The notes beneath the pieces are model-generated. The model was not told the DNA's origin. It searched no databases and saw only the letters and a program-made list of their open reading frames with translations. Below are positions 1 through 64,000 of a stretch of 64,000 nucleotides of DNA, piece after piece (the first letter of the stretch is position 1; each line of letters begins with the position of its first letter). The stretch is from the NCBI RefSeq assembly GCF_002234405.1, contig NZ_NMQT01000112.1:1-64000 (forward strand), in the 5' to 3' direction. Source of the DNA: Amycolatopsis thailandensis. Lineage in GTDB: Bacteria; Actinomycetota; Actinomycetes; Mycobacteriales; Pseudonocardiaceae. Made by a program: the position numbers and the translations under genes.

Positions 1-24
1 GTCACCGGACGCGACCGGTACGAC

Positions 25-79
25 CTTGATCAACGGAGGATGGGGGACGTTGAGTGTCCCGGATCTTCCGTTGATCAAG
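25..79. repeat. long imperfect hairpin, GGGAC-N7-GTCCC core
   Basis: Two 24-base arms at 25-48 and 56-79 pair with about three mismatches around the 7-base loop GTTGAGT. The innermost bases are GGGAC and GTCCC, the same core seen in the hairpins at 108-142, 211-233, 26407-26455 and 26521-26569. No gene lies here; it forms part of the non-coding 1-362 stretch. Function is unknown; it could be a dispersed palindromic repeat or a terminator of a gene left of the window. Confidence 0.65.
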
Positions 80-85
80 ATCCGA

Positions 86-194
86 GACCGGACGCCCTGG
101 CGACAATGAAGGAATTGGGACATTCAACGTCCCGATTCCTTCACCGTCGACCCAGCGCACGCGGACGCCTCCCGAGCAGGTCAGGCGTAGGTAG
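86..194 (+). repeat. dispersed repeat, copy 1 (inverted relative to 26477-26585)
   Basis: About 108 bases read here match the reverse complement of 26477-26585 with roughly five mismatches counted by eye. The unit contains a hairpin at 108-142 (arm GAAGGAATTGGGAC, loop ATTCAAC) followed by a non-palindromic tail ending near GTCAGGCGTAGGTAG. No coding capacity is evident. It belongs to a dispersed intergenic family, as the second copy is also intergenic. Confidence 0.8.
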
Positions 195-210
195 AAAATA
201 CAAGGCCTCC

Positions 211-233
211 TTCGGGACATCAGACGTCCCGAA
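211..233. repeat. short hairpin, GGGAC-N7-GTCCC core
   Basis: TTCGGGAC at 211-218 pairs perfectly with GTCCCGAA at 226-233 around ATCAGAC. It sits 130 bases before the first gene. The bases after it (CGAAAGTGGCTTTCG-like) resemble those at 60632-60646, after the GlxA-type gene, so this is another dispersed intergenic element. No promoter could be recognised in 234-362. Confidence 0.55.
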
Positions 234-362
234 AGTGGCTTTCGCGGCATCGGGCACCGTGCCGGGCCCCCGCCTCGGTCCTGGACCAGCCGGCCAATTA
301 CGCGACCCACTCTTGAAGGATCTTCCTGCGGTGCGGCGGTTCGGCGGCCTAAGGTATCGAGA

Positions 363-1145
363 GTGAGCACATCTCAGGAACAACCTCCGCTGACTCGCCC
401 TTCCGACGCCCCGATGCACATGGTCGAGAGGTACGACGATCCGGTGACGCCGGGCGCACGCGACACCGTCGGCGGGTGGCCGATTCTCCCCGCCGGGGAG
501 CCTTGGCCGCTGTGTTTCTGCGGCTCGAAGATGATCCTGTTCTTCCAGTTCGACATCCCCGCGGACATCGCCTTGTTCGGCGGAGATCACCTCTTGATCT
601 TCCAGTGTCCCGAACACAACGACGCGGTCGTCGCTCAAGGCGCACCGGAACAGTTGCCGCCGAGGTTCTGGGACACGCCACCACCGCTTTACACAGCACC
701 CGGCGCGTTCTGGAGAATCATGCTCCACCGCGACGACACGAGCCCAGCCCCGGACTCGGACGAGTACCTGCGCCCACAGCGGCTGGACTTCCGTCCCGCG
801 ACCGAGCAGGTCGCGATCTGGTGGCCCGGCAACGTCCTTTCGGACGGCGAGGATCTGGACTCGGCGTTCGCCGACCACGGCATCGGTCTCCCCGGCTTCA
901 AGATCGGCGGGGTGCCGAGCTGGGCTCAGGATCGCGAGTCCTACACCTGCCCCTGTGGCAACGACCTCGTCTACGTGTGCCAGGTCCCCACGGACACCGG
1001 GTTCGACAAACAGCACGATCGACCCGAACAGCTCGACACGTTCCGCTCCGGTCAGTACGGCCTTTTCCTCGGCAACGAGACCTACGTGCTGGCTTGCCCG
1101 GCACACTGCCACCCCGCCGCGGCCTGGCCGGTCAATCAGAACTGA
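363..1145 (+). CDS. DUF1963/YwqG-like hypothetical protein
   Basis: A 260-residue soluble protein starting at GTG. No signal peptide or membrane segment is visible. The N-terminal part has the pattern GGWPILPAGEPWPLC-FCG, then GGDHLLIFQCPEH, which resembles the DUF1963 (YwqG-like) family, whose biochemical role is unknown. Cysteine pairs (CFCG near residue 56, CPCG near residue 196, and single Cys residues in between) could bind a metal; that is inference. It is convergent with the espG-like gene, their stops touching within TGATCA at 1143-1148. The upstream region carries hairpin repeats rather than another gene, so it is probably monocistronic. Confidence 0.6.
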   Translation: MSTSQEQPPLTRPSDAPMHMVERYDDPVTPGARDTVGGWPILPAGEPWPLCFCGSKMILFFQFDIPADIALFGGDHLLIFQCPEHNDAVVAQGAPEQLPPRFWDTPPPLYTAPGAFWRIMLHRDDTSPAPDSDEYLRPQRLDFRPATEQVAIWWPGNVLSDGEDLDSAFADHGIGLPGFKIGGVPSWAQDRESYTCPCGNDLVYVCQVPTDTGFDKQHDRPEQLDTFRSGQYGLFLGNETYVLACPAHCHPAAAWPVNQN

Positions 1146-1961
1146 TCACCACAGGTGGCTGAACGCACCTTTGCCGCGCGGAGGATGGCTCTCGACGAAG
1201 TCGTCGTGTGCGAGTCCCTTGATCCGGGCCGCCAACGTCGCACTGTCGGCAGGCATGAGCGTGACCGATCCATAGCTCCGCACGACGACGTACCGGCCGT
1301 CATCACTGTCCACAAAGGACAGTGGGCGGACGGCGGTCAGTGTTTTCCCGGCGACTCCCGATCGCTCCGCACTCGCCTGTCCGGTCACCCTCGCCCTCGA
1401 CAGCACGCGCAGGAACCATTCCGCACCCTCAGGGGCCACGCCGTGCTCGATCAAAGATCGCTTCCCGTCGCTGAGCAGCCCCGACCGCCGCCACGTCCGG
1501 CCCGACCGGATGAGGGCGAGTTCGTTCACCCGGAGGGGACGCCCGGTGCCCGGCTCCGCGTCGGGCAAGGCCTCCAGCATGCCTTCCGCCATCCGCTGCG
1601 CGTTCATCCAGCCCAATTCCACGGTCTCGTCGCGCATCATCACGCGCAGCGCCCGGCCGGTGGACTGAGGAAAACAGCCGACCGCCACCCGGCCGGCGGG
1701 GTGGCGGTAGCTCAAGGACAGCGCCAGGTCACGCTCGTCCATCGCCCGCAAGGCCTGCACCAGATCGCCGTCGAGGTTGTTCGCGTCTCCGAGGCTGTTG
1801 GAGGTCAGCCACCGGTGTGCGCGAGCACGAAATTCTTGCCGCTCCGCGTCATCGCCGCCGTGGCGGCGCACCACCAGCGGGGAAGGCATGGGCCCGAGGC
1901 CGAGCCGTTCCCACAGCACTTCGTAGACGAGTGCGGGAAGGGCCGGGAGCGTCATCGTCAC
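1146..1961 (-). CDS. ESX secretion-associated protein, EspG family
   Basis: The 271-residue product begins with the typical EspG pattern: a hydrophobic helix LPALVYEVLWERLGLG, a central arginine-rich stretch, and a C-terminal strand FVDSDDGRYVVV near residue 220. EspG proteins are cytosolic chaperones that bind PE/PPE or WXG100-type substrates of type VII (ESX) secretion in mycobacteria; actinomycete homologues outside mycobacteria are common and often not beside ESX genes. None of the ESX core genes (eccA-E, esxA/B) is in this window, so this is an orphan. Length is normal for the family. GTG at 1961 or ATG at 1955 could start translation; they differ by two residues. Confidence 0.75.
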   Translation of the reverse strand: MTMTLPALPALVYEVLWERLGLGPMPSPLVVRRHGGDDAERQEFRARAHRWLTSNSLGDANNLDGDLVQALRAMDERDLALSLSYRHPAGRVAVGCFPQSTGRALRVMMRDETVELGWMNAQRMAEGMLEALPDAEPGTGRPLRVNELALIRSGRTWRRSGLLSDGKRSLIEHGVAPEGAEWFLRVLSRARVTGQASAERSGVAGKTLTAVRPLSFVDSDDGRYVVVRSYGSVTLMPADSATLAARIKGLAHDDFVESHPPRGKGAFSHLW

Positions 1962-2080
1962 CGCGCTTCGACGCTGGTTCGTGTCGCTCAGAATTTCAGC
2001 CTCCCGAAATCGATGACGAAGCCGGCTCGTCGATCATATCCCCGCCGTTGCCGGTCCCCCGGGAAAAGTACGGCAGTCGG

Positions 2081-2662
2081 TCAACGAAGTACCCGATAAC
2101 GCAAGTGAAGTACCCGGTTTCCGTGGATCACCACGTCAGGATCCTCCAGTAGGTGCTGCGCGTCGACAGACCCGAAGTAGCGCTTGCCGGACCCGAACAC
2201 GACCGGTACGACGTCCATGCGCACCTCGTCGACCAGACCCGCGGCGAGCACCTGGCCACCGACGTCGCCGGCCGCGACCTCGACAAGGCGGTCACCTGCG
2301 AGCTCCTGCGCCTTGACCACGGCCGCCTCGACGCCGTCGACGAAGTGAAACGGCGCTGCGGGGTCCCAGCCCACGGGCGCTGGCCGGTGCGTTACGACGA
2401 CCACGTTGTCGATCCCGCTCGGCGGCTTCCCGTCCCAGCCGTCCGTCAGGTCGAAAACGTGACGACCGGCGATCGTGACCCCGATCCGGTCCCAGTACGG
2501 CCGGACGTAGTCGTAGGACTTCTGCGACACCTTCAGTGCGCCGCTCCCGTCCAACGGGACGTCGCCGCCGGACAACCAGTCGAACAGCGGTCCGGGCTGG
2601 TCGTTTTCGTCCGCGACGAAACCGTCCACCGACACCGAGCCGTACATGACAACCTTGCCCAC
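2081..2662 (-). CDS. RibD C-terminal / dihydrofolate-reductase-fold protein
   Basis: 193 residues. The opening KVVMYGSVSVDGFVADEND is the hallmark of the RibD_C/DHFR-like family of small NADPH-dependent reductases, and the C-terminal part VPVVFGSGKRYFG is equally typical. Family members reduce pteridine-like or unidentified substrates in the cytosol; the substrate cannot be told from sequence. GTG at 2662 is preceded by a good ribosome site (GAGGAG, about 6 bases away). The gene follows the AraC regulator on the same strand with a 64-base gap, so cotranscription is possible. Confidence 0.8.
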   Translation of the reverse strand: MGKVVMYGSVSVDGFVADENDQPGPLFDWLSGGDVPLDGSGALKVSQKSYDYVRPYWDRIGVTIAGRHVFDLTDGWDGKPPSGIDNVVVVTHRPAPVGWDPAAPFHFVDGVEAAVVKAQELAGDRLVEVAAGDVGGQVLAAGLVDEVRMDVVPVVFGSGKRYFGSVDAQHLLEDPDVVIHGNRVLHLRYRVLR

Positions 2663-2726
2663 GGGCGCTCCTCTGCTTCGGGGTGCCCCAAATTAGCTTG
2701 TCGTGCCCTGTCGCTCTTGTAAGAAA

Positions 2727-3608
2727 TCAATCGGCGGGCAGCGGCCAGCCGTCCAGCGTGTGGCCGGGATGTTCGCGCAGGAACCGCCGCCGGGCTTCGA
2801 GATACCGGGTCGGCGTGAGCCCGGTGAACGCCCGGAACTCGTGGCCGAAGTGGGCCTGATCGAAATAGCCGGCCCCACTGGCGAGGTCGCCCCAGTCGAT
2901 CGGGGCGGCGGGGTCGATCGCGAACACGGCGGCGGTGAGGCGGTAGGTGCGGGCCAGCCGCTTCGGCGTGACGCCGATGAGCTCTTTGAACCGCTTCGCC
3001 AGATGAGTGCTGCTGACCCCGGCCGCCACACTCAGGTCACCGATCATCGCCGCCCCGTTGGTCGCCGCGAGGACGCTGCTCGTATGTCGGATCAGCCCCA
3101 GGCCCGCGGTCTCGCTCAGCCGTCGCATCAGCTCCTCTTCGAGCAGCGTGAGCATCTCGTGTGGTCCGGGCGCGGTGGCCAGCCGGTCCCGCAGCTCGGC
3201 GATGGCGGGCCTGCCCCAAACCTGCTCCACCGTCACCGGCCGGTCGCACAGCTCGGCCGCGGGCATCGGCAGGAACGGCGCCAGCCCCCACGGCTTGACG
3301 TGCACGCCGACGGACCGGGTCCGGAGTGGGTAGCCGAACTCCAACGCTCGGGTGCGCATGGTGACCACACAGCCGTCGGCGTACTCGGCCGTCTGGAGGT
3401 CGGTGCCGGCCCGGATGCGGAAGGGTGCGCCGAGATTGACGATGAGCAGCGCCGACGGCGCCGGCGGCAGCGTCAGCCTGGCGTACGGCGGCGCACCCTC
3501 CAGGTAGTAGAGGTCGTCGATCAGACCGTCCAGCGGCGGTCGCGGCACTCTGGACACGTACTCCACACCCACAGCATCCAGCACGGACCGGTGATCGGGA
3601 CGCCGCAC
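2727..3608 (-). CDS. AraC-family transcriptional regulator
   Basis: 293 residues. The C-terminal third carries the two helix-turn-helix motifs of AraC proteins: LSVAAGVSSTHLAKRFKE near residues 187-204 and ASGAGYFDQAHFGHEFRAFTGLTPTRYLE near 237-265. The N-terminal half is a predicted sensor domain (DUF6597-like) with no recognisable ligand site. The proposed GTG start is only 3 bases after the stop of the giant-protein operon's last gene, and no clear ribosome site is seen, so it may be the operon's last gene and perhaps its regulator; that link is inferred from position only. Internal GTG codons near residue 14 are alternative starts. Confidence 0.8.
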   Translation of the reverse strand: MRRPDHRSVLDAVGVEYVSRVPRPPLDGLIDDLYYLEGAPPYARLTLPPAPSALLIVNLGAPFRIRAGTDLQTAEYADGCVVTMRTRALEFGYPLRTRSVGVHVKPWGLAPFLPMPAAELCDRPVTVEQVWGRPAIAELRDRLATAPGPHEMLTLLEEELMRRLSETAGLGLIRHTSSVLAATNGAAMIGDLSVAAGVSSTHLAKRFKELIGVTPKRLARTYRLTAAVFAIDPAAPIDWGDLASGAGYFDQAHFGHEFRAFTGLTPTRYLEARRRFLREHPGHTLDGWPLPAD

Positions 3609-3611
3609 GAC

Positions 3612-5417
3612 TCATTTCGGCAGATCGGTTTTGACGAGCAGGTCGAAGCCGAGGCCGCTGGAACCCTGGCCGCGGCCCTCGCCTCGCTGGGCGGACAGCC
3701 AGAGGGACACGCGGCCGTCTCGCCACCGGGTCCTGTTGTAGGCGACCGTCACCCGGGTACCCGACTGCGGGACCTCCTCCTCGTTGACGAAGTACCGCTG
3801 TCCCTCGTCGAATCCCACGCGTAACAAGCTGGTTCTCGGGCGGACCGGCTGTCCGTCGACGACGCTGGGCATCGCCGCGCGTTGGAGCTGGATCTCGCGG
3901 TTGTCGTTCGGGACGTGCACCGGGATGAAGGGGATCCAGTGTTCGGGAATGCCGCTCATCGCCCGGTAGGACAGGGCTGCCCGGGGCGGGTCGTCCGCCG
4001 TCGGCGGCGTGGTGGCGGGTGGGCGCCTGCGGTACGCCACCGTTTCCGCGGCCGCTTCGCTGCCCCGGCGGGGTTCGCCGGTCGGCATGCGGACGGTTTG
4101 TTCTATACCCCAGACCAGGTTGGCGTTTTCATCGCGGACAAGCAGGACTTCCTCCAGTACCGGGCCGACGGCCACCTTCGGCACACTCGGCGGCAGGAAC
4201 AGGTCGGTGTCGGCGGGCACGTCGTCGGTACCGATGGTGTCCAGGGTGAACATCGACCAACGCTGCCAGTCCTCGTCGGGGCCCGCGCCCGCCGGGGTCA
4301 GCCATTCCCGGTGATTGAAGACGTCCGTCACCGTCAGGCCGCGGATTCGCGCCACGGTGCCCGCGGGCAGGTCGCAAGGCAGCTGGTACCAGTCGTTGCT
4401 GAACACCAGCGCGAACTCGAGGAAGATCAACCTCGCCAGGTCGGTGCTGTCCGGACCCACCGCGGCGAAGTTCGTTTTCCCGTCCTCCAGCGCCCACCAT
4501 CGTGGTAGCGGCATTCCCGAATAGCGGACCGGTGCCGGGAAGACCGTTCTGGACAGCCGCGGCTCCGGTGGGCGGCCGCCGCCGAGTGGCGGGCCCGGAT
4601 TCACCGAGAACGCGTGCCAATCCAGCTCCCCGCCTGGGTATTCCCGGGCGGTCAGCACCTTCTCGGCCCCGTCCGGCATCGCCGCCGAGATCGAGAACCG
4701 ATGCTCCAGCCTGCGTGGATCCCAGGTGCCGTCACCGGCAGGCTGGTCGATCAGCCCGTCGAACCAGGTCACCAGCCGCTTGCCGGCGTCCACCAGCGCC
4801 GCGTGGTGCAGGAGCGGGATGGTCGTGATCCCCGCGTCCGCCACACCCCCACCCTTCAAGAAGACGTACAGCAGATAGCCGTCCATCCGGCGGCCTGCCA
4901 CCGCCTGCATGGTGGCCCACACACCCGGGTTCGCCCGCTGGGTGACAGCTTCCTTGGCGGGCAGGGCGATCGGGTACTTGTTCGCGTACTGCTCCTCGAA
5001 TTTGAACACTAGGTTGCCCAGCAGCCCGGCCTTGCCCAGCAGTTTGAACCAGCGACGGCCGATCGCCACCCGCAGGTCGAAGCCGATCTTCTCCGGACCG
5101 TAGGTGAACGGCACCTTGCGGCGTTCCGCCATCGTCTCCAGTGGACGGTCGGTCGGCAGGTCCTCGGGCGGACCGTCGAGAGGGCGGAACCGGCTCGGCC
5201 GTGACTGCGCCACGGAATAGGTCGCGGTCACCGGCGAACCGCCGTCGGTGCCCTGGAACTCGCCCAGTTGCCACTGCCTGGTCAGCATCCACAGTGGATC
5301 CCGGATCTCCGCCCGCAACGCGCGGGTGAAGTCGGTGGTTCGTGGCCTGCCTTCCAAGCGGTTCCACACTCCGACGGCGGGGGTGCGGCGGGCGGCCAGG
5401 TCGTCGGCGAAGGTCAT
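3612..5417 (-). CDS. 601-aa protein of unknown function, last structural gene of the giant-protein operon
   Basis: I recognise no characterised family. Residues roughly 38-66 hold a striking motif, RDPLWMLTRQWQLGEFQG followed by DGGSPV, that looks like a family signature. The middle is aromatic-rich, with a block near residues 300-400 (PLPRWWALEDGKTNF, FSNDWYQLPCDLPAG), and the C-terminal region is basic and proline-rich. There is no signal peptide or membrane helix. The ATG at 5417 overlaps the stop of the 1725-aa gene (ATGA), which indicates translational coupling and so a stoichiometric or functional partnership. The repeated Trp/Pro-rich strands would suit a beta-rich structural protein, but this is speculation. 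Confidence 0.8.
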   Translation of the reverse strand: MTFADDLAARRTPAVGVWNRLEGRPRTTDFTRALRAEIRDPLWMLTRQWQLGEFQGTDGGSPVTATYSVAQSRPSRFRPLDGPPEDLPTDRPLETMAERRKVPFTYGPEKIGFDLRVAIGRRWFKLLGKAGLLGNLVFKFEEQYANKYPIALPAKEAVTQRANPGVWATMQAVAGRRMDGYLLYVFLKGGGVADAGITTIPLLHHAALVDAGKRLVTWFDGLIDQPAGDGTWDPRRLEHRFSISAAMPDGAEKVLTAREYPGGELDWHAFSVNPGPPLGGGRPPEPRLSRTVFPAPVRYSGMPLPRWWALEDGKTNFAAVGPDSTDLARLIFLEFALVFSNDWYQLPCDLPAGTVARIRGLTVTDVFNHREWLTPAGAGPDEDWQRWSMFTLDTIGTDDVPADTDLFLPPSVPKVAVGPVLEEVLLVRDENANLVWGIEQTVRMPTGEPRRGSEAAAETVAYRRRPPATTPPTADDPPRAALSYRAMSGIPEHWIPFIPVHVPNDNREIQLQRAAMPSVVDGQPVRPRTSLLRVGFDEGQRYFVNEEEVPQSGTRVTVAYNRTRWRDGRVSLWLSAQRGEGRGQGSSGLGFDLLVKTDLPK

Positions 5418-8400
5418 CGGCGGGCCCTCCAGCGCTCGTTGGCTTGGGCCAGGTCGGTGCCGACGGTCATCTGCCGGGTCGCCGACATGATGGTCGCCGG
5501 GAGCAGGTGGGCCAGCGGCGTCTCACCGAGGTGCGCCGGCTCGACCGCCCGGATCTTCGCGAGGTCGAACGTCTCCACGACCGCGTCGAGCAGGTCGGTG
5601 GCCGACCATGACCCGTTCACGACCCGCGCCGGCGGCGCGACCAGCAGCATCGCCTGCGGTGGTTCCGCGTCCGGGCCGTCGTAGTGCACGGCCACCCCGG
5701 TGGTCTCGCGTTCGGCGGGGATCACCTCGGTCCACTCGTCGAGGACGAGCCCGCACTGGCGGTCGTTGTTCAGGCTGGTCGCGTAGTGGGCGGTGAACAG
5801 CAGGCGGTCTTCCTCCTTCAGCGGGTTCGGGCCCGGCGCGAACTCCAGGCCGAGCCAGTGGTCACCGGTGACATACGGCAACTGGATCGGCGACAGCTTG
5901 GGCTCCACCCAGCCGAGGATGCCGGTACCGAGCAGGCCACCCGGGCCGAGCAGCGCGTCCGAGAGCAGCACCGTTTGTTCCCACAGTCTCGGCTTGTCCC
6001 GTACCCTCGCCATCCCGTGCAGCCAGTCGTCGACCGGGAAGTCCCGTTTCGCGTTGAGGTGGGCGATGAGTTTGTCGCTGTCGGCGCGCGCCTTGCGCCA
6101 CTGCTGCATGACCGGCGCCGGTGGGGTGAACTCGGGCACCACCAGCACGTCCTCACCGAGCAGCGCCTTCAACGCGTCGGTGCCCGCGCGGACCCGGTCC
6201 GGACCGGTGGCGGCCTGGTCGTGACGCACGAGCGCGGCGGCCGCCACCGTGCGGCGAGCCGAGAGCTCGTCGGACAGTTTCCGTGCCCTGCTCAGGAGTT
6301 CCTGCCCGTACGCGACCACCTGGTCCTGGAACGGGATCAGGTCGACGCCGAGCGGATCGTAGTCAGCGGGAGGAAGGTTCCCCGCCACTTCGGTCAACAG
6401 TGCGCTCAACGTCGTCCTCGTGGTGCTGGCCTGTCGCTCCAGCGCCTTCACCTTGAACCCGAAGTCGTTGCGAAGGCCGCGGACCCGGGAACGCATCTGG
6501 AACGGGGTCGGCATCCGCGGTTGTGCCTTGGTGGTCAGCAGCCGCTCGGCCTTCTCCAGCAACGTGAACCGGTCCTCGTCCGGGGTCGAGCCGGGCAGGT
6601 CTTCGTACTGTGCCAGCAGCAGGTTCGCGGCGGTCAGCGCGGTGGTCATCCGCGCCGCCAGTTCAGCGACCGCTTCGAGCAGGTCGGCGAACACACCACG
6701 CCGCCACACCGTCAGCTCGCCCCATCCGCTGCGTGGCAGCCCGAACCCGGCCGACGCCGTGGCCAGCTTGGCGTACCGGGTGAGGAAGCCGTCGATGCCG
6801 TCGAGCACAGCCGCACGTGCCGGTTGCTGTCCTTTCGGGTAAAGCGCGCCGAGGTCGGTGACGAAGTCGGCCACGTCTTCGTCGACGAGGACGGTCAGCG
6901 ACGCCAGCACGGCCGCGGGCCGTTCCCGTGGCAAGGTCACGTCGTCGTCGGCCGCGCGGTTCACGGTTGTGCTCCCCGCGGCCGGGGTGAGGTCGCTCTG
7001 CCGCAGCGGCCGGGACGTGGTCATCAGTGTGCGCACGGCCGCGACCAGCGGGGACAGCTCGAAGAAGCTGACCTTGTTCGGCACCCGCTGGGTGTAGTCG
7101 ATGCTCAGCACCCGGTCCGGGCGCGGTTTCGCCCTTTCCGTGACCACGCCGATGATCCGGTCGTCCAGATCGGTCATCGCCGCCGCGTCGGCCGGGCGCA
7201 ACGCGAACAACAGGTCGATCGACGACAGGCCGGTCTCCTGCTGGGTCACGTCCCGGTGGTCGGGCGAGCCGTCCGGTTCGGTCCAGCTCACCCGGGCGAC
7301 GACGTTCTCCGGTTTCGGCAGGACCGCGGGCAGCCAGTCGTCGACGGCCGGTTCCGCCTGCGCCCTCGGCGGGTTGTGGCCGAGCAAAGGCGCGTTGTGG
7401 TCCGGGCCGAGACCGGGGGTGAACTGCACCGCCAGCCGATGAGTCAGGGTGGTGCCGCTGCGAGGTGTCTCGACGATCATCGGGGCGGGCGGCAATCCCT
7501 CCTTCGCGTAGGCGTCCAGCGCGGCGGAGGCGCGTTCGGTATTGCCCAGCAATGCCTGGTGGGTGCCCTCGGCGACAGACAGGTCGGCCACGGCGTCCTG
7601 GACGTTTCGCAGCGCTCGGATCTCCGCGCGGATGTCGAGGATCTGCTGTCCGGTGGCCGGCTTGAGGTCGTCGTATCCGAACGGATAGTCGTCGGCGTTT
7701 TCGGTCGTCGGGTGCGCTGCTCTCAGCTCGTTCGCGCGCCGTAGCAACTTCAGCCCGTCGATGACGTTGCGGGCCTCTACCTGTTCGATGCTCGTCGGCA
7801 CGGCAGGATCGTCCGGCGAAGGCTTGGTCTCCTCGATCTTGTTGGCACGTAACGGGAATCTCAGCCGCATCCCGGAGACGAGCGCGTCGAGGCCCGCCCG
7901 GCGGTCGTGCAGGCCGCGTTCGAACCGGTAGCCGAGCAACGCGGACAGGGACTGGCCCTGCCGCATCCCGTCGGCGATGGTCAGCGCGAGCCGGACCCGT
8001 TCGGAGCTGAGGTTCACGGCGAACACGTTTTCCTTGCCCCGGTCCGCGTTCGCGACGTAGCCGGCACGCAGTACCGCCGCCGTGCGGGCATGAGCGGGTG
8101 ACGGGGCGTGGATGTAGCCGCCGTTGTGGCTGTCCTGTGGGATCGGGTCGGTGCCGAACACGTCCGTGAGGTCGGCGGGGACGTTCACGGTCTTGACCGG
8201 CTCCGTATTCGGGTGGACGTGCTCCAGCCAGCCGTAGGCGCCGAGGTGCAGGCCGCGCGTCGCGGAGGGGCCGGAGCGCAGTTCGGCCAGCCGTTCGTTG
8301 ACCAGTCCGAGTCGCCACGCGTCCAGCCGGTAGGTCGCGCAGTCCACGTGCTCGGCGAACACCCGCTCGAGGCGCGCCGTCGGCAGTGTGGCCAGTATCT

Positions 8401-10591
8401 TGATCGCCTCGATCTGTTCCGTCTGTTCCCCGGTGGCGGGATGGCTGCCCATGATCGACCGGATGTGCTCGTGCACAGGACGATCCGGGGCGATGGCCGG
8501 GTCGGTCGAATACAGCGTGCGGTAGCGGCTCTCGCTCCGGTCCGCGGGGCCGATGTGCACGAACGGCGCGTCGCGGACGTCCGGTACGTCGGCGCCCGGT
8601 GTCGCCAGGGCGAGCCTGCGCGCGGTTTCGGCCCACCCCAGCAGGACAGCGTGCCGCGCGAGCGAGTACAGCACCGCGTCCGGCGGCAGGTCGTCGATGA
8701 ACCCCAGTTCTTCGCGGATCGTGTTCAGGTCGCTGGTCGCCAGCCAGGTCAGGTAGTCGCGTTTGTCGAGGGTGTAGGGCCGGATCGGTTTCGTCTCCGA
8801 CAGCGGCCGGTCGTCGACCACCGGCGCGAGCAGTGGATGCGCGTCGTCGGCGAACAGCCGTCGCAGCAGGTCCGGGTCGGTGTCCTGCGAGACGCCCAGC
8901 CTGGTGAGCGTCTCCCGCAACGGCGAGGTGAGCCGGTCCAGTTCCGCGTCCATCTCGGCCTGCCCGGCGATGGCCTCCGCGCTTTCCGCGTACCGGAAGC
9001 GGAATTCGGCCGAGGTCGGGTGCAGTGCGAGGATGTCGAGGAGCGTCTGGTGCCGATCGGCGCCCGGTTTGTCCAGGCTTGAGACGTGTTTCAGCGCGGT
9101 TCGCCAGTCGGCCGTGGCGGTCGCGAGTACGGCGTTGAGAGCCGTGCGATGCGGGGTGGTGGCCGGCCAGGCGAGCTTGGAGAACGCTGTCGTCGGCAGG
9201 ATCCCGTACGGCTGACGGCCGATCTTCACGGTGGGCAAGGGCCCCCGGCCGGACACGTTGGCGAGGAAGAACTCCCGGGTCTGCGCGATCTGTTCGCCGG
9301 TGAGGACGCCGTTCAGCAACGCGGGCAGGTAGTTCCCCCAGGTCGCGGGCCACAGTGCGGTGTGGGCGGCCCGCGCGTCACGCCGGTCGGTGCCTTTCGC
9401 GTTCGGCACACCGGCCAGCTTCGCCGGGTCGAGGCCGAGCAGTTCGGCGAACCACTCGCCGTCGGTCTTGGTACGCCAGTCCGGCGCGGCGGCCGTGAAG
9501 CCGGCGATGGTGGCGAGACCGGCTTCGGCTTCGGTCTTCCGGTCCTGACCGGCGGGGAGTTCCTCGGAGTTGTTGGTCGGCGTGCCCTGCGGCAGGAACG
9601 CGAATCCGGCGGGACTGTGCAGCTGGTCTTCGAGCAGCTTGCCGAACGCGGCCGCGCTGTCCTCCGGCGTCGCCTGCTCACGCAGCCCGAGCACGACAAG
9701 GCGATCGAGCCCGCCGGGGAAGTCCGCGGTGCGTTTGATCCGGATGCCCATGCCCACCCCGACGGCCTTGTCGAATTCGGTGAGCCACTCCAGCGCCGGC
9801 GGCACGAAGAGGGTGCCGTCCCGCTCGTTGATGCGCAGCTGGGTGGCCGGTGGTTCCTTCGGGTCCGGGCTGACCGCGAGGTCCTGCCGGACGGGCAGAC
9901 CGGGTTCCGCGAAAACCCGTCTGTCGCCGACGTACCCGAAGAAAGTGAACTTGTCGGGCAGCAAGGCCGCCTTCGCGGCCACGGTCCACGACTGTGGCGC
10001 GATCTTGTCGGCGGGCAGCGTCGGCAGCACGAGGAACGCCACGACGACGTTGTCCCCAGGCGTGTTCGGCGCACTGTCCACACCAGACGGACGGCGGCCT
10101 CGGATGGCGGCAGCCCGGTTCGCTCCCACGGCCGCCAGCAACGCGATCTCGGCGTCGCGCAGTTTCCCGCGGTCGCCGTGCGCCTTCCACACGGCCGTCC
10201 AGTACGTGGTGGTGGGAGTCCGGTCGGCCGCGGGGACCGGCTGCGGGCTCACCACCACGAGCACGGTCGTCCCGATCGGGACCCCCAATGGGCGTTCGGT
10301 CGGGTTGCCCGGTTCACGGCTCCGCACGAGCCAGCCCGCCCGGCCCGCCGGGATCCGCGCGACCAGTTGGTGCCAGGCCGCCTGCTCCCCCACCGGCTGC
10401 CCACCCGACGCCCACATGGCCGTCCAGTAAGCGTCCAGCGCCGAGACCTCGGCCTGTGTCGGCCGCGGCTCGAACTTGTTCACCGACCACTCGTCGGGGA
10501 ACACGCGAATCAGCAAATGCGTCGGCGTGAACCGGGTTTCCACCCGGACCGGGCCGAGCAGCACCGGGAAGTCAAGGCTGAGCGGGGTCAT
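5414..10591 (-). CDS. giant 1725-aa protein of unknown function
   Basis: An uninterrupted 5.2-kb gene, one of the longest in the window. No known catalytic domain is recognisable. Likely signature motifs are GPLPTVKIGRQPYGILPTT near residue 460, a helical block with VADLSVAEGTHQALLGN near residue 1010, then TPRSGTTLTHR near 1050. The first 130 residues (LLIRVFPDEW, DAYWTAMW) look like a distinct beta/alpha domain. There is a predicted helical or coiled-coil stretch around residues 1330-1500 and a C-terminal beta-rich end with LGLEFAPG and LVLDEWTE. No secretion signal. ATG at 10591 overlaps the upstream gene's stop by 20 bases. The open frame continues upstream to 10795, but that portion is the overlap with the 1035-aa gene in another frame and is rejected as N-terminus. 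Confidence 0.85.
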   Translation of the reverse strand: MTPLSLDFPVLLGPVRVETRFTPTHLLIRVFPDEWSVNKFEPRPTQAEVSALDAYWTAMWASGGQPVGEQAAWHQLVARIPAGRAGWLVRSREPGNPTERPLGVPIGTTVLVVVSPQPVPAADRTPTTTYWTAVWKAHGDRGKLRDAEIALLAAVGANRAAAIRGRRPSGVDSAPNTPGDNVVVAFLVLPTLPADKIAPQSWTVAAKAALLPDKFTFFGYVGDRRVFAEPGLPVRQDLAVSPDPKEPPATQLRINERDGTLFVPPALEWLTEFDKAVGVGMGIRIKRTADFPGGLDRLVVLGLREQATPEDSAAAFGKLLEDQLHSPAGFAFLPQGTPTNNSEELPAGQDRKTEAEAGLATIAGFTAAAPDWRTKTDGEWFAELLGLDPAKLAGVPNAKGTDRRDARAAHTALWPATWGNYLPALLNGVLTGEQIAQTREFFLANVSGRGPLPTVKIGRQPYGILPTTAFSKLAWPATTPHRTALNAVLATATADWRTALKHVSSLDKPGADRHQTLLDILALHPTSAEFRFRYAESAEAIAGQAEMDAELDRLTSPLRETLTRLGVSQDTDPDLLRRLFADDAHPLLAPVVDDRPLSETKPIRPYTLDKRDYLTWLATSDLNTIREELGFIDDLPPDAVLYSLARHAVLLGWAETARRLALATPGADVPDVRDAPFVHIGPADRSESRYRTLYSTDPAIAPDRPVHEHIRSIMGSHPATGEQTEQIEAIKILATLPTARLERVFAEHVDCATYRLDAWRLGLVNERLAELRSGPSATRGLHLGAYGWLEHVHPNTEPVKTVNVPADLTDVFGTDPIPQDSHNGGYIHAPSPAHARTAAVLRAGYVANADRGKENVFAVNLSSERVRLALTIADGMRQGQSLSALLGYRFERGLHDRRAGLDALVSGMRLRFPLRANKIEETKPSPDDPAVPTSIEQVEARNVIDGLKLLRRANELRAAHPTTENADDYPFGYDDLKPATGQQILDIRAEIRALRNVQDAVADLSVAEGTHQALLGNTERASAALDAYAKEGLPPAPMIVETPRSGTTLTHRLAVQFTPGLGPDHNAPLLGHNPPRAQAEPAVDDWLPAVLPKPENVVARVSWTEPDGSPDHRDVTQQETGLSSIDLLFALRPADAAAMTDLDDRIIGVVTERAKPRPDRVLSIDYTQRVPNKVSFFELSPLVAAVRTLMTTSRPLRQSDLTPAAGSTTVNRAADDDVTLPRERPAAVLASLTVLVDEDVADFVTDLGALYPKGQQPARAAVLDGIDGFLTRYAKLATASAGFGLPRSGWGELTVWRRGVFADLLEAVAELAARMTTALTAANLLLAQYEDLPGSTPDEDRFTLLEKAERLLTTKAQPRMPTPFQMRSRVRGLRNDFGFKVKALERQASTTRTTLSALLTEVAGNLPPADYDPLGVDLIPFQDQVVAYGQELLSRARKLSDELSARRTVAAAALVRHDQAATGPDRVRAGTDALKALLGEDVLVVPEFTPPAPVMQQWRKARADSDKLIAHLNAKRDFPVDDWLHGMARVRDKPRLWEQTVLLSDALLGPGGLLGTGILGWVEPKLSPIQLPYVTGDHWLGLEFAPGPNPLKEEDRLLFTAHYATSLNNDRQCGLVLDEWTEVIPAERETTGVAVHYDGPDAEPPQAMLLVAPPARVVNGSWSATDLLDAVVETFDLAKIRAVEPAHLGETPLAHLLPATIMSATRQMTVGTDLAQANERWRARR

Positions 10592-13500
10592 CCGGCAACA
10601 TCTCCTGTGCGTGCATGGCCACCAGAACCGGTGCTTGGAAGAGGATGTAGGCGACGTCGGCCGAGCTGACGTCGGACTGCCAGACCTTGACCTGCTCGTC
10701 GTCGAGGCGCTGGAGTCCCTTCTCCTGGTCGTCCTTGTCGCCGTTGAACTTGTCGAGCGTGACGTGCGCACCCGCGTCGAACCGGATGAACCCACTAGCG
10801 CCCGGATCGACCCGGCCCCAGGTCAGGTCGTTCCACACCTCGACCCGCTGCTCCTCGCCCGGCCGATCCTCGTCGACCCCGAACCTCGGTTCGCCGGGGC
10901 ATTCCTTCAGCACGAAGAACCAGCCGAGGTTCGCGCCCTTGCCGCGGGCCTCCTTGGCATCCAGTTCGAAGCCGAGAAGGTAGATGTCCGGTTCGACCTT
11001 GGCCTCGTAGATCGGCAGGCGTACGAGGTCGTGCGGCGGGTCCTCGCCGGTCGGTAGCTTCGCCAGCTCGCGCTCGCCGCTCTTGTCGGGTTGGCCGGGC
11101 TTGCCCGGCAGATCCGGCCACGCCGCCTTGTGCGCGTAGACGACGGTGTTCGGGTACTTCTTCAGCAGCTCGCCACGGATCACCAGCACCAGGTCTTCGG
11201 TACGCGGCGGATCGCCGGGCTTCGGCTTGGGATTGGGGTTTTCGCCGAGCCGGGCGGTCGGTCCCCACCGGTGGATCGGTGGGATGTCGTACAGCCGTTC
11301 CAGTCGTGCGGCGGGTTTCTCCCCGGCCTTCGCCGGTGCCGTGCGTGGATCCCAGAACTGACGGAACGGCGTGCCGCGCAGGTCGGTCGGGAACTCCCGC
11401 CACAGCATCTCGCGGGCCATTTCGTGGTTGAGGCCGACGAGGTAGGACTCGATGAAGCGTCGGTTGTTCTCCAGCAGGGTCACGGAATTCGGCGGCAGCT
11501 GACCGAGGTTGGGCACGAACGTGCCGGTCGACATCCGCACGAGGTCGGCGTACATCGGCATGTCGAACACCGGGTACGCCATGATCTCGGCCAGCTCACC
11601 GTCCTCCGGGGCCAGGCGGCCGGGCAGGTTCATGGCCGCGACGATGTTGTTCATCACGGTCGTGTCGGCGTTCAAACCGGTCACCACCGAGGTGGTCGTG
11701 TCGGTGACGTGGAGCTTCGGCCGCTCGTCGGCGGCGTTCGCGGCGGCAGCCCGGAACCCGTCGCGTGCCTCCCGCAACGCCTGCGCGAGGACACCGTCCG
11801 CGGTCGTCGCGGGCAGCCGCGCGGCAAGCTGCGCCGCCGTGACCAGACCGGGTGGAGTCCGCAGCGGTGGCGCGGCGTGGACCTGTGCTTCGTCGATACG
11901 GGTCACCAGAGTGTCGAGTGACGTGCGGAGCGTCTTCATCAACCTCGCGCCGGGGCGGGTGACGCGGCGCATCGTCGGCGAAACCGGCGCCGACGCGACG
12001 CGGCTCTGGGAGACCTTGAACCCGACGGCGAGGGTCTCGCCCGCGGCGGCGACCCGGCCGGGCACGTCCAGGACTTTCGGGTGGGCGGGCGCGGTGAGGG
12101 TCAGTGCCCGGCCGTTGCGCAGCGGCTCCGCGTCGGCTGCCGACGGCACGACCCCGGCCTGTGGGGTGATGTGCTTGGCATGCAGGACGTTGCCGATTTC
12201 CCGTGCCAGCTGCGCGGCCCGGATACGGGTGTTGGCCCGTTGTGCCTCGCCGAGTTGTTCCCAGGCGGAGGCCATCAGTTCTTCCTGCCGGTCCTGGACG
12301 ACCTTGGTGCCGAAATGCGCCGCGACCCGGAAGCGGGGGTCGAGGTTGAGCCGGTGCACCCAGTTGTGCAGCTCGGCCGGTGGCATCGCGGTGCCGTCCG
12401 GCCGGGTGATCAACGTGGGCGTGAGCGCGTGCCAGCGCCCGTACAACGGCGGGGTGATCACCGGGTCGACCTGCCCGGCGAGGTCGGTGACCTGCGCCGC
12501 CAGCTCGGTGTTCGCGGCAGCGGCCGGTTGGTGCTGGTAGCTCTCGGCGAGATTGATCAGCCCGGCCATGGCCCGCTGCCACTCGTTTGGGTAAGGCGGC
12601 ATGGGCGGCAGCGGTGGCGCGGGCGGCGGCTGGGGACCGTAGTAGTTGTCCCAGTTCTCGTGGCCGTCGAGGATCTTGTCGGAGTCGACGAGTCGCAGTG
12701 CCCCGCCGAGCCGCAGCACCCCGCTCGGCCGGGTGGGCGTGGTCAGTTCCGGCAGGGCGAAGTCGGTGGCGCGATGGGCGTCCATGTCGCGCAGGCCGGT
12801 GGGATCCTTGGCCTCGACGGGTTTCAGCAGCCGCACCAGGTCTTCGAAGTCGCCCTTGGTGCTCGTGACGAACGACCAGCGGTGGTAGTACGGGAGCCGA
12901 CCGGCCAGCGGCCTCTCCCCCGGCCCCCAGCTCGCTGTCGTCGCGCGAATGTTCGCGGGTATCAAGCCGAGTCCCGCCTGCCGTCCCGTTTCGAACGCGG
13001 GCACCAGGAACGCGTGATAAGCCGTGTTGGCCTTCAGATGGCGAGGGCAGACCACCCGGCAGCAGGCGCTGTCCGGGGCGTCCCGCAGGACCTTGCCGAG
13101 GTTCGACAGCGACGTGCCCATCGCGCGCGGGTCGTCGATGGCCAGCGGCTCGTCGAGTGCGCCGTTGACGTGGACGTGCGCCCAGGCACCCAGTTCTCCC
13201 GGCGGTTGCAATGCCTCCGGCGCGGTCACGGCGATGAACGGCAGGGGCTCGCCGGAGGCCACGCCCTCCTCGAACTCGCCCACACCCGACTCGCCGCCAT
13301 CGGCGAGAACGATCAGTGCCAGCCATGGGGCGAGTCGCCGGGTCGTCGCGTCGGGCAGGTCCGGGCTGTAGCGCCAGGCGAACTCCTCTTGATAGAACTC
13401 GATGTGCGCCAGGTAGTTCGGCTCGAAATTCGTCGAGAACGGCTGTGGCTCGGTCCTTGAGATCGCACGCGGATCCACCCCGATCACGTCCCCCGGGCCG

Positions 13501-13679
13501 TAGAGCTGCACCGGTTGCGTGACCGGCGCGTGCGGCGGCTTGCCACCCGTGGTCAGCGCCTCGCCGTTCAGTTCGAGCCGCACCGGGATCGTCGCCCGCT
13601 CGATCCCCGGCGGTTCCACGATCCTCGTGGACAACCCCGCGCGGAGCCAGGGCAGGAACGAGTAAGCGCCCTCGGTCAT
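10572..13679 (-). CDS. 1035-aa protein of unknown function
   Basis: Not assignable to a characterised family. The N-terminal ~200 residues (SFLPWLRAGLSTRIVE, HIEFYQEEFAWRYSP, LAPWLALIVL) look like a compact domain. A proline-rich linker (PPPAPPLPPMPPYPNEW) lies near residue 350, and an alpha-helical middle follows. A conserved-looking motif, NHEMAREMLWREFPTDLRG then PFRQFWD, sits near residue 753. The C-terminal part (WFFVLKECPGEPRFGVDE, LTWGRVDP) looks beta-rich. No signal peptide or transmembrane helix. Its ATG at 13679 overlaps the kelch gene's stop (ATGA). Large size and coupling to the 1725- and 601-aa genes suggest that the three act as one complex; that is inference. Confidence 0.85.
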   Translation of the reverse strand: MTEGAYSFLPWLRAGLSTRIVEPPGIERATIPVRLELNGEALTTGGKPPHAPVTQPVQLYGPGDVIGVDPRAISRTEPQPFSTNFEPNYLAHIEFYQEEFAWRYSPDLPDATTRRLAPWLALIVLADGGESGVGEFEEGVASGEPLPFIAVTAPEALQPPGELGAWAHVHVNGALDEPLAIDDPRAMGTSLSNLGKVLRDAPDSACCRVVCPRHLKANTAYHAFLVPAFETGRQAGLGLIPANIRATTASWGPGERPLAGRLPYYHRWSFVTSTKGDFEDLVRLLKPVEAKDPTGLRDMDAHRATDFALPELTTPTRPSGVLRLGGALRLVDSDKILDGHENWDNYYGPQPPPAPPLPPMPPYPNEWQRAMAGLINLAESYQHQPAAAANTELAAQVTDLAGQVDPVITPPLYGRWHALTPTLITRPDGTAMPPAELHNWVHRLNLDPRFRVAAHFGTKVVQDRQEELMASAWEQLGEAQRANTRIRAAQLAREIGNVLHAKHITPQAGVVPSAADAEPLRNGRALTLTAPAHPKVLDVPGRVAAAGETLAVGFKVSQSRVASAPVSPTMRRVTRPGARLMKTLRTSLDTLVTRIDEAQVHAAPPLRTPPGLVTAAQLAARLPATTADGVLAQALREARDGFRAAAANAADERPKLHVTDTTTSVVTGLNADTTVMNNIVAAMNLPGRLAPEDGELAEIMAYPVFDMPMYADLVRMSTGTFVPNLGQLPPNSVTLLENNRRFIESYLVGLNHEMAREMLWREFPTDLRGTPFRQFWDPRTAPAKAGEKPAARLERLYDIPPIHRWGPTARLGENPNPKPKPGDPPRTEDLVLVIRGELLKKYPNTVVYAHKAAWPDLPGKPGQPDKSGERELAKLPTGEDPPHDLVRLPIYEAKVEPDIYLLGFELDAKEARGKGANLGWFFVLKECPGEPRFGVDEDRPGEEQRVEVWNDLTWGRVDPGASGFIRFDAGAHVTLDKFNGDKDDQEKGLQRLDDEQVKVWQSDVSSADVAYILFQAPVLVAMHAQEMLPDDPAQP

Positions 13680-14818
13680 GCGCCGCTCCGTTCGGCCGAC
13701 GTGGTTAGCTCGACCGGTTTCTCCGCGGCCGCGAGCCCGGTCCTGGTGATGCCGCCCGCGACGAGCACCTTCGTGCCCGACGCCGCCGTCGAGAACGCCC
13801 ACCGGCCTTCGAGCAGCCCGGCATACGGGGTCCAGGCGCCGGCCGAGAACTGGAGCGCGCCGCGATATCCGGTCTCGTTGGCGGGGTGGTCGGAGCCACC
13901 CACCACCAGCACTTTCCCTTCGGCGATCGCGACCGCGCGGTGCGCCGCCCGGCCCGCCGGCATGGCGGCGACGTCGTGCCACGCTCCGGCGGCGAGGTCG
14001 TACACCTCGGCGGTGGCGCGGGCGAACGGGTCGAACCCCTCGGCGGTCGCTCCCGGCGCCCGGCCTCCGGCGATCAGGACGGTGGTGGCCGACAACGCGG
14101 TCGCGGTGTGCCCACTGCGTGGATGGCGCAGGCTGCCGGTCGGCTGCCACTTCGCGGTCGCCGTGTCGTACAGCTCGCAGAACGCCAGATCCGCGTCGTC
14201 GGCGGCACCGATCGGCACGCTTCCGCCACACACGAGCACCTTCGCGCCGCCCTGCAAACCGACCGCCGTATGGCCGGCGCGGGCGTCGGTCATGCCGTGC
14301 TCGACGGTGGTCCAGGTCCCGGCGACCGGGTCGAACACCTCGGCCGACCGCAAGGCCATCAGCCCGCCGCCGGGCCGGGCACCGATGCCGCCCGCGACGA
14401 GCACCTTCCCGTTCGAGAGCGGCACCGCGCTGTGCCCCCAGCGGCCGTCGGCCATGTTCTGCGCGACGTTCTGCCAGGAGTTCGCCTCCGGGTCGAACAC
14501 CTCGGCGGTGTTCAGCGGCGCCCCGGCAGGTCCGACCCGGCCGCCGGTGATCAGCGCTTTCCCGTTCGGCAGCGGCGTGAGCGTGTGGAGTTGCCGGGCG
14601 GCACCCAGCAGTGCGGTCGCCTTCCAGGTCCCGGCCGTCAGATCGAAGACGGCGCTCTGCCTCACGCTCACCCCCGCCGCGTCCGCGCCGCCGGCGACGA
14701 GGACCTTCGTGGCGTCTTTCAGCACGACGGCGGTGTCGTGCTGGCCGTGCCAGCGCGCGGCCACGGCGTACTGGGGAGCGGCCAACCACGCGTCGGCCGC
14801 GAGAATGACGGTGGTCAT
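13676..14818 (-). CDS. stand-alone six-bladed kelch-repeat protein
   Basis: 380 residues made almost wholly of kelch repeats, about 50-60 residues each, marked by glycine pairs (VLVAGG, LITGG, VLVAGG, VLVCGG, VLIAGG, VLVVGG, VLVAGG) and following EVFDP/ELYD-x-W elements. Six to seven such units would close a beta-propeller, usually a binding platform. The sequence closely parallels the C-terminal kelch half of the preceding DUF6603 protein (shared AFCELYD and RSGH/RKGH segments), so it probably arose by duplication. No signal peptide. ATG at 14818 has a ribosome site (GAGAGG) and lies 13 bases after the DUF6603 gene's stop. A longer in-frame opening upstream to 15367 overlaps that gene and is rejected. 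Confidence 0.88.
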   Translation of the reverse strand: MTTVILAADAWLAAPQYAVAARWHGQHDTAVVLKDATKVLVAGGADAAGVSVRQSAVFDLTAGTWKATALLGAARQLHTLTPLPNGKALITGGRVGPAGAPLNTAEVFDPEANSWQNVAQNMADGRWGHSAVPLSNGKVLVAGGIGARPGGGLMALRSAEVFDPVAGTWTTVEHGMTDARAGHTAVGLQGGAKVLVCGGSVPIGAADDADLAFCELYDTATAKWQPTGSLRHPRSGHTATALSATTVLIAGGRAPGATAEGFDPFARATAEVYDLAAGAWHDVAAMPAGRAAHRAVAIAEGKVLVVGGSDHPANETGYRGALQFSAGAWTPYAGLLEGRWAFSTAASGTKVLVAGGITRTGLAAAEKPVELTTSAERSGA

Positions 14819-14831
14819 CGAGGTTTTCCTC

Positions 14832-17800
14832 TCATGGCAGATAGATCTCGGCGGTGACGGCCAGTTCGGCCGCCGACGGCGCGGCGGGGCCGGACAGCGC
14901 CCGGCCGCCCACCACGAACACCCGGCCGTCGGCCAGGTCGAGTGCCGGGAAGTCCCAGCGCCCGGTGGTGAGGGCGCCGGTCGTCGTCCACGTGCCGGAC
15001 GTCGCGTCGAACAAGACGGCGTCCCGGTATCCGGCGACGGCGCGGGGTCTGCCGACGCCACCGACGACCACCGCGCCGTGCGGGGTCCGGACGCAGCGAT
15101 GCCCGCTGCGGCCGCCCCCCGGCAGATCCGCGACCCGTGTCCAGGCCCCGGTTTTCGGGTCGTACACCTCGGCCGACGCCAGGCTCTCGACCCGGTACGG
15201 GACAGTGGGCACGGCGTCGCCGCCGGTGACCAGCACCCGGCCGTCCGGCAGCAGCGTCGCTTGGTGGCCCTTGCGCGGGGTGAGCAGCTCGCCGGTCGCC
15301 GTCCACGTTCCTTCGGCCGGGTCGTACAGCTCGCAGAACGCGAGGGCCCGATCGCCGGTCGCGCCACCGACGACGAGCACCGCGCCGGTGTCCAGCGGTA
15401 CGGCGACGTGGCCGGTTCTGGCGTGATTCATCGGCGCGGCCGCGGTCCAGGCCGACCTGGCGGGATCGAACAGTTCGGCCGATGCCAGAGCCGCGCCCCG
15501 AACGCCTGTGCCACCGGCGACCAGCAGCTTGCCTGCCGCGAACGTGGCCGTGTGACCGGTCCGCGCCGCCGCGAGCCCACTCGCCGGGGTGGTCCAAGCG
15601 CCGGTCGCCGGGTCGAAGACCTCGGCCGACGCCAGCAGAGCACCGTCCGCACCGCGCCCGCCGGCCGCGACGACCCGGCCACCGGTCACCTTCGTGGTGG
15701 TGTGCCCGCGTCGTGCCACCGACAGCGCCGCGGTCCCGGTCGCCCAGGTCCGCGAGACCGGGTCGAACATCGACGTCGTGGCGACCGCCGTGGTGGTGGC
15801 GTCCGCGCCACCCGCCACGAGCACCGCGCCGCTGTTCAGCCGGACGGCTTCCGCCCCGGACACGGCGGCCGGTGGGGACCCGGCCGCTGACCACACGCCC
15901 GGTTCGGCAGGCACGCCGCTTGCCTCGGCCTGCCGCAAGACGTGCAGCTGCCCGGCGAGTGACGGATCCGCGAAGATCCAGGCCGCCATGGCGTCCTCGG
16001 CGGAAGCGGCGCTGCGGAAACTCGACGCGGTCCCGGGCGGGAACGCCTGGTGGTTGTTCCGCGAATAGGCGACCACGAACCGGTCACCGGTGACCTGCAC
16101 GGTGTCTTCGGCGGCGAACGGCTGCCGCCGCAGCGCCTCCTGCCGCGACAACGAGGACCGCGCGGTGCTGCTGTTCGCCAGGAGCTGGGTGAACACCGCG
16201 GGCGGTGGCCGGTACAGCTTCGGCCCGGTGCGGGCCACTCGCACGGCGAAACCCGCCGGAGGTTCCGACGGCGCCTCGTTGTCGATGATCGACATCTCGT
16301 AGCGGGCGCTGCGCCGCACCACCCTCGGTGACGCGAGCGCGCCGTCGGCGGCCACCAGTTCGAGCCCGGCGTCCTGGTGTTCGTAGGCGGGGCGGGACAG
16401 CTTCGCCGCGTCGTCCATGTCCTGGAACTGAGCCATGGCGAACTGGTCACCGGTCACCGACCGTCGCACCAGTCCGCTGCCGACCACGGGCGTGACGGTG
16501 AACTTTTTGCCGTCACTGGGCCGCTGCGCGCCGACCCGGTCGATCCGGACGTCGAGCGGAATGGCCCGCTGGTGGATGAACAGGCTGCCCAAGGGATGCA
16601 GCACGAGGTCGTCACCCGGGTCGAGCTGCCGCAACGTCACCAGCGCGTCGGCCCCGCCCGCGGGGAGCCGGGTCTGCCAGCCGTCGAGCTTGCGGATCTC
16701 CCCCTCCAGCAACGCGAGCACGGCGACGGGCGGCAGCGTGGTGGTGCGTTCCTCGCCCCACGTGATGTCGAAGTCGGCGGAGATCTCGAAGAACAGCAAC
16801 GAAATCGAACCGCGACCGCGCGCCTGCCACGGCGCGGGGCCCGACAACTGGAAGTACAGGTCGATGCTGAAGAACCCGACTCCGAACGCCTGCAGCGACA
16901 CCCCCGCCGAGATCTCCACGACGAACGAGAACGGGGAGAACCGGAACAGCGCGTCGAAGCTGAGGTGCCCCTCGATACCGAAGCCGCCGAACCCCAGCCT
17001 CAGCTCGGCTTTCGCGCCGAACTGGACGGTGTTGCTGGTGACCGCGAAATAGCCGGACACCCGGATGAGGCGGCCGGGCATGTTGATGATGTCGACCGAC
17101 AGCCGCGGCGGCACCGGGAACGGCAGCGGTGGCGGGGTGAACGCGGGGTGGAACCCGCCGACGGACAACACGAAGTTCGGGTTGTCGCTCCAGTCGACGA
17201 GCAGGCCCATGCCGCCGTCGATGGTCATGGTGAGGATGCGGGAGTCGAACAGCTTCGCGAAGAACCACAGCCGTGACCGGTCGACCTGCAACGCGCCGAT
17301 GAAATCGACCCGCAGCACCAGGAGCGGCAGGTCCTTGCTGGGCAGGATGCACTCCAGCACGCCGAGAATCGCGATGTTGCCCGGCGGGATCTCGACGATC
17401 ACCCCGAGCGAAACGCTGACCAGCGTCGGCGTGCCCCAGCCGATCTTCGCCATCGGCCCGACGAGGAACCTGTCGTTCTCCGGCGGGAAGAACTTCCGCA
17501 GATCGCTGATGATCCTCGGCGCGTTCGCCACCACGTCCTTCGGGAACATCACCGACTCGATCGACCCGCTGACCACGCCCTCGAGCAGCGCGTCGAAGTC
17601 CATCCGCCGGTTCAGCCCGAGGATGCCGCCGACCCCCAGCAGGGTGAACCCGAACCCGAGCTGGATACCCGACCCGAATTCCGCGGTGAGCACGATCAAC
17701 AACGAGAACCCGGCCGTGCCGTCCGGCATTCTGGTCGTGATCAGGCCGATCGCCTTGACCTCGATGAAACCGGCGAACATCAGCTCCAGCGCGCCCGCGT

Positions 17801-19370
17801 ACTCACCGCGTTCCGGGTCGAAGTACAGGAAACCGCCGCCCGCGACGATGCCGGCGTCGATCGACAGGCCGACGCCGGTCGGCGGCTTGAACCCGAACGC
17901 GACGTCGACCGGGCCGAGGTTGCCGCCACCCTCGGGAAAGCTCACGTCGGCGGTCAAGCCCACTCGTTCGACGGCCGCCGTCAGCGGGCCGAGGGCGGCG
18001 GTGAGGTTCGCGGACAGTTCGACCGGCACGCCGTCCGGGCCCGGCGTCGCGATGACCTGAAGTGCGTGCACGTCGACCGGGCCGATCCGCAGATGCACCG
18101 GAAGCTGCACCCTGAGCCCGGCGCCGCCGTGGAACCGCAGCCCGTGCTCCGGGTCGAACGCGAAGCCGGTGGCGAACCCCGCCTCCAGGCTCGCGCCGCC
18201 GAAAAGGGTCTTGATGAACCCGTCGGCGGATTCGGCGTCGATCACCAGTTTGCCGCCGGTCAGGTCACCCTGGATGCTGGGTACACCGGTCACCTGGCCG
18301 TCGGCGAAGGCCAGTGTGAGACCGGCTTTCAGTTCGAGGCCGCCGATTTCGAGTCTGCTGCCGCCCGCGACACCCAGCAGCAGCATCGGTTCCGGCGGGG
18401 TGGCCCGGATCGACACCTCACCGCGCAGTTCCGCGGCGCCGTCCGGTGGTTTCAGCGTCAGCCGGAACGGGGGCCGCAGTGAACCGGTGGTCCCGGCGGG
18501 CAGCAGGCCCGAGGCCTTGAGTTCGGCGATCCAGTGTGGTGCGACGATTTCGACCGACTTGCTCGCCTCGACACCGATCGGCATGACGACGCTGATCGCG
18601 AGTCCGTCGCCGTCGACGGTGAGGTCGACCGCCCAGGCCTCCAGCCGGGCGGGCTGTCCACCTGCCGCGGGCACGAACAGCACGGGCAGCCGCGCCGCTT
18701 CGAGAAGATCCCTCAGCGCCTTCAGCAGCTTCTCTCCGTCCAGAACCGGGCCTCCCCAGCCGAAACGCTTACCCAGCTGACCGATCGGGTCGACCAGGAA
18801 CGACGGCAGCTGATCCAGGCGCAGCCGGACTCGCTGGTGATCGATGCTCGCCGGATTCGCCGGATCGGCGTCGAGCCTGGTCACCTCCGCCAGGCCGAAC
18901 AATCCGAACAGGCCGGTCAGCCGGTGGGCCGGATCAACGATGTGCAGGATGGCCAGGTCGAGAAGCTTTCGAGGCAGGTCGGCCACCAGATCGGCGACCT
19001 GCTGCGCGGGAACACCGGGCAGGGTCGGGCCGACCGTGCCGATGGCCGTGCCCAGCGCCAGGTAGCTCTGCCCGATCTGACCGCAGCGGGTCAGCACTTC
19101 CGCGCTCCGCGCGACGATCTCGGCCGTGTTGCCCGAGGCGATCGCGGACTCCAGCGCGGCAGCGGCGGGGGCCATCGTCTTCGTCACCGTGGCGACGGAG
19201 TCCTGCGCGGCCCGCACCTGCGCGTTCGTCACCAACGCGGGCGGGAACACGGTACCCAGCTCGGCCAGCAGGTCCAGCAGCCGCTCGCCGACCATCCGGT
19301 CGCCGAGCGCGGCGATCGCCCTGGCGAGTTCGAGTGCCAGCTGTTCCACCGTGCCCGCTCTGTCCGCCAT
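14832..19370 (-). CDS. DUF6603-type protein with C-terminal kelch propeller (1512 aa)
   Basis: Residues about 1-250 are helical and low in features. The central region, about residues 480-900, consists of glycine/aromatic beta strands (for example PPENDRFLVGPMAKIGWGTP near 630 and FDALFRFSPFSFVVEI near 810) that I recognise as the DUF6603 domain, a family of unknown function found in bacteria and fungi. A linker region with FAMAQFQDMDD near 980 follows. From about residue 1157 onward there are six kelch units (VLVAGG, VVAAGG, LLVAGG, VLVVGG, VLVTGG, VVVGG). No secretion signal. ATG at 19370 is 6 bases after the upstream protease gene's stop. The fusion of DUF6603 with a propeller next to a free propeller is notable. 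Confidence 0.8.
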   Translation of the reverse strand: MADRAGTVEQLALELARAIAALGDRMVGERLLDLLAELGTVFPPALVTNAQVRAAQDSVATVTKTMAPAAAALESAIASGNTAEIVARSAEVLTRCGQIGQSYLALGTAIGTVGPTLPGVPAQQVADLVADLPRKLLDLAILHIVDPAHRLTGLFGLFGLAEVTRLDADPANPASIDHQRVRLRLDQLPSFLVDPIGQLGKRFGWGGPVLDGEKLLKALRDLLEAARLPVLFVPAAGGQPARLEAWAVDLTVDGDGLAISVVMPIGVEASKSVEIVAPHWIAELKASGLLPAGTTGSLRPPFRLTLKPPDGAAELRGEVSIRATPPEPMLLLGVAGGSRLEIGGLELKAGLTLAFADGQVTGVPSIQGDLTGGKLVIDAESADGFIKTLFGGASLEAGFATGFAFDPEHGLRFHGGAGLRVQLPVHLRIGPVDVHALQVIATPGPDGVPVELSANLTAALGPLTAAVERVGLTADVSFPEGGGNLGPVDVAFGFKPPTGVGLSIDAGIVAGGGFLYFDPERGEYAGALELMFAGFIEVKAIGLITTRMPDGTAGFSLLIVLTAEFGSGIQLGFGFTLLGVGGILGLNRRMDFDALLEGVVSGSIESVMFPKDVVANAPRIISDLRKFFPPENDRFLVGPMAKIGWGTPTLVSVSLGVIVEIPPGNIAILGVLECILPSKDLPLLVLRVDFIGALQVDRSRLWFFAKLFDSRILTMTIDGGMGLLVDWSDNPNFVLSVGGFHPAFTPPPLPFPVPPRLSVDIINMPGRLIRVSGYFAVTSNTVQFGAKAELRLGFGGFGIEGHLSFDALFRFSPFSFVVEISAGVSLQAFGVGFFSIDLYFQLSGPAPWQARGRGSISLLFFEISADFDITWGEERTTTLPPVAVLALLEGEIRKLDGWQTRLPAGGADALVTLRQLDPGDDLVLHPLGSLFIHQRAIPLDVRIDRVGAQRPSDGKKFTVTPVVGSGLVRRSVTGDQFAMAQFQDMDDAAKLSRPAYEHQDAGLELVAADGALASPRVVRRSARYEMSIIDNEAPSEPPAGFAVRVARTGPKLYRPPPAVFTQLLANSSTARSSLSRQEALRRQPFAAEDTVQVTGDRFVVAYSRNNHQAFPPGTASSFRSAASAEDAMAAWIFADPSLAGQLHVLRQAEASGVPAEPGVWSAAGSPPAAVSGAEAVRLNSGAVLVAGGADATTTAVATTSMFDPVSRTWATGTAALSVARRGHTTTKVTGGRVVAAGGRGADGALLASAEVFDPATGAWTTPASGLAAARTGHTATFAAGKLLVAGGTGVRGAALASAELFDPARSAWTAAAPMNHARTGHVAVPLDTGAVLVVGGATGDRALAFCELYDPAEGTWTATGELLTPRKGHQATLLPDGRVLVTGGDAVPTVPYRVESLASAEVYDPKTGAWTRVADLPGGGRSGHRCVRTPHGAVVVGGVGRPRAVAGYRDAVLFDATSGTWTTTGALTTGRWDFPALDLADGRVFVVGGRALSGPAAPSAAELAVTAEIYLP

Positions 19371-19376
19371 GGATGC

Positions 19377-20987
19377 TCACACCCTTGTCGCGTCGAAGGT
19401 GGCGAGGATTCGCGGATAGCTCAAGCCCGCCAGCTCGGGTAGCCGAGGAACCAGGTCGTCGAGCGCCGCCCGTAGCCCGTCGCTGCCCCGGCGGGCGAGG
19501 ACGGCGTGCATCCGCGTGACGCAGTCCGCCAGCGGCTCGTCGTTGACCGTGACGGGAAGCCGGGCACCCGCGTCGACGTCCGGCAGCCTGCCGAGGTGCT
19601 GGTAGACGGCCGAAGCGCCACTGCGGTGCCAGGTGGCGATCACCTGCCTGTCGTGGTTGACCAGGTTCACGAGTTCGGCGCCGTGCCGTTCCCAGAACAC
19701 GACCAGCTCCCGCCCGAACGGGCTGGCGGACAGGTCGTCCCGCACCCGGACGCCGATCTCGGTAGGCCGCGGCGGCGTGTCCTGGCTCGCCACGGCGGCG
19801 GCGCTCGGCATCCTCACCGGGACCTCTTCGCCGTCGAACAACGCGGTCAGGTTGGCAGGCACGGTCCGGATGTCCGCCGGGCTGGTGGCCAGCACCGGCG
19901 TGACGTTGTACTTGGGAGTCACATTGTCGCGGAGCTGGATCATGATCGCGTTGAGGGGCGCCACAAGCGTTCCGTTCACCTTCCCCGGTGTCTCGGGGAA
20001 GAACTCCTTGGCTTCGAACTCCGCCACGCCCGTCACGATGCCCATAGCCCGGACGTCGGGGGTCACCACGGCGGCGCCGGAGTCCCCTGGGATGCCGAAG
20101 TACACCGCGTCCGGTGGCGTGCCAGGAGGAATGTGCGGCACCACGATGAACTGCACGACCTGCCCGGCGGCGGGATTGCGGACGAAGTCGACGATCCTGC
20201 CCCCGGTCTTTCCCGTTCTGTTCCCGTACTTGCGGACGAGATAACTGTCGTCGCGGTATTGCGCTTCTGTGGGGTTCGGCGCGATTCCCTTGATGGGAAG
20301 GTGATCCTTGATGCCGCCGAAGTATTTCGTGCCCGGCCGGAGCCGGACCAGTGCGATGTCCCGCCAGCTGTGCGGGACGAAGTCGCCCTGCCAGAACTCA
20401 CCGTACCCGTCGTTACAGCAGTGCGACGAGGAGCAGTCCCCGTTCGGGTCCACTTGTCCGACAACGGTTTTCTCCCGCACCGGGGCCTCGATGACCTCCT
20501 GCTTGCTTTCGATCCCGGCGAGTTTGCACAGGGAGTGGAAACAGGTCAGCGCGTAGATCTTCTTGCCAGGAGCAGCGACGTCCTCCATGAGGAGTCCGAT
20601 GCTGCCTCGGCTCTGGTCGTCGATCCGGCCGGTGATCGGCCCGCCACCCGCCAGTACCTCGTCCGCGAGTTGCATGTCGACGTCGGGGGGCGGCTCTCGT
20701 TTACCCAGTGGCTCGCCCGGCGCGGGCTGCGGCAGGACCGCGTACCGCCGGTTGGTCATGGCGACGACGTTCGTCGGATAACCCTCCATAGTGGACGGAA
20801 CGCGCTCGTCGGGCGCCACCTCGGCGAACGGCAGCTTGCGGTCGACATACACCTGGATGGCCAGAAACCCTTGATTGACACCACCTGCGCGCTTCGCTCC
20901 GCCGCCGACGGCGTGCACGCCTGGAATGCGGAGCAACGTCTTCTCGGCCCGCCGGACGGCGGCGTGGAACTCGGAGTCAGTGTCCAT
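19377..20987 (-). CDS. trypsin-like serine protease, second of tandem pair
   Basis: 536 residues. The chymotrypsin-fold catalytic triad is visible as His151 (LTCFHSL), Asp210 (WRDIALV) and Ser303 (GIPGDSGAAV). The N-terminal ~80 residues (GVHAVGGGAKR, VYVDRKLPF) match those of the upstream paralogue and resemble the leader domain of Nal1-like proteases. A cysteine cluster (CSSSHCC, 185-191) lies between His and Asp. After the protease domain, residues about 430-536 form an extra domain (FWERHGAELVNLV, ATWHRSGASAVYQHL) shared with the paralogue. No signal peptide, so it probably acts in the cytosol or in a non-Sec-exported particle. Its ATG lies 11 bases inside the upstream gene, indicating translational coupling. 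Confidence 0.82.
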   Translation of the reverse strand: MDTDSEFHAAVRRAEKTLLRIPGVHAVGGGAKRAGGVNQGFLAIQVYVDRKLPFAEVAPDERVPSTMEGYPTNVVAMTNRRYAVLPQPAPGEPLGKREPPPDVDMQLADEVLAGGGPITGRIDDQSRGSIGLLMEDVAAPGKKIYALTCFHSLCKLAGIESKQEVIEAPVREKTVVGQVDPNGDCSSSHCCNDGYGEFWQGDFVPHSWRDIALVRLRPGTKYFGGIKDHLPIKGIAPNPTEAQYRDDSYLVRKYGNRTGKTGGRIVDFVRNPAAGQVVQFIVVPHIPPGTPPDAVYFGIPGDSGAAVVTPDVRAMGIVTGVAEFEAKEFFPETPGKVNGTLVAPLNAIMIQLRDNVTPKYNVTPVLATSPADIRTVPANLTALFDGEEVPVRMPSAAAVASQDTPPRPTEIGVRVRDDLSASPFGRELVVFWERHGAELVNLVNHDRQVIATWHRSGASAVYQHLGRLPDVDAGARLPVTVNDEPLADCVTRMHAVLARRGSDGLRAALDDLVPRLPELAGLSYPRILATFDATRV

Positions 20988-22659
20988 GCCGCACCTGTGC
21001 TTCGGCCGCCGGACGAGACAGAGCGGCGATGAGCTCGGGATACGTCGATCCGGCCAGATCGGGAAGTCTTCGCCGCAGTCGGTCCAGCGCCGTCCGCAAC
21101 TGCTCCCCCGCCGCCGCACGCAGGGCGTCGTACAGCCTGTCGAGGCACTGACGCAAAGGCTGACCGTTGACCGTCGCCGGGATGGTGAACGTTTGGTCGC
21201 TCAGCCCACGCAACAGCACCTGGTAGACCGCCGACGCACCGCTGCGATGCCACGCCGTGGCGACCCGCCGGTCGGCGTTCACCAGACGCCGTAGTTCCGG
21301 CGCGTAAGCCCGCCAGAAGTCCAAAAGTTCGCGCCCACCGGGCGTTTCCGCGAGGTCAGCGGCGAGTCGGCCCGCACCCGGCGGTGCCGCTCCCACCACG
21401 GTTGCCACCGCGGCGGGAGCCGGAACGGGGACGACCACCCGCTCGCCGTCGACGACGGTGGTGACCGTCGGCCTGCCCGGTACGGTATGCGTCTGCCCCG
21501 GCTCGGTCGCGGTGCCGACGGTCAGGTCGAGCCCGAGGCCGGCGAGCTTGTTCAACACCGTGGCGATCGGGAAGGCCACGCCGAAGTACGTGCGTTCCGG
21601 TGGATTCGTCAAGGGCGGTTTGATCACCCCGGCGAGCGCGCGGCCGAAGTTGAGGCCCAGCACACGGTTCGAGGTGTCCACGGTGACCGATCCGGAGTCG
21701 CCCTCCGCCAGGTAGTGGTTGTGCTCGTCGGCGGGCACCTGCGGATTCGGATGCGGGGCGATCACCAGCGCGTCGCGCGCCCATACCCGCGTGGCGCCAC
21801 CGTCCGGCGGCGGGCCCGGGAAGAGGATCTCGCAGTGCGCGGCGATGACGAACCCACCGGTGAACCCGGTCCGCGCACCACGTTTACGGACGAAGTAGCT
21901 GCGTGCTGCGAGTTGCTGATCGGTCGGAGGCGGCGCGATTCCCGTCACGGCGACGTCGTCGTCCCCGGGATCCTCCCCGGCGGCCACACTGGAGCGGCGC
22001 AGGTCGTAGCGATAGCTGGTGCCGCCGTCCAGCCGAGCCACCGCCGCGTCCCAGTCCGCGTTCTCCGCACCGCCCGCGTAGCGGCCGAAGATTCCCTCCG
22101 CGCACGTCGAGTGGGTCTTCAGGTCGTTCTGCCCGCACACTGTCGTGCCGACGACGGGCCCGTGTGCCACCGTGAGGTCGTAAACCTGGCCCTTGTCGTT
22201 GTACCGCGGATCGACCTGGGAAAGAACATGGTGACATGTGAGGGCATAAACCTGGTTCGGGTCCTGCGTGGCGCGCAGGAGGCACCCGAGAGTGCCGACG
22301 TTGCCCTCCATGAGGCTGCCCCGCATGGCCATCCCGCCGGTGATCGGCCGGTGCCGCTTGTTGTCCACAAAGGTCTCGTCATCCTTCGGGTACACGGTGC
22401 CGATCGGCTCGACCGCCGGCCGGGGATCGCTTAGCACCAGCACATCCGTCGGCACCCCACCGACGTCGGCGGGCACCAAGTCGGCGGCGTCGAGCGCGGC
22501 TCGAGGCAGTTTCTCCCGGACGAAGACCGTGACGGCGACCTGTCCGGTCGGCTGCCCGTCGACGATCTTCGCGCCGACACCGACACCGGTTATACCCGGT
22601 CGCCCGAGGAATTCCCCCGCCACCCGATGACGCAGATTTCGCATTTCCTCGGAAGCCAC
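20977..22659 (-). CDS. trypsin-like serine protease, first gene of the giant-protein operon
   Basis: 560 residues from the GTG at 22659, chosen because GGAGGG lies 6 bases upstream; an upstream TTG/ATG extension to 22722 has no such site. Residues 15-75 are an N-terminal domain (GITGVGVGAKIVDG, VTVFVREKLP). The triad is His143 or His144 (TCHHVL), Asp202 or Asp204 (ADWDAAV) and Ser322 (EGDSGSV), so the enzyme should be active. Residues about 455-560 form the same C-terminal domain as the downstream paralogue (FWRAYAPELRRLV, TAWHRSGASAVYQ). As first gene of the operon it probably sets expression. The 270 bases upstream, up to the remnant at 22930, show no promoter I can call with confidence. 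Confidence 0.82.
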   Translation of the reverse strand: MASEEMRNLRHRVAGEFLGRPGITGVGVGAKIVDGQPTGQVAVTVFVREKLPRAALDAADLVPADVGGVPTDVLVLSDPRPAVEPIGTVYPKDDETFVDNKRHRPITGGMAMRGSLMEGNVGTLGCLLRATQDPNQVYALTCHHVLSQVDPRYNDKGQVYDLTVAHGPVVGTTVCGQNDLKTHSTCAEGIFGRYAGGAENADWDAAVARLDGGTSYRYDLRRSSVAAGEDPGDDDVAVTGIAPPPTDQQLAARSYFVRKRGARTGFTGGFVIAAHCEILFPGPPPDGGATRVWARDALVIAPHPNPQVPADEHNHYLAEGDSGSVTVDTSNRVLGLNFGRALAGVIKPPLTNPPERTYFGVAFPIATVLNKLAGLGLDLTVGTATEPGQTHTVPGRPTVTTVVDGERVVVPVPAPAAVATVVGAAPPGAGRLAADLAETPGGRELLDFWRAYAPELRRLVNADRRVATAWHRSGASAVYQVLLRGLSDQTFTIPATVNGQPLRQCLDRLYDALRAAAGEQLRTALDRLRRRLPDLAGSTYPELIAALSRPAAEAQVRHGH

Positions 22660-22929
22660 AGGTTTCCCTCCAGCGCACGTGGTAGGCATTCGAGCATGGT
22701 CGAATACGTCGGCGCCGGTCAATCAAAGGACGAAAGTCTGCCCTTTGGGGAATCTGCCGTCGTGTCGGCAAGATGAATTCCCGGGAAAGGCGAGAAACAA
22801 CGTCGCCTGGTCGCATTCGGAAGTCGCACCACTTACGAACTCGACCACACCCGGGACACCAGGAGAAGATTCATATTGCGATAGCCATATTCCACCATGC
22901 GGATAGTTCCGGAGGATCGGGAGGCAGGA

Positions 22930-23525
22930 ATGACAGGCTCGCTCGACGGCGTAACGGTGGTCGAGGTCGGTGTTTTCCTGGCGGCGCCGTTCGCCACGGC
23001 ACAGCTGGCCGATCCCGCCGTGCGAGTGCTCGTGTGGCGGGGCGGCGGGGACAAGGCGTTCGTCGCGGGAACGGACATCCGGCAGTTCGCCGAGCTCCAC
23101 ACCGGACAGGACGGAGTCGATTACGAGACGTCGATCGCGCAGGTGGTCGACAGGCTGGAAGCCGTCCGGAAACCGACGGTCGCCGTGATCCGCCGAGCTT
23201 GCACGGGCGGTGGACTGGCCCTCGCGGCCGCGTGTGACGTGCGGGTCGCGGACACCAGCGCCCGCTTCGGCGTCCCGATCGCCGGAACGCTCGGGAACTG
23301 CTTGTCCGCCAACACGATCTCCCTGCTCATGGGACACGTGGGCCCGGGGGCGACGCTGGACCTGCTGCTCCGCGGGCGCCTGCTGGACGCCGAGACCGCC
23401 GCATGCGGCGACGCCTGCTGGTGCCGGACGAGGACGTGGTCTCCACGGTGTTCGGCAGCGAGGACTTCGCCATCGGGGTGCGCTCGTTCCTGGCGAGAGA
23501 GAAGCCTGACTGGACCGGCCGCTGA
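22930..23525 (+). pseudogene. chimeric remnant: CaiB/BaiF CoA-transferase start joined to enoyl-CoA hydratase
   Basis: The first ~28 residues (LDGVTVVEVGVFLAAPFA) are the N-terminus of a CaiB/BaiF CoA-transferase. At QLAD-PAVR the sequence switches to a crotonase/enoyl-CoA hydratase (VLVWRGGGDKAFVAGTDI, then KPTVAVIRRACTGGGLALA, a recognisable oxyanion-hole region). After DAETAA near 23399 the frame breaks. The authentic hydratase end continues in another frame (VPDEDVVSTVFGSEDF, FLAREKPDWTGR) to the TGA at 23523-23525. At least two internal deletions are needed to explain this. A good ribosome site (GGAGG) still precedes the ATG. It diverges from the giant-protein operon. No functional product is expected. 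Confidence 0.72.
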
Positions 23526-23607
23526 TTCGCCCGTTCGGCAGACAAGCGCGTCCGTTTCATGATTGTTTATACGCGTACGCGTTCCAAACAGAACTGGGGA
23601 TCCACAA

Positions 23608-23838
23608 GTGAAGATGAAGATCGCGGCGACCGCCGCCGTCGTGGGCGCGCTGGCCTCGACGATCGCGTTCGCGCAGCCTGCCAGCGCGGGCGTCGACCCG
23701 AGGTACCACTACGAGTCCAGCTGGTCGGAAGAGGGCGACTGCCAGATCAACGGCTACTTCGGCAAGCAGAATGGCCGTTGGTCGGACTACTTCTGCTCGG
23801 CGTCGGCCTGGTCCTGGGACCTCTACATCAAGCCGTAA
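23608..23838 (+). CDS. small secreted protein
   Basis: About 76 residues from GTG at 23608 (or ATG at 23614), preceded by CTGGGGA. A clear Sec signal peptide (KMKIAATAAVVGALASTIAFA, cleavage near QPASA-GV) leaves a mature protein of roughly 47 residues with two cysteines (GDCQIN, YFCSAS) that could form one disulfide, and many aromatic residues ending WSWDLYIKP. I recognise no family. Tiny secreted two-cysteine proteins of this type are frequent in actinomycetes; the role is unknown. A perfect hairpin 7 bases after the stop is probably its terminator. Confidence 0.7.
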   Translation: MKMKIAATAAVVGALASTIAFAQPASAGVDPRYHYESSWSEEGDCQINGYFGKQNGRWSDYFCSASAWSWDLYIKP

Positions 23839-23845
23839 CCCGCGA

Positions 23846-23877
23846 GGGGTGTAGGGACCTGAGCGTCCCTACACCCC
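23846..23877 (+). terminator. hairpin terminator, GGGAC-N6-GTCCC core
   Basis: A perfect 13-base-pair stem: GGGGTGTAGGGAC at 23846-23858 and GTCCCTACACCCC at 23865-23877, loop CTGAGC. It follows the small secreted gene by 7 bases and lacks a T-tract, as usual in high-GC actinomycetes. It shares the GGGAC/GTCCC core with the dispersed hairpins near 1-240 and 26.4-26.6 kb. Confidence 0.7.
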
Positions 23878-23928
23878 GAGGAGGGCCGATCGACCCGGAG
23901 CTCGCGGCCTGGGTCCAGAATCGACGAC

Positions 23929-25362
23929 GTGCAGTTCACCATTCTCGGGCCGGTCGAAGCCCTCGGACCTGACGGGAGCCCGGTCGCCCTCGGCGGCCCG
24001 CAGTTGCGCGGGTTGCTCGCGCTCCTGGCGCTCGACGCCGGGCGTGTCGTTTCCGCCGGGCGGCTGATCGACGGACTGCACGGCGACCACCCTCCCGACG
24101 GAGCCGCGGAGGCGTTGCAATCCCAGGTTTCGCGGCTCCGGCGGCGGTTGCGGGATGGTGGGGCACCCGACGGGTTGGTCGAATTCACGGCCGCCGGTTA
24201 CCGGCTGGCCGTCGATCCCGAGGACGTCGATGTCCACCGGTTCGAACGGCTCACCGCTCAAGCGCGCGAAACTCCGGACCCGGCTGTCGCGCACGAGCTC
24301 TTCGCCGAGGCTTTGGCTCTCTGGCGCGGACCGGCGTTCGACGGGCTCGCGGACGCGCCGAGCGCGGCCCGGCTGGCCGAGTCGCATCTGGCCGCGGTGG
24401 AGGATCACGCCGAGGTGAGGCTGGCGCTCGGCCATCACGAACGGCTCGTCGCCGAACTCCGCGCGCTCACCCGTGAGCACCCGCTCCGGGAGCGGCTCAC
24501 CGGCAGTCTCATGCGGGCGTTGACCGGCAGCGGCCGTTCCGCCGAGGCTTTGGCCGTGTTCGCCGAGATACGGAAACGCCTTGCCGACGAACTCGGCACC
24601 GAACCGGCGGCGGAACTCGCGGAGGCGCACTTGGCGGCCCTCCGAGGCGCCGCACCTGTTCCGGCCCGGCGCGTGCCGGTGCCGCTCACCGGGCTGGTCG
24701 GCCGCGACGCGGAGCTCGGCCTGCTGGCCGAGGCCTTGCGTGATTCCCGGCTTGTCACGCTCACCGGGCCAGGTGGCGCGGGCAAGACCCGGCTGGCTGT
24801 CGCAGTCGCACCACGTAGGTCAGCCGAAGTGTGTTTCGTCGAGTTGGCCGCGACGACTGACGTGCCGCGAACGGTGCTCTCCGCGCTAGGGCTGCGCGAA
24901 CAGGGCGTACTCGTGCCGGGCGCGGCACCGGAGCCTGCCGACCGCCTGGCCGCGGGGCTCGCCGACCGGCCGCTGCTGCTGGTCCTCGACAACTGCGAAC
25001 ACGTCGTCGCCGAGGTCGCGGACCTGGTCCGGCGGCTGCTCGGCGAATGCGCGGGCCTGCGGGTGCTCGCCACGAGCCGCGAGGCATTGGGCTTGACCGG
25101 CGAGCGGCTGGTGCCGGTCGGCGCGCTGGCGGACGAGGCGGCGGAGCGACTGTTCGCCGAGCGGGCCGCGGCGGTGGCGCCCGGCGTCGTCCCCGATCCG
25201 GGCGCGGTCAGGCGGATCTGCGCCGCTCTCGACGGTCTGCCGCTGGCGATCGAGCTCGCCGCCGGCCGCCTGCGATCGATGTCCGCGGACGACGTCGCCG
25301 ACCGGCTCGACGAAGCCGCGAACGCCCTGGTGTTGAAGGAGTACGCGGCCGCCGCGCGATGA
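23929..25362 (+). CDS. SARP/AfsR-type regulator, truncated after the NB-ARC domain
   Basis: 477 residues from GTG. In order: an OmpR-type winged helix (FTILGPVEAL, residues 2-90), a bacterial transcriptional activation domain (about 95-240), then an AAA/NB-ARC ATPase with Walker A GPGGAGKT near residue 282, Walker B LLLVLDN near 350 and a GLPLAIELAAGRLRSM segment near 445. AfsR-type regulators normally continue for several hundred residues with a tetratricopeptide sensor. Here the protein stops 15 residues after the ADRLDE block with an unrelated-looking AANALVLKEYAAAAR, so the sensor half is missing, probably deleted. It may bind DNA constitutively or be inactive. No antibiotic biosynthesis genes are nearby. 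Confidence 0.8.
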   Translation: MQFTILGPVEALGPDGSPVALGGPQLRGLLALLALDAGRVVSAGRLIDGLHGDHPPDGAAEALQSQVSRLRRRLRDGGAPDGLVEFTAAGYRLAVDPEDVDVHRFERLTAQARETPDPAVAHELFAEALALWRGPAFDGLADAPSAARLAESHLAAVEDHAEVRLALGHHERLVAELRALTREHPLRERLTGSLMRALTGSGRSAEALAVFAEIRKRLADELGTEPAAELAEAHLAALRGAAPVPARRVPVPLTGLVGRDAELGLLAEALRDSRLVTLTGPGGAGKTRLAVAVAPRRSAEVCFVELAATTDVPRTVLSALGLREQGVLVPGAAPEPADRLAAGLADRPLLLVLDNCEHVVAEVADLVRRLLGECAGLRVLATSREALGLTGERLVPVGALADEAAERLFAERAAAVAPGVVPDPGAVRRICAALDGLPLAIELAAGRLRSMSADDVADRLDEAANALVLKEYAAAAR

Positions 25363-25410
25363 GGCGACTCCTGGTTCGTCGCACCATCGGTACACGCCAC
25401 AATCACCCTC

Positions 25411-26343
25411 ATGCCCGATGACCGCCCGCTCGCCACGCACCGGATGATCACCGTCCCCGACTACCGCCTGATCACCCTCAACGATCAAGACAAGGACGCG
25501 GGTCCCGGATCCCCCAGCCTCGAAGACGCCGCACGGAACATCGCCGCGTCGGACGGCTGCACACTCGTCATCTCCGTCACGCAGGACCTTCTTCCCGTCG
25601 GCATCACCGTCACCATCCAGGACACCGCCCCGCACACGACCACCGACATTCCTCACCTGCACCTGGAATGCCCCACCGGACAACTCGCGCTCGGCTCACC
25701 CACCGGCAGCACCATCGGTATCGACGTCGAACCAGGAACGTATTCCATCGCCGTTGAACACCAAGGCCGCGACGCCGCTTCCGCGCGCCGGCAGGAAATA
25801 CTCCACCGGTACACGTCGTCCGACGACTTCGAAGCCCTTGTCGACGCCACTCCCGTGACCGAGCAGTACACGATCACGATGTGGCGCACCGGCGACGTCC
25901 AGGACATCGATCAGAATGAGATCCAGTTCTCCTATCGGGCTCGCGACGATCGTGGCGTGTTCGAGGTCGTGCCGCGCGTCGATGGCACCCCGCTCACGGA
26001 CTTGATCGACAAATTCGAGACAGACGCCGGGATGCGACCGTCGGGCGACGCCTATGGCGGCCTCGTCCCGCAGTTCTTCCGGTTCGGTCCGATGGAAGAC
26101 CACTTCCACGGGAGGCTCGGCGACGCGAAGACTCCGCTGCTGGGGTGCGAGTGCGGCGAGTGGGGCTGTTGGCCGCTCCTGGCCCGGATCACCACGACCG
26201 ACGACCTGGTGATCTGGGACGCCTTCGAGCAACCCCACCGTCCAGCACGCGACTACACCGGGTTCGGACCGTTCCGGTTCGACCGCCACCGGTACGACGA
26301 CGCCCTCGGGAAACTGAGCAGGGCGGTCGACGAGGGGTCGTGA
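25411..26343 (+). CDS. 310-aa protein of unknown function with GCECG-x2-GCW motif
   Basis: No recognised family. The first 140 residues look like a soluble beta-rich domain (TLVISVTQDLLPVG, YSIAVEHQGRD). The C-terminal part has a distinctive cysteine motif, LLGCECGEWGCWPLLARI, near residue 247, surrounded by aromatic residues (FFRFGPMEDHFHG, TGFGPFRFDRHRYDD). Three closely spaced cysteines could bind metal or form a redox site; that is inference. No signal peptide or membrane helix. It begins 48 bases after the SARP gene on the same strand, so readthrough transcription is possible. Confidence 0.7.
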   Translation: MPDDRPLATHRMITVPDYRLITLNDQDKDAGPGSPSLEDAARNIAASDGCTLVISVTQDLLPVGITVTIQDTAPHTTTDIPHLHLECPTGQLALGSPTGSTIGIDVEPGTYSIAVEHQGRDAASARRQEILHRYTSSDDFEALVDATPVTEQYTITMWRTGDVQDIDQNEIQFSYRARDDRGVFEVVPRVDGTPLTDLIDKFETDAGMRPSGDAYGGLVPQFFRFGPMEDHFHGRLGDAKTPLLGCECGEWGCWPLLARITTTDDLVIWDAFEQPHRPARDYTGFGPFRFDRHRYDDALGKLSRAVDEGS

Positions 26344-26406
26344 GCTTCATCAGGGGGTCCTGTCGGGCGCCAGGCCCGTGTCGGTCCGAGACCACGGCGG
26401 CTCGCG

Positions 26407-26455
26407 CGACGGTGGAGGATTCGGGACGTCCACCGTCCCAAATCCTCCACCGTCG
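26407..26455. repeat. 21-bp-stem hairpin, GGGAC-N7-GTCCC core
   Basis: Arms 26407-26427 and 26435-26455 pair with one wobble-type mismatch around GTCCACC. Compared with the hairpin at 26521-26569 the arms differ (GGTGGAGGATT against GGTGAAGGAAT), but both arms changed together, so pairing is kept. It lies in the 408-base non-coding stretch 26344-26751, which otherwise holds only the second copy of the dispersed repeat and the next gene's leader. Confidence 0.75.
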
Positions 26456-26476
26456 ACCCCGCACCAGAGCGAACCC

Positions 26477-26585
26477 CACCTACGCCTGACCTGCGCGGGA
26501 GGCGTCCGCGTGCGCTGGGTCGACGGTGAAGGAATCGGGACGTTGAATGTCCCAATTCCTTCACCGTCGCCAGGGCGCCCGGTCA
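26477..26585 (-). repeat. dispersed repeat, copy 2 (inverted relative to 86-194)
   Basis: Reverse complement of 86-194 with about five mismatches over roughly 108 bases. It includes a hairpin with 21-base arms at 26521-26541 and 26549-26569 around the loop GTTGAAT. The two copies lie inverted on either side of a 26-kb segment that contains the giant-protein operon. Confidence 0.8.
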
Positions 26586-26751
26586 CGTCCGGAAATCCTC
26601 CCCCGTCGACCACACCGGCCTCCAGAACAAGCCCCACCCCCGGCGCCGAGACGCACCAGGTCACCGGGCGAAGGGGTCACGTGTTCCCCAGAAAGCCCTT
26701 CACGTTCCCCTTCGATGTGATAAATGAATGACGACTCCGGGGGGAGGCGTC

Positions 26752-27702
26752 ATGCTTCGTATTCACTTCACCGACCACGACCTGGCGCGCGTCCGTATCG
26801 CGGCCGCGCCGGATCCGCTGTGGGAAACCGTCCTGGCCATGCAGAAACTCGCGCTCGACGGCATTCCCGCCTTCGCCCGCTGGCGGCGCCGCGTACGGGA
26901 AGAACTCCGGGAGCGCGACGCCCGGACCGCGGTGCGTTTCCTCCAGGCGATCGCGCCGCCGGCCAGGTACTTCCCGGACTTCCTCACCCCCGCCGAGTCC
27001 GCGGGCGGACTGAAGGCGGGGCTGGCGGCACTCCGTGGGACGCCGTCGGATCGACTCGGGCGCGAAGTCGGACTGATGGCGCAGCACCACCGTCTCCCCA
27101 AGTGGATCCATGGGCTGGCGGAGGGTGTGGCGCTCGATCAGGTCGCCGAGGCGCTCAAGATCGCCCACGACACCCTGGTCGCTCCACAATGGACAACCGT
27201 GCGAACCCAGGTCGACACCGACCGGGCCTTGCGTTCACGCCTCGCCGGCGAAAGCGGGACCTTCGGCCTGCTCGACTCACTCCGACCGGCTTTCCGCTGG
27301 GAGGCACCGATCCTGACCGCGCGCTACCCCATCGACCGCGATCTCCACCTCCGGGGTCGCGGTATCCGGCTCGTCCCGTCCTACTTCTGCTGGGACACTC
27401 CGGTCGCCCTCGCCGACGACGACCTTCCGCCGGTCGTCGTCTTCCCGGTGTCCCACGAGCACGAACCCGCGCCGCTGCCAAAACACCTGGCCACCCTGCT
27501 CGGCCGGACCCGCGCCGCCGTTCTGTACGCGGTGGCGGGCTGCCCCAGCAGCGGCGAACTCGCCGACCGGCTGGGCATTTCGGCGGCCGCGGTTTCACGC
27601 CACACCACCGTGCTCCGCGACGCCGGACTCATCACCAGCCGACGCCACCGAGCCGTGGTGCTGCACAACCTCACGCCGGTCGGCTCCGCGCTGCTGGGCT
27701 GA
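26752..27702 (+). CDS. ArsR-like winged-helix transcriptional regulator
   Basis: 316 residues from the ATG at 26752, preferred over 26728 because GGGGGGAGG lies 5-8 bases upstream. The C-terminal ~70 residues hold an ArsR/SmtB-type winged helix (GRTRAAVLYAVAGCPSSGELADRL, ISAAAVSRHTTVLRDAGLI). The long N-terminal domain (residues 1-240) matches the general layout of actinomycete ArsR-like regulators that have an extra effector domain. There is no obvious metal-binding cysteine set, so it is unlikely to be a metal sensor. Target genes are unknown; none is clearly paired with it. Confidence 0.8.
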   Translation: MLRIHFTDHDLARVRIAAAPDPLWETVLAMQKLALDGIPAFARWRRRVREELRERDARTAVRFLQAIAPPARYFPDFLTPAESAGGLKAGLAALRGTPSDRLGREVGLMAQHHRLPKWIHGLAEGVALDQVAEALKIAHDTLVAPQWTTVRTQVDTDRALRSRLAGESGTFGLLDSLRPAFRWEAPILTARYPIDRDLHLRGRGIRLVPSYFCWDTPVALADDDLPPVVVFPVSHEHEPAPLPKHLATLLGRTRAAVLYAVAGCPSSGELADRLGISAAAVSRHTTVLRDAGLITSRRHRAVVLHNLTPVGSALLG

Positions 27703-27731
27703 TGTCGCCACCAGTCGGCCGAGCTTGCAGG

Positions 27732-27796
27732 CGAAAAATGTATCGGCAAGTGCGATCCCGATCTCCGACACTTTGTACTTGCCGGTACATTTTTTC
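27732..27796. promoter_or_regulatory. inverted repeat with nested palindrome upstream of TetR gene
   Basis: GAAAAATGTATCGGCAAGT (27732-27750) is repeated inverted at 27777-27796 with one mismatch and one extra T. Inside the right arm, TGTACTTGCCGGTACA (27774-27789) is itself TGTAC-N6-GTACA. The position, 56 bases before the TetR start, suggests an autoregulatory operator. The stem could also end transcription of the ArsR-like gene. Confidence 0.55.
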
Positions 27797-27845
27797 GGCT
27801 ATACCTTGAGGGGCGGACAGCAGTCCCGACCCGGAAGAAGTCCCG

Positions 27846-28445
27846 ATGCTCACGAAAAAGGGTGCCGCGACCCGCCAGCGGATCATCGACGCCGCCGCCG
27901 ACGAGATCCGCGATCGCGGCGTGGGAGCGGCGACCCTCGACGACATCGGGCGCCGGAGCGGAACGGGCAAGAGCCAGCTCTTCCACTACTTCCCGGAGGG
28001 TAAGGAACAGCTGCTGATGGCCGTCGCCGAATGGGAGGCCGGTCAGGTGATCGAGGACCAGCAGCCGTATCTCGGGCAGCTGACCTCGTGGGAGGCGTGG
28101 CGCCAATGGCGTGACGTCGTGGTCGAGCGATATCGGCGGCAGGGCGTGCACTGCCCGCTCGGGGTGCTGATCACCGAGATCGGCAGGCACACGCCGGCCG
28201 CGCAGGCGGTGACCAGGCAGCTCCTGGAGCAGTGGCAACGTCAGATCCAGGCCGGTATCGAGGACATGCGGGAGAGCGGTTCGATCAGCCGGGACATCGA
28301 CCCGGTCCGCGCCTCGGCCGCCTTGACCGCCGCGATCCAGGGCGGCGTGACCATCCTCATGTCCACCGGATCCGCGGATCATCTGGAAGCGGCGCTGGAC
28401 CTGTACTTGGACTACTTGCGCGTCGGTGCGCCCTTGTACAGCTGA
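27846..28445 (+). CDS. TetR-family transcriptional regulator
   Basis: 199 residues. The N-terminal helix-turn-helix is typical: TRQRIIDAAADEIRDRG then TLDDIGRRSGTGKSQLFHYF at residues about 9-52. The ligand-binding part has two cysteine/proline features (HCPLGVLITEIG) common in one TetR subgroup. The inverted repeat just upstream is a plausible operator. The nearest downstream genes are the decayed catechol genes and catC, but classical actinomycete cat operons are usually under IclR-type control, so a link to catechol is not supported. Confidence 0.85.
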   Translation: MLTKKGAATRQRIIDAAADEIRDRGVGAATLDDIGRRSGTGKSQLFHYFPEGKEQLLMAVAEWEAGQVIEDQQPYLGQLTSWEAWRQWRDVVVERYRRQGVHCPLGVLITEIGRHTPAAQAVTRQLLEQWQRQIQAGIEDMRESGSISRDIDPVRASAALTAAIQGGVTILMSTGSADHLEAALDLYLDYLRVGAPLYS

Positions 28446-28517
28446 AGCCGCGGGTCAAACAGCTCCGCGGTGACCTCGTTATTTCGTGCAGCTTGCCGTC
28501 GGCAGGGGCTCTCGTAG

Positions 28518-29052
<535 letters not shown>

Positions 29053-29081
29053 CCCGACGACCGTCCCTTTTGGAGTGACCG

Positions 29082-29363
29082 ATGCTCTATCACGTCCGCA
29101 TGTACGTTCGTCTCCCGCCGGACCTCGATCCGGCGGACCGAGCCGACATCATCGCGCGGGAGATGGCGTACAGCCAGAAGCTCCAGCGAGAGGGAAAATG
29201 GCCGCAGCTGTGGCGGATCGCGGGCGAGTACGCGAACTTCTCGATCCTCGACGTCGCCGGCCACGACGAGCTGCACACGCTGCTGTCCGGCCTGCCGTTG
29301 TTCCCATACATGGACATCGAGGTCACCCCGCTGGCGGCGCACCCGTCCAAGATCGCGGTTTGA
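29082..29363 (+). CDS. catC: muconolactone D-isomerase
   Basis: 93 residues, the usual length for this enzyme. The sequence MLYHVRMYVRLPPDLDP, a central REMAYSQKLQREGKWPQLWRI and LFPYMDIEVTPLAAHPS at the end are all characteristic. It converts muconolactone to 3-oxoadipate enol-lactone in the cytosol, the third step of catechol ortho-cleavage. It is the only intact gene of the local cat cluster, since catB and catA are remnants. Its last 41 bases overlap the ugd gene on the other strand. It may serve a pathway encoded elsewhere or be on its way to decay. Confidence 0.88.
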   Translation: MLYHVRMYVRLPPDLDPADRADIIAREMAYSQKLQREGKWPQLWRIAGEYANFSILDVAGHDELHTLLSGLPLFPYMDIEVTPLAAHPSKIAV

Positions 29364-30645
29364 GCGATCGGCCGATGCCGTGGCAGACGAGGCCCGCGCT
29401 GCCGAGCTTCTCCGGGTCGAGATGGTTGCGGGTGTCCAGCACGACAGTGCCGTCGAGAAACTTGGCCATCCGTACCCAGTCCAGCGCACGGAACTGCGGC
29501 CAGTCGGTGAGGAGCACGAGCGCCTCGGCGTTCTCCGCGACCTGATAGGGGTCGTCCATCACGGTGATGCCGTCGACCTCGGTTCCGCCCGCCACCGTGG
29601 GATCACAGGCCAGGAGTTCGGCGCCTCTGGCGGCCAGCAGTTCCGCGACGGCGAGCGCCGGTGAGCCCCGGAGGTCGTTCGTCCCCGCCTTGAAGGTCAG
29701 GCCGAGCAGTCCGACGCGGGCGCCGTCGAGCGAACCACCGAACGCCGTGGCCAGTTTCGTGACGACCCGTTCTAGCTGCTGGGCGTTGCTCTCGATGGTG
29801 GCCCGCAGTAACGGGAAGGAGAAGCCGACGGTGTCGGCCATCCGCAGCATCGCGTCACTGTCCTTGGGCAGACAGGAACCACCCCAACCCGGCCCCGGTC
29901 TCAGGTAGGAGCGGCCGATCCTGGGGTCGCGTCCGACGGCGTCCAGTACCTCGTCGACGTCCGCGTCGAAGTGCTCGCACATTTCCGCGACCGCGTTGAC
30001 GAAGGACAGTTTCATGGCGAGGAAACAGTTCGCGACGTACTTCACCAGCTCGGCACTCGCCGCGTCGGTGACCAGGACCGGCGCCCTCAGCCGGGAGTAC
30101 AGTCCGGCGACCCGCGCTCCCGCCTCCGGTACGTCGGCGCCCACCACGATCCGGTCCGGTTTGAGGAAGTCGGTGACCGCGCTGCCCTCCCGAAGGAACT
30201 CCGGATTGCTCACCACGGCGACGTCCGGACGGTCGAGCAGCCCGGCGATGCGCACCGAGGTTCCCACCGGGACGGTGGATTTGTTCACCACCACGCAGCC
30301 GACAGGCAGCGTGTCCCGGATCCGCGCCACCGTCGACTCCGTCGCGCGCAAGTCCGCACCACCGTCGGCGCCCTTCGGCGTCGGCAGGCACAGGAACAGG
30401 AACTCCGTGCCGGCCACCGCGGCATCACCGTCCACGGTGAACTCGAGTCGCCCGCTGACCTGCCCGTCACGCACCAGGTCGGCCAGGCCGGGCTCCAGCA
30501 TCGGAATCCGCCCCGCCCGCAACCGGTCGATCTTCTCGACGTCGATGTCCACGCACATCACCTGATGCCCCAGGGAGGCGAGACACGCACCGGTCGTGAG
30601 CCCCACATAGCCGGTACCGATCACGACGATCCGCCGTTCTGCCAC
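29323..30645 (-). CDS. ugd: UDP-glucose 6-dehydrogenase
   Basis: 440 residues. The N-terminal Rossmann motif VVIGTGYVGLTTGACLASLG binds NAD. KSTVPVGTS, NPEFLREGSA and the active-site block GPGWGGSCLPKD (Cys near residue 257) are all present, as is the C-terminal UDP-binding GLTFKAGTNDLRGSPAL. It oxidises UDP-glucose to UDP-glucuronate in the cytosol. It follows the decarboxylase-like gene by 54 bases on the same strand, so the two enzymes form a UDP-glucose to UDP-glucuronate to UDP-xylose route for a polysaccharide or glycoconjugate. The GTG start has GGGGGTGG upstream. Its 3' end overlaps catC. Confidence 0.92.
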   Translation of the reverse strand: MAERRIVVIGTGYVGLTTGACLASLGHQVMCVDIDVEKIDRLRAGRIPMLEPGLADLVRDGQVSGRLEFTVDGDAAVAGTEFLFLCLPTPKGADGGADLRATESTVARIRDTLPVGCVVVNKSTVPVGTSVRIAGLLDRPDVAVVSNPEFLREGSAVTDFLKPDRIVVGADVPEAGARVAGLYSRLRAPVLVTDAASAELVKYVANCFLAMKLSFVNAVAEMCEHFDADVDEVLDAVGRDPRIGRSYLRPGPGWGGSCLPKDSDAMLRMADTVGFSFPLLRATIESNAQQLERVVTKLATAFGGSLDGARVGLLGLTFKAGTNDLRGSPALAVAELLAARGAELLACDPTVAGGTEVDGITVMDDPYQVAENAEALVLLTDWPQFRALDWVRMAKFLDGTVVLDTRNHLDPEKLGSAGLVCHGIGRSLKPRSWTGAPPAG

Positions 30646-30699
30646 CGATCCACCCCCAAGTCTCTCGATCGTCGGTTCCGGCTCGCCTGGACCGACGGG

Positions 30700-31668
30700 T
30701 CAACGTCTCAGTGCTTCCCGTTCCCGGGCGAAGAAGGCGATCGTCTTGCGCAGGCCGGCCCGCAACTCCGTGCGCGGCCACCAGCCCAGTTCGCGTTCGG
30801 CGAGTTCGATGACCGGTTTGCGCCGCCGCGGATCGTCGATCATCGTGGGCACGAACTTCAGCGAGGACGCGGAGCCGGTCAGTTCCTTGATCAGGGTCGC
30901 CACCTGGCGTACGGACAACTCCACCGGATTGCCGACGTTCACCGGGCCGAGGTGGACGCGTTCGAGCATCCGGACGAGTGCGTCCACCGTGTCCTCGACG
31001 TAGCACAGTGACCGGGTCTGCTCCCCCGATCCGTGAATGGTGAGCGGCTCGCCCGCGAGCGCCTGCATGATCAGGTTCGGCACGAGCCTGCCGTCGTCGG
31101 TACGCATCCCGGGTCCGTAAGTGTTGAAGATCCGGACTATCCCGCAGTTCGTGCCGTATTCCCTGGCGAAGGCCGCGCACGCGGCTTCCCCGAAACGCTT
31201 GCTCTCGTCGTAGACGGCGCGCGGGCCGATCGGATTGACGTTGCCCCAGTACTCCTCCGTCTGCGGATGGGTCAGCGGGTCACCGTAGACCTCGCTGGTC
31301 GAGGCCTGCACCAGCCGCGCTCCGGCGGCGCGGGCCAGTTCCAGCAACGCGAGCGTGCCCGCCGAACCGGTCCGGAGGGTCTCGATGGGCGCGCTCAGGT
31401 AGTCCGGCGGGCTCGCCGGGGAGGCCAGGTTGACGATCGCGTCGAGCGGATCGGTGATCGCGAGACCGTCCACGATGTCAGCCTCGACGAAATCGAATCG
31501 CCCCGTTTCCGCGAATCCGTCGAGGTTCCGCGGCCGCCCGGTGCTGAGGTTGTCCACGCACAGCACGGAGTGGCCGTCGGCGAGCAGGCGCGCGCACAGG
31601 TGACCACCGACGAAACCGGCGCCACCCGCGACGAGAATCCGCCGAGGCCGCCCCTCTCTGCCGGTCAT
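30700..31668 (-). CDS. UDP-glucuronate decarboxylase-like NAD-dependent epimerase/dehydratase
   Basis: 322 residues of the extended short-chain dehydrogenase family. Nucleotide binding is shown by ILVAGGAGFVGGHL at residues 10-23, the catalytic Tyr-x3-Lys by YDESK near 153-157, and the UDP-sugar region by NLASPASPPDY and RIFNTYGPGMRTDDGR. The ASPASPPDY and YDESKR patterns are those of UDP-xylose synthases. It presumably decarboxylates UDP-glucuronate made by the neighbouring ugd. AAGGGAG precedes the ATG. No glycosyltransferase lies nearby to reveal the final product. Confidence 0.82.
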   Translation of the reverse strand: MTGREGRPRRILVAGGAGFVGGHLCARLLADGHSVLCVDNLSTGRPRNLDGFAETGRFDFVEADIVDGLAITDPLDAIVNLASPASPPDYLSAPIETLRTGSAGTLALLELARAAGARLVQASTSEVYGDPLTHPQTEEYWGNVNPIGPRAVYDESKRFGEAACAAFAREYGTNCGIVRIFNTYGPGMRTDDGRLVPNLIMQALAGEPLTIHGSGEQTRSLCYVEDTVDALVRMLERVHLGPVNVGNPVELSVRQVATLIKELTGSASSLKFVPTMIDDPRRRKPVIELAERELGWWPRTELRAGLRKTIAFFAREREALRR

Positions 31669-31926
31669 GAACGCTCCCTTCCGACAAGGTCCGCGAAGCG
31701 GATTCCAGTGCGGTGTCCCCGCCTGCCGTCCGGCAGGAGTTCACGGTCAGGCCCTGCTTTCAGGATCTACCTGACGAAGAAGACAAAGCACACGCCGAAG
31801 ACATCGCCGTGATCCAGGCTCACCGTTTCGTCGGCGCCTACACCTTCTCGCAAAATGCGAAGGAGTTCTCTCAATGTGAGAACGTCTGATCCATGGTGAC
31901 AGCGACGCGCTCGGCGGCAGCACGTC

Positions 31927-31973
31927 CCGAGCGCCACGCTGGAGACGATGAGCGTCCCAAGCGTGGCGCTCGG
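31927..31973. repeat. perfect 14-bp inverted repeat between divergent genes
   Basis: CCGAGCGCCACGCT at 31927-31940 pairs perfectly with 31960-31973 across a 19-base loop. It lies in the 370-base gap between the divergently transcribed decarboxylase (start 31668) and GNAT gene (start 32039). Nothing else coding is seen in that gap. It could be an operator or one more dispersed palindrome. Confidence 0.6.
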
Positions 31974-32038
31974 CACACCGCTCACCCACCCGATAACTCG
32001 GGTGCAGGCGGGCCTCGCCGTCGGCTACGGTCGCGGCC

Positions 32039-32497
32039 ATGACCGCGGAGGACTTCGTGCCGGCCGGTTTCGTCCCACCGGCCTCGCTCGTCACCGACCA
32101 GTTCCACCTCGAACCGCTGGGACCGCGGCACAACGAGGCCGACCATGCCGCCTGGACGTCGAGCATCGAGCACATTCGCGCCACCCCCGGCTATCCCGAC
32201 GGAAACTGGCCACCGCGCGACGGCATGACCCTCGAAGAGAATCTCGTCGATCTACGCCGCCACGCCGAGGACTTCGTTCACCGAAAGGGTTTCACCTTCA
32301 CCGTGCTGAGCCCGGAAGACGGTGACGTCATCGGTTGCGTCTACGTGTATCCCCCGGAGTCCGAAGAGTCGGATGTCACGGTGCAGTCCTGGGTACGGGC
32401 CGACAAAGCCGACCTGGACACCGCGCTCGCCGACGCCGTCGCACGCTGGCTGGCCGCCGTTTGGCCTTGGAGGCGCGTGGATCGCTGCGGTCGCTAG
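32039..32497 (+). CDS. GNAT-type N-acetyltransferase
   Basis: 152 residues. The fold is indicated by FHLEPLGPRHNEADHAAW near residues 22-40, the beta strand FTFTVLSPEDGDVIGCVYVY near 90-108, and the C-terminal DTALADAVARWLAAVWPWRR motif with WPWxRVDRCGR, a recurring pattern in a small actinobacterial acetyltransferase group. It would use acetyl-CoA in the cytosol; the acceptor is unknown. The classical Q/RxxGxG/A pyrophosphate loop is not obvious, so activity is not certain. Confidence 0.7.
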   Translation: MTAEDFVPAGFVPPASLVTDQFHLEPLGPRHNEADHAAWTSSIEHIRATPGYPDGNWPPRDGMTLEENLVDLRRHAEDFVHRKGFTFTVLSPEDGDVIGCVYVYPPESEESDVTVQSWVRADKADLDTALADAVARWLAAVWPWRRVDRCGR

Positions 32498-32525
32498 GCG
32501 CTGTCCTACCCGGCGATGCCCCCAC

Positions 32526-33599
32526 TCAGGCGACTTCCGCGACCGCGCGTTCCCGTACCTCCCGGACCACGACGGAATGCTTGAACGCGGACGACACCGC
32601 GCTCAGCCAGGCACTTTCCTCCCGCATGCCGGGGTGCGCGTCGCGGTGGGGCCGATGTGGCCAGCTGCGGCCCGCCTCGCGCATCACCAGCGCGGCCGCC
32701 AGTTCGGCGGCGGCGCGCGTGGGTTCGTCGACCGGGGTGCGCAGCCACTCTCCAAGGTGCGGTGGGACGTGCGCACGCAACGCCAGCAGTCCGTCGCGGA
32801 TCTCGATCACCCTGCGGTACAACGTGAACTCCAGGTCGTGGCGCAAGGGCAGGGCGATCTGCGGCTGAGCGGCGACGAGCTCCTTCCATAGTGGAGTCAC
32901 CGCCCGGATCCCCTTCCACGCACGGGCAAGCCGAAGAGCGCCGTCCCAAGTGGTGAACAGTCCACCGAGGACCCACAGCACCATCGCGCAGAGTCCGAGA
33001 AGGCGGGCGCGCGGCAGGAAGTCCAGGTCCGCGAGGTCGGTGATCTCCAGCCACAGTGAGGGAAGCCCGGAGAACAACACCCAGCCGATGGTCGCGACGG
33101 CGGCGCAGACGAGAATCCGCAGACCGGTCCGGAACGTCCCCCGTGGACGGCCCGCCGCGCTGCGGGCCAGCGTGCGGATGAACATGACCAGGCAAGTGAC
33201 GGCGTACGCCGTGAGGATCACCTGATAAGCGACGATGCTCCAGCGCCACTGGAATCCGGAGGTGCCCGCCTCCAGCCGATGTGGGGCGAAGTCCAGGTAG
33301 CACAGGACCATCAGGATCCAGCACACCGCGATCGGCCAGAAGGCCGTCGGCTTCTCCGGGGACCGCGTACTGCGGACAAGCTGCACCAGCGCGCGCATCG
33401 CGAGCAGTTGCAGCGCGTTGGTGACCAGCCTCGGGAGCAGGTCGTCGCCGAGCAGGCGGACCGTGCCCTCGGCCGAGATCGCGAGGGCCGCCGCCATGCT
33501 GAGGAAGAACGTGACGAGGTGCTTCGGTCCGGTGCGGACCGTCATCAGCCGGGTGAGGCCGATCAGCGCCAGCAGCGCGGCGGACAGGTAGCTGATCAT
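32526..33599 (-). CDS. MAB_1171c-like multi-pass membrane protein
   Basis: 357 residues. About seven hydrophobic segments fall in the first 230 residues (for example ISYLSAALLALIGLTRL, IAVCWILMVLCYL, GLCAMVLWVLGGLF), followed by a soluble ~130-residue C-terminal domain with LRHDLEFTLYRRVIEIRDGLLAL. This layout and the linkage to XRE and ImmA/IrrE genes match the actinobacterial MAB_1171c family, a putative transporter or membrane sensor of unproven function. Its ATG overlaps the ImmA gene's stop (ATGA), so all three genes form one operon. A longer frame upstream is rejected because it covers the ImmA gene. Confidence 0.78.
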   Translation of the reverse strand: MISYLSAALLALIGLTRLMTVRTGPKHLVTFFLSMAAALAISAEGTVRLLGDDLLPRLVTNALQLLAMRALVQLVRSTRSPEKPTAFWPIAVCWILMVLCYLDFAPHRLEAGTSGFQWRWSIVAYQVILTAYAVTCLVMFIRTLARSAAGRPRGTFRTGLRILVCAAVATIGWVLFSGLPSLWLEITDLADLDFLPRARLLGLCAMVLWVLGGLFTTWDGALRLARAWKGIRAVTPLWKELVAAQPQIALPLRHDLEFTLYRRVIEIRDGLLALRAHVPPHLGEWLRTPVDEPTRAAAELAAALVMREAGRSWPHRPHRDAHPGMREESAWLSAVSSAFKHSVVVREVRERAVAEVA

Positions 33600-34078
33600 G
33601 AACCGAGGGCGTGGCGCAGCCGATCGGATCCGGGGCCAGCGCTCACGGCGCGGCGCATGAGCAACGACGCGACGAGTTCGGCCTCCTTTTCCTGCTCCTG
33701 CGCGTAAGTCGTGCGGCCGAGGACGCGCCGGACCAGATCCACCGAAAGGCTGGGGGTGATCATCGCGGCCACCGTCTCCGGCAGCACCTCGCCTTCGACG
33801 TGCCCGCACAGCAGATGACCGAGTTCGTGCAGCAGGATGTGCCGCTGGTGCAACGGAGACGTGTCCCGCGTGTAGAAGACGTAATCCGCTCGATCGGTCG
33901 CGGCGAGCACGCCGCACGGCGCTCCGGGCCGCGCGTCGAGCGCCACCAGCTCGATGGGCCGTCCCCGCATCGCCGCGACCTCGGCGAACAACGTGGTGAC
34001 GTCGAACGGATCCGGTAGCCGCACAGCGGACGCGATCCGCTCGCATCTGCGCCAGAGCGCGCTCTTCCTGCCAAGCAT
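33596..34078 (-). CDS. ImmA/IrrE-family metallopeptidase
   Basis: 160 residues with the zinc-protease motif HELGH at residues 84-88 and a downstream acidic helix (EKEAELVASLLMRR, 130-143) that supplies the third ligand. ImmA/IrrE enzymes typically cleave or inactivate a partner XRE repressor in response to a signal. The partner here is the XRE protein whose stop lies 2 bases upstream of this gene's start. It is cytosolic. The membrane protein downstream may pass the signal; that is inference. Confidence 0.85.
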   Translation of the reverse strand: MLGRKSALWRRCERIASAVRLPDPFDVTTLFAEVAAMRGRPIELVALDARPGAPCGVLAATDRADYVFYTRDTSPLHQRHILLHELGHLLCGHVEGEVLPETVAAMITPSLSVDLVRRVLGRTTYAQEQEKEAELVASLLMRRAVSAGPGSDRLRHALGS

Positions 34079-34080
34079 GA

Positions 34081-34515
34081 CTACTCCCCCTGCTCCCGCT
34101 TGGACTCGCGCCGACTGATCGCCTCGACGATATCGGCCACGGTCCCGAGCCCCTCCTCGGACAGCGTCACCGCGCGCAACGCCAGGTTGCGCACCGCGTT
34201 GTTCCGCAACGCTCCCAGCAATTCGATCTCTTCGGCAAGAGCTCTCCCCTGTTCGTCGTCGAAGAAGTACGCGGGCGGAACCTGGAAGAACGCCGCGAGC
34301 GCTTCGAGGTGCCGCTTGGTCGGGTTGTCCCTGCGACCTGTCCGCAGTTGCCAGAGGTAGGCGGCGGAGAACGACTCGCCGGTGCTCTCCCGGCAGGCCC
34401 GCGCCACCTCCTCGTGACTGTGCTGCTCACCGTTGGGCCGCCGGACCACCTGGAAGAGGCGGTCGATCCGGCTCGTGAGCATGGTCTCCCGTGGTTCGGC
34501 CACCTTCTCCTCCAT
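34081..34515 (-). CDS. XRE-family helix-turn-helix regulator
   Basis: 144 residues if the ATG at 34515 is used; GTG at 34503 and ATG at 34479 (GGGAG upstream) are alternatives. The helix-turn-helix is in HSHEEVARACRESTGESFSA then YLWQLRTGRRDNPTKRHLEALAAFF near residues 34-78, typical of regulators paired with ImmA/IrrE. The C-terminal half is alpha-helical and hydrophobic (LGALRNNAVRNLALRAVTL). It diverges from two small secreted-protein genes, and the intervening DNA has repeated CTGAGATGAATGA sites that are candidate binding sites. Confidence 0.82.
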   Translation of the reverse strand: MEEKVAEPRETMLTSRIDRLFQVVRRPNGEQHSHEEVARACRESTGESFSAAYLWQLRTGRRDNPTKRHLEALAAFFQVPPAYFFDDEQGRALAEEIELLGALRNNAVRNLALRAVTLSEEGLGTVADIVEAISRRESKREQGE

Positions 34516-34518
34516 AAA

Positions 34519-34611
34519 CTGAGATGAATGAGTCCACGTTGTCCGTTCATCTGAGATTGACAACGACGAACACGCTCCCCTAACGTCTCCCACGTTAGCT
34601 GAGATGAATGA
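34519..34611. promoter_or_regulatory. repeated CTGAGAT sites and TAACGT palindrome (candidate operator)
   Basis: CTGAGATGAATGA occurs at 34519-34531 and 34599-34611, with a partial CTGAGATTGA at 34551-34560. Between them TAACGT-CTCCC-ACGTTA (34581-34597) is a perfect palindrome. All lie in the 144-base gap between the XRE gene and the first secreted-protein gene. The spacing of the full repeats is 80 bases. Binding by the XRE protein is an inference. Confidence 0.6.
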
Positions 34612-34659
34612 CCATGGGGAGTCGGTCGATTCTGGCTGACGCCCAGGAGGGGAGCTCTC

Positions 34660-34926
34660 ATGAAGAAGTTGCTGGCCGCGGTCGCACTGTCGCTGGGCGC
34701 GCTGACCATGTCGGCGACGCCGGCCTTCGCGGTGGAGACCGGGGATTTCTACGCCACCGGCATCGGCCCGGGCCCGGGGGACGCCGTCACGTCGGCGGAA
34801 AAGGTCGCTCGCCTGTACGCCCGCAACACGGGCTGGCAGGACTCGCAGTGCTACGTCCGAGGTTCGGACATCCGGTCGCACTTCAGTTACTACAGCGCGA
34901 CCGTCTGGCTCTGGTGCCACCGCTGA
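34660..34926 (+). CDS. small secreted protein, first of two
   Basis: 88 residues with an excellent ribosome site (GGAGGGGAG). The signal peptide KKLLAAVALSLGALTMSA ends near TPAFA-VE; the mature protein has about 64 residues with two cysteines (SQCYVR, LWCHR) and a compact core (ATGIGPGPGDAVTSAEKVARL). The sequence resembles small actinomycete exported proteins with one disulfide, but I recognise no named family. It diverges from the XRE/ImmA cassette and may be its regulated target. Confidence 0.75.
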   Translation: MKKLLAAVALSLGALTMSATPAFAVETGDFYATGIGPGPGDAVTSAEKVARLYARNTGWQDSQCYVRGSDIRSHFSYYSATVWLWCHR

Positions 34927-34964
34927 CAGTCGTTTCGTCCACCGAAAACCAGGAGGGGTAAAGC

Positions 34965-35255
34965 ATGACCAGAACGATCGCCCGTGGTGCGGGGGCCGTG
35001 GCCCTCGCGGGGCTCATGGCACTCGCGCCGGCGGTGGCGAACGCCGAACCGAGCATCCAGGAGAGTCGCGCGTTCCTCGGGACGACGATCGAGAAGACCT
35101 CGGCGTCGGCCAAGCGAACGGCGCTGCAGCAGGCCTACGACCATGCCGCGGCTTACGGGTACACGCCCGAGCAGTGCGTGACCGTCCACCTCTACTCGGT
35201 GAAGATCAGCTTCGTGATGTACCGGGGTGAAGCCGGGATCAACTGCACGAAGTAG
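34965..35255 (+). CDS. small secreted protein, second of two
   Basis: 96 residues with AGGAGGGG ahead of the ATG. The signal peptide (IARGAGAVALAGLMALAPAV) ends near ANA-EP, leaving about 68 residues with two cysteines (EQCVTV, INCTK), again suggesting one disulfide. It starts 38 bases after the first small secreted gene and ends 24 bases before a perfect hairpin, so the two form a short operon. The mature core has the pattern TSASAKRTALQQAYDHAAAYG then the first cysteine, parallel in layout to the first protein (SAEKVARLYARNTG then Cys), which hints at a distant common family. Confidence 0.75.
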   Translation: MTRTIARGAGAVALAGLMALAPAVANAEPSIQESRAFLGTTIEKTSASAKRTALQQAYDHAAAYGYTPEQCVTVHLYSVKISFVMYRGEAGINCTK

Positions 35256-35278
35256 GCCGGTGCTCCACAGATGACAAA

Positions 35279-35310
35279 GCCCGGGGTGACGACAGGTCGT
35301 CACCCCGGGC
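35279..35310. terminator. bidirectional hairpin terminator
   Basis: A perfect 14-base-pair stem, GCCCGGGGTGACGA at 35279-35292 and its complement at 35297-35310, loop CAGG. It lies between the convergent secreted-protein gene (stop 35255) and beta-propeller gene (stop 35331), so it can serve both. Confidence 0.85.
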
Positions 35311-35330
35311 CGAATCGAAGATCCCGAAGC

Positions 35331-36293
35331 TCAGCTCCGCAGATCGATGTACGCCAAGGCCGCCTGCCCGGCGAGCACCACGTACGCGTGCGTACCGTCC
35401 TGGGTGACTGCCGTGCCGTACGGGTAGGCACCCGCGGGCAGCTTCCGCGTCAGCGTGTTCGTGTTCGTGTCGAATTCGGCGAGCGTGCCCTGCGTCGTGT
35501 CGCTTGCCCGGCTACCCGCATAGACCCGGCTCCCGTCCGGGCTGATCGTGAGCAGATAGCCGTTCTGCAGACCCGGAACGCGCGTGACGACCTCGTGGGC
35601 GACCAGGTCGACCACGACCAGCGCGTTGCCGCCGTTCTGGTAGGCACGCGTTCCGTCCGGGGAAAGCACGACGTCTCCGCCTGAACCGCTCTTCACCGCG
35701 TCCACCACGGTGTTCGTCGTGGTGTCGATCGCGGTCAGTTCGCCGGACTCGGTCGCCGCCCAGACCTTCGTGCCGTCCGGCGAAGTGGCGAGCGCGTGGG
35801 CCGTGGTTTCGAGCTTGACCGCGGCGACCTCGGTATCCGTGGTGGTGTCGAGGACATGGACGGCTTCCCGTCCGGCGACGTACACGCGGCTGCCGTCCCG
35901 CGAAATGGTGAGCGACGTCGGATAGTCGCCGCCGAACGCGGAGGCGACCATGGTCTCCGACGCCGTGTCGATCACCGAGACGGCGTTCGCATAGGCGTTG
36001 GCGACATACGCCTTGGACCCGTCCGGTGTGAACGCGACTTCGAACGGACCTCGCTGGACCGCGATCGTGTTCGTGACCTTGTTGGTCGCGGTGTCGACGA
36101 CGGTCACGGACGCGTCCGGCGGGCTGGTGACGTAGGCCTTCTTGCCGTCCGGGCTGAGCGCGACGGCTTCCGGATACTTTCCGGTCGGGATCAGGACGGT
36201 CGGATCGGCCGCGTTCGCGACACCGGTGGACACGCCGAGCAGGACGGCGGTGACACCGGCGACGACGGCACGCCGCGTCGAAGTACGGAACAT
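35331..36293 (-). CDS. secreted YVTN-type beta-propeller protein
   Basis: 320 residues from the ATG at 36293 (AAGGAG about 11 bases upstream). A signal peptide with basic start and hydrophobic core (RRAVVAGVTAVLLGVSTGVA) ends near ANA-AD. The rest is a propeller of about seven 40-residue blades, each with a SPDG-x-(K/R/T)-(A/V)-Y/W-V/A core (ALSPDGKKAYV, FTPDGSKAYVAN, SRDGSRVYVAG, SPDGTKVWAA, SPDGTRAYQNG, SPDGSRVYAGS, TQDGTHAYVV). Proteins of this type are extracellular or cell-wall binding surfaces without a defined catalytic role. It is unrelated in sequence to the kelch propellers of the giant-protein operon. Confidence 0.85.
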   Translation of the reverse strand: MFRTSTRRAVVAGVTAVLLGVSTGVANAADPTVLIPTGKYPEAVALSPDGKKAYVTSPPDASVTVVDTATNKVTNTIAVQRGPFEVAFTPDGSKAYVANAYANAVSVIDTASETMVASAFGGDYPTSLTISRDGSRVYVAGREAVHVLDTTTDTEVAAVKLETTAHALATSPDGTKVWAATESGELTAIDTTTNTVVDAVKSGSGGDVVLSPDGTRAYQNGGNALVVVDLVAHEVVTRVPGLQNGYLLTISPDGSRVYAGSRASDTTQGTLAEFDTNTNTLTRKLPAGAYPYGTAVTQDGTHAYVVLAGQAALAYIDLRS

Positions 36294-36511
36294 AGTCGGA
36301 AGAACTCCTTTTCCAGGCACGGCGAAGCCGCGCCACCCCAGTTGACGAACCGGAACCTATCGGACGGAGCGGACAGTCCGCCAGAGGGTCTCAGCCACCT
36401 GAGCGCCGTCCCGGAGCCGGCGTCGAGCCGTCGGAGTGTCGACGTGGCGGTGCACGGACCCGTCCGCGCGGAGCGCGATGAGTTCCTCGTGCGCGGGCCA
36501 TCATCGGCGCG

Positions 36512-36760
36512 ATGCAGGGCACGATTCCGTACGGCTTGACGTTCGGGCTCGTCTCCTCGAAAACCTGGGCCGCGGGGCTGTCACTCTGTCAATTACGCTT
36601 CACCGGCTCGGGACCTTTGCGTCTCATCCGTTTTCTCGACGACGCCTGCGACCGCGACGTACTCCGCATGGCCGGTCCCAGCTACCAGTTCAAGCATGCT
36701 CGCCTGCAAGACCGCTTGGCCGCGGATTGGGCCACCCGAGGAGAGGCCCGGCCCGGCTGA
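36512..36760 (+). pseudogene. C-terminal remnant of a NACHT-type protein
   Basis: 82 residues. The end (GPLRLIRFLDDACDRDVLR, GPSYQFKHARLQDRLA) matches the extreme C-terminus typical of large actinomycete NACHT NTPases with membrane segments. The ATPase and membrane portions that should precede it are missing, and the first 30 residues are only partly similar. No good ribosome site is seen. It appears to be what remains of a much larger gene. The 218 bases upstream hold no recognisable gene. Confidence 0.6.
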
Positions 36761-36795
36761 CGTCGAGTGCCGCGCGAATGGAGTAAGAACGAGCC

Positions 36796-38334
36796 ATGGT
36801 GACGCTGGATCGGCTCGTGAACGTCCTCGGCGGATACGGGGCGAGGTTGTGCTGCTGCCCGGTCTCCCGCGAGGTCGCGCTCCGCGACGTGGTGATGTAC
36901 GACGCCGCCGACCCGCGTGAACTGCGCGGGGACGTCTTCCTCGCCGTTGGGACGGACTCGATCGCCACGGCCGTCGACCTGGCCGTGGCGGCGCGGGCGT
37001 CGGTCGTCCTGGTCCGCGGATCGCAGCCGCCGGATCAGGAGGCGACCGAGCGAGCGGAGACCGGCGGTGTCGCGGTTTTGCTGGTGGAGCCGGACGTGTC
37101 CTGGGGCCAGCTCGCCGGAGTGGTCTACGGGCTGGTGCTGGAAGGCCGGGAGACCGAGTCGGGCCGTGGGCCGACCGACCTGTTCGCGTTGGCCGACAGT
37201 CTGGCGGACGCGCTCGGGAGCGCGGTGACCATCGAGGACCGGCTCTCCCGGGTCCTGGCCTACTCCAGCCGTCAGCATCAGGCCGATCGGGCGCGGCTGG
37301 AAACGATCCTGGGCAGGCGCGTTCCCGAGCCGGTCCGCGAACTGTTCGAGCACCGGGGTGTGTTCGGGCACCTCGCCGAGTCGGACGAACCGTTGTTCGT
37401 CGAGGCCGATCCCGAACACGGGCTCACCGGGCGCATGGTCGTCGCGGTCCGGGCGGGCCGGGAGGCCTTGGGCTCGATCTGGGTGGAATGCGACCAGCCG
37501 TTGTCCGACGTCCGGCGTGCGGTGCTGCGGGACAGTTCGCGCACGGTCGGCCTGCACCTGCTGCGGTCCCGGGCGAGCGCGGATCTGGAACGGCAGGTCG
37601 AATCCGATCTGGTGATCCGCCTGCTGGAAGGCACGCCGGACGCGGCGGCCGTGCTCAGCAGGCTCGGTCTGCCGCCCGGCCGGTTCCGGGTGATCGCGCT
37701 GCAGGCCCACATCGGCGACGAGCGCCATGCCGCACTCCTGCTCGCGTTCGAACGGGCGACGACCGGTTTCGGCTGGTCACGACCGGGTCGCAGCACTTTG
37801 TTCAGCAACACCGTCTACACCGTCCTGCCCGGGGACGACGTGTCGGCGGCCAGGGCGTGGGTCGGTTCGATCCGCGAAGCCCTGCCCAGGCAGGTGACGA
37901 TGCTGGCCGGGGTCGGGTCGGGCGCGGTGTCCGCGGAGCTGCCGGCCAGCAGGCGGGAAGCCGACGAGTGTCTCGCGTTGCACGACGTCCGGCCCACCAC
38001 GAAGTCCGCGATCGCCTACGACGAGGCATGGGACGACATCCTGGTGCAACGGCTGCGGGCCGCCGCGGCGTCCGGCCGGGCACCGGCCCGGGGACCGATC
38101 ACCGAATTGCGGCGGCACGACAGCGCGAACGCCACCAGCTACGTCGCGACGCTGCGCGCCTGGCTGGAGGCGCAAGGGGACCTCTCGGAAGCCGCCGAGC
38201 GCCTGGACGTCCACCCCAACACGATCCGCTACCGGCTGCGGAAGATGGCCGAAGTGACCGAACTCCGGCTCGACCAGCCCGCGAAACGGCTGGCGATGAT
38301 CATCGAACTGGCGGTCTCCGATCCGACCCCTTGA
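36796..38334 (+). CDS. PucR-family transcriptional regulator
   Basis: 512 residues. The N-terminal purine-catabolism-regulator-like domain (residues 1-120) is followed by a GGDEF-like/CdaR middle region (about 270-400). The C-terminal PucR helix-turn-helix (LRAWLEAQGDLSEAAERL, DVHPNTIRYRLRKM) lies at about residues 445-485. Such proteins activate amino-acid, purine or gamma-aminobutyrate catabolic genes. The DadA-like flavoenzyme gene follows 109 bases downstream, and a palindrome lies in that gap, so this regulator probably controls it. Confidence 0.88.
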   Translation: MVTLDRLVNVLGGYGARLCCCPVSREVALRDVVMYDAADPRELRGDVFLAVGTDSIATAVDLAVAARASVVLVRGSQPPDQEATERAETGGVAVLLVEPDVSWGQLAGVVYGLVLEGRETESGRGPTDLFALADSLADALGSAVTIEDRLSRVLAYSSRQHQADRARLETILGRRVPEPVRELFEHRGVFGHLAESDEPLFVEADPEHGLTGRMVVAVRAGREALGSIWVECDQPLSDVRRAVLRDSSRTVGLHLLRSRASADLERQVESDLVIRLLEGTPDAAAVLSRLGLPPGRFRVIALQAHIGDERHAALLLAFERATTGFGWSRPGRSTLFSNTVYTVLPGDDVSAARAWVGSIREALPRQVTMLAGVGSGAVSAELPASRREADECLALHDVRPTTKSAIAYDEAWDDILVQRLRAAAASGRAPARGPITELRRHDSANATSYVATLRAWLEAQGDLSEAAERLDVHPNTIRYRLRKMAEVTELRLDQPAKRLAMIIELAVSDPTP

Positions 38335-38360
38335 CCGTTCCGGCCAAAACCGCCTGCCCT

Positions 38361-38381
38361 GATTGTCGGATCCGGACAATC
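38361..38381. promoter_or_regulatory. palindrome GATTGTC-N7-GACAATC (candidate PucR operator)
   Basis: A 21-base site with perfect 7-base arms and a central GGATCC, 62 bases before the flavoenzyme start and 26 bases after the PucR stop. Position suggests binding by the adjacent PucR-type regulator; the assignment is inferred. Confidence 0.5.
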
Positions 38382-38443
38382 ATCGCCGTCCGATTCCGAG
38401 CCATCCTGACCGCGACAGCACCACTCGTGCAGCGGAGGAATTC

Positions 38444-39706
38444 ATGGGCGATCTCGACCGGATCGACGGCGTCCCACGTTCGGCGATCGTGATCGGCGCC
38501 GGCGTGGTCGGCCTGTCGACCGCGTGGTTCTTGCAGGAACGCGGGGTCGGCGTCACGGTGGTGGACCGCGAGGGCATCGCGGCCGGTGCGTCGTGGGGCA
38601 ACGCCGGCTGGCTCTCCCCCGGGCTCGCGTTCCCGCTCAACGAGCCCGGCGTCCTGCGCTACGGCCTGCGGACACTGCTGGACCGGCAAGCCCCGCTGCA
38701 CGTCCCGCCGTCGCCAGACCCGCGACTGTGGTCGTTCCTGGCCCGGTTCGCCGCGAACTGCACCGGCCGATCGTGGACGCGCGCCGTCGAGGCGAACGCG
38801 CCGCTGAACGAAGAATGCCTCGAAGCCTTCGACGTCCTCACTGCCAACGGCGTCGACGCGCCGACCATCGAAGCCCCGATCACGGCGGCGTTCGAGACCG
38901 CTGGGCACGCCGCGGGCCTGATCACGGAACTGCGGCGCATCGGCGAGGCTGGGCAGGACATCTCCTACACCCGGCTCACCGGCGCCGAGCTCGCGGAGCG
39001 GTTCCCCCAGGCCACCGGGAGGCTCGGCGCCGGTGTCCGGATCGATGGACAGCGCTACGTGGATCCCGGCCGGTTCGTCGAGTCGCTGGCGCGGGCGGTG
39101 GTCAGCCGGGGCGGGACGATCCGGCACCGGTTCGAGGTCGCGTCGCTGCGCGCGCACCGCCACGCGATCAGCGTGCGCTCGACGTCGGGCCAGACGGTGA
39201 ACGCCAACGCGGTCGTACTCGCGACCGGTGCCTGGCTGGGAGGCCTGGGACGGAAGTGGGGTGTCAAGGTCCCCGTGCGCGCCGGTCGCGGCTATTCCTT
39301 CACCGTGCCGACCGACGACCCGGTGCCCGGACCGCTTTACCTGCCGGACATCCGCGTGGCGTGCACGCCGTACCGGGGCGGCCTCCGGGTGGCAGGGACG
39401 ATGGAGTTCCGGAAGCCGGACGCGCCACTGGATCCGGCGCGGATCGCCGCGATCATCGATTCGGCACGGCCGTACCTCACCGGGCTGGACTGGGAGGGGC
39501 GCACCGACGAATGGGTCGGCTCCCGCCCGGTCAGCACCGACGGGCGCCACGTGATCGGCGCGACGAGCACTCCCGGCCTCTACGTCGCGGGCGGGCACGG
39601 GATGTGGGGACTGACCCACGGGCCGGTCACCGGGCGGCTCCTGGCCGAGAACATCACCACCGGCAAGCAGCCCGAGGCCCTTCGGCCCTTCGACCCCCTC
39701 CGCTGA
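38444..39706 (+). CDS. DadA-like FAD-dependent D-amino-acid dehydrogenase/oxidoreductase
   Basis: 420 residues with GGAGGAATTC before the ATG. FAD binding is shown by IVIGAGVVGLSTAWFLQERG near residue 15 and the adjacent VVDREGIAAGASWGNAGWLSP. A second FAD contact is ANAVVLATGAWLG, and the C-terminal GLYVAGGHGMWGLTHGP closes the cofactor site. The order and motifs are those of the DAO/DadA family, which oxidises D-amino acids or cyclic/secondary amines to imino acids. With PucR upstream, and proline racemase and ornithine cyclodeaminase 4-5 kb downstream, D-proline or a hydroxyproline is an attractive but unproven substrate. Confidence 0.85.
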   Translation: MGDLDRIDGVPRSAIVIGAGVVGLSTAWFLQERGVGVTVVDREGIAAGASWGNAGWLSPGLAFPLNEPGVLRYGLRTLLDRQAPLHVPPSPDPRLWSFLARFAANCTGRSWTRAVEANAPLNEECLEAFDVLTANGVDAPTIEAPITAAFETAGHAAGLITELRRIGEAGQDISYTRLTGAELAERFPQATGRLGAGVRIDGQRYVDPGRFVESLARAVVSRGGTIRHRFEVASLRAHRHAISVRSTSGQTVNANAVVLATGAWLGGLGRKWGVKVPVRAGRGYSFTVPTDDPVPGPLYLPDIRVACTPYRGGLRVAGTMEFRKPDAPLDPARIAAIIDSARPYLTGLDWEGRTDEWVGSRPVSTDGRHVIGATSTPGLYVAGGHGMWGLTHGPVTGRLLAENITTGKQPEALRPFDPLR

Positions 39707-39711
39707 TCGGG

Positions 39712-39879
39712 ATGACGATGCCACCGGAAGAAGAGAGCACACAGTCCGAAGTGGACCGGCTCCGCGCCGAGAACGCCTTGCTGCGCACCGAGAAGGCCCT
39801 TCTGCTGAAGGCCGCCATCGGATTCGCAACCGACGCGGGCGCTTTCCCGCGTCCGCCCCGAAAACCAGAGACCCGCTGA
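39712..39879 (+). CDS. 55-aa coiled-coil microprotein
   Basis: Starts 6 bases after the flavoenzyme stop, with weak ribosome site CGGG. A leucine-rich coiled coil is visible (SEVDRLRAENALLRTEKALL), followed by AAIGFATDAGAFPRPPRKPE. The heptads resemble the zipper at the end of IS3-type OrfA proteins, but no other transposase sequence, inverted repeat or OrfB is present. It may be a genuine small protein cotranscribed with the flavoenzyme. A terminator follows 21 bases after its stop. Confidence 0.5.
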   Translation: MTMPPEEESTQSEVDRLRAENALLRTEKALLLKAAIGFATDAGAFPRPPRKPETR

Positions 39880-39899
39880 CGACGCGGGACTCACCGAAG

Positions 39900-39941
39900 G
39901 TCTGTGAGGGTCGGGGCTTTCCGCGCCCGGCCCTCACAGAC
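39900..39941 (+). terminator. hairpin terminator
   Basis: GTCTGTGAGGG at 39900-39910 pairs perfectly with CCCTCACAGAC at 39931-39941; the 20-base loop holds a further short CGGG/CCCG pairing. It separates the flavoenzyme unit from the GreA-like gene. Confidence 0.8.
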
Positions 39942-39968
39942 GTCATCCATCGAAAGGCGATCATCACC

Positions 39969-40427
39969 ATGACCATCGTCTCGTCAGGCCCTTGGCTCAC
40001 CCCGGAGACTCACGCGCGCCTGGTGCGGGAGCTCGCGGCGTTACGGCGCCCCGCCGCCGACGACCGGGACGGCGACGACGAAATCACGCTCACCATCCAC
40101 CGGCAGGCCCGGATCCGGCAGATCGAAGACCTGCTGCGCGGGGCCGTCGTCGGGCAGGATCCCCCCGACGACGGGATCGCCGAGCCCGGCATGGTGCTCA
40201 CCGTCGAGTACGACGACGGCGACACCGAGACCTTCCTGCTCGGCACGCGCGACGAAGCAGGCCATGGCGTTCTTGAGGTCTACTCCCCCGATTCGCCCAT
40301 CGGCCGCGCGCTGCACGGCGCGAAACCGGGTGAGCGGCGGGAATACCGTGTGCCGAGCGGCGACGCGGTCCGCGTCACCCTTGTCGGAGCGGAGCCTTAC
40401 GGGCGGCATCGAGGAACCTCTCACTGA
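39969..40427 (+). CDS. GreA/GreB-family protein
   Basis: 152 residues. The N-terminal half would form the antiparallel coiled coil (LTPETHARLVRELAALRRP, TIHRQARIRQIEDLLRGA), and the C-terminal half is the FKBP-like domain with DGDTETFLLGTRDE, YSPDSPIGRALHGAKPGERR and a closing VPSGDAVRVTLV strand. GreA proteins rescue backtracked RNA polymerase. At 152 residues it is a little shorter than canonical GreA (about 158-164), and it lies away from housekeeping genes, so it is probably a secondary paralogue. Confidence 0.82.
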   Translation: MTIVSSGPWLTPETHARLVRELAALRRPAADDRDGDDEITLTIHRQARIRQIEDLLRGAVVGQDPPDDGIAEPGMVLTVEYDDGDTETFLLGTRDEAGHGVLEVYSPDSPIGRALHGAKPGERREYRVPSGDAVRVTLVGAEPYGRHRGTSH

Positions 40428-40524
40428 TACCCGAACCCTTGGCAGACGCGCGAGCGGTCAAGCATGGCACCTTTGCCTTTCGGCCCAAACAAATCCGGCG
40501 ACATCGACGATCTTCCTCGCGACA

Positions 40525-41268
40525 ATGGGCTTCATGGAGGAGGTCGAGGTCGTCGTCGCCCACCACGACTGCGCGACGCTGCGCGTCGGTGAGGTGTTCC
40601 TGAAGATCGACGCCGATCAGACGCGCACCGACGTCGAGGTCGAGGCGATGGCCATGGCGCCGATCCCGACTCCCGAGGTCTTGTGGCGGAAGCCGCCCGT
40701 ACTCGCGCTCGCCGCTCTCCCGGGAAAGGCACTCGGCCGCCTTGGCGAGCCATCGACAGCGTCACCGGAGGCGTGGGCGGCCGCGGGAGCCACGGTCCGG
40801 AGGTTGCACGACGCGCCGTTGCCGCCGCGGCAGGGCCGGAGTGCCGACGAGCTCGCGGCGCGCCTCGACGCCGAATGCGAGTGGCTCGTCGGCACCCACG
40901 TCCTCCCCGCTGACCTGGTCGAGCGCAACCGCCGACTCGCCGAGACGGTGCTCCGGCCGTGGACGCCCGTGTTCATCCATGGCGATCTGCAGATCTCGCA
41001 TGTGTTCGTCGACAGCGACGAGATCACCGGCGTGATCGACTGGTCCGAGGCCGCCCAGGGCGATGCTCTGTTCGACCTCGCCACCTTGACGCTCGGTCAC
41101 GAAGAACACCTCGCCGACGTCGTAGAAGGCTACGGCACCGACGTCGACCTCGACATGATCCGCGGGTGGTGGTCCTTGCGCTGTCTGCTGGCGATCCGTT
41201 GGCTGGCCGAGCACGGCTTCGATCCCTCTTCGCCGGGCTGCGAAATCGACGTGCTGAAATCCGTGTGA
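40525..41268 (+). CDS. aminoglycoside phosphotransferase-family kinase
   Basis: About 247 residues (ATG at 40525 or 40534). The kinase-like fold is shown by the catalytic loop FIHGDLQISHVFVD near residue 152 and the metal-binding GVIDWSEAAQGDALFDLATL near 170. The Asn normally found four residues after the catalytic Asp (HGDxxxxN) is His here, which may alter metal binding or specificity. Substrate unknown; such genes in actinomycetes are not necessarily resistance genes. The N-terminal lobe is compact (VGEVFLKIDADQTRTDVEVEAM). Confidence 0.8.
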   Translation: MGFMEEVEVVVAHHDCATLRVGEVFLKIDADQTRTDVEVEAMAMAPIPTPEVLWRKPPVLALAALPGKALGRLGEPSTASPEAWAAAGATVRRLHDAPLPPRQGRSADELAARLDAECEWLVGTHVLPADLVERNRRLAETVLRPWTPVFIHGDLQISHVFVDSDEITGVIDWSEAAQGDALFDLATLTLGHEEHLADVVEGYGTDVDLDMIRGWWSLRCLLAIRWLAEHGFDPSSPGCEIDVLKSV

Positions 41269-41488
41269 CGGCTGTCAGCTCCGTTCGTGCGCTTCGGTGA
41301 ATTTTATGGAAACTGTCGAGCAGGTCCACCATTCGAAAGCATTTTCGCGGAACGCCGGGCCATTCGTACCTCGGTGAGCCGAGGAATTCCGCGTGATCCC
41401 GCGTTGTGGAACAATTCTCCGCCATCCCGGTGAAGAATTCGGCAAGATCGTCCGAGGCCTGCGGCATGGCGATATCGTCCGGTCAGTG

Positions 41489-42490
41489 ATGGGGCGTGGG
41501 GAATCGGTGGAGCCGGCTGGACGTGGCGGAAGTGTCATCTCGCTTGCGGGGGCGGTGAGCGCCGGTGTCGGCTTGGCGGTTCAGTCGCGCTTGAACGGGG
41601 AGCTCGGTTCGCGGGTGGGCGACGGAATCACGGCGACGCTGGCATCGACTTCCGTCGGACTTCTGTTGCTGCTCGCGATCGTTCCGCTGTTCCCGGCGGG
41701 ACGACGCGGGCTGGGCCTGGTCCGCGCGGCGGTACGCACCGGCGGGCTGCGAGGGTGGCACCTGACGGGCGGAGTGTGTGGCGCCGTGTTCGTGGCCAGT
41801 CAGGGAATCAGCGTCGGTTCCCTCGGCGTGGCCGTGTTCACGGTGGCGGTCGTGGGCGGCTCGGCCGTCGGCGGGCTGATCGTGGACCGGTTCTGGGGTG
41901 GAGACGGCACTCCTCGCCCGATCACGGTGGCACGGACGGCGGGTGCCGCGGCCTGCGTGGCGGCGGTCGCCATCGCCGGGAACGGCGCGTGGGGTGGCTC
42001 CGGAACCCTGGCCTTGGTGATATTGCCCGTGTTCGCCGGCGTCGCGATCGCGACACAGTCGGCACTGAACGGACGGGTCGGAGCGATCGCCGGGTCTCCG
42101 TGGCCGGCCACCCTGATCAACTTTTCCGTCGCGGCCGGGTCGCTCGCCCTCGCTCTCGTCCTGCGAGCCGGGTTCGGCGGAGCCCTGCCTGGACACCTGC
42201 CCGCGGAGCCGCTCCTCTACCTGGCCGGGGTGATCGGAATGGGCGTCGTAGCGGTGGCCACCACCGTCGTCCGGCGCATCGGCGTGCTGGTCTTCGGGCT
42301 GGCCAGCGTGGCCGGTCAGCTGCTCGGCGCCGTCCTGCTGGACGCCCTCACCCCAGGCCCGCGGCCGTCCGCCGCCACCTTCGTCGGCGTCGCGATCACT
42401 TTCGCCGCGCTCGTGCTCGCGGCCCACCCCCGCTTCCGGCGAAGCGAGACCGTCCAGGACGCGCGTTTGACGGCATCAAGGCCGCGCTAG
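41489..42490 (+). CDS. DMT-superfamily (DUF606/YdcZ-like) membrane exporter
   Basis: 333 residues with about ten hydrophobic segments in two similar halves. Each half begins with a VQSRLNG/TQSALNG motif (AGVGLAVQSRLNGELGSRVG near residue 27, AGVAIATQSALNGRVGAIAG near 196), which is diagnostic for the tandem DUF606 arrangement of the drug/metabolite transporter superfamily. It acts in the cytoplasmic membrane; cargo is unknown. The start ATG is preceded by GTCAGTG and no strong ribosome site. The 220 bases upstream hold no recognisable gene. Confidence 0.82.
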   Translation: MGRGESVEPAGRGGSVISLAGAVSAGVGLAVQSRLNGELGSRVGDGITATLASTSVGLLLLLAIVPLFPAGRRGLGLVRAAVRTGGLRGWHLTGGVCGAVFVASQGISVGSLGVAVFTVAVVGGSAVGGLIVDRFWGGDGTPRPITVARTAGAAACVAAVAIAGNGAWGGSGTLALVILPVFAGVAIATQSALNGRVGAIAGSPWPATLINFSVAAGSLALALVLRAGFGGALPGHLPAEPLLYLAGVIGMGVVAVATTVVRRIGVLVFGLASVAGQLLGAVLLDALTPGPRPSAATFVGVAITFAALVLAAHPRFRRSETVQDARLTASRPR

Positions 42491-42500
42491 ATTGGCCTGT

Positions 42501-42935
42501 GTGGACCATGCCGAGTACAGCAACCGACTTCGCCACGTCCTCGACGCGCATTCCGAGGACGTCATCGCCCGGCTGAGGGCGATCGTCAAGGCGATCGGCG
42601 GCACCGTCGAGAGTGTGCAGATCGAAGTGTTCCCCGACGCCGACGGCGAGGGGACTTTCGACGTGTGGGCCCGGTTCGACGGCCCGGATTCGTTCGTCCT
42701 CAACAAACCGATCGACGAACACCGTCACCTTTTCGGCGTCGTCCACCACGAAACGGGCTGGGATCCGGAAGTACCGCCCCTCCCGCGAGACCTCTCGGCG
42801 GACGTCGTCGTCGACACGGTCGCCGACTGGATCGAGGCGGTCTGGACGAGGGCATTCGACACGCAGCCCTCGGTTCCCGTGGAGGTGTCGTCACCCGAAG
42901 GTTATGGCACGACAACCCCGCGGCAGCTGGGCTGA
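42501..42935 (+). CDS. small soluble protein, possibly DUF6389
   Basis: 144 residues from the GTG at 42501 (TTG at 42492 is possible). The pattern HAEYSNRLRHVLDAHSEDVIAR, then VQIEVFPDADGEGTFDVWARF and FVLNKPIDEHRHLFGV, is one I associate with small actinobacterial proteins of unknown function such as DUF6389; that family name is from memory and uncertain. No signal peptide or membrane segment. It starts 10 bases after the exporter gene and may be cotranscribed. Its stop lies 11 bases from the stop of the convergent GntR gene. Confidence 0.6.
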   Translation: MDHAEYSNRLRHVLDAHSEDVIARLRAIVKAIGGTVESVQIEVFPDADGEGTFDVWARFDGPDSFVLNKPIDEHRHLFGVVHHETGWDPEVPPLPRDLSADVVVDTVADWIEAVWTRAFDTQPSVPVEVSSPEGYGTTTPRQLG

Positions 42936-42946
42936 CCCCCAGGGCG

Positions 42947-43618
42947 TCACCCGGCAGCCCAGATACCGCGGACATGGCCGATGTGGCGACGCATCAGATC
43001 CTCGGCGCCGTCGGCGTCCCGGGCTTCGATCAAGTCGACGAGTTCCGAGTGCTCGCGCGACGACGAAATCAGTTGCCCACGTTCGGCCAGCGCCTTCAGC
43101 CCGTAGATCCGCGATCGGGCACGCAGCGACCGGACGACTTCGACGAGGTGCTCGTTACCCGCCAGGTCGAGCAGCGCGAGGTGGAATTCCATGTCGACCG
43201 TGACGTGCCCGATGAGGTCGTTCGCGGCGGCGGCCCGCTCGATGCCGGTCGCGAGCTCGCGGAGCCGTCTCAACGCGTCCGCCCCGACGCCGGACTCGGC
43301 GATCCGGCGCACGGTGGGCACCTCGATCAGGGCACGCAGTTCGGTGAAGTTGTCGAGTTCGTGCTCGGTGGGTTCGGTGACGCGGAAACCCTTGTTGCGC
43401 ACGGTTTCCATGAGACCTTCCTTGACCAGGTCGAGCATCGCCTCCCGCACCGGCGTCGCGGACACGCCGAACCGCTCGGCCAAGGTGGGCGCGGAGTAGA
43501 CGACGCCGGGACGCATCCCGCCTGAGATGACGGCGCCGCGCAGGGTCTCGATGACCTCGTCGCGCAGGTTGCGACGACCACTGACCGGGGGAAGCCCCTT
43601 GAGCTCGTCCTCAGGCAT
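42947..43618 (-). CDS. GntR-family regulator with FCD domain
   Basis: 223 residues. Winged helix at residues 18-82 (LRDEVIETLRGAVISGGMRPG, LAERFGVSATPVREAMLDLVKEGL) and an all-helical FCD ligand domain (about 90-215: LDNFTELRALIEVPTVRRIAE, VDMEFHLALLDLAGNEHLVEV, SSREHSELVDLIEARDADGAEDLMRRHI) with the His residues that bind a metal in this subfamily. FCD regulators often sense sugar acids or amino/keto acids. It diverges from proline racemase with a 56-base gap and is the likely repressor of that operon. Confidence 0.9.
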   Translation of the reverse strand: MPEDELKGLPPVSGRRNLRDEVIETLRGAVISGGMRPGVVYSAPTLAERFGVSATPVREAMLDLVKEGLMETVRNKGFRVTEPTEHELDNFTELRALIEVPTVRRIAESGVGADALRRLRELATGIERAAAANDLIGHVTVDMEFHLALLDLAGNEHLVEVVRSLRARSRIYGLKALAERGQLISSSREHSELVDLIEARDADGAEDLMRRHIGHVRGIWAAG

Positions 43619-43638
43619 TCAAATCCCTCCACCGCGAC

Positions 43639-43652
43639 TGTACAATGTCACA
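43639..43652. promoter_or_regulatory. TGT-N8-ACA site between GntR and proline racemase genes
   Basis: TGTACAATGTCACA, a weak dyad in the only 56 bases separating the two divergent starts, is a candidate GntR operator. The symmetry is poor, so this is suggestive only. Confidence 0.3.
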
Positions 43653-43674
43653 TACTACTTCGCGGGAGGTCGGC

Positions 43675-44691
43675 ATGACGAGCGATGGGTACTTCGCGGT
43701 GGACTACCACTGCGGTGGCGAACCGTTCAGGATCGTCGCCGAGATCGCGGAGCCCGACGTGCCGACGGTCGCGGAAAAACGTGTCGCGGCCGCGGCCGAC
43801 CCCGAGATCGACGGGCTGCGCAGGCTGCTCTGTTCGGAGCCGCGCGGGCACGCGGACATGTACGGCGGCTTCCTCGTGGCGCCGGACGACCCCGGCGCCC
43901 ACTTCGGCGTGCTCTTCTGGCACAAGGACGGGTTCTCCGCCGCGTGCGGTCACGGCACGATGTGCCTCGGCACCTGGGCGGTACGGACCGGTCTGGTGCC
44001 CGCCGATCCCAGCGGAGTCACCGACGTGGTGATCGACGTTCCGTCCGGGAGGGTGACCGCACGGGTCGCCGCTGTCGGCGCCAAGGTGACCTCGGTCGAC
44101 TTCGTCAGCGTCGCCAGTTATCTCCTCCAAGACGACGTCGCCGTGAAGACGTCACGCGGCACCGTCCACTGCGTGATCGCGTTCGGCGGGGCGATGTACG
44201 CCCACGTCCTGGCCGCGGACTTCGGGCTCGCCGTCGACAAGGACTCGCTCCCCGAACTGATCGAGCTGGGACGCGAGATCAAGAATCAGCTCAACGAGAG
44301 CGCGTACGCCGAGCACCCGCACGATCCGAGACTCAGCGGGATCTACGGTGTGATCTTCTTCGACGAACTCGGCGTCGAGGAGAACGGGGACATCCGGCAG
44401 CGCAACGTGACCGTTTTCGCCGACGGTCAGGTGGACAGGTCGCCTTGCGGTTCGGGGACCGCTTCCCGCGTCGCGGCACTGCACGCGTCCGGGCGGCTGG
44501 CCGCCCACCACACGCTCGTCCACTCCTCGATCGTCGGTTCGACCTGGCACGCCCGGGCGGCGAGCACGGTCGAAGTCGCGGGGCGCGACGCGGTGATCCC
44601 CGTCGTGTCAGGGCGAGCGTTCCGTACCGGTTACCACCGGTTCGTCGTCGACCCCGACGACGATCTGGTCCCGGGTTTCGTACTGCGCTGA
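43675..44691 (+). CDS. proline racemase / 4-hydroxyproline epimerase family
   Basis: 338 residues with CGGGAGG before the ATG. Both catalytic cysteines are present: Cys91 in AACGHGTM and Cys258 in RSPCGSGTAS. This indicates a racemase or 2-epimerase rather than the dehydratase branch, in which the first Cys is replaced. The substrate would be proline, trans-4-hydroxyproline or a related imino acid; the sequence alone does not decide. It heads a three-gene operon with ornithine cyclodeaminase and the molybdoenzyme, under the divergent GntR. Confidence 0.9.
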   Translation: MTSDGYFAVDYHCGGEPFRIVAEIAEPDVPTVAEKRVAAAADPEIDGLRRLLCSEPRGHADMYGGFLVAPDDPGAHFGVLFWHKDGFSAACGHGTMCLGTWAVRTGLVPADPSGVTDVVIDVPSGRVTARVAAVGAKVTSVDFVSVASYLLQDDVAVKTSRGTVHCVIAFGGAMYAHVLAADFGLAVDKDSLPELIELGREIKNQLNESAYAEHPHDPRLSGIYGVIFFDELGVEENGDIRQRNVTVFADGQVDRSPCGSGTASRVAALHASGRLAAHHTLVHSSIVGSTWHARAASTVEVAGRDAVIPVVSGRAFRTGYHRFVVDPDDDLVPGFVLR

Positions 44692-44711
44692 CGAGAAAAC
44701 AGGAGGATTCG

Positions 44712-45644
44712 ATGGACGTCGTCACAGTCGGCCCGGAGGAGATCCGTTCCGCCGTCTCCATGTCCGCCGCGATCGACGCGGTGCGAACCGGGTTCCTCGC
44801 GCTGCGACGTGGCGAGTTCGAAATGCCGACCCGGACGGCGCTGCGTGACGGCGCGTTCCTCGTGATGTCGACGCATCACCGCCCGACAGCCTCGGCGATG
44901 ATCAAGACGTTGAGCCTCAACTTCACCGACCGCGTACCGGCCATCGTCGGGACCGTCGTCTGGAGCGAACTCGGCCACGGACGTCATCTCGTCGCCGACG
45001 CCGCCGAGGTGACCCGCATCCGGACCGGCGCGATCGTCGGTGTCGCGACCGACCTGCTCGCTCCGGCCGAGGCGAAGACCTGCACTCTCATCGGCGCCGG
45101 CGGGCAGGCGCCCGATCAGGTCCGCGCCGTGCACGCCGTACGGTCACTGATCGAACTCAGGGTCGTCGACCACAGCCTCGACCGTGCGGGCACGCTCGCC
45201 AAAGCCCTCGGCGCCGAATTGGGTATCGACACCGTCGTCGCGGTCGCCGACGCGGACGAGGCGGTCCGCGACGTGGACATCGTCTGCTGCGCGACCACGT
45301 CCACCACTCCGTTGTTCTCCGCCACGTCGCTCACCGAAAACGCCCACGTCAACGCCATCGGCGCCTTCCGGCCGACGATGCGGGAACTCCCCGACGAGCT
45401 ACTCGCCGAAGCGACCGTCGTGATCGACGAACGAGAGGCGATCCTCGAAGAGGCCGGGGAGATCATCCACGCGCTCGGGACCGGAGCCATCACCGAGGAC
45501 GATCTCGTCGAACTCGGGGACGCGCTGGCCGAAGGGGTGGCGAACCGGGCAGGCCGGACGGTCTTCAAGAGCGTCGGAGTCGCCATGCAGGACTGGGCGA
45601 TCGCCAGTCTGCTCGCTCAGACCTTTCTCGACCGGGTGCAGTGA
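44712..45644 (+). CDS. ornithine cyclodeaminase / delta-1-pyrroline-2-carboxylate reductase family
   Basis: 310 residues with an ideal AGGAGGATTCG ribosome site 20 bases after the racemase stop. The family core is seen in SAMIKTLSLNF (Lys near residue 63), ADAAEVTRIRTGAIVGVATDLLA and the NAD site LIGAGGQAPDQVRA. Members release ammonia from ornithine to make proline or reduce cyclic ketimines such as pyrroline-2-carboxylate. The racemase partner favours the imine reductase role: it would return imine made from D-proline or hydroxyproline to the L-amino acid. That choice is inference. Confidence 0.85.
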   Translation: MDVVTVGPEEIRSAVSMSAAIDAVRTGFLALRRGEFEMPTRTALRDGAFLVMSTHHRPTASAMIKTLSLNFTDRVPAIVGTVVWSELGHGRHLVADAAEVTRIRTGAIVGVATDLLAPAEAKTCTLIGAGGQAPDQVRAVHAVRSLIELRVVDHSLDRAGTLAKALGAELGIDTVVAVADADEAVRDVDIVCCATTSTTPLFSATSLTENAHVNAIGAFRPTMRELPDELLAEATVVIDEREAILEEAGEIIHALGTGAITEDDLVELGDALAEGVANRAGRTVFKSVGVAMQDWAIASLLAQTFLDRVQ

Positions 45645-45647
45645 GCC

Positions 45648-48600
45648 ATGGCCGACGTACGAGGCTACTGCACGCTGTGCCGCTCACGATGCGGAGCGAT
45701 CTACACCATCGAGAACGGGATGATGACGGGCGTTCGCCCCGATCCCGCCCACCCGACAGGCACCGCGATGTGTCCCAAGGGCCGCGCAGCACCCGAACTG
45801 GTCCACTCCCCCGAGCGGCTGACGCGGCCACTGCGGCGGACGACGCCGAAGTCGGCCTCCGATCCACAGTGGACGGAGATCGGCTGGGACGAGGCGATGG
45901 CCGAGATCGCCGACCGGCTGGGCACCATCCGGGCCGAAAGCGGCGCCGAGTCCGTCGCGTTCTCCGTGACCTCGCCGAGCGGGACGCCGATGTCCGACTC
46001 CATCGACTGGGTGGAGCGCTTCATCCGGCTGTTCGGCAGCCCGAACACGCTGTACAGCACCGAAATCTGCAACTGGCACAAGGACTTCGCCCACGCCTTC
46101 ACCTTCGGCGGGCCTCTCCCCGGCCCCGACTACGCGAGGACCGGCCTGGCGATCCTGTGGGGACACAATCCCGCGAAGTCGTGGCTCGCGCAGTCCGCCG
46201 CGCTGGCCGAGGCGAAGGCGCGCGGCGCACGTCTCGTCGTCGTCGATCCTCGCCGGTCCACCGGCGCGCTGCAGGCCGACCTCTGGCTCCGGATCCGGCC
46301 GGGTACGGACGACGCCCTCGCGCTCGGTGTCGCCCACCAGCTCTTGAACCGGCGAGGACACGACGAACAGTTCGTCCGGCGCTGGACCAACGGGCCGCTC
46401 CTGGTGCGCCGGGACACCGGCCGGTTCCTGCGGGCGTCGGACCTCGAACCGGATCTCGCGGGTTTCGTGGCATGGAACGCGACAACGGACGCGGCGGAGC
46501 CTGTCGACACGGCCGTCCTGTCGTCGAAGGCCGAGCAGTTCGCCCTGCACGGAATGAGGCGGATACCGACGCGCGGAGGGATCGTCGAGTGCGTTCCGGC
46601 TTTCGCGCTGTACGCGCGAGCGTGCGCCGACTGGCCGCTCGACCGGACGGCTTCCACCACGACGATCGAGGCCGCCTCCATCGCCTCGTTCGTCGAAGAA
46701 CTCCTTGCGGCGGAGAGTGTTTCCTACTCCGCGTGGACCGGGATCGGGCAGCACGCGAACGCCACACAGACCGAGCGGGCGATCGCGACGTTGTACGCCC
46801 TGACAGGCAGCTACGACGCCCCCGGCGGCAACGTCGTCCTGCCCAAACAGCCCGCGAATCCGGTGACGTCGCACGCCCAGCTCGACCCGCGGCAGCGCGC
46901 CAAAGCACTGGGGCTGGACAAGTTCCCCGTCGGGCCGCCGTCACAAGGGTGGATCAACGCCCGTGACTTCTGCCAGGCCGCGATCGACGGAGACCCGTAC
47001 CGTGTCCGGGCGCTGGTCTCCTTCGGAGGCAACCTTCTCCTGTCCCAGCCTGATCCACAGCGGACCGCGGAGGCGTTGCGCGCCCTTGATTTCTCGGTGC
47101 ACCTCGATCTCTTCGAGAACCCGACTTCCCGCTTCGCCGACCTTCTGTTGCCCGTCAACACTCCTTGGGAGCACGAAGCCTTCCGGGCGGGTTTCGAGAT
47201 CACGCCGTCGGCGCAGGAACGGGTCCAGCTCCGGCCGCGCATGATCGAGCCGGTCGGCGAGTCCCGGTCGGACACTGAGTTCGTCTTCGACCTCGCGGCC
47301 CGCCTCGGCATGACCGACGAATTCTTCGGCGGACGGATCGAAACCGGCTGGGACCACCAACTCGCTCCGCTGGAGCTCACCACGGAACGGCTCCGCGCCG
47401 AGCCGGGCGGCGTCGACGTCCCGCTACGGACCGGATACCGAAAGTACGCCGAAGAAACCGACGGCGGTGTCACCGGTTTCGCCACCCCGACCGGGCGCGT
47501 CGAGCTCTACTCCGAACGTCTCGCCGAGCACGGGCAGTCGCCGGTCCCGGTCGCCCGCACGCCGGAGGTGGACACGCGATACCCCCTGGTGCTGACCTGC
47601 GCCAAGAACGGCTACTTCTGCCACAGCCAGCACCGCGGGATCTCGTCGTTGCGGCGGCGCTTCCCGGAGCCGACCGTCGATCTCAGTCCCGAACTGGCGA
47701 GCGATCGCGGCATCGTCGACGGCCAATGGGTGGAGATCGCGACCCTGTCGGCGACGGTCACGATGCGCGCGCGAATCGACTCGGCGCTGCACCGGGACGT
47801 CGTCGTCGCCGAATACGGCTGGTGGCAACCGGCACCCGACCTCGCGTTGCCGGGTTCGGATCCGCTCGTCGACGGCGGCGCGAACTACAACCTGCTGATC
47901 GGCGACGACACCAGGGATCCGATCAGCGGCTCGGTCGCGCTCCGCTCGACAGCCTGCGACGTCCGGCCTGCCGGACCATCGCCGTGGACCGCCGAACGCG
48001 AGTTCATCGTGGAAAGTCGTGCTCTCGAAACGGACGACATCCTCACGCTGGGCCTGCGTCCGGTGGACGACGGCGGGCTGCCCGACTTCCGCCCCGGCCA
48101 GCACATCACCCTGGCCGCCGCCGACGAACCGCAGGTGACGCGCAGCTACTCGCTCACGGCCGCCGCCCGGGACACCGGCCGCACCGCCTACAGTGTCGCC
48201 GTCCGCCGGTTGCCGGACGGACAGTTCTCGCCCCTCGTCCATGAGCGTTTCCAGGCGGGGGCCCGGGTGCTGGTGTCACCGCCGTCCGGCTCGTTCGCCT
48301 TGCCATCCGGCCACCGGCAGCCGCTGGTGCTGATCGCCGCCGGCATCGGGATCACGCCGTTCCTCAGCCTCCTGGAGACGCTCGCGAGCGAGCCCGGAAC
48401 CGCGCCCGAAATCGTTCTCCACTACGGAAACCGGAACTCCGGTAGCCACGCCTTCCGCGAGCGGATCGACAGCCTGGCGAAGCGCCTTCGCACGGTGCAC
48501 GTCGTGAACCACTACAGCCGTCCTGCCCCGGGCGATACTTACGACGTCCAAGGGCGAGTGTCGGCCGACAGCGTCGAGGCTTCACTCATCGAGCGACGGG

Positions 48601-48995
48601 CGCGCTTCTACCTATGCGGCCCCGGCTCCATGATCGAGGAGATCACCTCCGGCCTCCTGGCCCGCCGCGTGCCCCGCGCGGACATCTTCACGGAGAAGTT
48701 CCACGCCGCACCGGCGCCGGTGACCATCGCTGACGACGCCACGGCGACCGTGCGGTTCGCCCGATCCGGTAGTGAAGCGACCTGGCGCAAGGCCGACGGG
48801 ACGCTCCTTCAGTTCGCGGAGAAAACCGGACTTTCCCTGCCCAGCGGCTGCCGCCTCGGCCAATGCGAGAGCTGCGCGGTGCCCGTGCTCGCCGGCACCA
48901 CCGCGCATCTCGTCACCCCACCGAACGGCCTCCCCGACGACCACTGCCTGACCTGCCAGTCGGTACCGACTTCCGATATCACGCTGGACGCTTAG
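45648..48995 (+). CDS. molybdopterin oxidoreductase fused to FAD/NAD reductase and 2Fe-2S ferredoxin domains
   Basis: 1115 residues starting 3 bases after the cyclodeaminase stop. Residues 1-60 hold a 4Fe-4S site (Cys8, 11, 15, 42: [13 protein letters not shown]). Up to about residue 750 is a DMSO-reductase-superfamily molybdopterin domain; [10 protein letters not shown] near 137-146 probably gives the Mo-ligating Cys, and [20 protein letters not shown] lies in the C-terminal cofactor-binding cap. Residues about 785-1010 form a ferredoxin-NAD reductase unit ([40 protein letters not shown]). Residues about 1030-1115 are a plant-type 2Fe-2S domain ([19 protein letters not shown]). The enzyme is therefore self-sufficient, taking electrons to or from NAD(P)H in one chain. 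No Tat signal, so cytosolic. Confidence 0.88.
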
Positions 48996-49899
48996 CGCCG
49001 AGGATGCCGCTGACGTAGAGCGTGTCGCCCAAGCGCATGCCGTCGTCCTCCAGGGCCGGAAGTCCGTTGACGGCGAACAGGTCCCGGATACTGGCCGTGG
49101 TCAGCGTCCAACCGCGTTCGGCCAGATACGGCGCGGCTTCGTTGCGTTCGCCGAAGTAGCGCAGCCGCGTCATGTCGGTGTCGAGACTCTGCTCGCGCCA
49201 CCGTTCGGAAATGCGGTTCAGACGTTCCTTCGTGCTGTCCTCCTCGCCCGGACGCGGGTTGGGCTTGCTTTCGGTGGCCACCCGGCTTCCCGGCGCGCTG
49301 AGTCCGGTGATGGTGTCCAGCAGGCTGTCCTGCCCCTCGGGCGGCAGGTAGCCCAGCAACCCTTCGGCGCTCCACGCCGTCTGCCGGGCCGGGTCGAAGC
49401 CGGCGGCACGCAGCGCGGCGGGCCAGTCGTCACGCAGATCGGCCGCGACCGCTTTCCGGGCGGCCGTCGGCTCGGCGCCCAATTCTGCCAGCGTGCGTGT
49501 CTTGAACTCGACGACCTGCGGCTGGTCGAGTTCGTACACCACGGTTCCGGTGGGCCAAGGAAGCCGGTACGCCCGGGAATCCAGCCCCGACGCCAGGATC
49601 ACGACCTGCGTGATTCCCGCGTTCGTCGCTTCGATGAAGTACTCGTCGTAGAACTTGGTACGGATCTTGGCGACGTCGATCCAGAGCTGCTCGACCAGCT
49701 CCCCGGCCGCGACTTCGCCTGCCGCCAGCCGGGTCAGGAGGTCGATGCCCACCGCCCGGACGAGCGGCTCGGCGAACGGGTCGTCGATGAGCGAGCGATC
49801 CTGGCGAGTCGCCATCGCCCTGGCCGCCGCGGCCATGGTGGCTGTCGCACCGACGCTGGACGCCAGGTCCCAGCTGTCTCCGTCTTGCCTCGTGGACAT
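48979..49899 (-). CDS. class I SAM-dependent methyltransferase (TIGR00027/LCMT-like)
   Basis: 306 residues from the ATG at 49899; a TTG at 49941 would add 14. The motifs are those of the mycobacterial-type methyltransferase family: [15 protein letters not shown] at the start, RTKFYDEYF, then [15 protein letters not shown] (SAM-binding loop, near 95-110), [12 protein letters not shown] and [17 protein letters not shown]. The substrate is unknown, and such genes are numerous in actinomycetes. Its last 17 bases overlap the end of the molybdoenzyme on the opposite strand. Confidence 0.85.
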
Positions 49900-50092
49900 C
49901 GTTTTCGGACCCGTCTTCGCGTTGGAGGAATTATTGGGCAATAAGCCAAATATGGCATGGTCGATCCTGCCGCGCAGGCCTTCTTCGCTGCCGAGGACAT
50001 AGTTCCGGACTGGACGGGACCAGGCGCGCCCCGAGTGTCCACAGGGGACGGCTGAGTGTCCGATTTATGGTCATATGGGGTTTTCCGCGTGA

Positions 50093-50140
50093 GGTCGTGA
50101 GTGATAATGAGGGTTAGAACCCTCTTTTTCACTCACGACC
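50093..50140. repeat. nested hairpin 1 (GGTCGTGAGTG outer arms)
   Basis: Outer arms GGTCGTGAGTG (50093-50103) and CACTCACGACC (50130-50140) pair perfectly; inside, GAGGGTT (50109-50115) and AACCCTC (50118-50124) also pair. This is the first of three nested hairpins within 290 bases. The non-coding stretch 49900-50397 otherwise shows no gene. Confidence 0.8.
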
Positions 50141-50211
50141 CCTTCGCAAGGCCATGCAAAGTGCCCAAAACGGGCGGTGTCTTTTGTGGACGGTCGAGAT
50201 CGTGACCGGCT

Positions 50212-50274
50212 CCGGGTCCGTGAAGGCCTCCTTCACTACCTTCAGGGTAGGCAAGGAGGCCTTCACGGACCCGG
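50212..50274. repeat. nested hairpin 2 (GTGAAGGCCTCC arms)
   Basis: Perfect 22-base arms at 50212-50233 and 50253-50274, core GTGAAGGCCTCCTT, with inner CTACC/GGTAG pairing in the loop. GTGAAGGCCTCC hairpins are scattered in Amycolatopsis-like genomes from what I recall; this cannot be tested here. Confidence 0.85.
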
Positions 50275-50321
50275 CGATGCCGCGCCGCACCGACAGCCAC
50301 CTCGACCCACCACACCCTGTC

Positions 50322-50378
50322 CAAGTACATGATGGCCCCCTTCCTTGCGCCTAGCGCAAGCAAGGGGGCCTTCATGTA
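50322..50378. repeat. nested hairpin 3 (AGTACATGA...GGCCCCCTT arms)
   Basis: Outer 19-base arms at 50322-50340 and 50360-50378 pair with one mismatch; inside, CTTGCGC and GCGCAAG pair perfectly across a 3-base loop CTA. It ends 20 bases before the stop of the aldehyde oxidoreductase large subunit, so it could also terminate that operon. Confidence 0.85.
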
Positions 50379-50397
50379 CTCCGGCCGGTACCCGACG

Positions 50398-52572
50398 CTA
50401 CGACTCGTCGAGCAGGTCCTCGATCTGGATGGGGATGTGCCGCACCCGGATGCCGGTGGCGTTGTGGACGGCGTTCGCGACGGCCGCCGCCATCCCGACG
50501 ATGCCGATCTCCCCCAGGCCCTTCGCGCCGACCGGGTTGTGCAACGTGTCCGGGTACTCCACGAAGTGGACGTCGACGTCGGGGATGTCCGCGTTCACCG
50601 GAATCAGGTAACTCGCGAAGTCACCGTTGGCGAATCGACCGTCGGCCTCGATTTCCAGCCCCTCGTGCAGCGCGGCCGAGACTCCCCAGATCATGCCTCC
50701 GACGATCTGGCTCCGCGCGGCCGTCGGATTGATGACCCGGCCCGCGTCGAACACGCCGAGCATGCGGGACACGCGGATCTCCCGCGTCCACTTGTGCACA
50801 CGGACTTCGCAGAACTGGGCGCCGAACGAGCTGAACGAATGCTTCGTCAGCTCTTCGCCGGGCGCCGACGAACCGGCCACGGAGAGCGACGGCAGGTTCA
50901 GCGCCCGCAGCAGCTCGCCGAACGTCATCGTCCGGCCCTCGGCGAACACCTTGCCGTCCGCGTAGGAGACGTCCATGCCCTCGAACGGCGCTCCCGGTGC
51001 GGATGCCAGCTTCAACAGATCGTCGATCGCTTTGGCGGCGGCGATCATGATGGCCGATCCCGCGCTCGCGGTCGCCGTCGAACCGCCCGACATGCCACCC
51101 GGCGGCAACGTCGAGTCACCGAGCCGCGGCACCACTCGATCCGGCGAGATGTCGAGGGATTCCCCGCCCACCAAGGAAAGTACGGTCAGCAGCCCTGTTC
51201 CAGGGTCCGCCCCGCTGGTCGCGACGACAGCCGTTTCGTCGGGCAGCAGGGTGACCCCGACCGTGGCCGGGAACCGCAGCGCGGGGAACATGGCGGTGGC
51301 CGTGCCGACGCCCACGAGCCAGTCCCCGTCGGTCTTTCCCTGCGGTGAGCGGTCCGCCCAGCCGAAGCGGTCGGCACCGATGCGGAAGCATTCGTCGAGA
51401 TGCTTGCTCGACCATTGCAGATCGTTGCCGGGCGGCGCGTTCGAGTTGTTCCGCTGACGCAGCTCGATCGGATCCATCTTCATCGCCACCGCGAGCTCGT
51501 CGATCGCGCTCTCCAGCGCGAAGGACCCGGGCGCCTCCCCCGGCGCCCGCATGAACGTCGTCGGAGGCACGTTGAGCGGCACGATCTTCTGGCTGATCGC
51601 CAGGTTCCGGGTCGCGTACCACTCGCGCGAAGTGCCGTGTGACGTCGGCTCGACGAACGACCGGTCCGCCGCCGTGCTGCACCAGGAGTCGTGACGCAGG
51701 GCGTTGAGCGTGCCATCGTGCTCCGCGCCGAGGGCGATCTTCTGCACCGTCGCGGCGCGGCCCGCCGTCGCGGTGAAGACCTGTTCCCGGCTGAGCGCGG
51801 CCTTCACCGGCCTGTCCAGGGCCCTCGCCGCCGCCGCGGCCAGGAACGCCGGCACGGACGTGCGGCCCTTGCCGCCGAACGCCCCGCCCACGAACGGGTT
51901 CACCGCGTGCACGTCGGCCGGGCTCACGTCCAGCGCCGCGGCCAGCTCCGCCGATTGGAGATCGGATGCCTGGTTTCCACTGTGGATCGTCAGGCCGTCG
52001 GGTCCCCACACCGCGACCGCGGAATGCGGTTCCATCGCGGCGTGGTTCTGGGTAGCGGTGGAGTACGTCGCCTCGACGACCACCGGGCTCGCGGCCAGCG
52101 CCTCCTCGATGGACTCGACCCCAGGGGCGAGCACGGCGAGCGAGGAAGGCCCACCCCGCGAGTCCGGCGCGTCCTCGGCCGTGGCGAGGCCGTCCTCCAG
52201 CGAAGTCAGCGCGGGCCTGGACCGATAGGAGACCTCGACCAGCATCGCCGCGTCACGTGCCTGCTCGTAGGTCGCGGCGACGACGAAGCCGATCGGCTGG
52301 CCGTAGTAGGCGACTTCCTTGTCCTGCAGAGGAACCCAGGTCTCGCCCATGAACGCCGTGGTCGGTGTGCGCAGCTCCAGGGGATCGAACGGCGAGTACA
52401 CGCCGAGCACGCCCGGAGCGCCCTTCGCCTCCGTGACGTCCATCGCCTCGATCTCGCCGTGCGCGATCGTACTGAGCACGACGTAGCCGTAGACCAATCC
52501 GGGGAAGGTGTGGTCCGCCCCGTAATCGGCCCGGCCGGTGACCTTCAGCGGCCCGTCCACCCGGCTGGTCAT
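50398..52572 (-). CDS. molybdenum-binding subunit of aldehyde oxidoreductase (PaoC/YagR-like)
   Basis: 724 residues from the ATG at 52572, which shares one base with the upstream stop (TGATG). Xanthine-oxidase-family signatures are present: VTGRADYGADH at the start, NPFVGGAFGGKG near 240, MRAPGEAPGSFALE near 345, and the catalytic Glu in GAKGLGEIGIVG near 690. The family oxidises aldehydes or N-heterocycles with a molybdopterin cytosine dinucleotide cofactor. It is the last gene of a three-subunit operon. A longer upstream frame is rejected because it overlaps the FAD subunit. Confidence 0.9.
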   Translation of the reverse strand: MTSRVDGPLKVTGRADYGADHTFPGLVYGYVVLSTIAHGEIEAMDVTEAKGAPGVLGVYSPFDPLELRTPTTAFMGETWVPLQDKEVAYYGQPIGFVVAATYEQARDAAMLVEVSYRSRPALTSLEDGLATAEDAPDSRGGPSSLAVLAPGVESIEEALAASPVVVEATYSTATQNHAAMEPHSAVAVWGPDGLTIHSGNQASDLQSAELAAALDVSPADVHAVNPFVGGAFGGKGRTSVPAFLAAAAARALDRPVKAALSREQVFTATAGRAATVQKIALGAEHDGTLNALRHDSWCSTAADRSFVEPTSHGTSREWYATRNLAISQKIVPLNVPPTTFMRAPGEAPGSFALESAIDELAVAMKMDPIELRQRNNSNAPPGNDLQWSSKHLDECFRIGADRFGWADRSPQGKTDGDWLVGVGTATAMFPALRFPATVGVTLLPDETAVVATSGADPGTGLLTVLSLVGGESLDISPDRVVPRLGDSTLPPGGMSGGSTATASAGSAIMIAAAKAIDDLLKLASAPGAPFEGMDVSYADGKVFAEGRTMTFGELLRALNLPSLSVAGSSAPGEELTKHSFSSFGAQFCEVRVHKWTREIRVSRMLGVFDAGRVINPTAARSQIVGGMIWGVSAALHEGLEIEADGRFANGDFASYLIPVNADIPDVDVHFVEYPDTLHNPVGAKGLGEIGIVGMAAAVANAVHNATGIRVRHIPIQIEDLLDES

Positions 52573-53531
52573 CAGCGGCTCCCCTCGGTCAGTTCCAGCA
52601 GCGCGCGGACGATCGTCCGGCGTAGCAAGGACGGTTTGAATCCGTTCGCGGACAACGGCCGCGCACCCTCGGTGGCCAGCGCCGCCGCCTCTTCGAACGC
52701 GGCGACGGTCGTGGGCGCGCCACGCAAGGCCTCCTCGACCGTGGGCAGCCTCCACGGCACGGTCGCGACACCACCGGCCGCGACCCGGGCATCGACGATG
52801 CGCGAGTCTTCGACGTGCAGCGCGACCGCGGCGGAGCACAGCGCGAACTCGTAGGATTGCCTGTCCCGCACCTTGACGTAAGTCGAGTTCGACGCCCAGT
52901 CCAGGCGAGGGACGACGACCTCGGCGATCAGTTCACCGGGGCGCAGGTCGTTCTCCACCTCGGGGGTGTCACCAGGCTGACGGTAGAACGAGCCCAGTTC
53001 GACCGTGCGGGTCCCGGTCTCGCTGACCAGCCGGAGCCGCGCGTCGAGAGCGACCAGGGCGACGGCCACGTCACTGGCGTGGGTCGCCACGCACGAATCG
53101 CTCGTGCCCAGCACGGCGTGCATCCGGTTGGCGCCCGAAATCGCCGGGCAGCCGCTGCCGGGAACCCGCCGGTTGCACGGCATGGCGACGTCCCGGAAGT
53201 ACGAGCAGCGCGTGCGCTGCATCAGGTTCCCGCCGATGCTGGCCATGTTCCGGATCTGCTGGGAGGCGCTGAGCAGCAGCGCCCGCGAAATCGCCGGGTA
53301 CACGCCGGGATGTCCGGCGATGTCGCTCATCCGCTCCAGCGCGCCGAACCGCAGCCCGTCGTCGGTGTCGATGCCGCGCAACGGCACCGCGTTGATGTCC
53401 AGCACCTGCGGTGGAGTGAGGACGTTGAGTTTCATCAGGTCGACGAGTGTGGTCCCGCCCGCCAGGAAGGTGCCGGGTGAGGCGACCGCGTCCTCGACGG
53501 TCTCGGGTGCGAGCAGCTCAAAGGGACGCAT
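52572..53531 (-). CDS. FAD-binding subunit of aldehyde oxidoreductase (PaoB/YagS-like)
   Basis: 319 residues. FAD contacts are [13 protein letters not shown] near residue 20 and [13 protein letters not shown] near 97. The Cys pattern [17 protein letters not shown]-x4-GCPA is the extra 4Fe-4S insertion found in PaoB-type subunits but absent from ordinary xanthine dehydrogenases. It passes electrons between the 2Fe-2S and Mo subunits. It overlaps the small-subunit gene by 14 bases. Confidence 0.9.
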
Positions 53532-53970
53532 CGGCCCGCCTCGCCTGCTCGACCGCCGCGATGATGTTCGGGTAGGCCGAGCATCGGCAGAGGTTGCCGG
53601 ACATGAACTCGCGGACGTCCTCGACGTCCTGCTCGACGGCCGCGACCGCCGACATGATCTGCCCGGAGGTGCAGAATCCGCACTGGAGGGCGTCCTGGTC
53701 GACGAACGCCTGCTGAACCGGATGCAATCCGTCCACTGTGGACAACGCCTCGACCGTGGTCACCGGCTGTTTCACGGTGGCGGCCAAGGTGAGACAGGAG
53801 AGCACCGGCCGTCCGCCGACGTGCACCGTGCAGGCGCCGCACTGCCCTCTGTCGCAGCCCTTCTTCGGGCCGGTGACCGAGAGCCGTTCCCGCAGCGTGT
53901 CCAGCAGTGTCACCCCGGGATCGACGCTCAGCTGTTCCGTCCTGCCATTGACTTCGAGTGAGATGTCCAC
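53518..53970 (-). CDS. 2Fe-2S subunit of aldehyde oxidoreductase (PaoA/YagT-like)
   Basis: 150 residues, first gene of the operon. The plant-type 2Fe-2S site is [16 protein letters not shown] near residues 38-53 with a further Cys in SCLTLA; the second, helical-domain cluster is [10 protein letters not shown] near 97 and [10 protein letters not shown] near 127. Unlike E. coli PaoA it has no Tat signal, so the complex should be cytosolic. No PaoD/XdhC maturation gene is in the window. Confidence 0.92.
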
Positions 53971-54043
53971 TGGATCTCTTTCCGCCGATCGTGCGGGCCG
54001 AGAGCCCGACGGCGTAGGTTGAGGTGGTGGGGAGTCAGTCGTG

Positions 54044-54073
54044 AAGTGAACCGGATATTAATCCGCTTCACTT
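54044..54073. promoter_or_regulatory. palindromic operator between aldehyde oxidoreductase operon and TetR gene
   Basis: AAGTGAACCGGAT at 54044-54056 is repeated inverted as ATCCGCTTCACTT at 54061-54073 with one mismatch in 13. It sits 74 bases upstream of the 2Fe-2S subunit start and 120 bases upstream of the TetR start, the expected place for a TetR operator that controls both. Confidence 0.7.
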
Positions 54074-54192
54074 TCAAGTTAGCGGAACCCGATCCGCTCC
54101 GCAATGTCGACGTCGGCTCCTGGAGTCGCTCCAGGTCCTCGGATTCTTCGGCTACATTCACCGGGGAACGGGATCGGCGAACAGGAGGGGCG

Positions 54193-54768
54193 ATGACGAC
54201 GGGATCGGTGAATCCCCGGCGCGCGGACACCCGGCGCAACCACGAGCGCATCCTCGCCACCGCGGCGAAGTCCTTGGCCGGGTCGGGCGAGGTCTCGTTC
54301 AACGCCATCGCGAAGCAGGCCGAAGTCGGCGTCGGCACGGTGTACCGGCACTTCCCCACCCCGGAGGCCCTCATCCTGGCGGTCTACGAGCGCGAGGTGC
54401 GCCAGCTCGTCGACATCGTGCCGACCCTGCTCGACAAGCATCCGCCGGAGCAGGCTTTCCGGACGTGGACGACCGATCACTTGGCGCACTACATGATGAC
54501 CAAACGCGGACTGGCCGACGCCCTGCGCGCCGTGACCAGCTCCCGCGGCGAATTGCCCGCCGGGGCCTACGAGGCGATGGTCGGCGCGGTCTTCACACTG
54601 CTGAAAGCCAACGTCGACGCCGGCACCGTCCGCGCGGACCTGGCACCCGAGACCGTCTTGCGCGGCCTGGGCGGCCTGCTGTACCTCGACCCGAACGGCG
54701 AGTGGCGGCGCGACGTCGCGAGCCTGCTCGACCTGTTGTGGCGTGGGATGGGCACCTCCCAGGCCTGA
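54193..54768 (+). CDS. TetR-family regulator (probable regulator of the aldehyde oxidoreductase operon)
   Basis: 191 residues with CAGGAGGGG before the ATG. The helix-turn-helix lies in NHERILATAAKSLAGSG then VSFNAIAKQAEVGVGTVYRHF, residues about 15-53. The C-terminal domain has YMMTKRGLADALRAV and LRGLGGLLYLDP, common in TetR proteins of the same subgroup. Divergent from the PaoABC-like operon with a strong palindrome between them. Confidence 0.88.
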   Translation: MTTGSVNPRRADTRRNHERILATAAKSLAGSGEVSFNAIAKQAEVGVGTVYRHFPTPEALILAVYEREVRQLVDIVPTLLDKHPPEQAFRTWTTDHLAHYMMTKRGLADALRAVTSSRGELPAGAYEAMVGAVFTLLKANVDAGTVRADLAPETVLRGLGGLLYLDPNGEWRRDVASLLDLLWRGMGTSQA

Positions 54769-54848
54769 CGGGACGCCTGGCAGGAATGCGACGATGAATG
54801 ACTTTCCGGCCCCTCGACCGGAAGCCGGCCCGGATCCACAGTGGTCTC

Positions 54849-55211
54849 ATGGGCAAAGCCACTGAGATCGGCGTCAGGCGGACCACCGTCCAGGGCGACG
54901 GCGAAACGATCAGCTGCCTGACCGCGGGGCGGGACGGCCGTGAACCGTGGGCCGATCCACGGTCCCGCCGCTCCTGGCTGGCCATGGCAGGCGCCGCCGA
55001 AAGCCGTCACACCCTCGATCTCGTTCCCGCGTTGCGGCGGTCCACGACGCCCAAGACGCTGATCTGGGACGAGAGCGCCGAGAAGTTCGCCTCGGAGATC
55101 CCGCGGACCACGCTCATCAGGGTCCCAGGCGCGAGCCACATCCCCACCGAAAACGCCCCGGGGCCGATCGCCCAAACCTTGGCCGGTTTCTTCGCGAACC
55201 CTCAGCCCTGA
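54849..55211 (+). pseudogene. alpha/beta-hydrolase remnant with internal deletion
   Basis: 120 residues. The start MGKATEIGVRRTTVQGDGETISCLTAG is like an alpha/beta-hydrolase N-terminus. It then jumps after GREPWADPRSRRSW to the C-terminal part (RHTLDLVPALRRSTTPKTLIWDE, IPRTTLIRVPGASHIPTENAP), which contains the His of the catalytic triad (ASHIP). The nucleophile elbow (GxSxG) and the middle ~120 residues are missing, so it cannot be active. It ends convergently 10 bases inside the decarboxylase-like gene. Confidence 0.65.
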
Positions 55212-56113
55212 ACCGAGATCGGCGCCGGGAGATGCAGGGCGAGCTGCCCTTCGGTGACGACGTCGAACTGGACGGTCTTGATCGGGTGGAGCGAGCGCAG
55301 GTCTTCCGTCATCCGCCCTTGTCCCAAGTGGAGGGTGACATCGCGCGGGAAGCGCGCTGTCCCGGCGGAGAGCACGTTGGTCTGGCTCAGCGTCGAATGC
55401 CACGCACCGTCGATCGTGGTGTACGAGGTGAGCGCCGAAACCCGGCTTCCCGTCGGATAGGTGGACTGAGCGGGAGTAGCCGCCGAAAGTGAGATGTCGG
55501 TTTCACCGGCGTCGTCGGCGACCCTTGCGCTGGTGCGGTCCGCGTCGATGTCGACATCGAGCTCGGTGACCCATTTCGGGAAGCCGTACCCGTCGTGGCC
55601 GCGAACCTGGGCGATCTCGGTGTTGACCGGCAGCGAGAGTACGTAGGTGTCGAGGTGGTCGTTCTTGAGCCCAGCCACGAGGTCGACGAGCCCCAGCTTG
55701 CCGTGGCGCGCCGGCCTGACGGCGATGCCGACCGCGGCTTCGGTGTAGAAGTCGATGTCGCACACGTCGTAGCGGAAGAACATGACCGAGACCAGCCCGA
55801 AGCCCGGCGCGATCTCCAACGGTGCCAGCGCCCGTGGCAGGCGGGCACGGATCGCCCGTGAGCGGGCGATCATCGTGAGCCGGGCCGTCGAAATCCGGTA
55901 GTAGAAGTTCGGCGTGAGCGTGGGGCCGATTCGCGAGTCAACCCTGGTCTTCGGCAGCCGCCGGAAGAACTCGACGCCGGGAACCCGCGGGTCGCGGGCG
56001 ACGTCGTCGAGTTCGGTGTTCATCCGGTATCGGTCGTAGAGGCCGCCTTTCGGGACCGGGACCGTGCGACCGCCCAGATCGACTTCGATTGTTTCCTGCT
56101 GTGTCGCTGCCAT
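55202..56113 (-). CDS. acetoacetate decarboxylase-family protein
   Basis: 303 residues. Strands such as LVSVMFFRYDVCDIDFYTEAA and the active-site-type segment GHDGYGFPKWVTELDVDID (Lys in GFPKW, near 178) are those of the acetoacetate-decarboxylase-like family, whose members include decarboxylases and aldolase-dehydratases. The sequence is more divergent than true Adc, so the substrate is uncertain. Its ATG overlaps the DJ-1 gene's stop by one base (TGATG). Last gene of the flavoenzyme operon. Confidence 0.75.
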   Translation of the reverse strand: MAATQQETIEVDLGGRTVPVPKGGLYDRYRMNTELDDVARDPRVPGVEFFRRLPKTRVDSRIGPTLTPNFYYRISTARLTMIARSRAIRARLPRALAPLEIAPGFGLVSVMFFRYDVCDIDFYTEAAVGIAVRPARHGKLGLVDLVAGLKNDHLDTYVLSLPVNTEIAQVRGHDGYGFPKWVTELDVDIDADRTSARVADDAGETDISLSAATPAQSTYPTGSRVSALTSYTTIDGAWHSTLSQTNVLSAGTARFPRDVTLHLGQGRMTEDLRSLHPIKTVQFDVVTEGQLALHLPAPISVQG

Positions 56114-56844
56114 CAGTGAACTCCTAGAGGTCCGTCCGAGGCGGAGCTGCCCACATCGGCGAGGAGCCGGGAGGCCAGGTCCTTCGAGGATTGCGGGTTC
56201 TGTCCGGTGTAGAGGTTCCTGTCGACCACGACGTGGGGACGCAGCGGAATCAGCCCCTTGGAGTATTCGACGCCCGCGTCCTTCAACCGGTCTTCCAGCA
56301 ACCACGGCGCCTTCTTCGCGAACCGGTTGAGCAGTTCCTCCCGGTTGGACAGTCCCGTCATCCGGTATCCGGCGAAGGGCGAAGTACCGTCGGCCCTAGT
56401 GGCCGCGAGGATCGCGGCCGGTGCGTGACACAACAGGGCGAGCGGCTTCCCGGAAGCCAACCGCTCGGCCAGCAGCGCGCCGGAAGTGGCGTCGTAGGCG
56501 AGATCCTCCATCGGACCGTGGCCGCCGGGATAGAACACGAGGTCGAACTCGTTCGCGTCGACCGAATCGAGCGCGGCCGGATGCGCGAGCGTGCTTTCGA
56601 TGCTGTCGAGGTAGGCCTTCACCTCGCGGCGTTTGCCCGGCATCCCGCCGGCGACGCCGAGGCTGAGCCGGTCGAGCGTCGGGGCCTTCCCACCTGGCGT
56701 CGCGACGGTGATTTCCCAGCCCGCTTCCGAGAAGATCCGGTGCGGTACAGCGACTTCTTCGGCCCAGTACCCGGATGGGTGAACGGTGCCGTCGTCGAGT
56801 GTCCAGCGGTCCGCGGCCGAGATCACGAACAGAACTTGCGTCAT
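56113..56844 (-). CDS. DJ-1/PfpI-family protein (Hsp31-like glyoxalase type)
   Basis: 243 residues. The nucleophile is Cys139 in PLALLCHAPAAIL, with Glu29/30 (GYWAEEVAVP) and His140 completing the usual site. TATPGG-like VATPGGKAPTLDRLSLG and YPGGHGPMEDLAYD complete the Hsp31/YhbO-type layout. Members convert methylglyoxal or act as deglycases/chaperones. Its ATG overlaps the OYE gene's stop (ATGA). Together with a flavin reductase it suggests detoxification of reactive carbonyls. Confidence 0.85.
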   Translation of the reverse strand: MTQVLFVISAADRWTLDDGTVHPSGYWAEEVAVPHRIFSEAGWEITVATPGGKAPTLDRLSLGVAGGMPGKRREVKAYLDSIESTLAHPAALDSVDANEFDLVFYPGGHGPMEDLAYDATSGALLAERLASGKPLALLCHAPAAILAATRADGTSPFAGYRMTGLSNREELLNRFAKKAPWLLEDRLKDAGVEYSKGLIPLRPHVVVDRNLYTGQNPQSSKDLASRLLADVGSSASDGPLGVH

Positions 56845-58121
56845 CGTTTCGCCTTTCCGGTCACTTCGGGCATGGCGTCCACATCGTGCTCCCTTGTGGA
56901 CAGCCAGGCACGGTAGCCGCGCAACGCGCTCCGCTGCCGACGTCGCTCGGCGAGCAGCGCCCAGGCCGGGTGAGTGCCGGGCGCCGGACGGCGGCCGCGA
57001 GCGATGCGGCGCAACTGATGCCGGACCTGCGCCATGCTCGCGGCCGAAGCGAGCGCTTTGTCCGACCACGTCACCGGCCGCAGGTTCCGACCGGCCTCGC
57101 CGCCCTGCCGCCACCGGTTCGGCAGATCCGGGGTGATGGCCAGCGCGGTGCCCATTCCCGCCACGGCGACGCCACCGCCGAGGACACGTTCGGCCGTGTC
57201 GCGCCGGGTGATGCCGCCGGTCAGCATCAGCGGCAGCGGACTCGTCTTCACCAGATCCCGCGCCAGATCCAGGAAGTAGGCCTCGCGGGCCTGGGTCCGC
57301 GCGTCCGCGGGACGGCCGGACATCGCCGGGCTCTCGTAGCTGCCACCGGAAAGCTCGACCAGGTCGACACCGAGCGGTTCGAGCAACGCGATCACCTCGC
57401 GAGCGTCGTCCTCGTCGAATCCGCCGCGCTGGAAATCGGCGGAGTTGAGTTTGACCGCGACGGCGAACGACGGCGAGACGACCTCGCGAACAGCGCGCAC
57501 GACGTCCAGCAACATCCTGGCGCGGTTCGGCAACGAGCCGCCCCACCGGTCGTCACGCTGATTGACCAGCGGCGAGAGGAACTGCGACAGCAGGTAGCCG
57601 TGCGCGGCGTGGATCTCCACGCCGTCGAAACCCGCCTCTTCGGCCCGGGCAGCCGTGACCGCGAACCTCGCGACGGTGGCCTCGATCTGCGCCGGGGTCA
57701 TCGCGCTGGGACGCCCGAAGCGGCTGCTGTGCCGTCCGAGGTCGACGCCGACCGCCGACGGACCCCAGACGACGCCGGGCATGTCGGCCTGCACCTGGCG
57801 ACCGGGGTGGTTGATCTGCATCCACATCGCCGCGCCGCCCGCCTTGCCCGCCGCGGCCCATTCGGCGAACGGCTCCAACGGGGCCGCGGCGTCGAGCACC
57901 ACACCGGCCGGGCCGGTCAGCGCCTCGGCGTGCACCATGACGTTTCCCGTGATCAGCAGCCCGGCGCCGCCCTTGCCCCAGCGCCGGTACAACTCCAGCA
58001 GGGACTCGCCGGGCAGCTGCCCATCACCGGCCATGTTCTCCTCCATGGCCGCCTTCGCGATCCGGTTGCCCAGTACCGGGCCGGATCGCAGCCGCAGCGG
58101 TGAGAACAGCGCGCTCGTCAT
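56841..58121 (-). CDS. old yellow enzyme-family NADH:flavin oxidoreductase
   Basis: 426 residues. A TIM-barrel flavoenzyme with RSGPVLGNRIAKAAMEENMA near the start, WMQINHPGRQ, and the FMN/substrate motif GFDGVEIHAAHGYLLSQFLSP followed by NQRDDRWGGSL (near 185-200). ADFQRGGFDEDDA and LMLTGGITRRDTAERVL complete the barrel. Family members reduce activated C=C bonds or nitro groups with NAD(P)H. The last ~80 residues are a basic helical extension. First gene of a three-gene operon that diverges from a TetR gene. Confidence 0.88.
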   Translation of the reverse strand: MTSALFSPLRLRSGPVLGNRIAKAAMEENMAGDGQLPGESLLELYRRWGKGGAGLLITGNVMVHAEALTGPAGVVLDAAAPLEPFAEWAAAGKAGGAAMWMQINHPGRQVQADMPGVVWGPSAVGVDLGRHSSRFGRPSAMTPAQIEATVARFAVTAARAEEAGFDGVEIHAAHGYLLSQFLSPLVNQRDDRWGGSLPNRARMLLDVVRAVREVVSPSFAVAVKLNSADFQRGGFDEDDAREVIALLEPLGVDLVELSGGSYESPAMSGRPADARTQAREAYFLDLARDLVKTSPLPLMLTGGITRRDTAERVLGGGVAVAGMGTALAITPDLPNRWRQGGEAGRNLRPVTWSDKALASAASMAQVRHQLRRIARGRRPAPGTHPAWALLAERRRQRSALRGYRAWLSTREHDVDAMPEVTGKAKR

Positions 58122-58153
58122 CCCGTTTCTCCTCTCGGATCTCCCTCGCCTAC

Positions 58154-58203
58154 AATGTGTGCAGTGCTCACATTAACCAGACGATGTGTGCACTGTAAAC
58201 ATC
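58154..58203. promoter_or_regulatory. two operator-like palindromes between the OYE operon and TetR gene
   Basis: Two 21-base dyads: 58154-58174 (AATGTG...CACATT) and 58183-58203 (GATGT...ACATC). Both contain ATGTGTGCA and are spaced 29 bases apart. They fill the 96-base gap between the divergent starts, so binding by the TetR protein to control both directions is likely. Confidence 0.72.
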
Positions 58204-58217
58204 AGGGAGGGTGATCC

Positions 58218-58796
58218 GTGTCGCAAGCGAACGCGTCGTACCACCACGGCGACCTACGGGAAGCCTGCATCCGCGCGGCACGGGAGCTGCTGGAGGAAAC
58301 CGGCGACTCGAGCCTGTCGCTGCGGGCGGTGGCGCGACGCGCCGGTGTCTCGGCGACGGCCCCGTACCGGCATTTCGCGGACCGCGACGCCCTTGCCTCG
58401 GCTGTCGCGGCCGAGGGCTACCGCGAACTTGCCGTCAAGCTGGCCGCAGCCCATCCGGCACCCGAGACACCCGAAGACCTGGTCGAGATCGCCGTCGCCT
58501 ACGTCACCTTCGCCATCGATCACCCGGCACTGTTCAAGGTGATGTTCACCGAGCCCTGCGATCCCGGAGACGAGGAGCGCGCCGCCGCGACCGCCGCCAT
58601 CAACGGCTACCTCAAGAGCATCGTCGGCGGCGTGTTCCCGGACGCCGATCCGGACGCGTTCTCGATCGCCGTCTGGGCTGTCGTCCACGGTCTCGCGTTC
58701 CTGCAACTCGACGGCAAGCTCGACGCCACCACCCCCGAAGAAGCCGCGAGCCGCGTCCGCGGCGCTGTTCGAGCTTTGTTGTCCGTGGGCAGGTGA
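58218..58796 (+). CDS. TetR-family regulator of the OYE operon (probable)
   Basis: 192 residues with GGGAGG before the GTG. Helix-turn-helix in LREACIRAARELLEETG then SLRAVARRAGVSATAPYRHFADRDAL (residues about 13-56). The C-terminal part has the WHG-type layout (VEIAVAYVTFAIDHPALFKVMF, AIAVWAVVHGLAFLQLDG) of regulators that respond to small electrophilic or aromatic ligands. Divergent from the OYE/DJ-1/decarboxylase operon. Confidence 0.9.
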   Translation: MSQANASYHHGDLREACIRAARELLEETGDSSLSLRAVARRAGVSATAPYRHFADRDALASAVAAEGYRELAVKLAAAHPAPETPEDLVEIAVAYVTFAIDHPALFKVMFTEPCDPGDEERAAATAAINGYLKSIVGGVFPDADPDAFSIAVWAVVHGLAFLQLDGKLDATTPEEAASRVRGAVRALLSVGR

Positions 58797-58895
58797 CTAC
58801 TCGCGGCCCAGTTCGACAACGTGGGCACGGTAGCGAGACACACCGACAGATTCCAGGTGTCCTTCCGAAAGCGCACCGGGATCGGCTGAGGCCGA

Positions 58896-59486
58896 TCAGC
58901 CGAGTTCGGCCGTGGACGGGACGACGACGGCGTAGAGATCACCGATCGTGGCAAGCGCGGCACGGTGCTGCTCGGCCGCGGTCACCGGTCCGGCGGCGGA
59001 CGGAAGCGCGCGGGTCGCGCAGGCGGCGGCCACCACGGTCGGGGCGTTTCCGCGCAGGAACGCGCCTTCCGCGGTGAAGGTGACGCACATGTGAGTCATG
59101 AATCCGGCCACGACGACGTTCTGATGCCCGGCGGCGTCGACCAGTTCCCCCAACTCGGTTCCGACGAACGAGTTCGGCGCGGTCTTCACCACGACCTGCT
59201 CACCCGGGGCCGGGACCACGCGCTCGTGGATCCGGCCGATGTCCTGCTTGAGGTCGTACGGGCTGCCCTCGCCACCGTCGTGCATGACGTGGATGACCGT
59301 CGCGCCCTCGGCCCGTGCGCGGGCCAGCAGGGTGGCGGCCTCGTCGAGCGCCGCTTCCCAGCCGTCGAGTTCCATCACGCCGCGGGTGTAGGTGTTCTGG
59401 TAATCGACGAGGATCACCGTCGAGTCCGAGAGCGTCGCCGGAGTCGTCGGCAAGGTGCTGATTTCGCGGAGAGTGGTGCTGGTCAT
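58896..59486 (-). CDS. isochorismatase-like cysteine hydrolase
   Basis: 196 residues. The catalytic triad is complete: Asp28 (ILVDYQNTY), Lys101 (VVKTAPNSF) and Cys134 (THMCVTF), with the cis-peptide segment VVVAGFMTH before the Cys. The family hydrolyses amides or vinyl ethers (nicotinamidase, carbamoylases). The substrate cannot be inferred. It diverges from a GlxA-type AraC regulator that probably controls it, an arrangement common for this pair. Confidence 0.87.
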   Translation of the reverse strand: MTSTTLREISTLPTTPATLSDSTVILVDYQNTYTRGVMELDGWEAALDEAATLLARARAEGATVIHVMHDGGEGSPYDLKQDIGRIHERVVPAPGEQVVVKTAPNSFVGTELGELVDAAGHQNVVVAGFMTHMCVTFTAEGAFLRGNAPTVVAAACATRALPSAAGPVTAAEQHRAALATIGDLYAVVVPSTAELG

Positions 59487-59523
59487 CGTGTTTCCTTCGC
59501 TTTCGGTGGGTACGGCTACCATG

Positions 59524-59569
59524 ATGGCTGACCCGATCCGATATCGAGATACGGTTTCGGGTCAGCCAT
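59524..59569. promoter_or_regulatory. perfect 12-bp inverted repeat between hydrolase and GlxA-type regulator
   Basis: ATGGCTGACCCG (59524-59535) and CGGGTCAGCCAT (59558-59569) flank a 22-base AT-richer spacer, in the 120-base gap between the two divergent starts. A regulator site or leader hairpin is likely. Confidence 0.6.
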
Positions 59570-59606
59570 GGTCGAGATCGGCCGACATCCGCGAGAAGGA
59601 AGATCG

Positions 59607-60605
59607 ATGAGCGCTCCGCGTGTGGCCGTCCTGGCGTTCGAAGGGATCAGCCCGTTCCATCTCGCCGTGCCGTCGCTGGTGTGGGGACCGGAATCGCCGG
59701 CGGGAGACATGGAACCGTGGCCGATCACAGTCATCGCCCTGGACGCGGGCAGCCTGCCCACGAGCGCCGGCTACGCCATCGACGTCCCCGCAGGGCTCGA
59801 CGCGCTCGCTGAAGCCGATATCGTCGTCGTGCCGTGGTGGTCCGACCCGGAGTCCCCGACACCTTCCCCCGTGTCCGCCGCGCTCCGGACCGCGCACGAG
59901 CGCGGGGCGCTCGTCGTCGGGCTCTGCCTGGGAGTCTTCGCCCTCGCCGACGCCGGCATCCTCGACGGGCGCGCCGCGACCACCCACTGGAAATGGGTCG
60001 AAACGTTCCGGAGGCGCTTCCCTTCAGTGGAACTGCGCCCTGAAGAGCTGTACGTGGACGAAGGCGACGTCGTGACCGGCGCGGGCGCGACCGCCGGAAT
60101 CGACACCTGTCTGCACCTGCTCGCTCGCACGGCTGGTCAGGTCGTCGCCAACCGCGTCGCCCGCCGGATCGTCGCCGCGCCGCACCGCCCCGGCGGCCAG
60201 GCCCAGTTCATCGAACTTCCGGTGCCCGCCCCGGACGACGACCCTCTCACCCAGGTGATTAACTGGGTCCAGTCCTGTTTGGACACTCAGCACAGCATCG
60301 ACGGGCTCGCCGCGCGAGCACATATGAGCCGGAGCAGCTTCACCCGCGCCTTCCGCGCCAGGACCGGGACCACGGTTCACCATTGGCTGGTGGCACAACG
60401 CCTCGCGCGAGCCCGTCACCTGCTCGAAACGACCGCGCTCGGCGTGGACGCCGTCGCCGCGCAGTCCGGTTTCGGCACTCCGGCCCGGTTGCGCGAGCAC
60501 TTCGCCACCGCGCTGGGCACCACGCCGACGCGCTACCGGGTCGAGTTCGCCGGGCCGACGTCGCACGCCGAGCCGGCCGCGGTCGGCCTCAGGCCCGGTC
60601 TGTGA
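59607..60605 (+). CDS. GlxA-family AraC-type regulator with DJ-1/PfpI-like domain
   Basis: 332 residues with GAGAAGGAAG before the ATG. Residues 5-190 are a DJ-1/PfpI-like sensor (VAVLAFEGISPFHLAVP, VVGLCLGVFALADAG with a Cys at the nucleophile position, near residue 110). Residues about 225-320 hold the two AraC helix-turn-helix motifs (SIDGLAARAHMSRSSFTRAFRA, VDAVAAQSGFGTPARLREHFA). The fusion is the standard GlxA layout. Probably regulates the divergent isochorismatase-like gene. Confidence 0.9.
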   Translation: MSAPRVAVLAFEGISPFHLAVPSLVWGPESPAGDMEPWPITVIALDAGSLPTSAGYAIDVPAGLDALAEADIVVVPWWSDPESPTPSPVSAALRTAHERGALVVGLCLGVFALADAGILDGRAATTHWKWVETFRRRFPSVELRPEELYVDEGDVVTGAGATAGIDTCLHLLARTAGQVVANRVARRIVAAPHRPGGQAQFIELPVPAPDDDPLTQVINWVQSCLDTQHSIDGLAARAHMSRSSFTRAFRARTGTTVHHWLVAQRLARARHLLETTALGVDAVAAQSGFGTPARLREHFATALGTTPTRYRVEFAGPTSHAEPAAVGLRPGL

Positions 60606-60619
60606 AGGCACCTTCACAG
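60600..60619 (+). terminator. hairpin overlapping the GlxA-type gene's stop codon
   Basis: CTGTGAAGG (60600-60608) and CCTTCACAG (60611-60619) pair perfectly across CA. The TGA stop at 60603-60605 lies inside the left arm. The following bases resemble the dispersed element near 225-245. Confidence 0.65.
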
Positions 60620-60803
60620 CGTTAGGCGCCCCGAAAGCGGCTTTTGCGACCTTGGGTCCCGGCGGCCTCCGTCGGACACCCGGAAATCCTTTTCCCGCAC
60701 CACATCACGAACCGGAACCGTTATTTCCGCAAACGGACGCCCACGAGTCCGGAAAGAGGGCGAACCGAGGCGTGTCCTACACTTGATTTTCACATGAGTG
60801 AAT

Positions 60804-60825
60804 AGCTCACCCCCGAGGGTGAGCT
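60804..60825. repeat. small perfect hairpin in the 60.6-60.9 kb gap
   Basis: AGCTCACCC (60804-60812) pairs with GGGTGAGCT (60817-60825) across CCGA. The gap 60606-60901 (296 bases) otherwise shows no gene; the AT-richer TTGATTTTCACATGAG just before the hairpin might be promoter-like, but I cannot support a precise call. Confidence 0.5.
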
Positions 60826-60901
60826 CTATCGAGTGCATTGCCCGGCGTGACTGGATCGAGCAACCGCTCCGGGGCAAGATGACCGGGCACGACGAACTGC
60901 C

Positions 60902-61063
60902 ATGACGGAGGACCATGTGGAGCAGTGCGGGACCCCCATCTTCGACTCGCTGGTCGAGGAAACCAGGCGAGCGGCCTCACGAGGCGGCGACGGCAATTCG
61001 GAATTGACCGGGAAGCATGCCGACACCGGTCAGGAAATCGACAACGATCGCGCGCCCCGGTAA
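60902..61063 (+). CDS. 53-aa microprotein with TPIFD motif
   Basis: A short open frame starting at ATG 60902 (or GTG 60917, which has GGAGG 6 bases upstream). The product begins MTEDHVEQCGTPIFDSLVEE and ends QEIDNDRAPR; it is polar and acidic. The TPIFD-x-LV motif recurs in the microprotein at 62438-62587. I recognise TPIFD/TPVFD-type small proteins as common in actinomycetes but know no function. Convergent with the ArsR gene, whose stop is 13 bases away. Confidence 0.45.
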   Translation: MTEDHVEQCGTPIFDSLVEETRRAASRGGDGNSELTGKHADTGQEIDNDRAPR

Positions 61064-61076
61064 TCCTTGTGGCCAT

Positions 61077-61442
61077 TCATCCCGTTTCCGGCGAATTCGG
61101 ACCATCGGAAGACGCGGCGGAATTCTGCAGATCGTCGAGCAATTCCATTTGGCCGGTGATGACACTGGTGAGAATTCCGCGCGCGACGGCGAGCAGTTCG
61201 GCCACCGACGGACTGGTCAGCGAGTAGGACACGGTCGTACCGTCCTTGCGGGGCACCACCAGTTTAGCCCGGCGCAGCACCGCGAGTTGCTGGGAGAGGT
61301 TGGCGGGCTCGATGCCGAGGTCAGCGAGCAGTTCCGAGACGTGATGGTCCCGCTCGCTGAGGAGTTCGAGCACGCGGATCCGGACGGGGTGCCCCAACGT
61401 CTTGAAGAATTCCGCCTTCACTTGGTACAGGGGTCTGCTCAT
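61077..61442 (-). CDS. ArsR-family regulator
   Basis: 121 residues with GGAGGG before the ATG. A compact winged helix: KAEFFKTLGHPVRIRVLELL, HVSELLADLGIEPANLSQQLAVLRRAKLV, RKDGTTVSYSLTSPSVAELL. The signature metal-binding ELCVCDL is replaced (VSELLADLG), so it is not a classical metal sensor. Commonly such regulators sit beside sulfate transporters or redox genes; no such gene is adjacent here. Confidence 0.88.
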   Translation of the reverse strand: MSRPLYQVKAEFFKTLGHPVRIRVLELLSERDHHVSELLADLGIEPANLSQQLAVLRRAKLVVPRKDGTTVSYSLTSPSVAELLAVARGILTSVITGQMELLDDLQNSAASSDGPNSPETG

Positions 61443-61607
61443 CGGTATCCCTCCGCTGCACGGGGAAGGATCGGTCCGGCCGTCCGCATGACAACAATCG
61501 TGCCCGACCAGGCCGCCCGCGAAACAACACCCCGCGCGGAACCGGCGGGACCGCACCCGATCAGGGCATAGCCTGCGTTTTCTTCAACCTCAGCACACAC
61601 CGTTGAA

Positions 61608-61623
61608 TTGCATACTTATGCAA
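61608..61623. promoter_or_regulatory. palindrome TTGCATA-CT-TATGCAA
   Basis: A perfect 7-base dyad with 2-base spacer, 118 bases upstream of the putative DNA-binding protein at 61741. AT-rich palindromes stand out in this GC-rich sequence. Candidate operator; its owner is unknown. Confidence 0.45.
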
Positions 61624-61740
61624 GTCTGCACACCCAGAGAAGGTGAGAACACCTGTGAGCCACGGCATGCGGGATTCCGCGAGCCCCTTGTCGGCCTACC
61701 GGCGCACGAGCGCCGCCCGGCCCGTCGCGAGGAGCGCACG

Positions 61741-62421
61741 GTGACGACACGCCGCCCCGCGCCCGCCGCTGCCACCCGGGCCCATCTGATGCTCGCCGCC
61801 CACGCGGCAGAACTGGCCGACCTCGCCGCGAACGCCGCCCGGGCGGGCGCGGCAGCCGATCAGGAGACGACGCGGGCCACACCGGACCATTCGGACCTGA
61901 TCGGGATGGCTCAGCAGATCCTCGACGCGGCCGTGGTCGCCGCGAGGCTCGACGGAAAGACCTGGCAGGAGATCTCCCGCTCGCTCGACGACGCGACACC
62001 GCAGTCCGCGCGTACGCGGTATTGGCCCGCGGTCGCGCGGTTCCGGGCGGATCCCTTTCCCTCACAAGACGCACGCCGCGAAGGCGTGCCGGGGCGTACA
62101 CGGCAGACGTCCTTCAGGCTGCGCCGCTCGCTTGTCCCGGAACGGCAACCCGAAGCTCCGGCCGAGGCCGGAGCGGGTGCGACTCCCCCGCCTGCCTCGC
62201 ACCTCGCCCTCGTCACGATCCCGTCCGAGCAGGGCGAGACCGAGACGGAACGCGAACCGGCGGCCGCGGACACCAGGCTGAAGATCGCGGAAAGGCTGGT
62301 CGCCGCCTACGAGCGGATCGCGACCAACGACCGGCAACCGCCACAATGGATCCTCGACGGCCTTGCCCACGCCCGCCGTACCGCCGCGGAACTCCGCGCG
62401 GCGGGCAGATCCGCCGAATGA
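61741..62421 (+). CDS. putative helix-turn-helix protein of unknown function
   Basis: 226 residues from the GTG at 61741, chosen because GAGGAG lies about 6 bases upstream; the frame is open to 61603 but that part lacks a ribosome site and looks non-coding. Near residues 60-90, ILDAAVVAARLDGKTWQEISRSL then DDATPQSARTRYW resembles a short helix-turn-helix as found in actinomycete proteins that recognise a simple DNA site. The middle is rich in Arg, Pro and Glu, and probably disordered. The C-terminus is helical (KIAERLVAAYERIATND). No enzyme family is recognised. Confidence 0.7.
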   Translation: MTTRRPAPAAATRAHLMLAAHAAELADLAANAARAGAAADQETTRATPDHSDLIGMAQQILDAAVVAARLDGKTWQEISRSLDDATPQSARTRYWPAVARFRADPFPSQDARREGVPGRTRQTSFRLRRSLVPERQPEAPAEAGAGATPPPASHLALVTIPSEQGETETEREPAAADTRLKIAERLVAAYERIATNDRQPPQWILDGLAHARRTAAELRAAGRSAE

Positions 62422-62450
62422 CCTCGGCGAGCCGAAGCTACGCCGAGGTC
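62420..62450. terminator. bidirectional hairpin between convergent genes
   Basis: GACCTCGGCG (62420-62429) and CGCCGAGGTC (62441-62450) pair perfectly around an 11-base loop. The TGA of the plus-strand gene and the TAG of the minus-strand microprotein both fall within or beside it. Confidence 0.75.
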
Positions 62451-62587
62451 GCGAGACCGGCTTCGCGGTCGAGGTCGCGCTCGTCTTCTGCCTGCTTCCG
62501 CAACACCATCTTCGCGACGAGATCGAAGATCGGCGTCGCTTCCTGCGGGAAGGTCACGCTCTGCTGATTCGCACTGTCGGCGATCAT
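62438..62587 (-). CDS. 49-aa microprotein downstream of the RHS toxin gene
   Basis: MIADSANQQSVTFPQEATP then IFDLVAKMVLRKQAEDERD and LDREAGLATSA. Start ATG at 62587 follows GAGGAG by about 9 bases. It shares the TPIFD-LV core with the microprotein at 60902-61063. It lies 113 bases after the RHS gene's stop on the same strand, the usual position of an immunity gene, but is much shorter than typical immunity proteins. Probably a real small protein; function unknown. Confidence 0.5.
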   Translation of the reverse strand: MIADSANQQSVTFPQEATPIFDLVAKMVLRKQAEDERDLDREAGLATSA

Positions 62588-62700
62588 GAACTGCTGCTCC
62601 TCAAGAGTGACGGCTACTGCGACCCATCACTCTAACGGCCGCATCACAGTGACGGGGCGTAATTCGGGTTTTTCGGCCGAATTTCCCGTCACAGCGGCGC

Positions 62701-64000
62701 TCACAGGTACTGGCTGAGGTCGTGCCCCTTCGGGTTCTTGATCCACTCGGTGCCGTCGGGCTTGGTGAACTTGCCGCTGATGGTGTCGAACTTGGTGCCC
62801 AGCGGGGGCAGGTCCGGCAGCGGGACGTCCATCTTGCTGTTCATCAGCCGTTTGGCGATGTCCGGGGTGATCCCGGTGTACTGGGTGTTGATCTCGACGT
62901 GATCGCGGATGCCGCGTTCGAAGTCGTTGTCGGATTTGGGGAACTTCACCTCGTCGCTGGGCTTGACCTTGAAGTCGATGGCGATGTCTGAGGCGTCCCG
63001 TCTCGCCAGGGCGGGGTTGATGTCCACGAAGGTGTGCAGGCTCGATTCGAGCTTCTTGTAGTTCATGTTCGCGGTGTGGGTCAGCGGGATCATGTTGTCG
63101 GCGGTGCCAGGTCCGCCCATGTCGCCGTTCTCGAGGTGCCCGCGGATCCACTTCTCGTCGGCCCTCAGGAACTGGTTCCCGTCCGCGTCGGGTTTGTTCC
63201 TTCGGGTGTTCTCCAGGGTCTCCACGAGCTCGTCGCTCAGCTTGTTCTCCCCGTACACCGACCCGTCCGTGTCCACCTTGTTGTGGATGACCGAGTTTTC
63301 GTTCAGCTTGTCTACGTCGGTGACCTGGTTCTTGTCCGGCTGGTTGACGAAATCCTTCCCGCGCGTGGAGTTCTTGTCGTAGGTGGCCGTGACCTCTTCG
63401 GTGGTCCCCGCCTGGTTCTTGGTGCGGCCACCGCGGTTGGCGTTGTCGTTCTCGGTCCGAGGGCGCTTCGCACTGCCCCCGGTGTTGCCCGCGTTGTGCC
63501 CGGTTCCGGAGGTTCCAGGGCCGTCGACGAACTTGCGTTTCTTGGGACACCACACCAGGCCGAGCGGATCCGAGCCCGAAGTCGGGTCGTGCGGGTAGCC
63601 GGCGGGATCGGGCCCGGCGGGGAGGCCGAGCGGATCCTGGCTGAGGTACCGCGCGGTGGCCGGGTCGAAGTAGCGGTGCAGGTTGTAGTGGAGCCCGCTC
63701 TCCGCGTCCAGGTACTGACCGGGGAACCGCAGCGGTGTGCCGGGGAACGGCGTCCCTGGCAACGGCAGGCCCCACAGTGTCCAGCGGCCGCTCCAGTTCG
63801 GGATGCCGACCGGGTCGAGCAGATCGGTCGGCGTGCCGATGGAGTCGTTCACGAAAGCCTGGAATCGCACCGATCCGGCGGCTTGGTCGGTCTGGGTGAC
63901 CGGTTCCTCGGTGTCCGGCCGCCGCTCCCAGGTGGTGACGGTGACGCCTGACGGCCCGGTGTGCGCCTGCTCGATCAGTGCGTTGCCGTCCCAGACGAAG
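62701..64000 (-). CDS. RHS-repeat protein, C-terminal portion with variable toxin domain (5' end beyond window)
   Basis: The frame is open across the window's right edge (FVWDGNALIEQ near 63995-63965), so only the last ~432 residues are here. The RHS core end is clear: LRFPGQYLDAESGLHYNLHR and YFDPATARYLSQDPLGL, then a second DPLGL at about 63570 that marks the switch to the toxin domain. The C-terminal ~290 residues are unlike the core. They contain WIRGHLENGDMGGPGTADNM then IPLTHTANMNYKKLES, an HNH/endonuclease-like motif (His, GG-x-G, Asn, E) seen in polymorphic toxins. RHS proteins deliver such tips to rival cells. The domain's nuclease nature is inferred. Confidence 0.85.
   Translation of the reverse strand, partial: FVWDGNALIEQAHTGPSGVTVTTWERRPDTEEPVTQTDQAAGSVRFQAFVNDSIGTPTDLLDPVGIPNWSGRWTLWGLPLPGTPFPGTPLRFPGQYLDAESGLHYNLHRYFDPATARYLSQDPLGLPAGPDPAGYPHDPTSGSDPLGLVWCPKKRKFVDGPGTSGTGHNAGNTGGSAKRPRTENDNANRGGRTKNQAGTTEEVTATYDKNSTRGKDFVNQPDKNQVTDVDKLNENSVIHNKVDTDGSVYGENKLSDELVETLENTRRNKPDADGNQFLRADEKWIRGHLENGDMGGPGTADNMIPLTHTANMNYKKLESSLHTFVDINPALARRDASDIAIDFKVKPSDEVKFPKSDNDFERGIRDHVEINTQYTGITPDIAKRLMNSKMDVPLPDLPPLGTKFDTISGKFTKPDGTEWIKNPKGHDLSQYL

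What the first reader, a model, noticed from the sequence alone, without database searches (positions are those of the whole stretch)
3612..22659. Seven-gene coupled operon encoding proteases, DUF6603, kelch propellers and three large unknown proteins
Seven genes (560, 536, 1512, 380, 1035, 1725 and 601 aa) are linked by overlaps or gaps of 13 bases or less, indicating one stoichiometric system. None of the three large proteins shows a known domain, yet each carries sharp signature motifs. The pairing of propellers (binding platforms), a beta-rich DUF6603 protein and two protease paralogues suggests a self-processed assembly or surface/particle structure. No sheath, tube, baseplate, NRPS or PKS gene is present, so it is not an obvious known machine. 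Which step the proteases act on, and whether the products leave the cell, is unknown.
Basis: partly seen in the sequence, partly recalled or inferred. Interest (0 to 1): 0.88.

Follow-up and report, generated by a model that had tools for sequence, protein, structure and literature searches.

The report
Four-protein scaffold with swappable enzymes
Bacteria and some archaea share an undescribed set of four large proteins, encoded side by side, that is paired from species to species with very different enzymes, as if one molecular platform were loaded with interchangeable tools.

Summary
In detail: seven genes on the minus strand, 3612-22659, are linked by overlaps or gaps of at most 13 bases. 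Four of them, DUF6603 (D3), U5, U6 and U7, are a conserved core. U5-U6-U7 keeps its order in 68 of 69 testable loci, over seven bacterial phyla, and occurs in haloarchaea. In 198 actinobacterial genomes U7 and DUF6603 occur in the same 4; in 120 of the family, all 10 U7 genomes have DUF6603. U5, U6, U7 match no Pfam or NCBIfam family. The two proteases are one choice among many. The gene before DUF6603 may be a trypsin-like protease, subtilase, M64 or M14 metallopeptidase, phospholipase D, PhoD-like or galactose-oxidase-like enzyme, exchanged even between close cores. Trypsin-like and subtilase versions share a ~90-residue C-terminal domain (CTD), nearly confined to this locus: 7 of 29 DUF6603 genomes against 1 of 486 others. 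Best reading: a multi-protein scaffold carrying a swappable, in part CTD-docked enzyme. Self-processing is unlikely, because several partners are not proteases. No binding is shown, and whether it acts inside the cell or after release is unknown.

The parts
20977..22659 (-). P1, trypsin-like (NAL1-type) protease, 560 aa
   Evidence: NAL1_N E 0.002 (below cut-off); His and GDSG motifs present
21055..21354 (-). CTD of P1: ~90-residue C-terminal domain shared with subtilases of other loci
19377..20987 (-). P2, paralogue of P1 (33% identity), 536 aa
19431..19733 (-). CTD of P2
14832..19370 (-). D3, core protein: probably helical N-terminus (weak matches only), DUF6603, C-terminal kelch propeller
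16407..18098 (-). DUF6603 domain; strongest amphipathic-beta signal (z 4.7) of the eight segments of D3, U5, U6 and U7 tested
13676..14818 (-). K4, kelch propeller protein, 380 aa (accessory)
10572..13679 (-). U5, core protein, 1035 aa; N-half related to protein B of other DUF6603 operons; no confident PDB fold match
5414..10591 (-). U6, core protein, 1725 aa; region about 1290-1505 weakly resembles helical bundles
3612..5417 (-). U7, core protein, 601 aa; segments 12-59 and 300-325 are conserved but not folded in the model
2727..3608 (-). AraC-family regulator 3 bases downstream; a relative follows U7 only in L052, so probably not part of the system

Best explanation
The operon encodes a multi-protein scaffold (DUF6603 protein D3, U5, U6, U7) that carries an interchangeable enzyme encoded, as a rule, just before it. 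Shown by sequence: the core genes form one co-inherited unit; the enzyme slot is exchanged between unrelated catalytic families; trypsin-like and subtilase partners share a C-terminal domain (CTD) that is nearly confined to this locus; none of the seven window proteins has a signal-peptide-like N-terminus by a crude test. Inferred: the core proteins bind each other; the CTD docks the enzyme on the core; the conserved but unfolded stretches of U7 are inter-subunit surfaces; propellers (kelch, WD40) give recognition; the enzyme is the working end of a conflict (antagonism or defence) device. I lean towards an assembly that acts outside the cell after lysis or release (about 0.4), because galactose-oxidase-like, PhoD-like, peptidoglycan-binding, FG-GAP and lamin-tail parts are common in extracellular proteins (recalled). 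An intracellular immune role remains open.
For: Order U5-U6-U7 in 68 of 69 loci. U7 and DUF6603 in the same 4 of 198 genomes; DUF6603 in 10 of 10 U7 genomes of 120 and in 41 of 41 further U7 genomes. Core genes diverge together (pairwise identities r 0.92-0.96, 34 loci). Enzyme slot by class in 53 loci: trypsin-like 17, M64 10, subtilase 7, His/RGC-motif family 5, PhoD-like 4, PLD 2, M14 1, galactose-oxidase-like 1, WD40 1, unknown 3, none upstream 2. At least 19 class changes on the U7 tree of 40 loci (shuffled mean 22.4, 7 of 300 shuffles as low): only weakly tied to descent. Trypsin-like and subtilase profiles align over the CTD (hhalign 99.3%, E 4.6e-20, 113 columns). CTD in 7 of 29 DUF6603 genomes against 1 of 486 without (p 7e-9; 5 of 27 and p 2e-6 without the two centre genomes). 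In 41 core genomes 33 of 34 CTD hits lie beside the core. U7 segments with pLDDT under 50 are more conserved than the rest (0.74 against 0.55; 8 of 601 circular shifts as high).
Against: No physical interaction is shown. The CTD was not found in M64, PhoD-like, PLD and His/RGC partners, so CTD docking is not the general rule. One CTD protein lies in a genome without a DUF6603 match (G386) and one on another contig than the core (G356). Two of 53 loci have no enzyme directly upstream (L160, L162), although CTD proteases lie downstream of U7. U7 also occurs without U5 and U6: a partial one in L053 and a full one on the Streptomyces anthocyanicus plasmid L082. Type II and III DUF6603 operons lack detectable U6 and U7. 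Genes after U7 are not conserved in the loci held (a crude gene call), so no export, lysis or immunity gene is seen with the core. Four slot proteins (L132, L135, L155, L164) pass the crude N-terminal hydrophobicity filter, and stretches in P1 and D3 reach 1.7 on the Kyte-Doolittle scale.
Confidence: 0.6

Rival explanations
1. Intracellular immune (anti-phage or anti-plasmid) system: the core senses infection and releases the enzyme to kill or arrest the cell.
For: Patchy distribution (4 of 198 genomes), plasmid carriage (14 plasmid records), swappable proteases and phospholipase like the effectors of known immune systems (PMC12799240, passages seen), no signal peptide in the window proteins by a crude test.
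Against: No PADLOC match for the seven window proteins; no NTPase, nuclease or nucleotide-signal domain in the operon by Pfam; partners such as galactose-oxidase-like or carboxypeptidase are unusual for this role (recalled).
Confidence: 0.22
2. Self-processing assembly: the proteases mature the core proteins.
For: Two proteases with catalytic motifs in the operon here; proteases of several catalytic types fill the slot in at least 35 of 53 loci.
Against: The slot also holds PLD, PhoD-like and galactose-oxidase-like genes, and close cores use different proteases: L011 (M64) and L012 (trypsin-like) share 74-86% identity in U5, U6, U7.
Confidence: 0.1
3. Nutritional enzyme-display complex (cellulosome-like in logic): the scaffold presents degradative enzymes at the cell surface.
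For: Partner enzymes belong to degradative classes; lamin-tail, FG-GAP and peptidoglycan-binding parts in some versions.
Against: No signal-peptide-like N-terminus in the window proteins (crude test); usually one enzyme class per locus; no dockerin or cohesin match in the window proteins.
Confidence: 0.15
4. Unrelated genes kept together by shared mobility, with no common function.
For: Some copies lie on plasmids or near transposase and integrase genes.
Against: Fixed order over distant phyla and correlated divergence of the core genes.
Confidence: 0.03

Closest known systems
DUF6603 (PF20248)
   Same: D3 is a clear member (434 bits).
   Different: The family has no stated function in Pfam's name, and no paper of the library holds the word DUF6603.
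Umbrella toxin particles of Streptomyces (PMC11062931; passages seen)
   Same: Multi-protein complex of actinobacteria that includes trypsin-like domains and variable parts.
   Different: There the trypsin-like domains link lectins to an ALF-repeat ring and the toxin domain varies; no ALF-repeat match here. Here the variable part is a whole enzyme gene, and the core reaches archaea and Bacteroidota.
Extracellular contractile injection systems
   Same: Large cytoplasm-made proteins with variable cargo (recalled).
   Different: No sheath match in the operon or the genome; U5, U6, U7 match no PHROG tail family.
Modular bacterial conflict systems (PMC7159879) and nuclease-protease pairs (PMC12799240); passages seen
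   Same: A constant core with exchangeable protease or other effectors.
   Different: Those described have an NTPase or nuclease partner; none was found in this operon by Pfam.
Plant NAL1-type proteases
   Same: P1 and P2 match NAL1_N weakly and keep trypsin-like motifs.
   Different: P1 and P2 carry the CTD and lie in this operon.

Membership tests
DUF6603 (PF20248) | Profile match over the curated cut-off | tested here: met
   434.2 bits against 27
Contractile injection system | Sheath protein (PF04984) | tested here: not met
   No match in the window's genome (96.8% complete); 3 of 14 control genomes ring
Contractile injection system | Tail-type structural proteins in the locus | tested here: not met
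   No PHROG tail match for the seven proteins. D3 and K4 do match a PHROG called virion structural protein (phrog_16120, E 9e-12 and 4e-11) over their kelch parts, and U5 a coat protein at E 0.1
Umbrella toxin particle | ALF-repeat ring protein | tested here: not met
   No such Pfam match in the seven proteins
Known anti-phage defence systems (PADLOC 2.0) | Match to a model of a system protein | tested here: not met
   0 of 7 window proteins; of two slot proteins of other loci, the subtilase of L129 matches the model 'subtilase'
NTP-dependent conflict systems | MoxR, STAND or other NTPase in the operon | tested here: not met
   No such Pfam match in the seven proteins
NAL1-type protease | NAL1_N / Nal1_C profile over cut-off | tested here: inconclusive
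   P1: E 0.002 and 0.22, P2: NAL1_N E 0.21, all below cut-off; the relative in L151 passes Nal1_C
Trypsin-like serine protease | His/Asp/Ser triad | tested here: inconclusive
   His and GDSG motifs found in P1 and P2, the Asp picked by eye; no structure made; Pfam trypsin models do not reach E 1 for P1 or P2
Any fold in the PDB (U5, U7) | Confident fold match | tested here: inconclusive
Physical complex | Core proteins and enzyme bind each other | not testable with these tools
   Needs co-purification

The most novel reading that the evidence does not exclude
A new class of protein particle, found in bacteria and archaea, built from four proteins with no relation found to phage tails or other known assemblies. 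It is loaded with one exchangeable enzyme through a dedicated docking domain (the CTD, and other docks for the other enzyme classes) and is used against competitors or invaders. The amphipathic beta-rich DUF6603 protein would form the membrane- or lipid-contacting part.
Probability: 0.3. Interest if true: 0.93.

Novelty: categorically new. Interest (0 to 1): 0.82.

Why it matters
A four-gene unit kept in order across bacteria and archaea, with three very large families that match nothing in Pfam, NCBIfam or (by profile) the PDB, is rare. The swap of enzymes of unrelated families in one slot, and the portable CTD that two of these families share, make a clear and cheap prediction: the CTD is an address tag. 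If true, it opens a new kind of enzyme-carrying assembly and possibly a tool for loading enzymes onto a protein scaffold.

Tried and rejected
Phage or virus origin: thought unlikely. One 4-kb contig with a partial match in IMG/VR (a scan with two peptide patterns) and one unverified fecal record among phages; no confident BFVD fold match for U5.

A common dock for all slot enzymes: not found. By profile, M64, PhoD-like, PLD and His/RGC families share nothing detectable with each other or with the CTD. BLAST showed a few short cross-class matches that I did not follow: M64 L115 with unknown L089 (E 8e-5), PhoD-like L116 with subtilase L141 (85 columns, E 5e-6), His/RGC L158 with unknown L161 (E 1e-6), and subtilase/trypsin-like alignments that sometimes begin before the CTD.

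Caspase-like nature of the His/RGC family: motif inference only; no PDB match. In the first tree count the slot proteins L144, L146 and L161 had been labelled caspase-like or alpha/beta hydrolase on weak grounds (at least 21 changes, 43 rows; shuffled mean 25.0, lowest 22 of 300 shuffles). I dropped those three rows and recounted (19 changes, 40 rows; lowest shuffle 19, 7 of 300 as low). The tree held 43 of 45 labelled loci (L091 and L093 had no U7 sequence in the file); eight core loci (L108, L109, L112-L114, L116, L119, L120) were classed but not put in the tree.

Protein C of type II operons as a U6 relative: the weak C-terminal signal did not survive more sequences.

Crude gene calling for GC-rich loci gave antisense artefacts and was replaced.

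Literature: no paper with DUF6603. Searches for bacterial NAL1-type proteases, injection-system effectors with kelch, mixed domain lists and exchangeable effectors showed nothing on this system in the listings (at most 10 rows each). I saw only passages of three papers. The library lacks most subscription journals and all preprints.
Full report
What is there. Seven reading frames on the minus strand are linked by overlaps or gaps of at most 13 bases: P1, P2, D3, K4, U5, U6, U7. D3 holds DUF6603 (434 bits, cut-off 27) and kelch repeats; K4 is a kelch propeller; U5, U6 and U7 match no Pfam or NCBIfam family. P1 and P2 are trypsin-like paralogues with His and GDSG motifs.

The core is DUF6603-U5-U6-U7. 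A scan of the species-genome collection with U7 gave 149 confirmed loci, of which the best 80 were kept. Eleven of these 80 were left out of the order count because little or no upstream sequence is held. Of the 69 others, 68 keep U5-U6-U7 in order, the exception being the partial U7 of L053. The tail of the DUF6603 gene was seen in 52 of 69 within the stretch held, and K4 in 32. Whole-genome search found DUF6603 in 41 of 41 of the U7 genomes submitted, among them 11 of the 16 intact loci without a visible DUF6603 tail. The loci belong to Actinomycetota, Bacteroidota, Pseudomonadota, Chloroflexota, Cyanobacteriota, Myxococcota and Gemmatimonadota. Plasmids of haloarchaea carry the same order, in L087 with U5 and U6 in pieces (L083, L087, L089, L094).

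Genome samples. In 198 genomes of the phylum U7 occurs in 4 and DUF6603 in the same 4 (p 8e-7 without the window's own genome). In 120 genomes of the family U7 occurs in 10 and DUF6603 in 15, including all 10; one genome has two copies of each, paired. Pairwise identities of U5, U6 and U7 over 34 loci correlate at 0.92-0.96. The core is thus one sparsely distributed, co-inherited unit.

Other DUF6603 operons. Five DUF6603 genomes of the family have no U7 match (L121-L125). They hold DUF6603 followed by proteins B (about 725 aa), C (about 1200 aa, split in L123) and a smaller one. B is a remote relative of the N-half of U5 (pairwise hhalign 94.7%, E 6e-8, 251 columns). C shows no relation to U6. 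A third form (L170-L172) has B split in two and a C relative. So DUF6603 plus a U5-like protein may be the older common denominator.

The enzyme slot. The gene just before DUF6603 was classed in 53 loci: the window, 12 of the 13 core loci (L117, cut short by its contig end, was left out), and the 40. Classes come from Pfam, sequence similarity and motifs: trypsin-like 17, M64 10, subtilase 7, His/RGC family 5, PhoD-like 4, PLD 2, M14 1, galactose-oxidase-like 1, WD40 1, unknown 3, none upstream 2. Some are weak: M64 in L108 and L115 and PhoD in L116 and L119 are below Pfam's cut-off; L131 (M64), L114 (subtilase) and L165 (PhoD-like) are classed by similarity to classed relatives. The two loci without (L160, L162) have CTD proteases downstream of U7. 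Eleven plasmid loci are told apart: PhoD-like or its relative 2, trypsin-like 2, unknown or uncertain 4, none 3; L082 (no DUF6603 seen) and L095 (no U7 seen) were left out. Close cores differ in the slot: window and L002 trypsin-like, L003 subtilase (U7 of the window 81% identical to both); L011 M64, L012 trypsin-like (U7 86%). On a U7 tree of 40 loci and 8 classes at least 19 changes are needed, against a shuffled mean of 22.4 with 7 of 300 shuffles as low: the class follows descent, but only weakly.

The CTD. Trypsin-like and subtilase partners share a C-terminal domain of about 90 residues with a WHR-type motif. Iterated search found it in 40 of 147 proteins of the upstream gene chains, one of them a fragment of P2 itself and three of them free-standing proteins of about 130 residues in L150, L155 and L156. 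The best profile alignment of the subtilase and trypsin-like families is this region (99.3%, E 4.6e-20); M64, PhoD-like, PLD and His/RGC families show no match to it. In three genome samples it occurs in 7 of 29 genomes with DUF6603 (family 5 of 15, phylum without own 0 of 3, Bacteroidota 2 of 11) and in 1 of 486 without (p 7e-9). Two of the seven, the window's genome and G349, are the centres of the samples; without them it is 5 of 27, p 2e-6. The search scored only part of its first-look candidates in many genomes, so misses are possible. In 41 core genomes 21 have it, with 34 hits, 33 beside the core and 1 on another contig. The genome without DUF6603 (G386) has a trypsin-like CTD gene a few kilobases from integrase-like genes (integrase by eye).

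Place in the cell. None of the seven window proteins shows a signal-peptide-like N-terminus by a crude hydrophobicity test, though stretches inside P1 and D3 reach 1.7 on the Kyte-Doolittle scale. Of 97 upstream-chain proteins of 350 aa or more, 7 pass the N-terminal filter, four of them slot proteins: in L132, L135 and L155 it is an internal stretch of the protease, in L164 (PhoD-like) it is the very N-terminus. Core proteins of other loci were not tested. Some versions carry parts common on outer surfaces: lamin tail domains on U7 in two haloarchaea, an FG-GAP repeat on one Streptomyces U5, peptidoglycan-binding domains on two slot proteins. These signs pull in opposite directions, and I do not consider the site of action settled.

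Structure. AlphaFold models of U7 (pLDDT 79) and U5 (82) have no confident match in the PDB, nor U5 in BFVD. In U7 the two segments that do not fold in the model (12-59, 300-325) are more conserved than the rest (0.74 against 0.55; 8 of 601 circular shifts as high), as one expects of a surface that folds on a partner. DUF6603 has the strongest alternating-hydrophobicity signal of the eight segments tested (z 4.7), consistent with long amphipathic strands.

Interpretation. The proteases are probably not makers of the assembly but one of several loads. I commit to a scaffold with a swappable enzyme, docked by the CTD in the trypsin-like and subtilase versions, used in conflict between cells or against invaders. 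Shown: the unit, the swapping, the CTD and its near restriction to the locus. Inferred: docking, assembly, target, place of action. Umbrella particles, injection systems and conflict systems work in a similar modular way, but a defining feature of each was tested and not met.

Noticed in passing
L121-L125, L166-L172: Second and third kinds of DUF6603 operon with a U5-like protein B and a different large protein C. Four type II loci (L121, L123-L125) have no same-strand gene within 300 bases upstream of DUF6603.
   Followed up: partly
L170:763-2367, L171:13503-15056: Class 3 lipase, and a weak metallo-beta-lactamase-superfamily match, directly before DUF6603 genes of type III.
   Followed up: partly
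L175:9380-10792: Orphan trypsin-like CTD protein in a Bacteroidota genome without a DUF6603 match, a few kilobases from integrase-like genes.
   Followed up: partly
L082:19962-21767: Full-length U7 without the other core genes on a Streptomyces anthocyanicus plasmid, a few kilobases from IS5 transposases.
   Followed up: no
L092:30-9958: A record named Bacteriophage sp. (unverified, human fecal sample) carries the core genes; probably bacterial DNA.
   Followed up: no
window 2727-3608: AraC-family regulator with DUF6597, 3 bases after U7; a 27% identical relative follows U7 in L052.
   Followed up: partly
window 1146-1961: Protein that looks like an ESX-type EspG family member (recalled, no search made).
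   Followed up: no
L139, L145, L148, L158, L159 (upstream of DUF6603): Slot protein family of 660-864 aa with invariant His and an IDIRGC-type motif; possibly a cysteine protease.
   Followed up: partly
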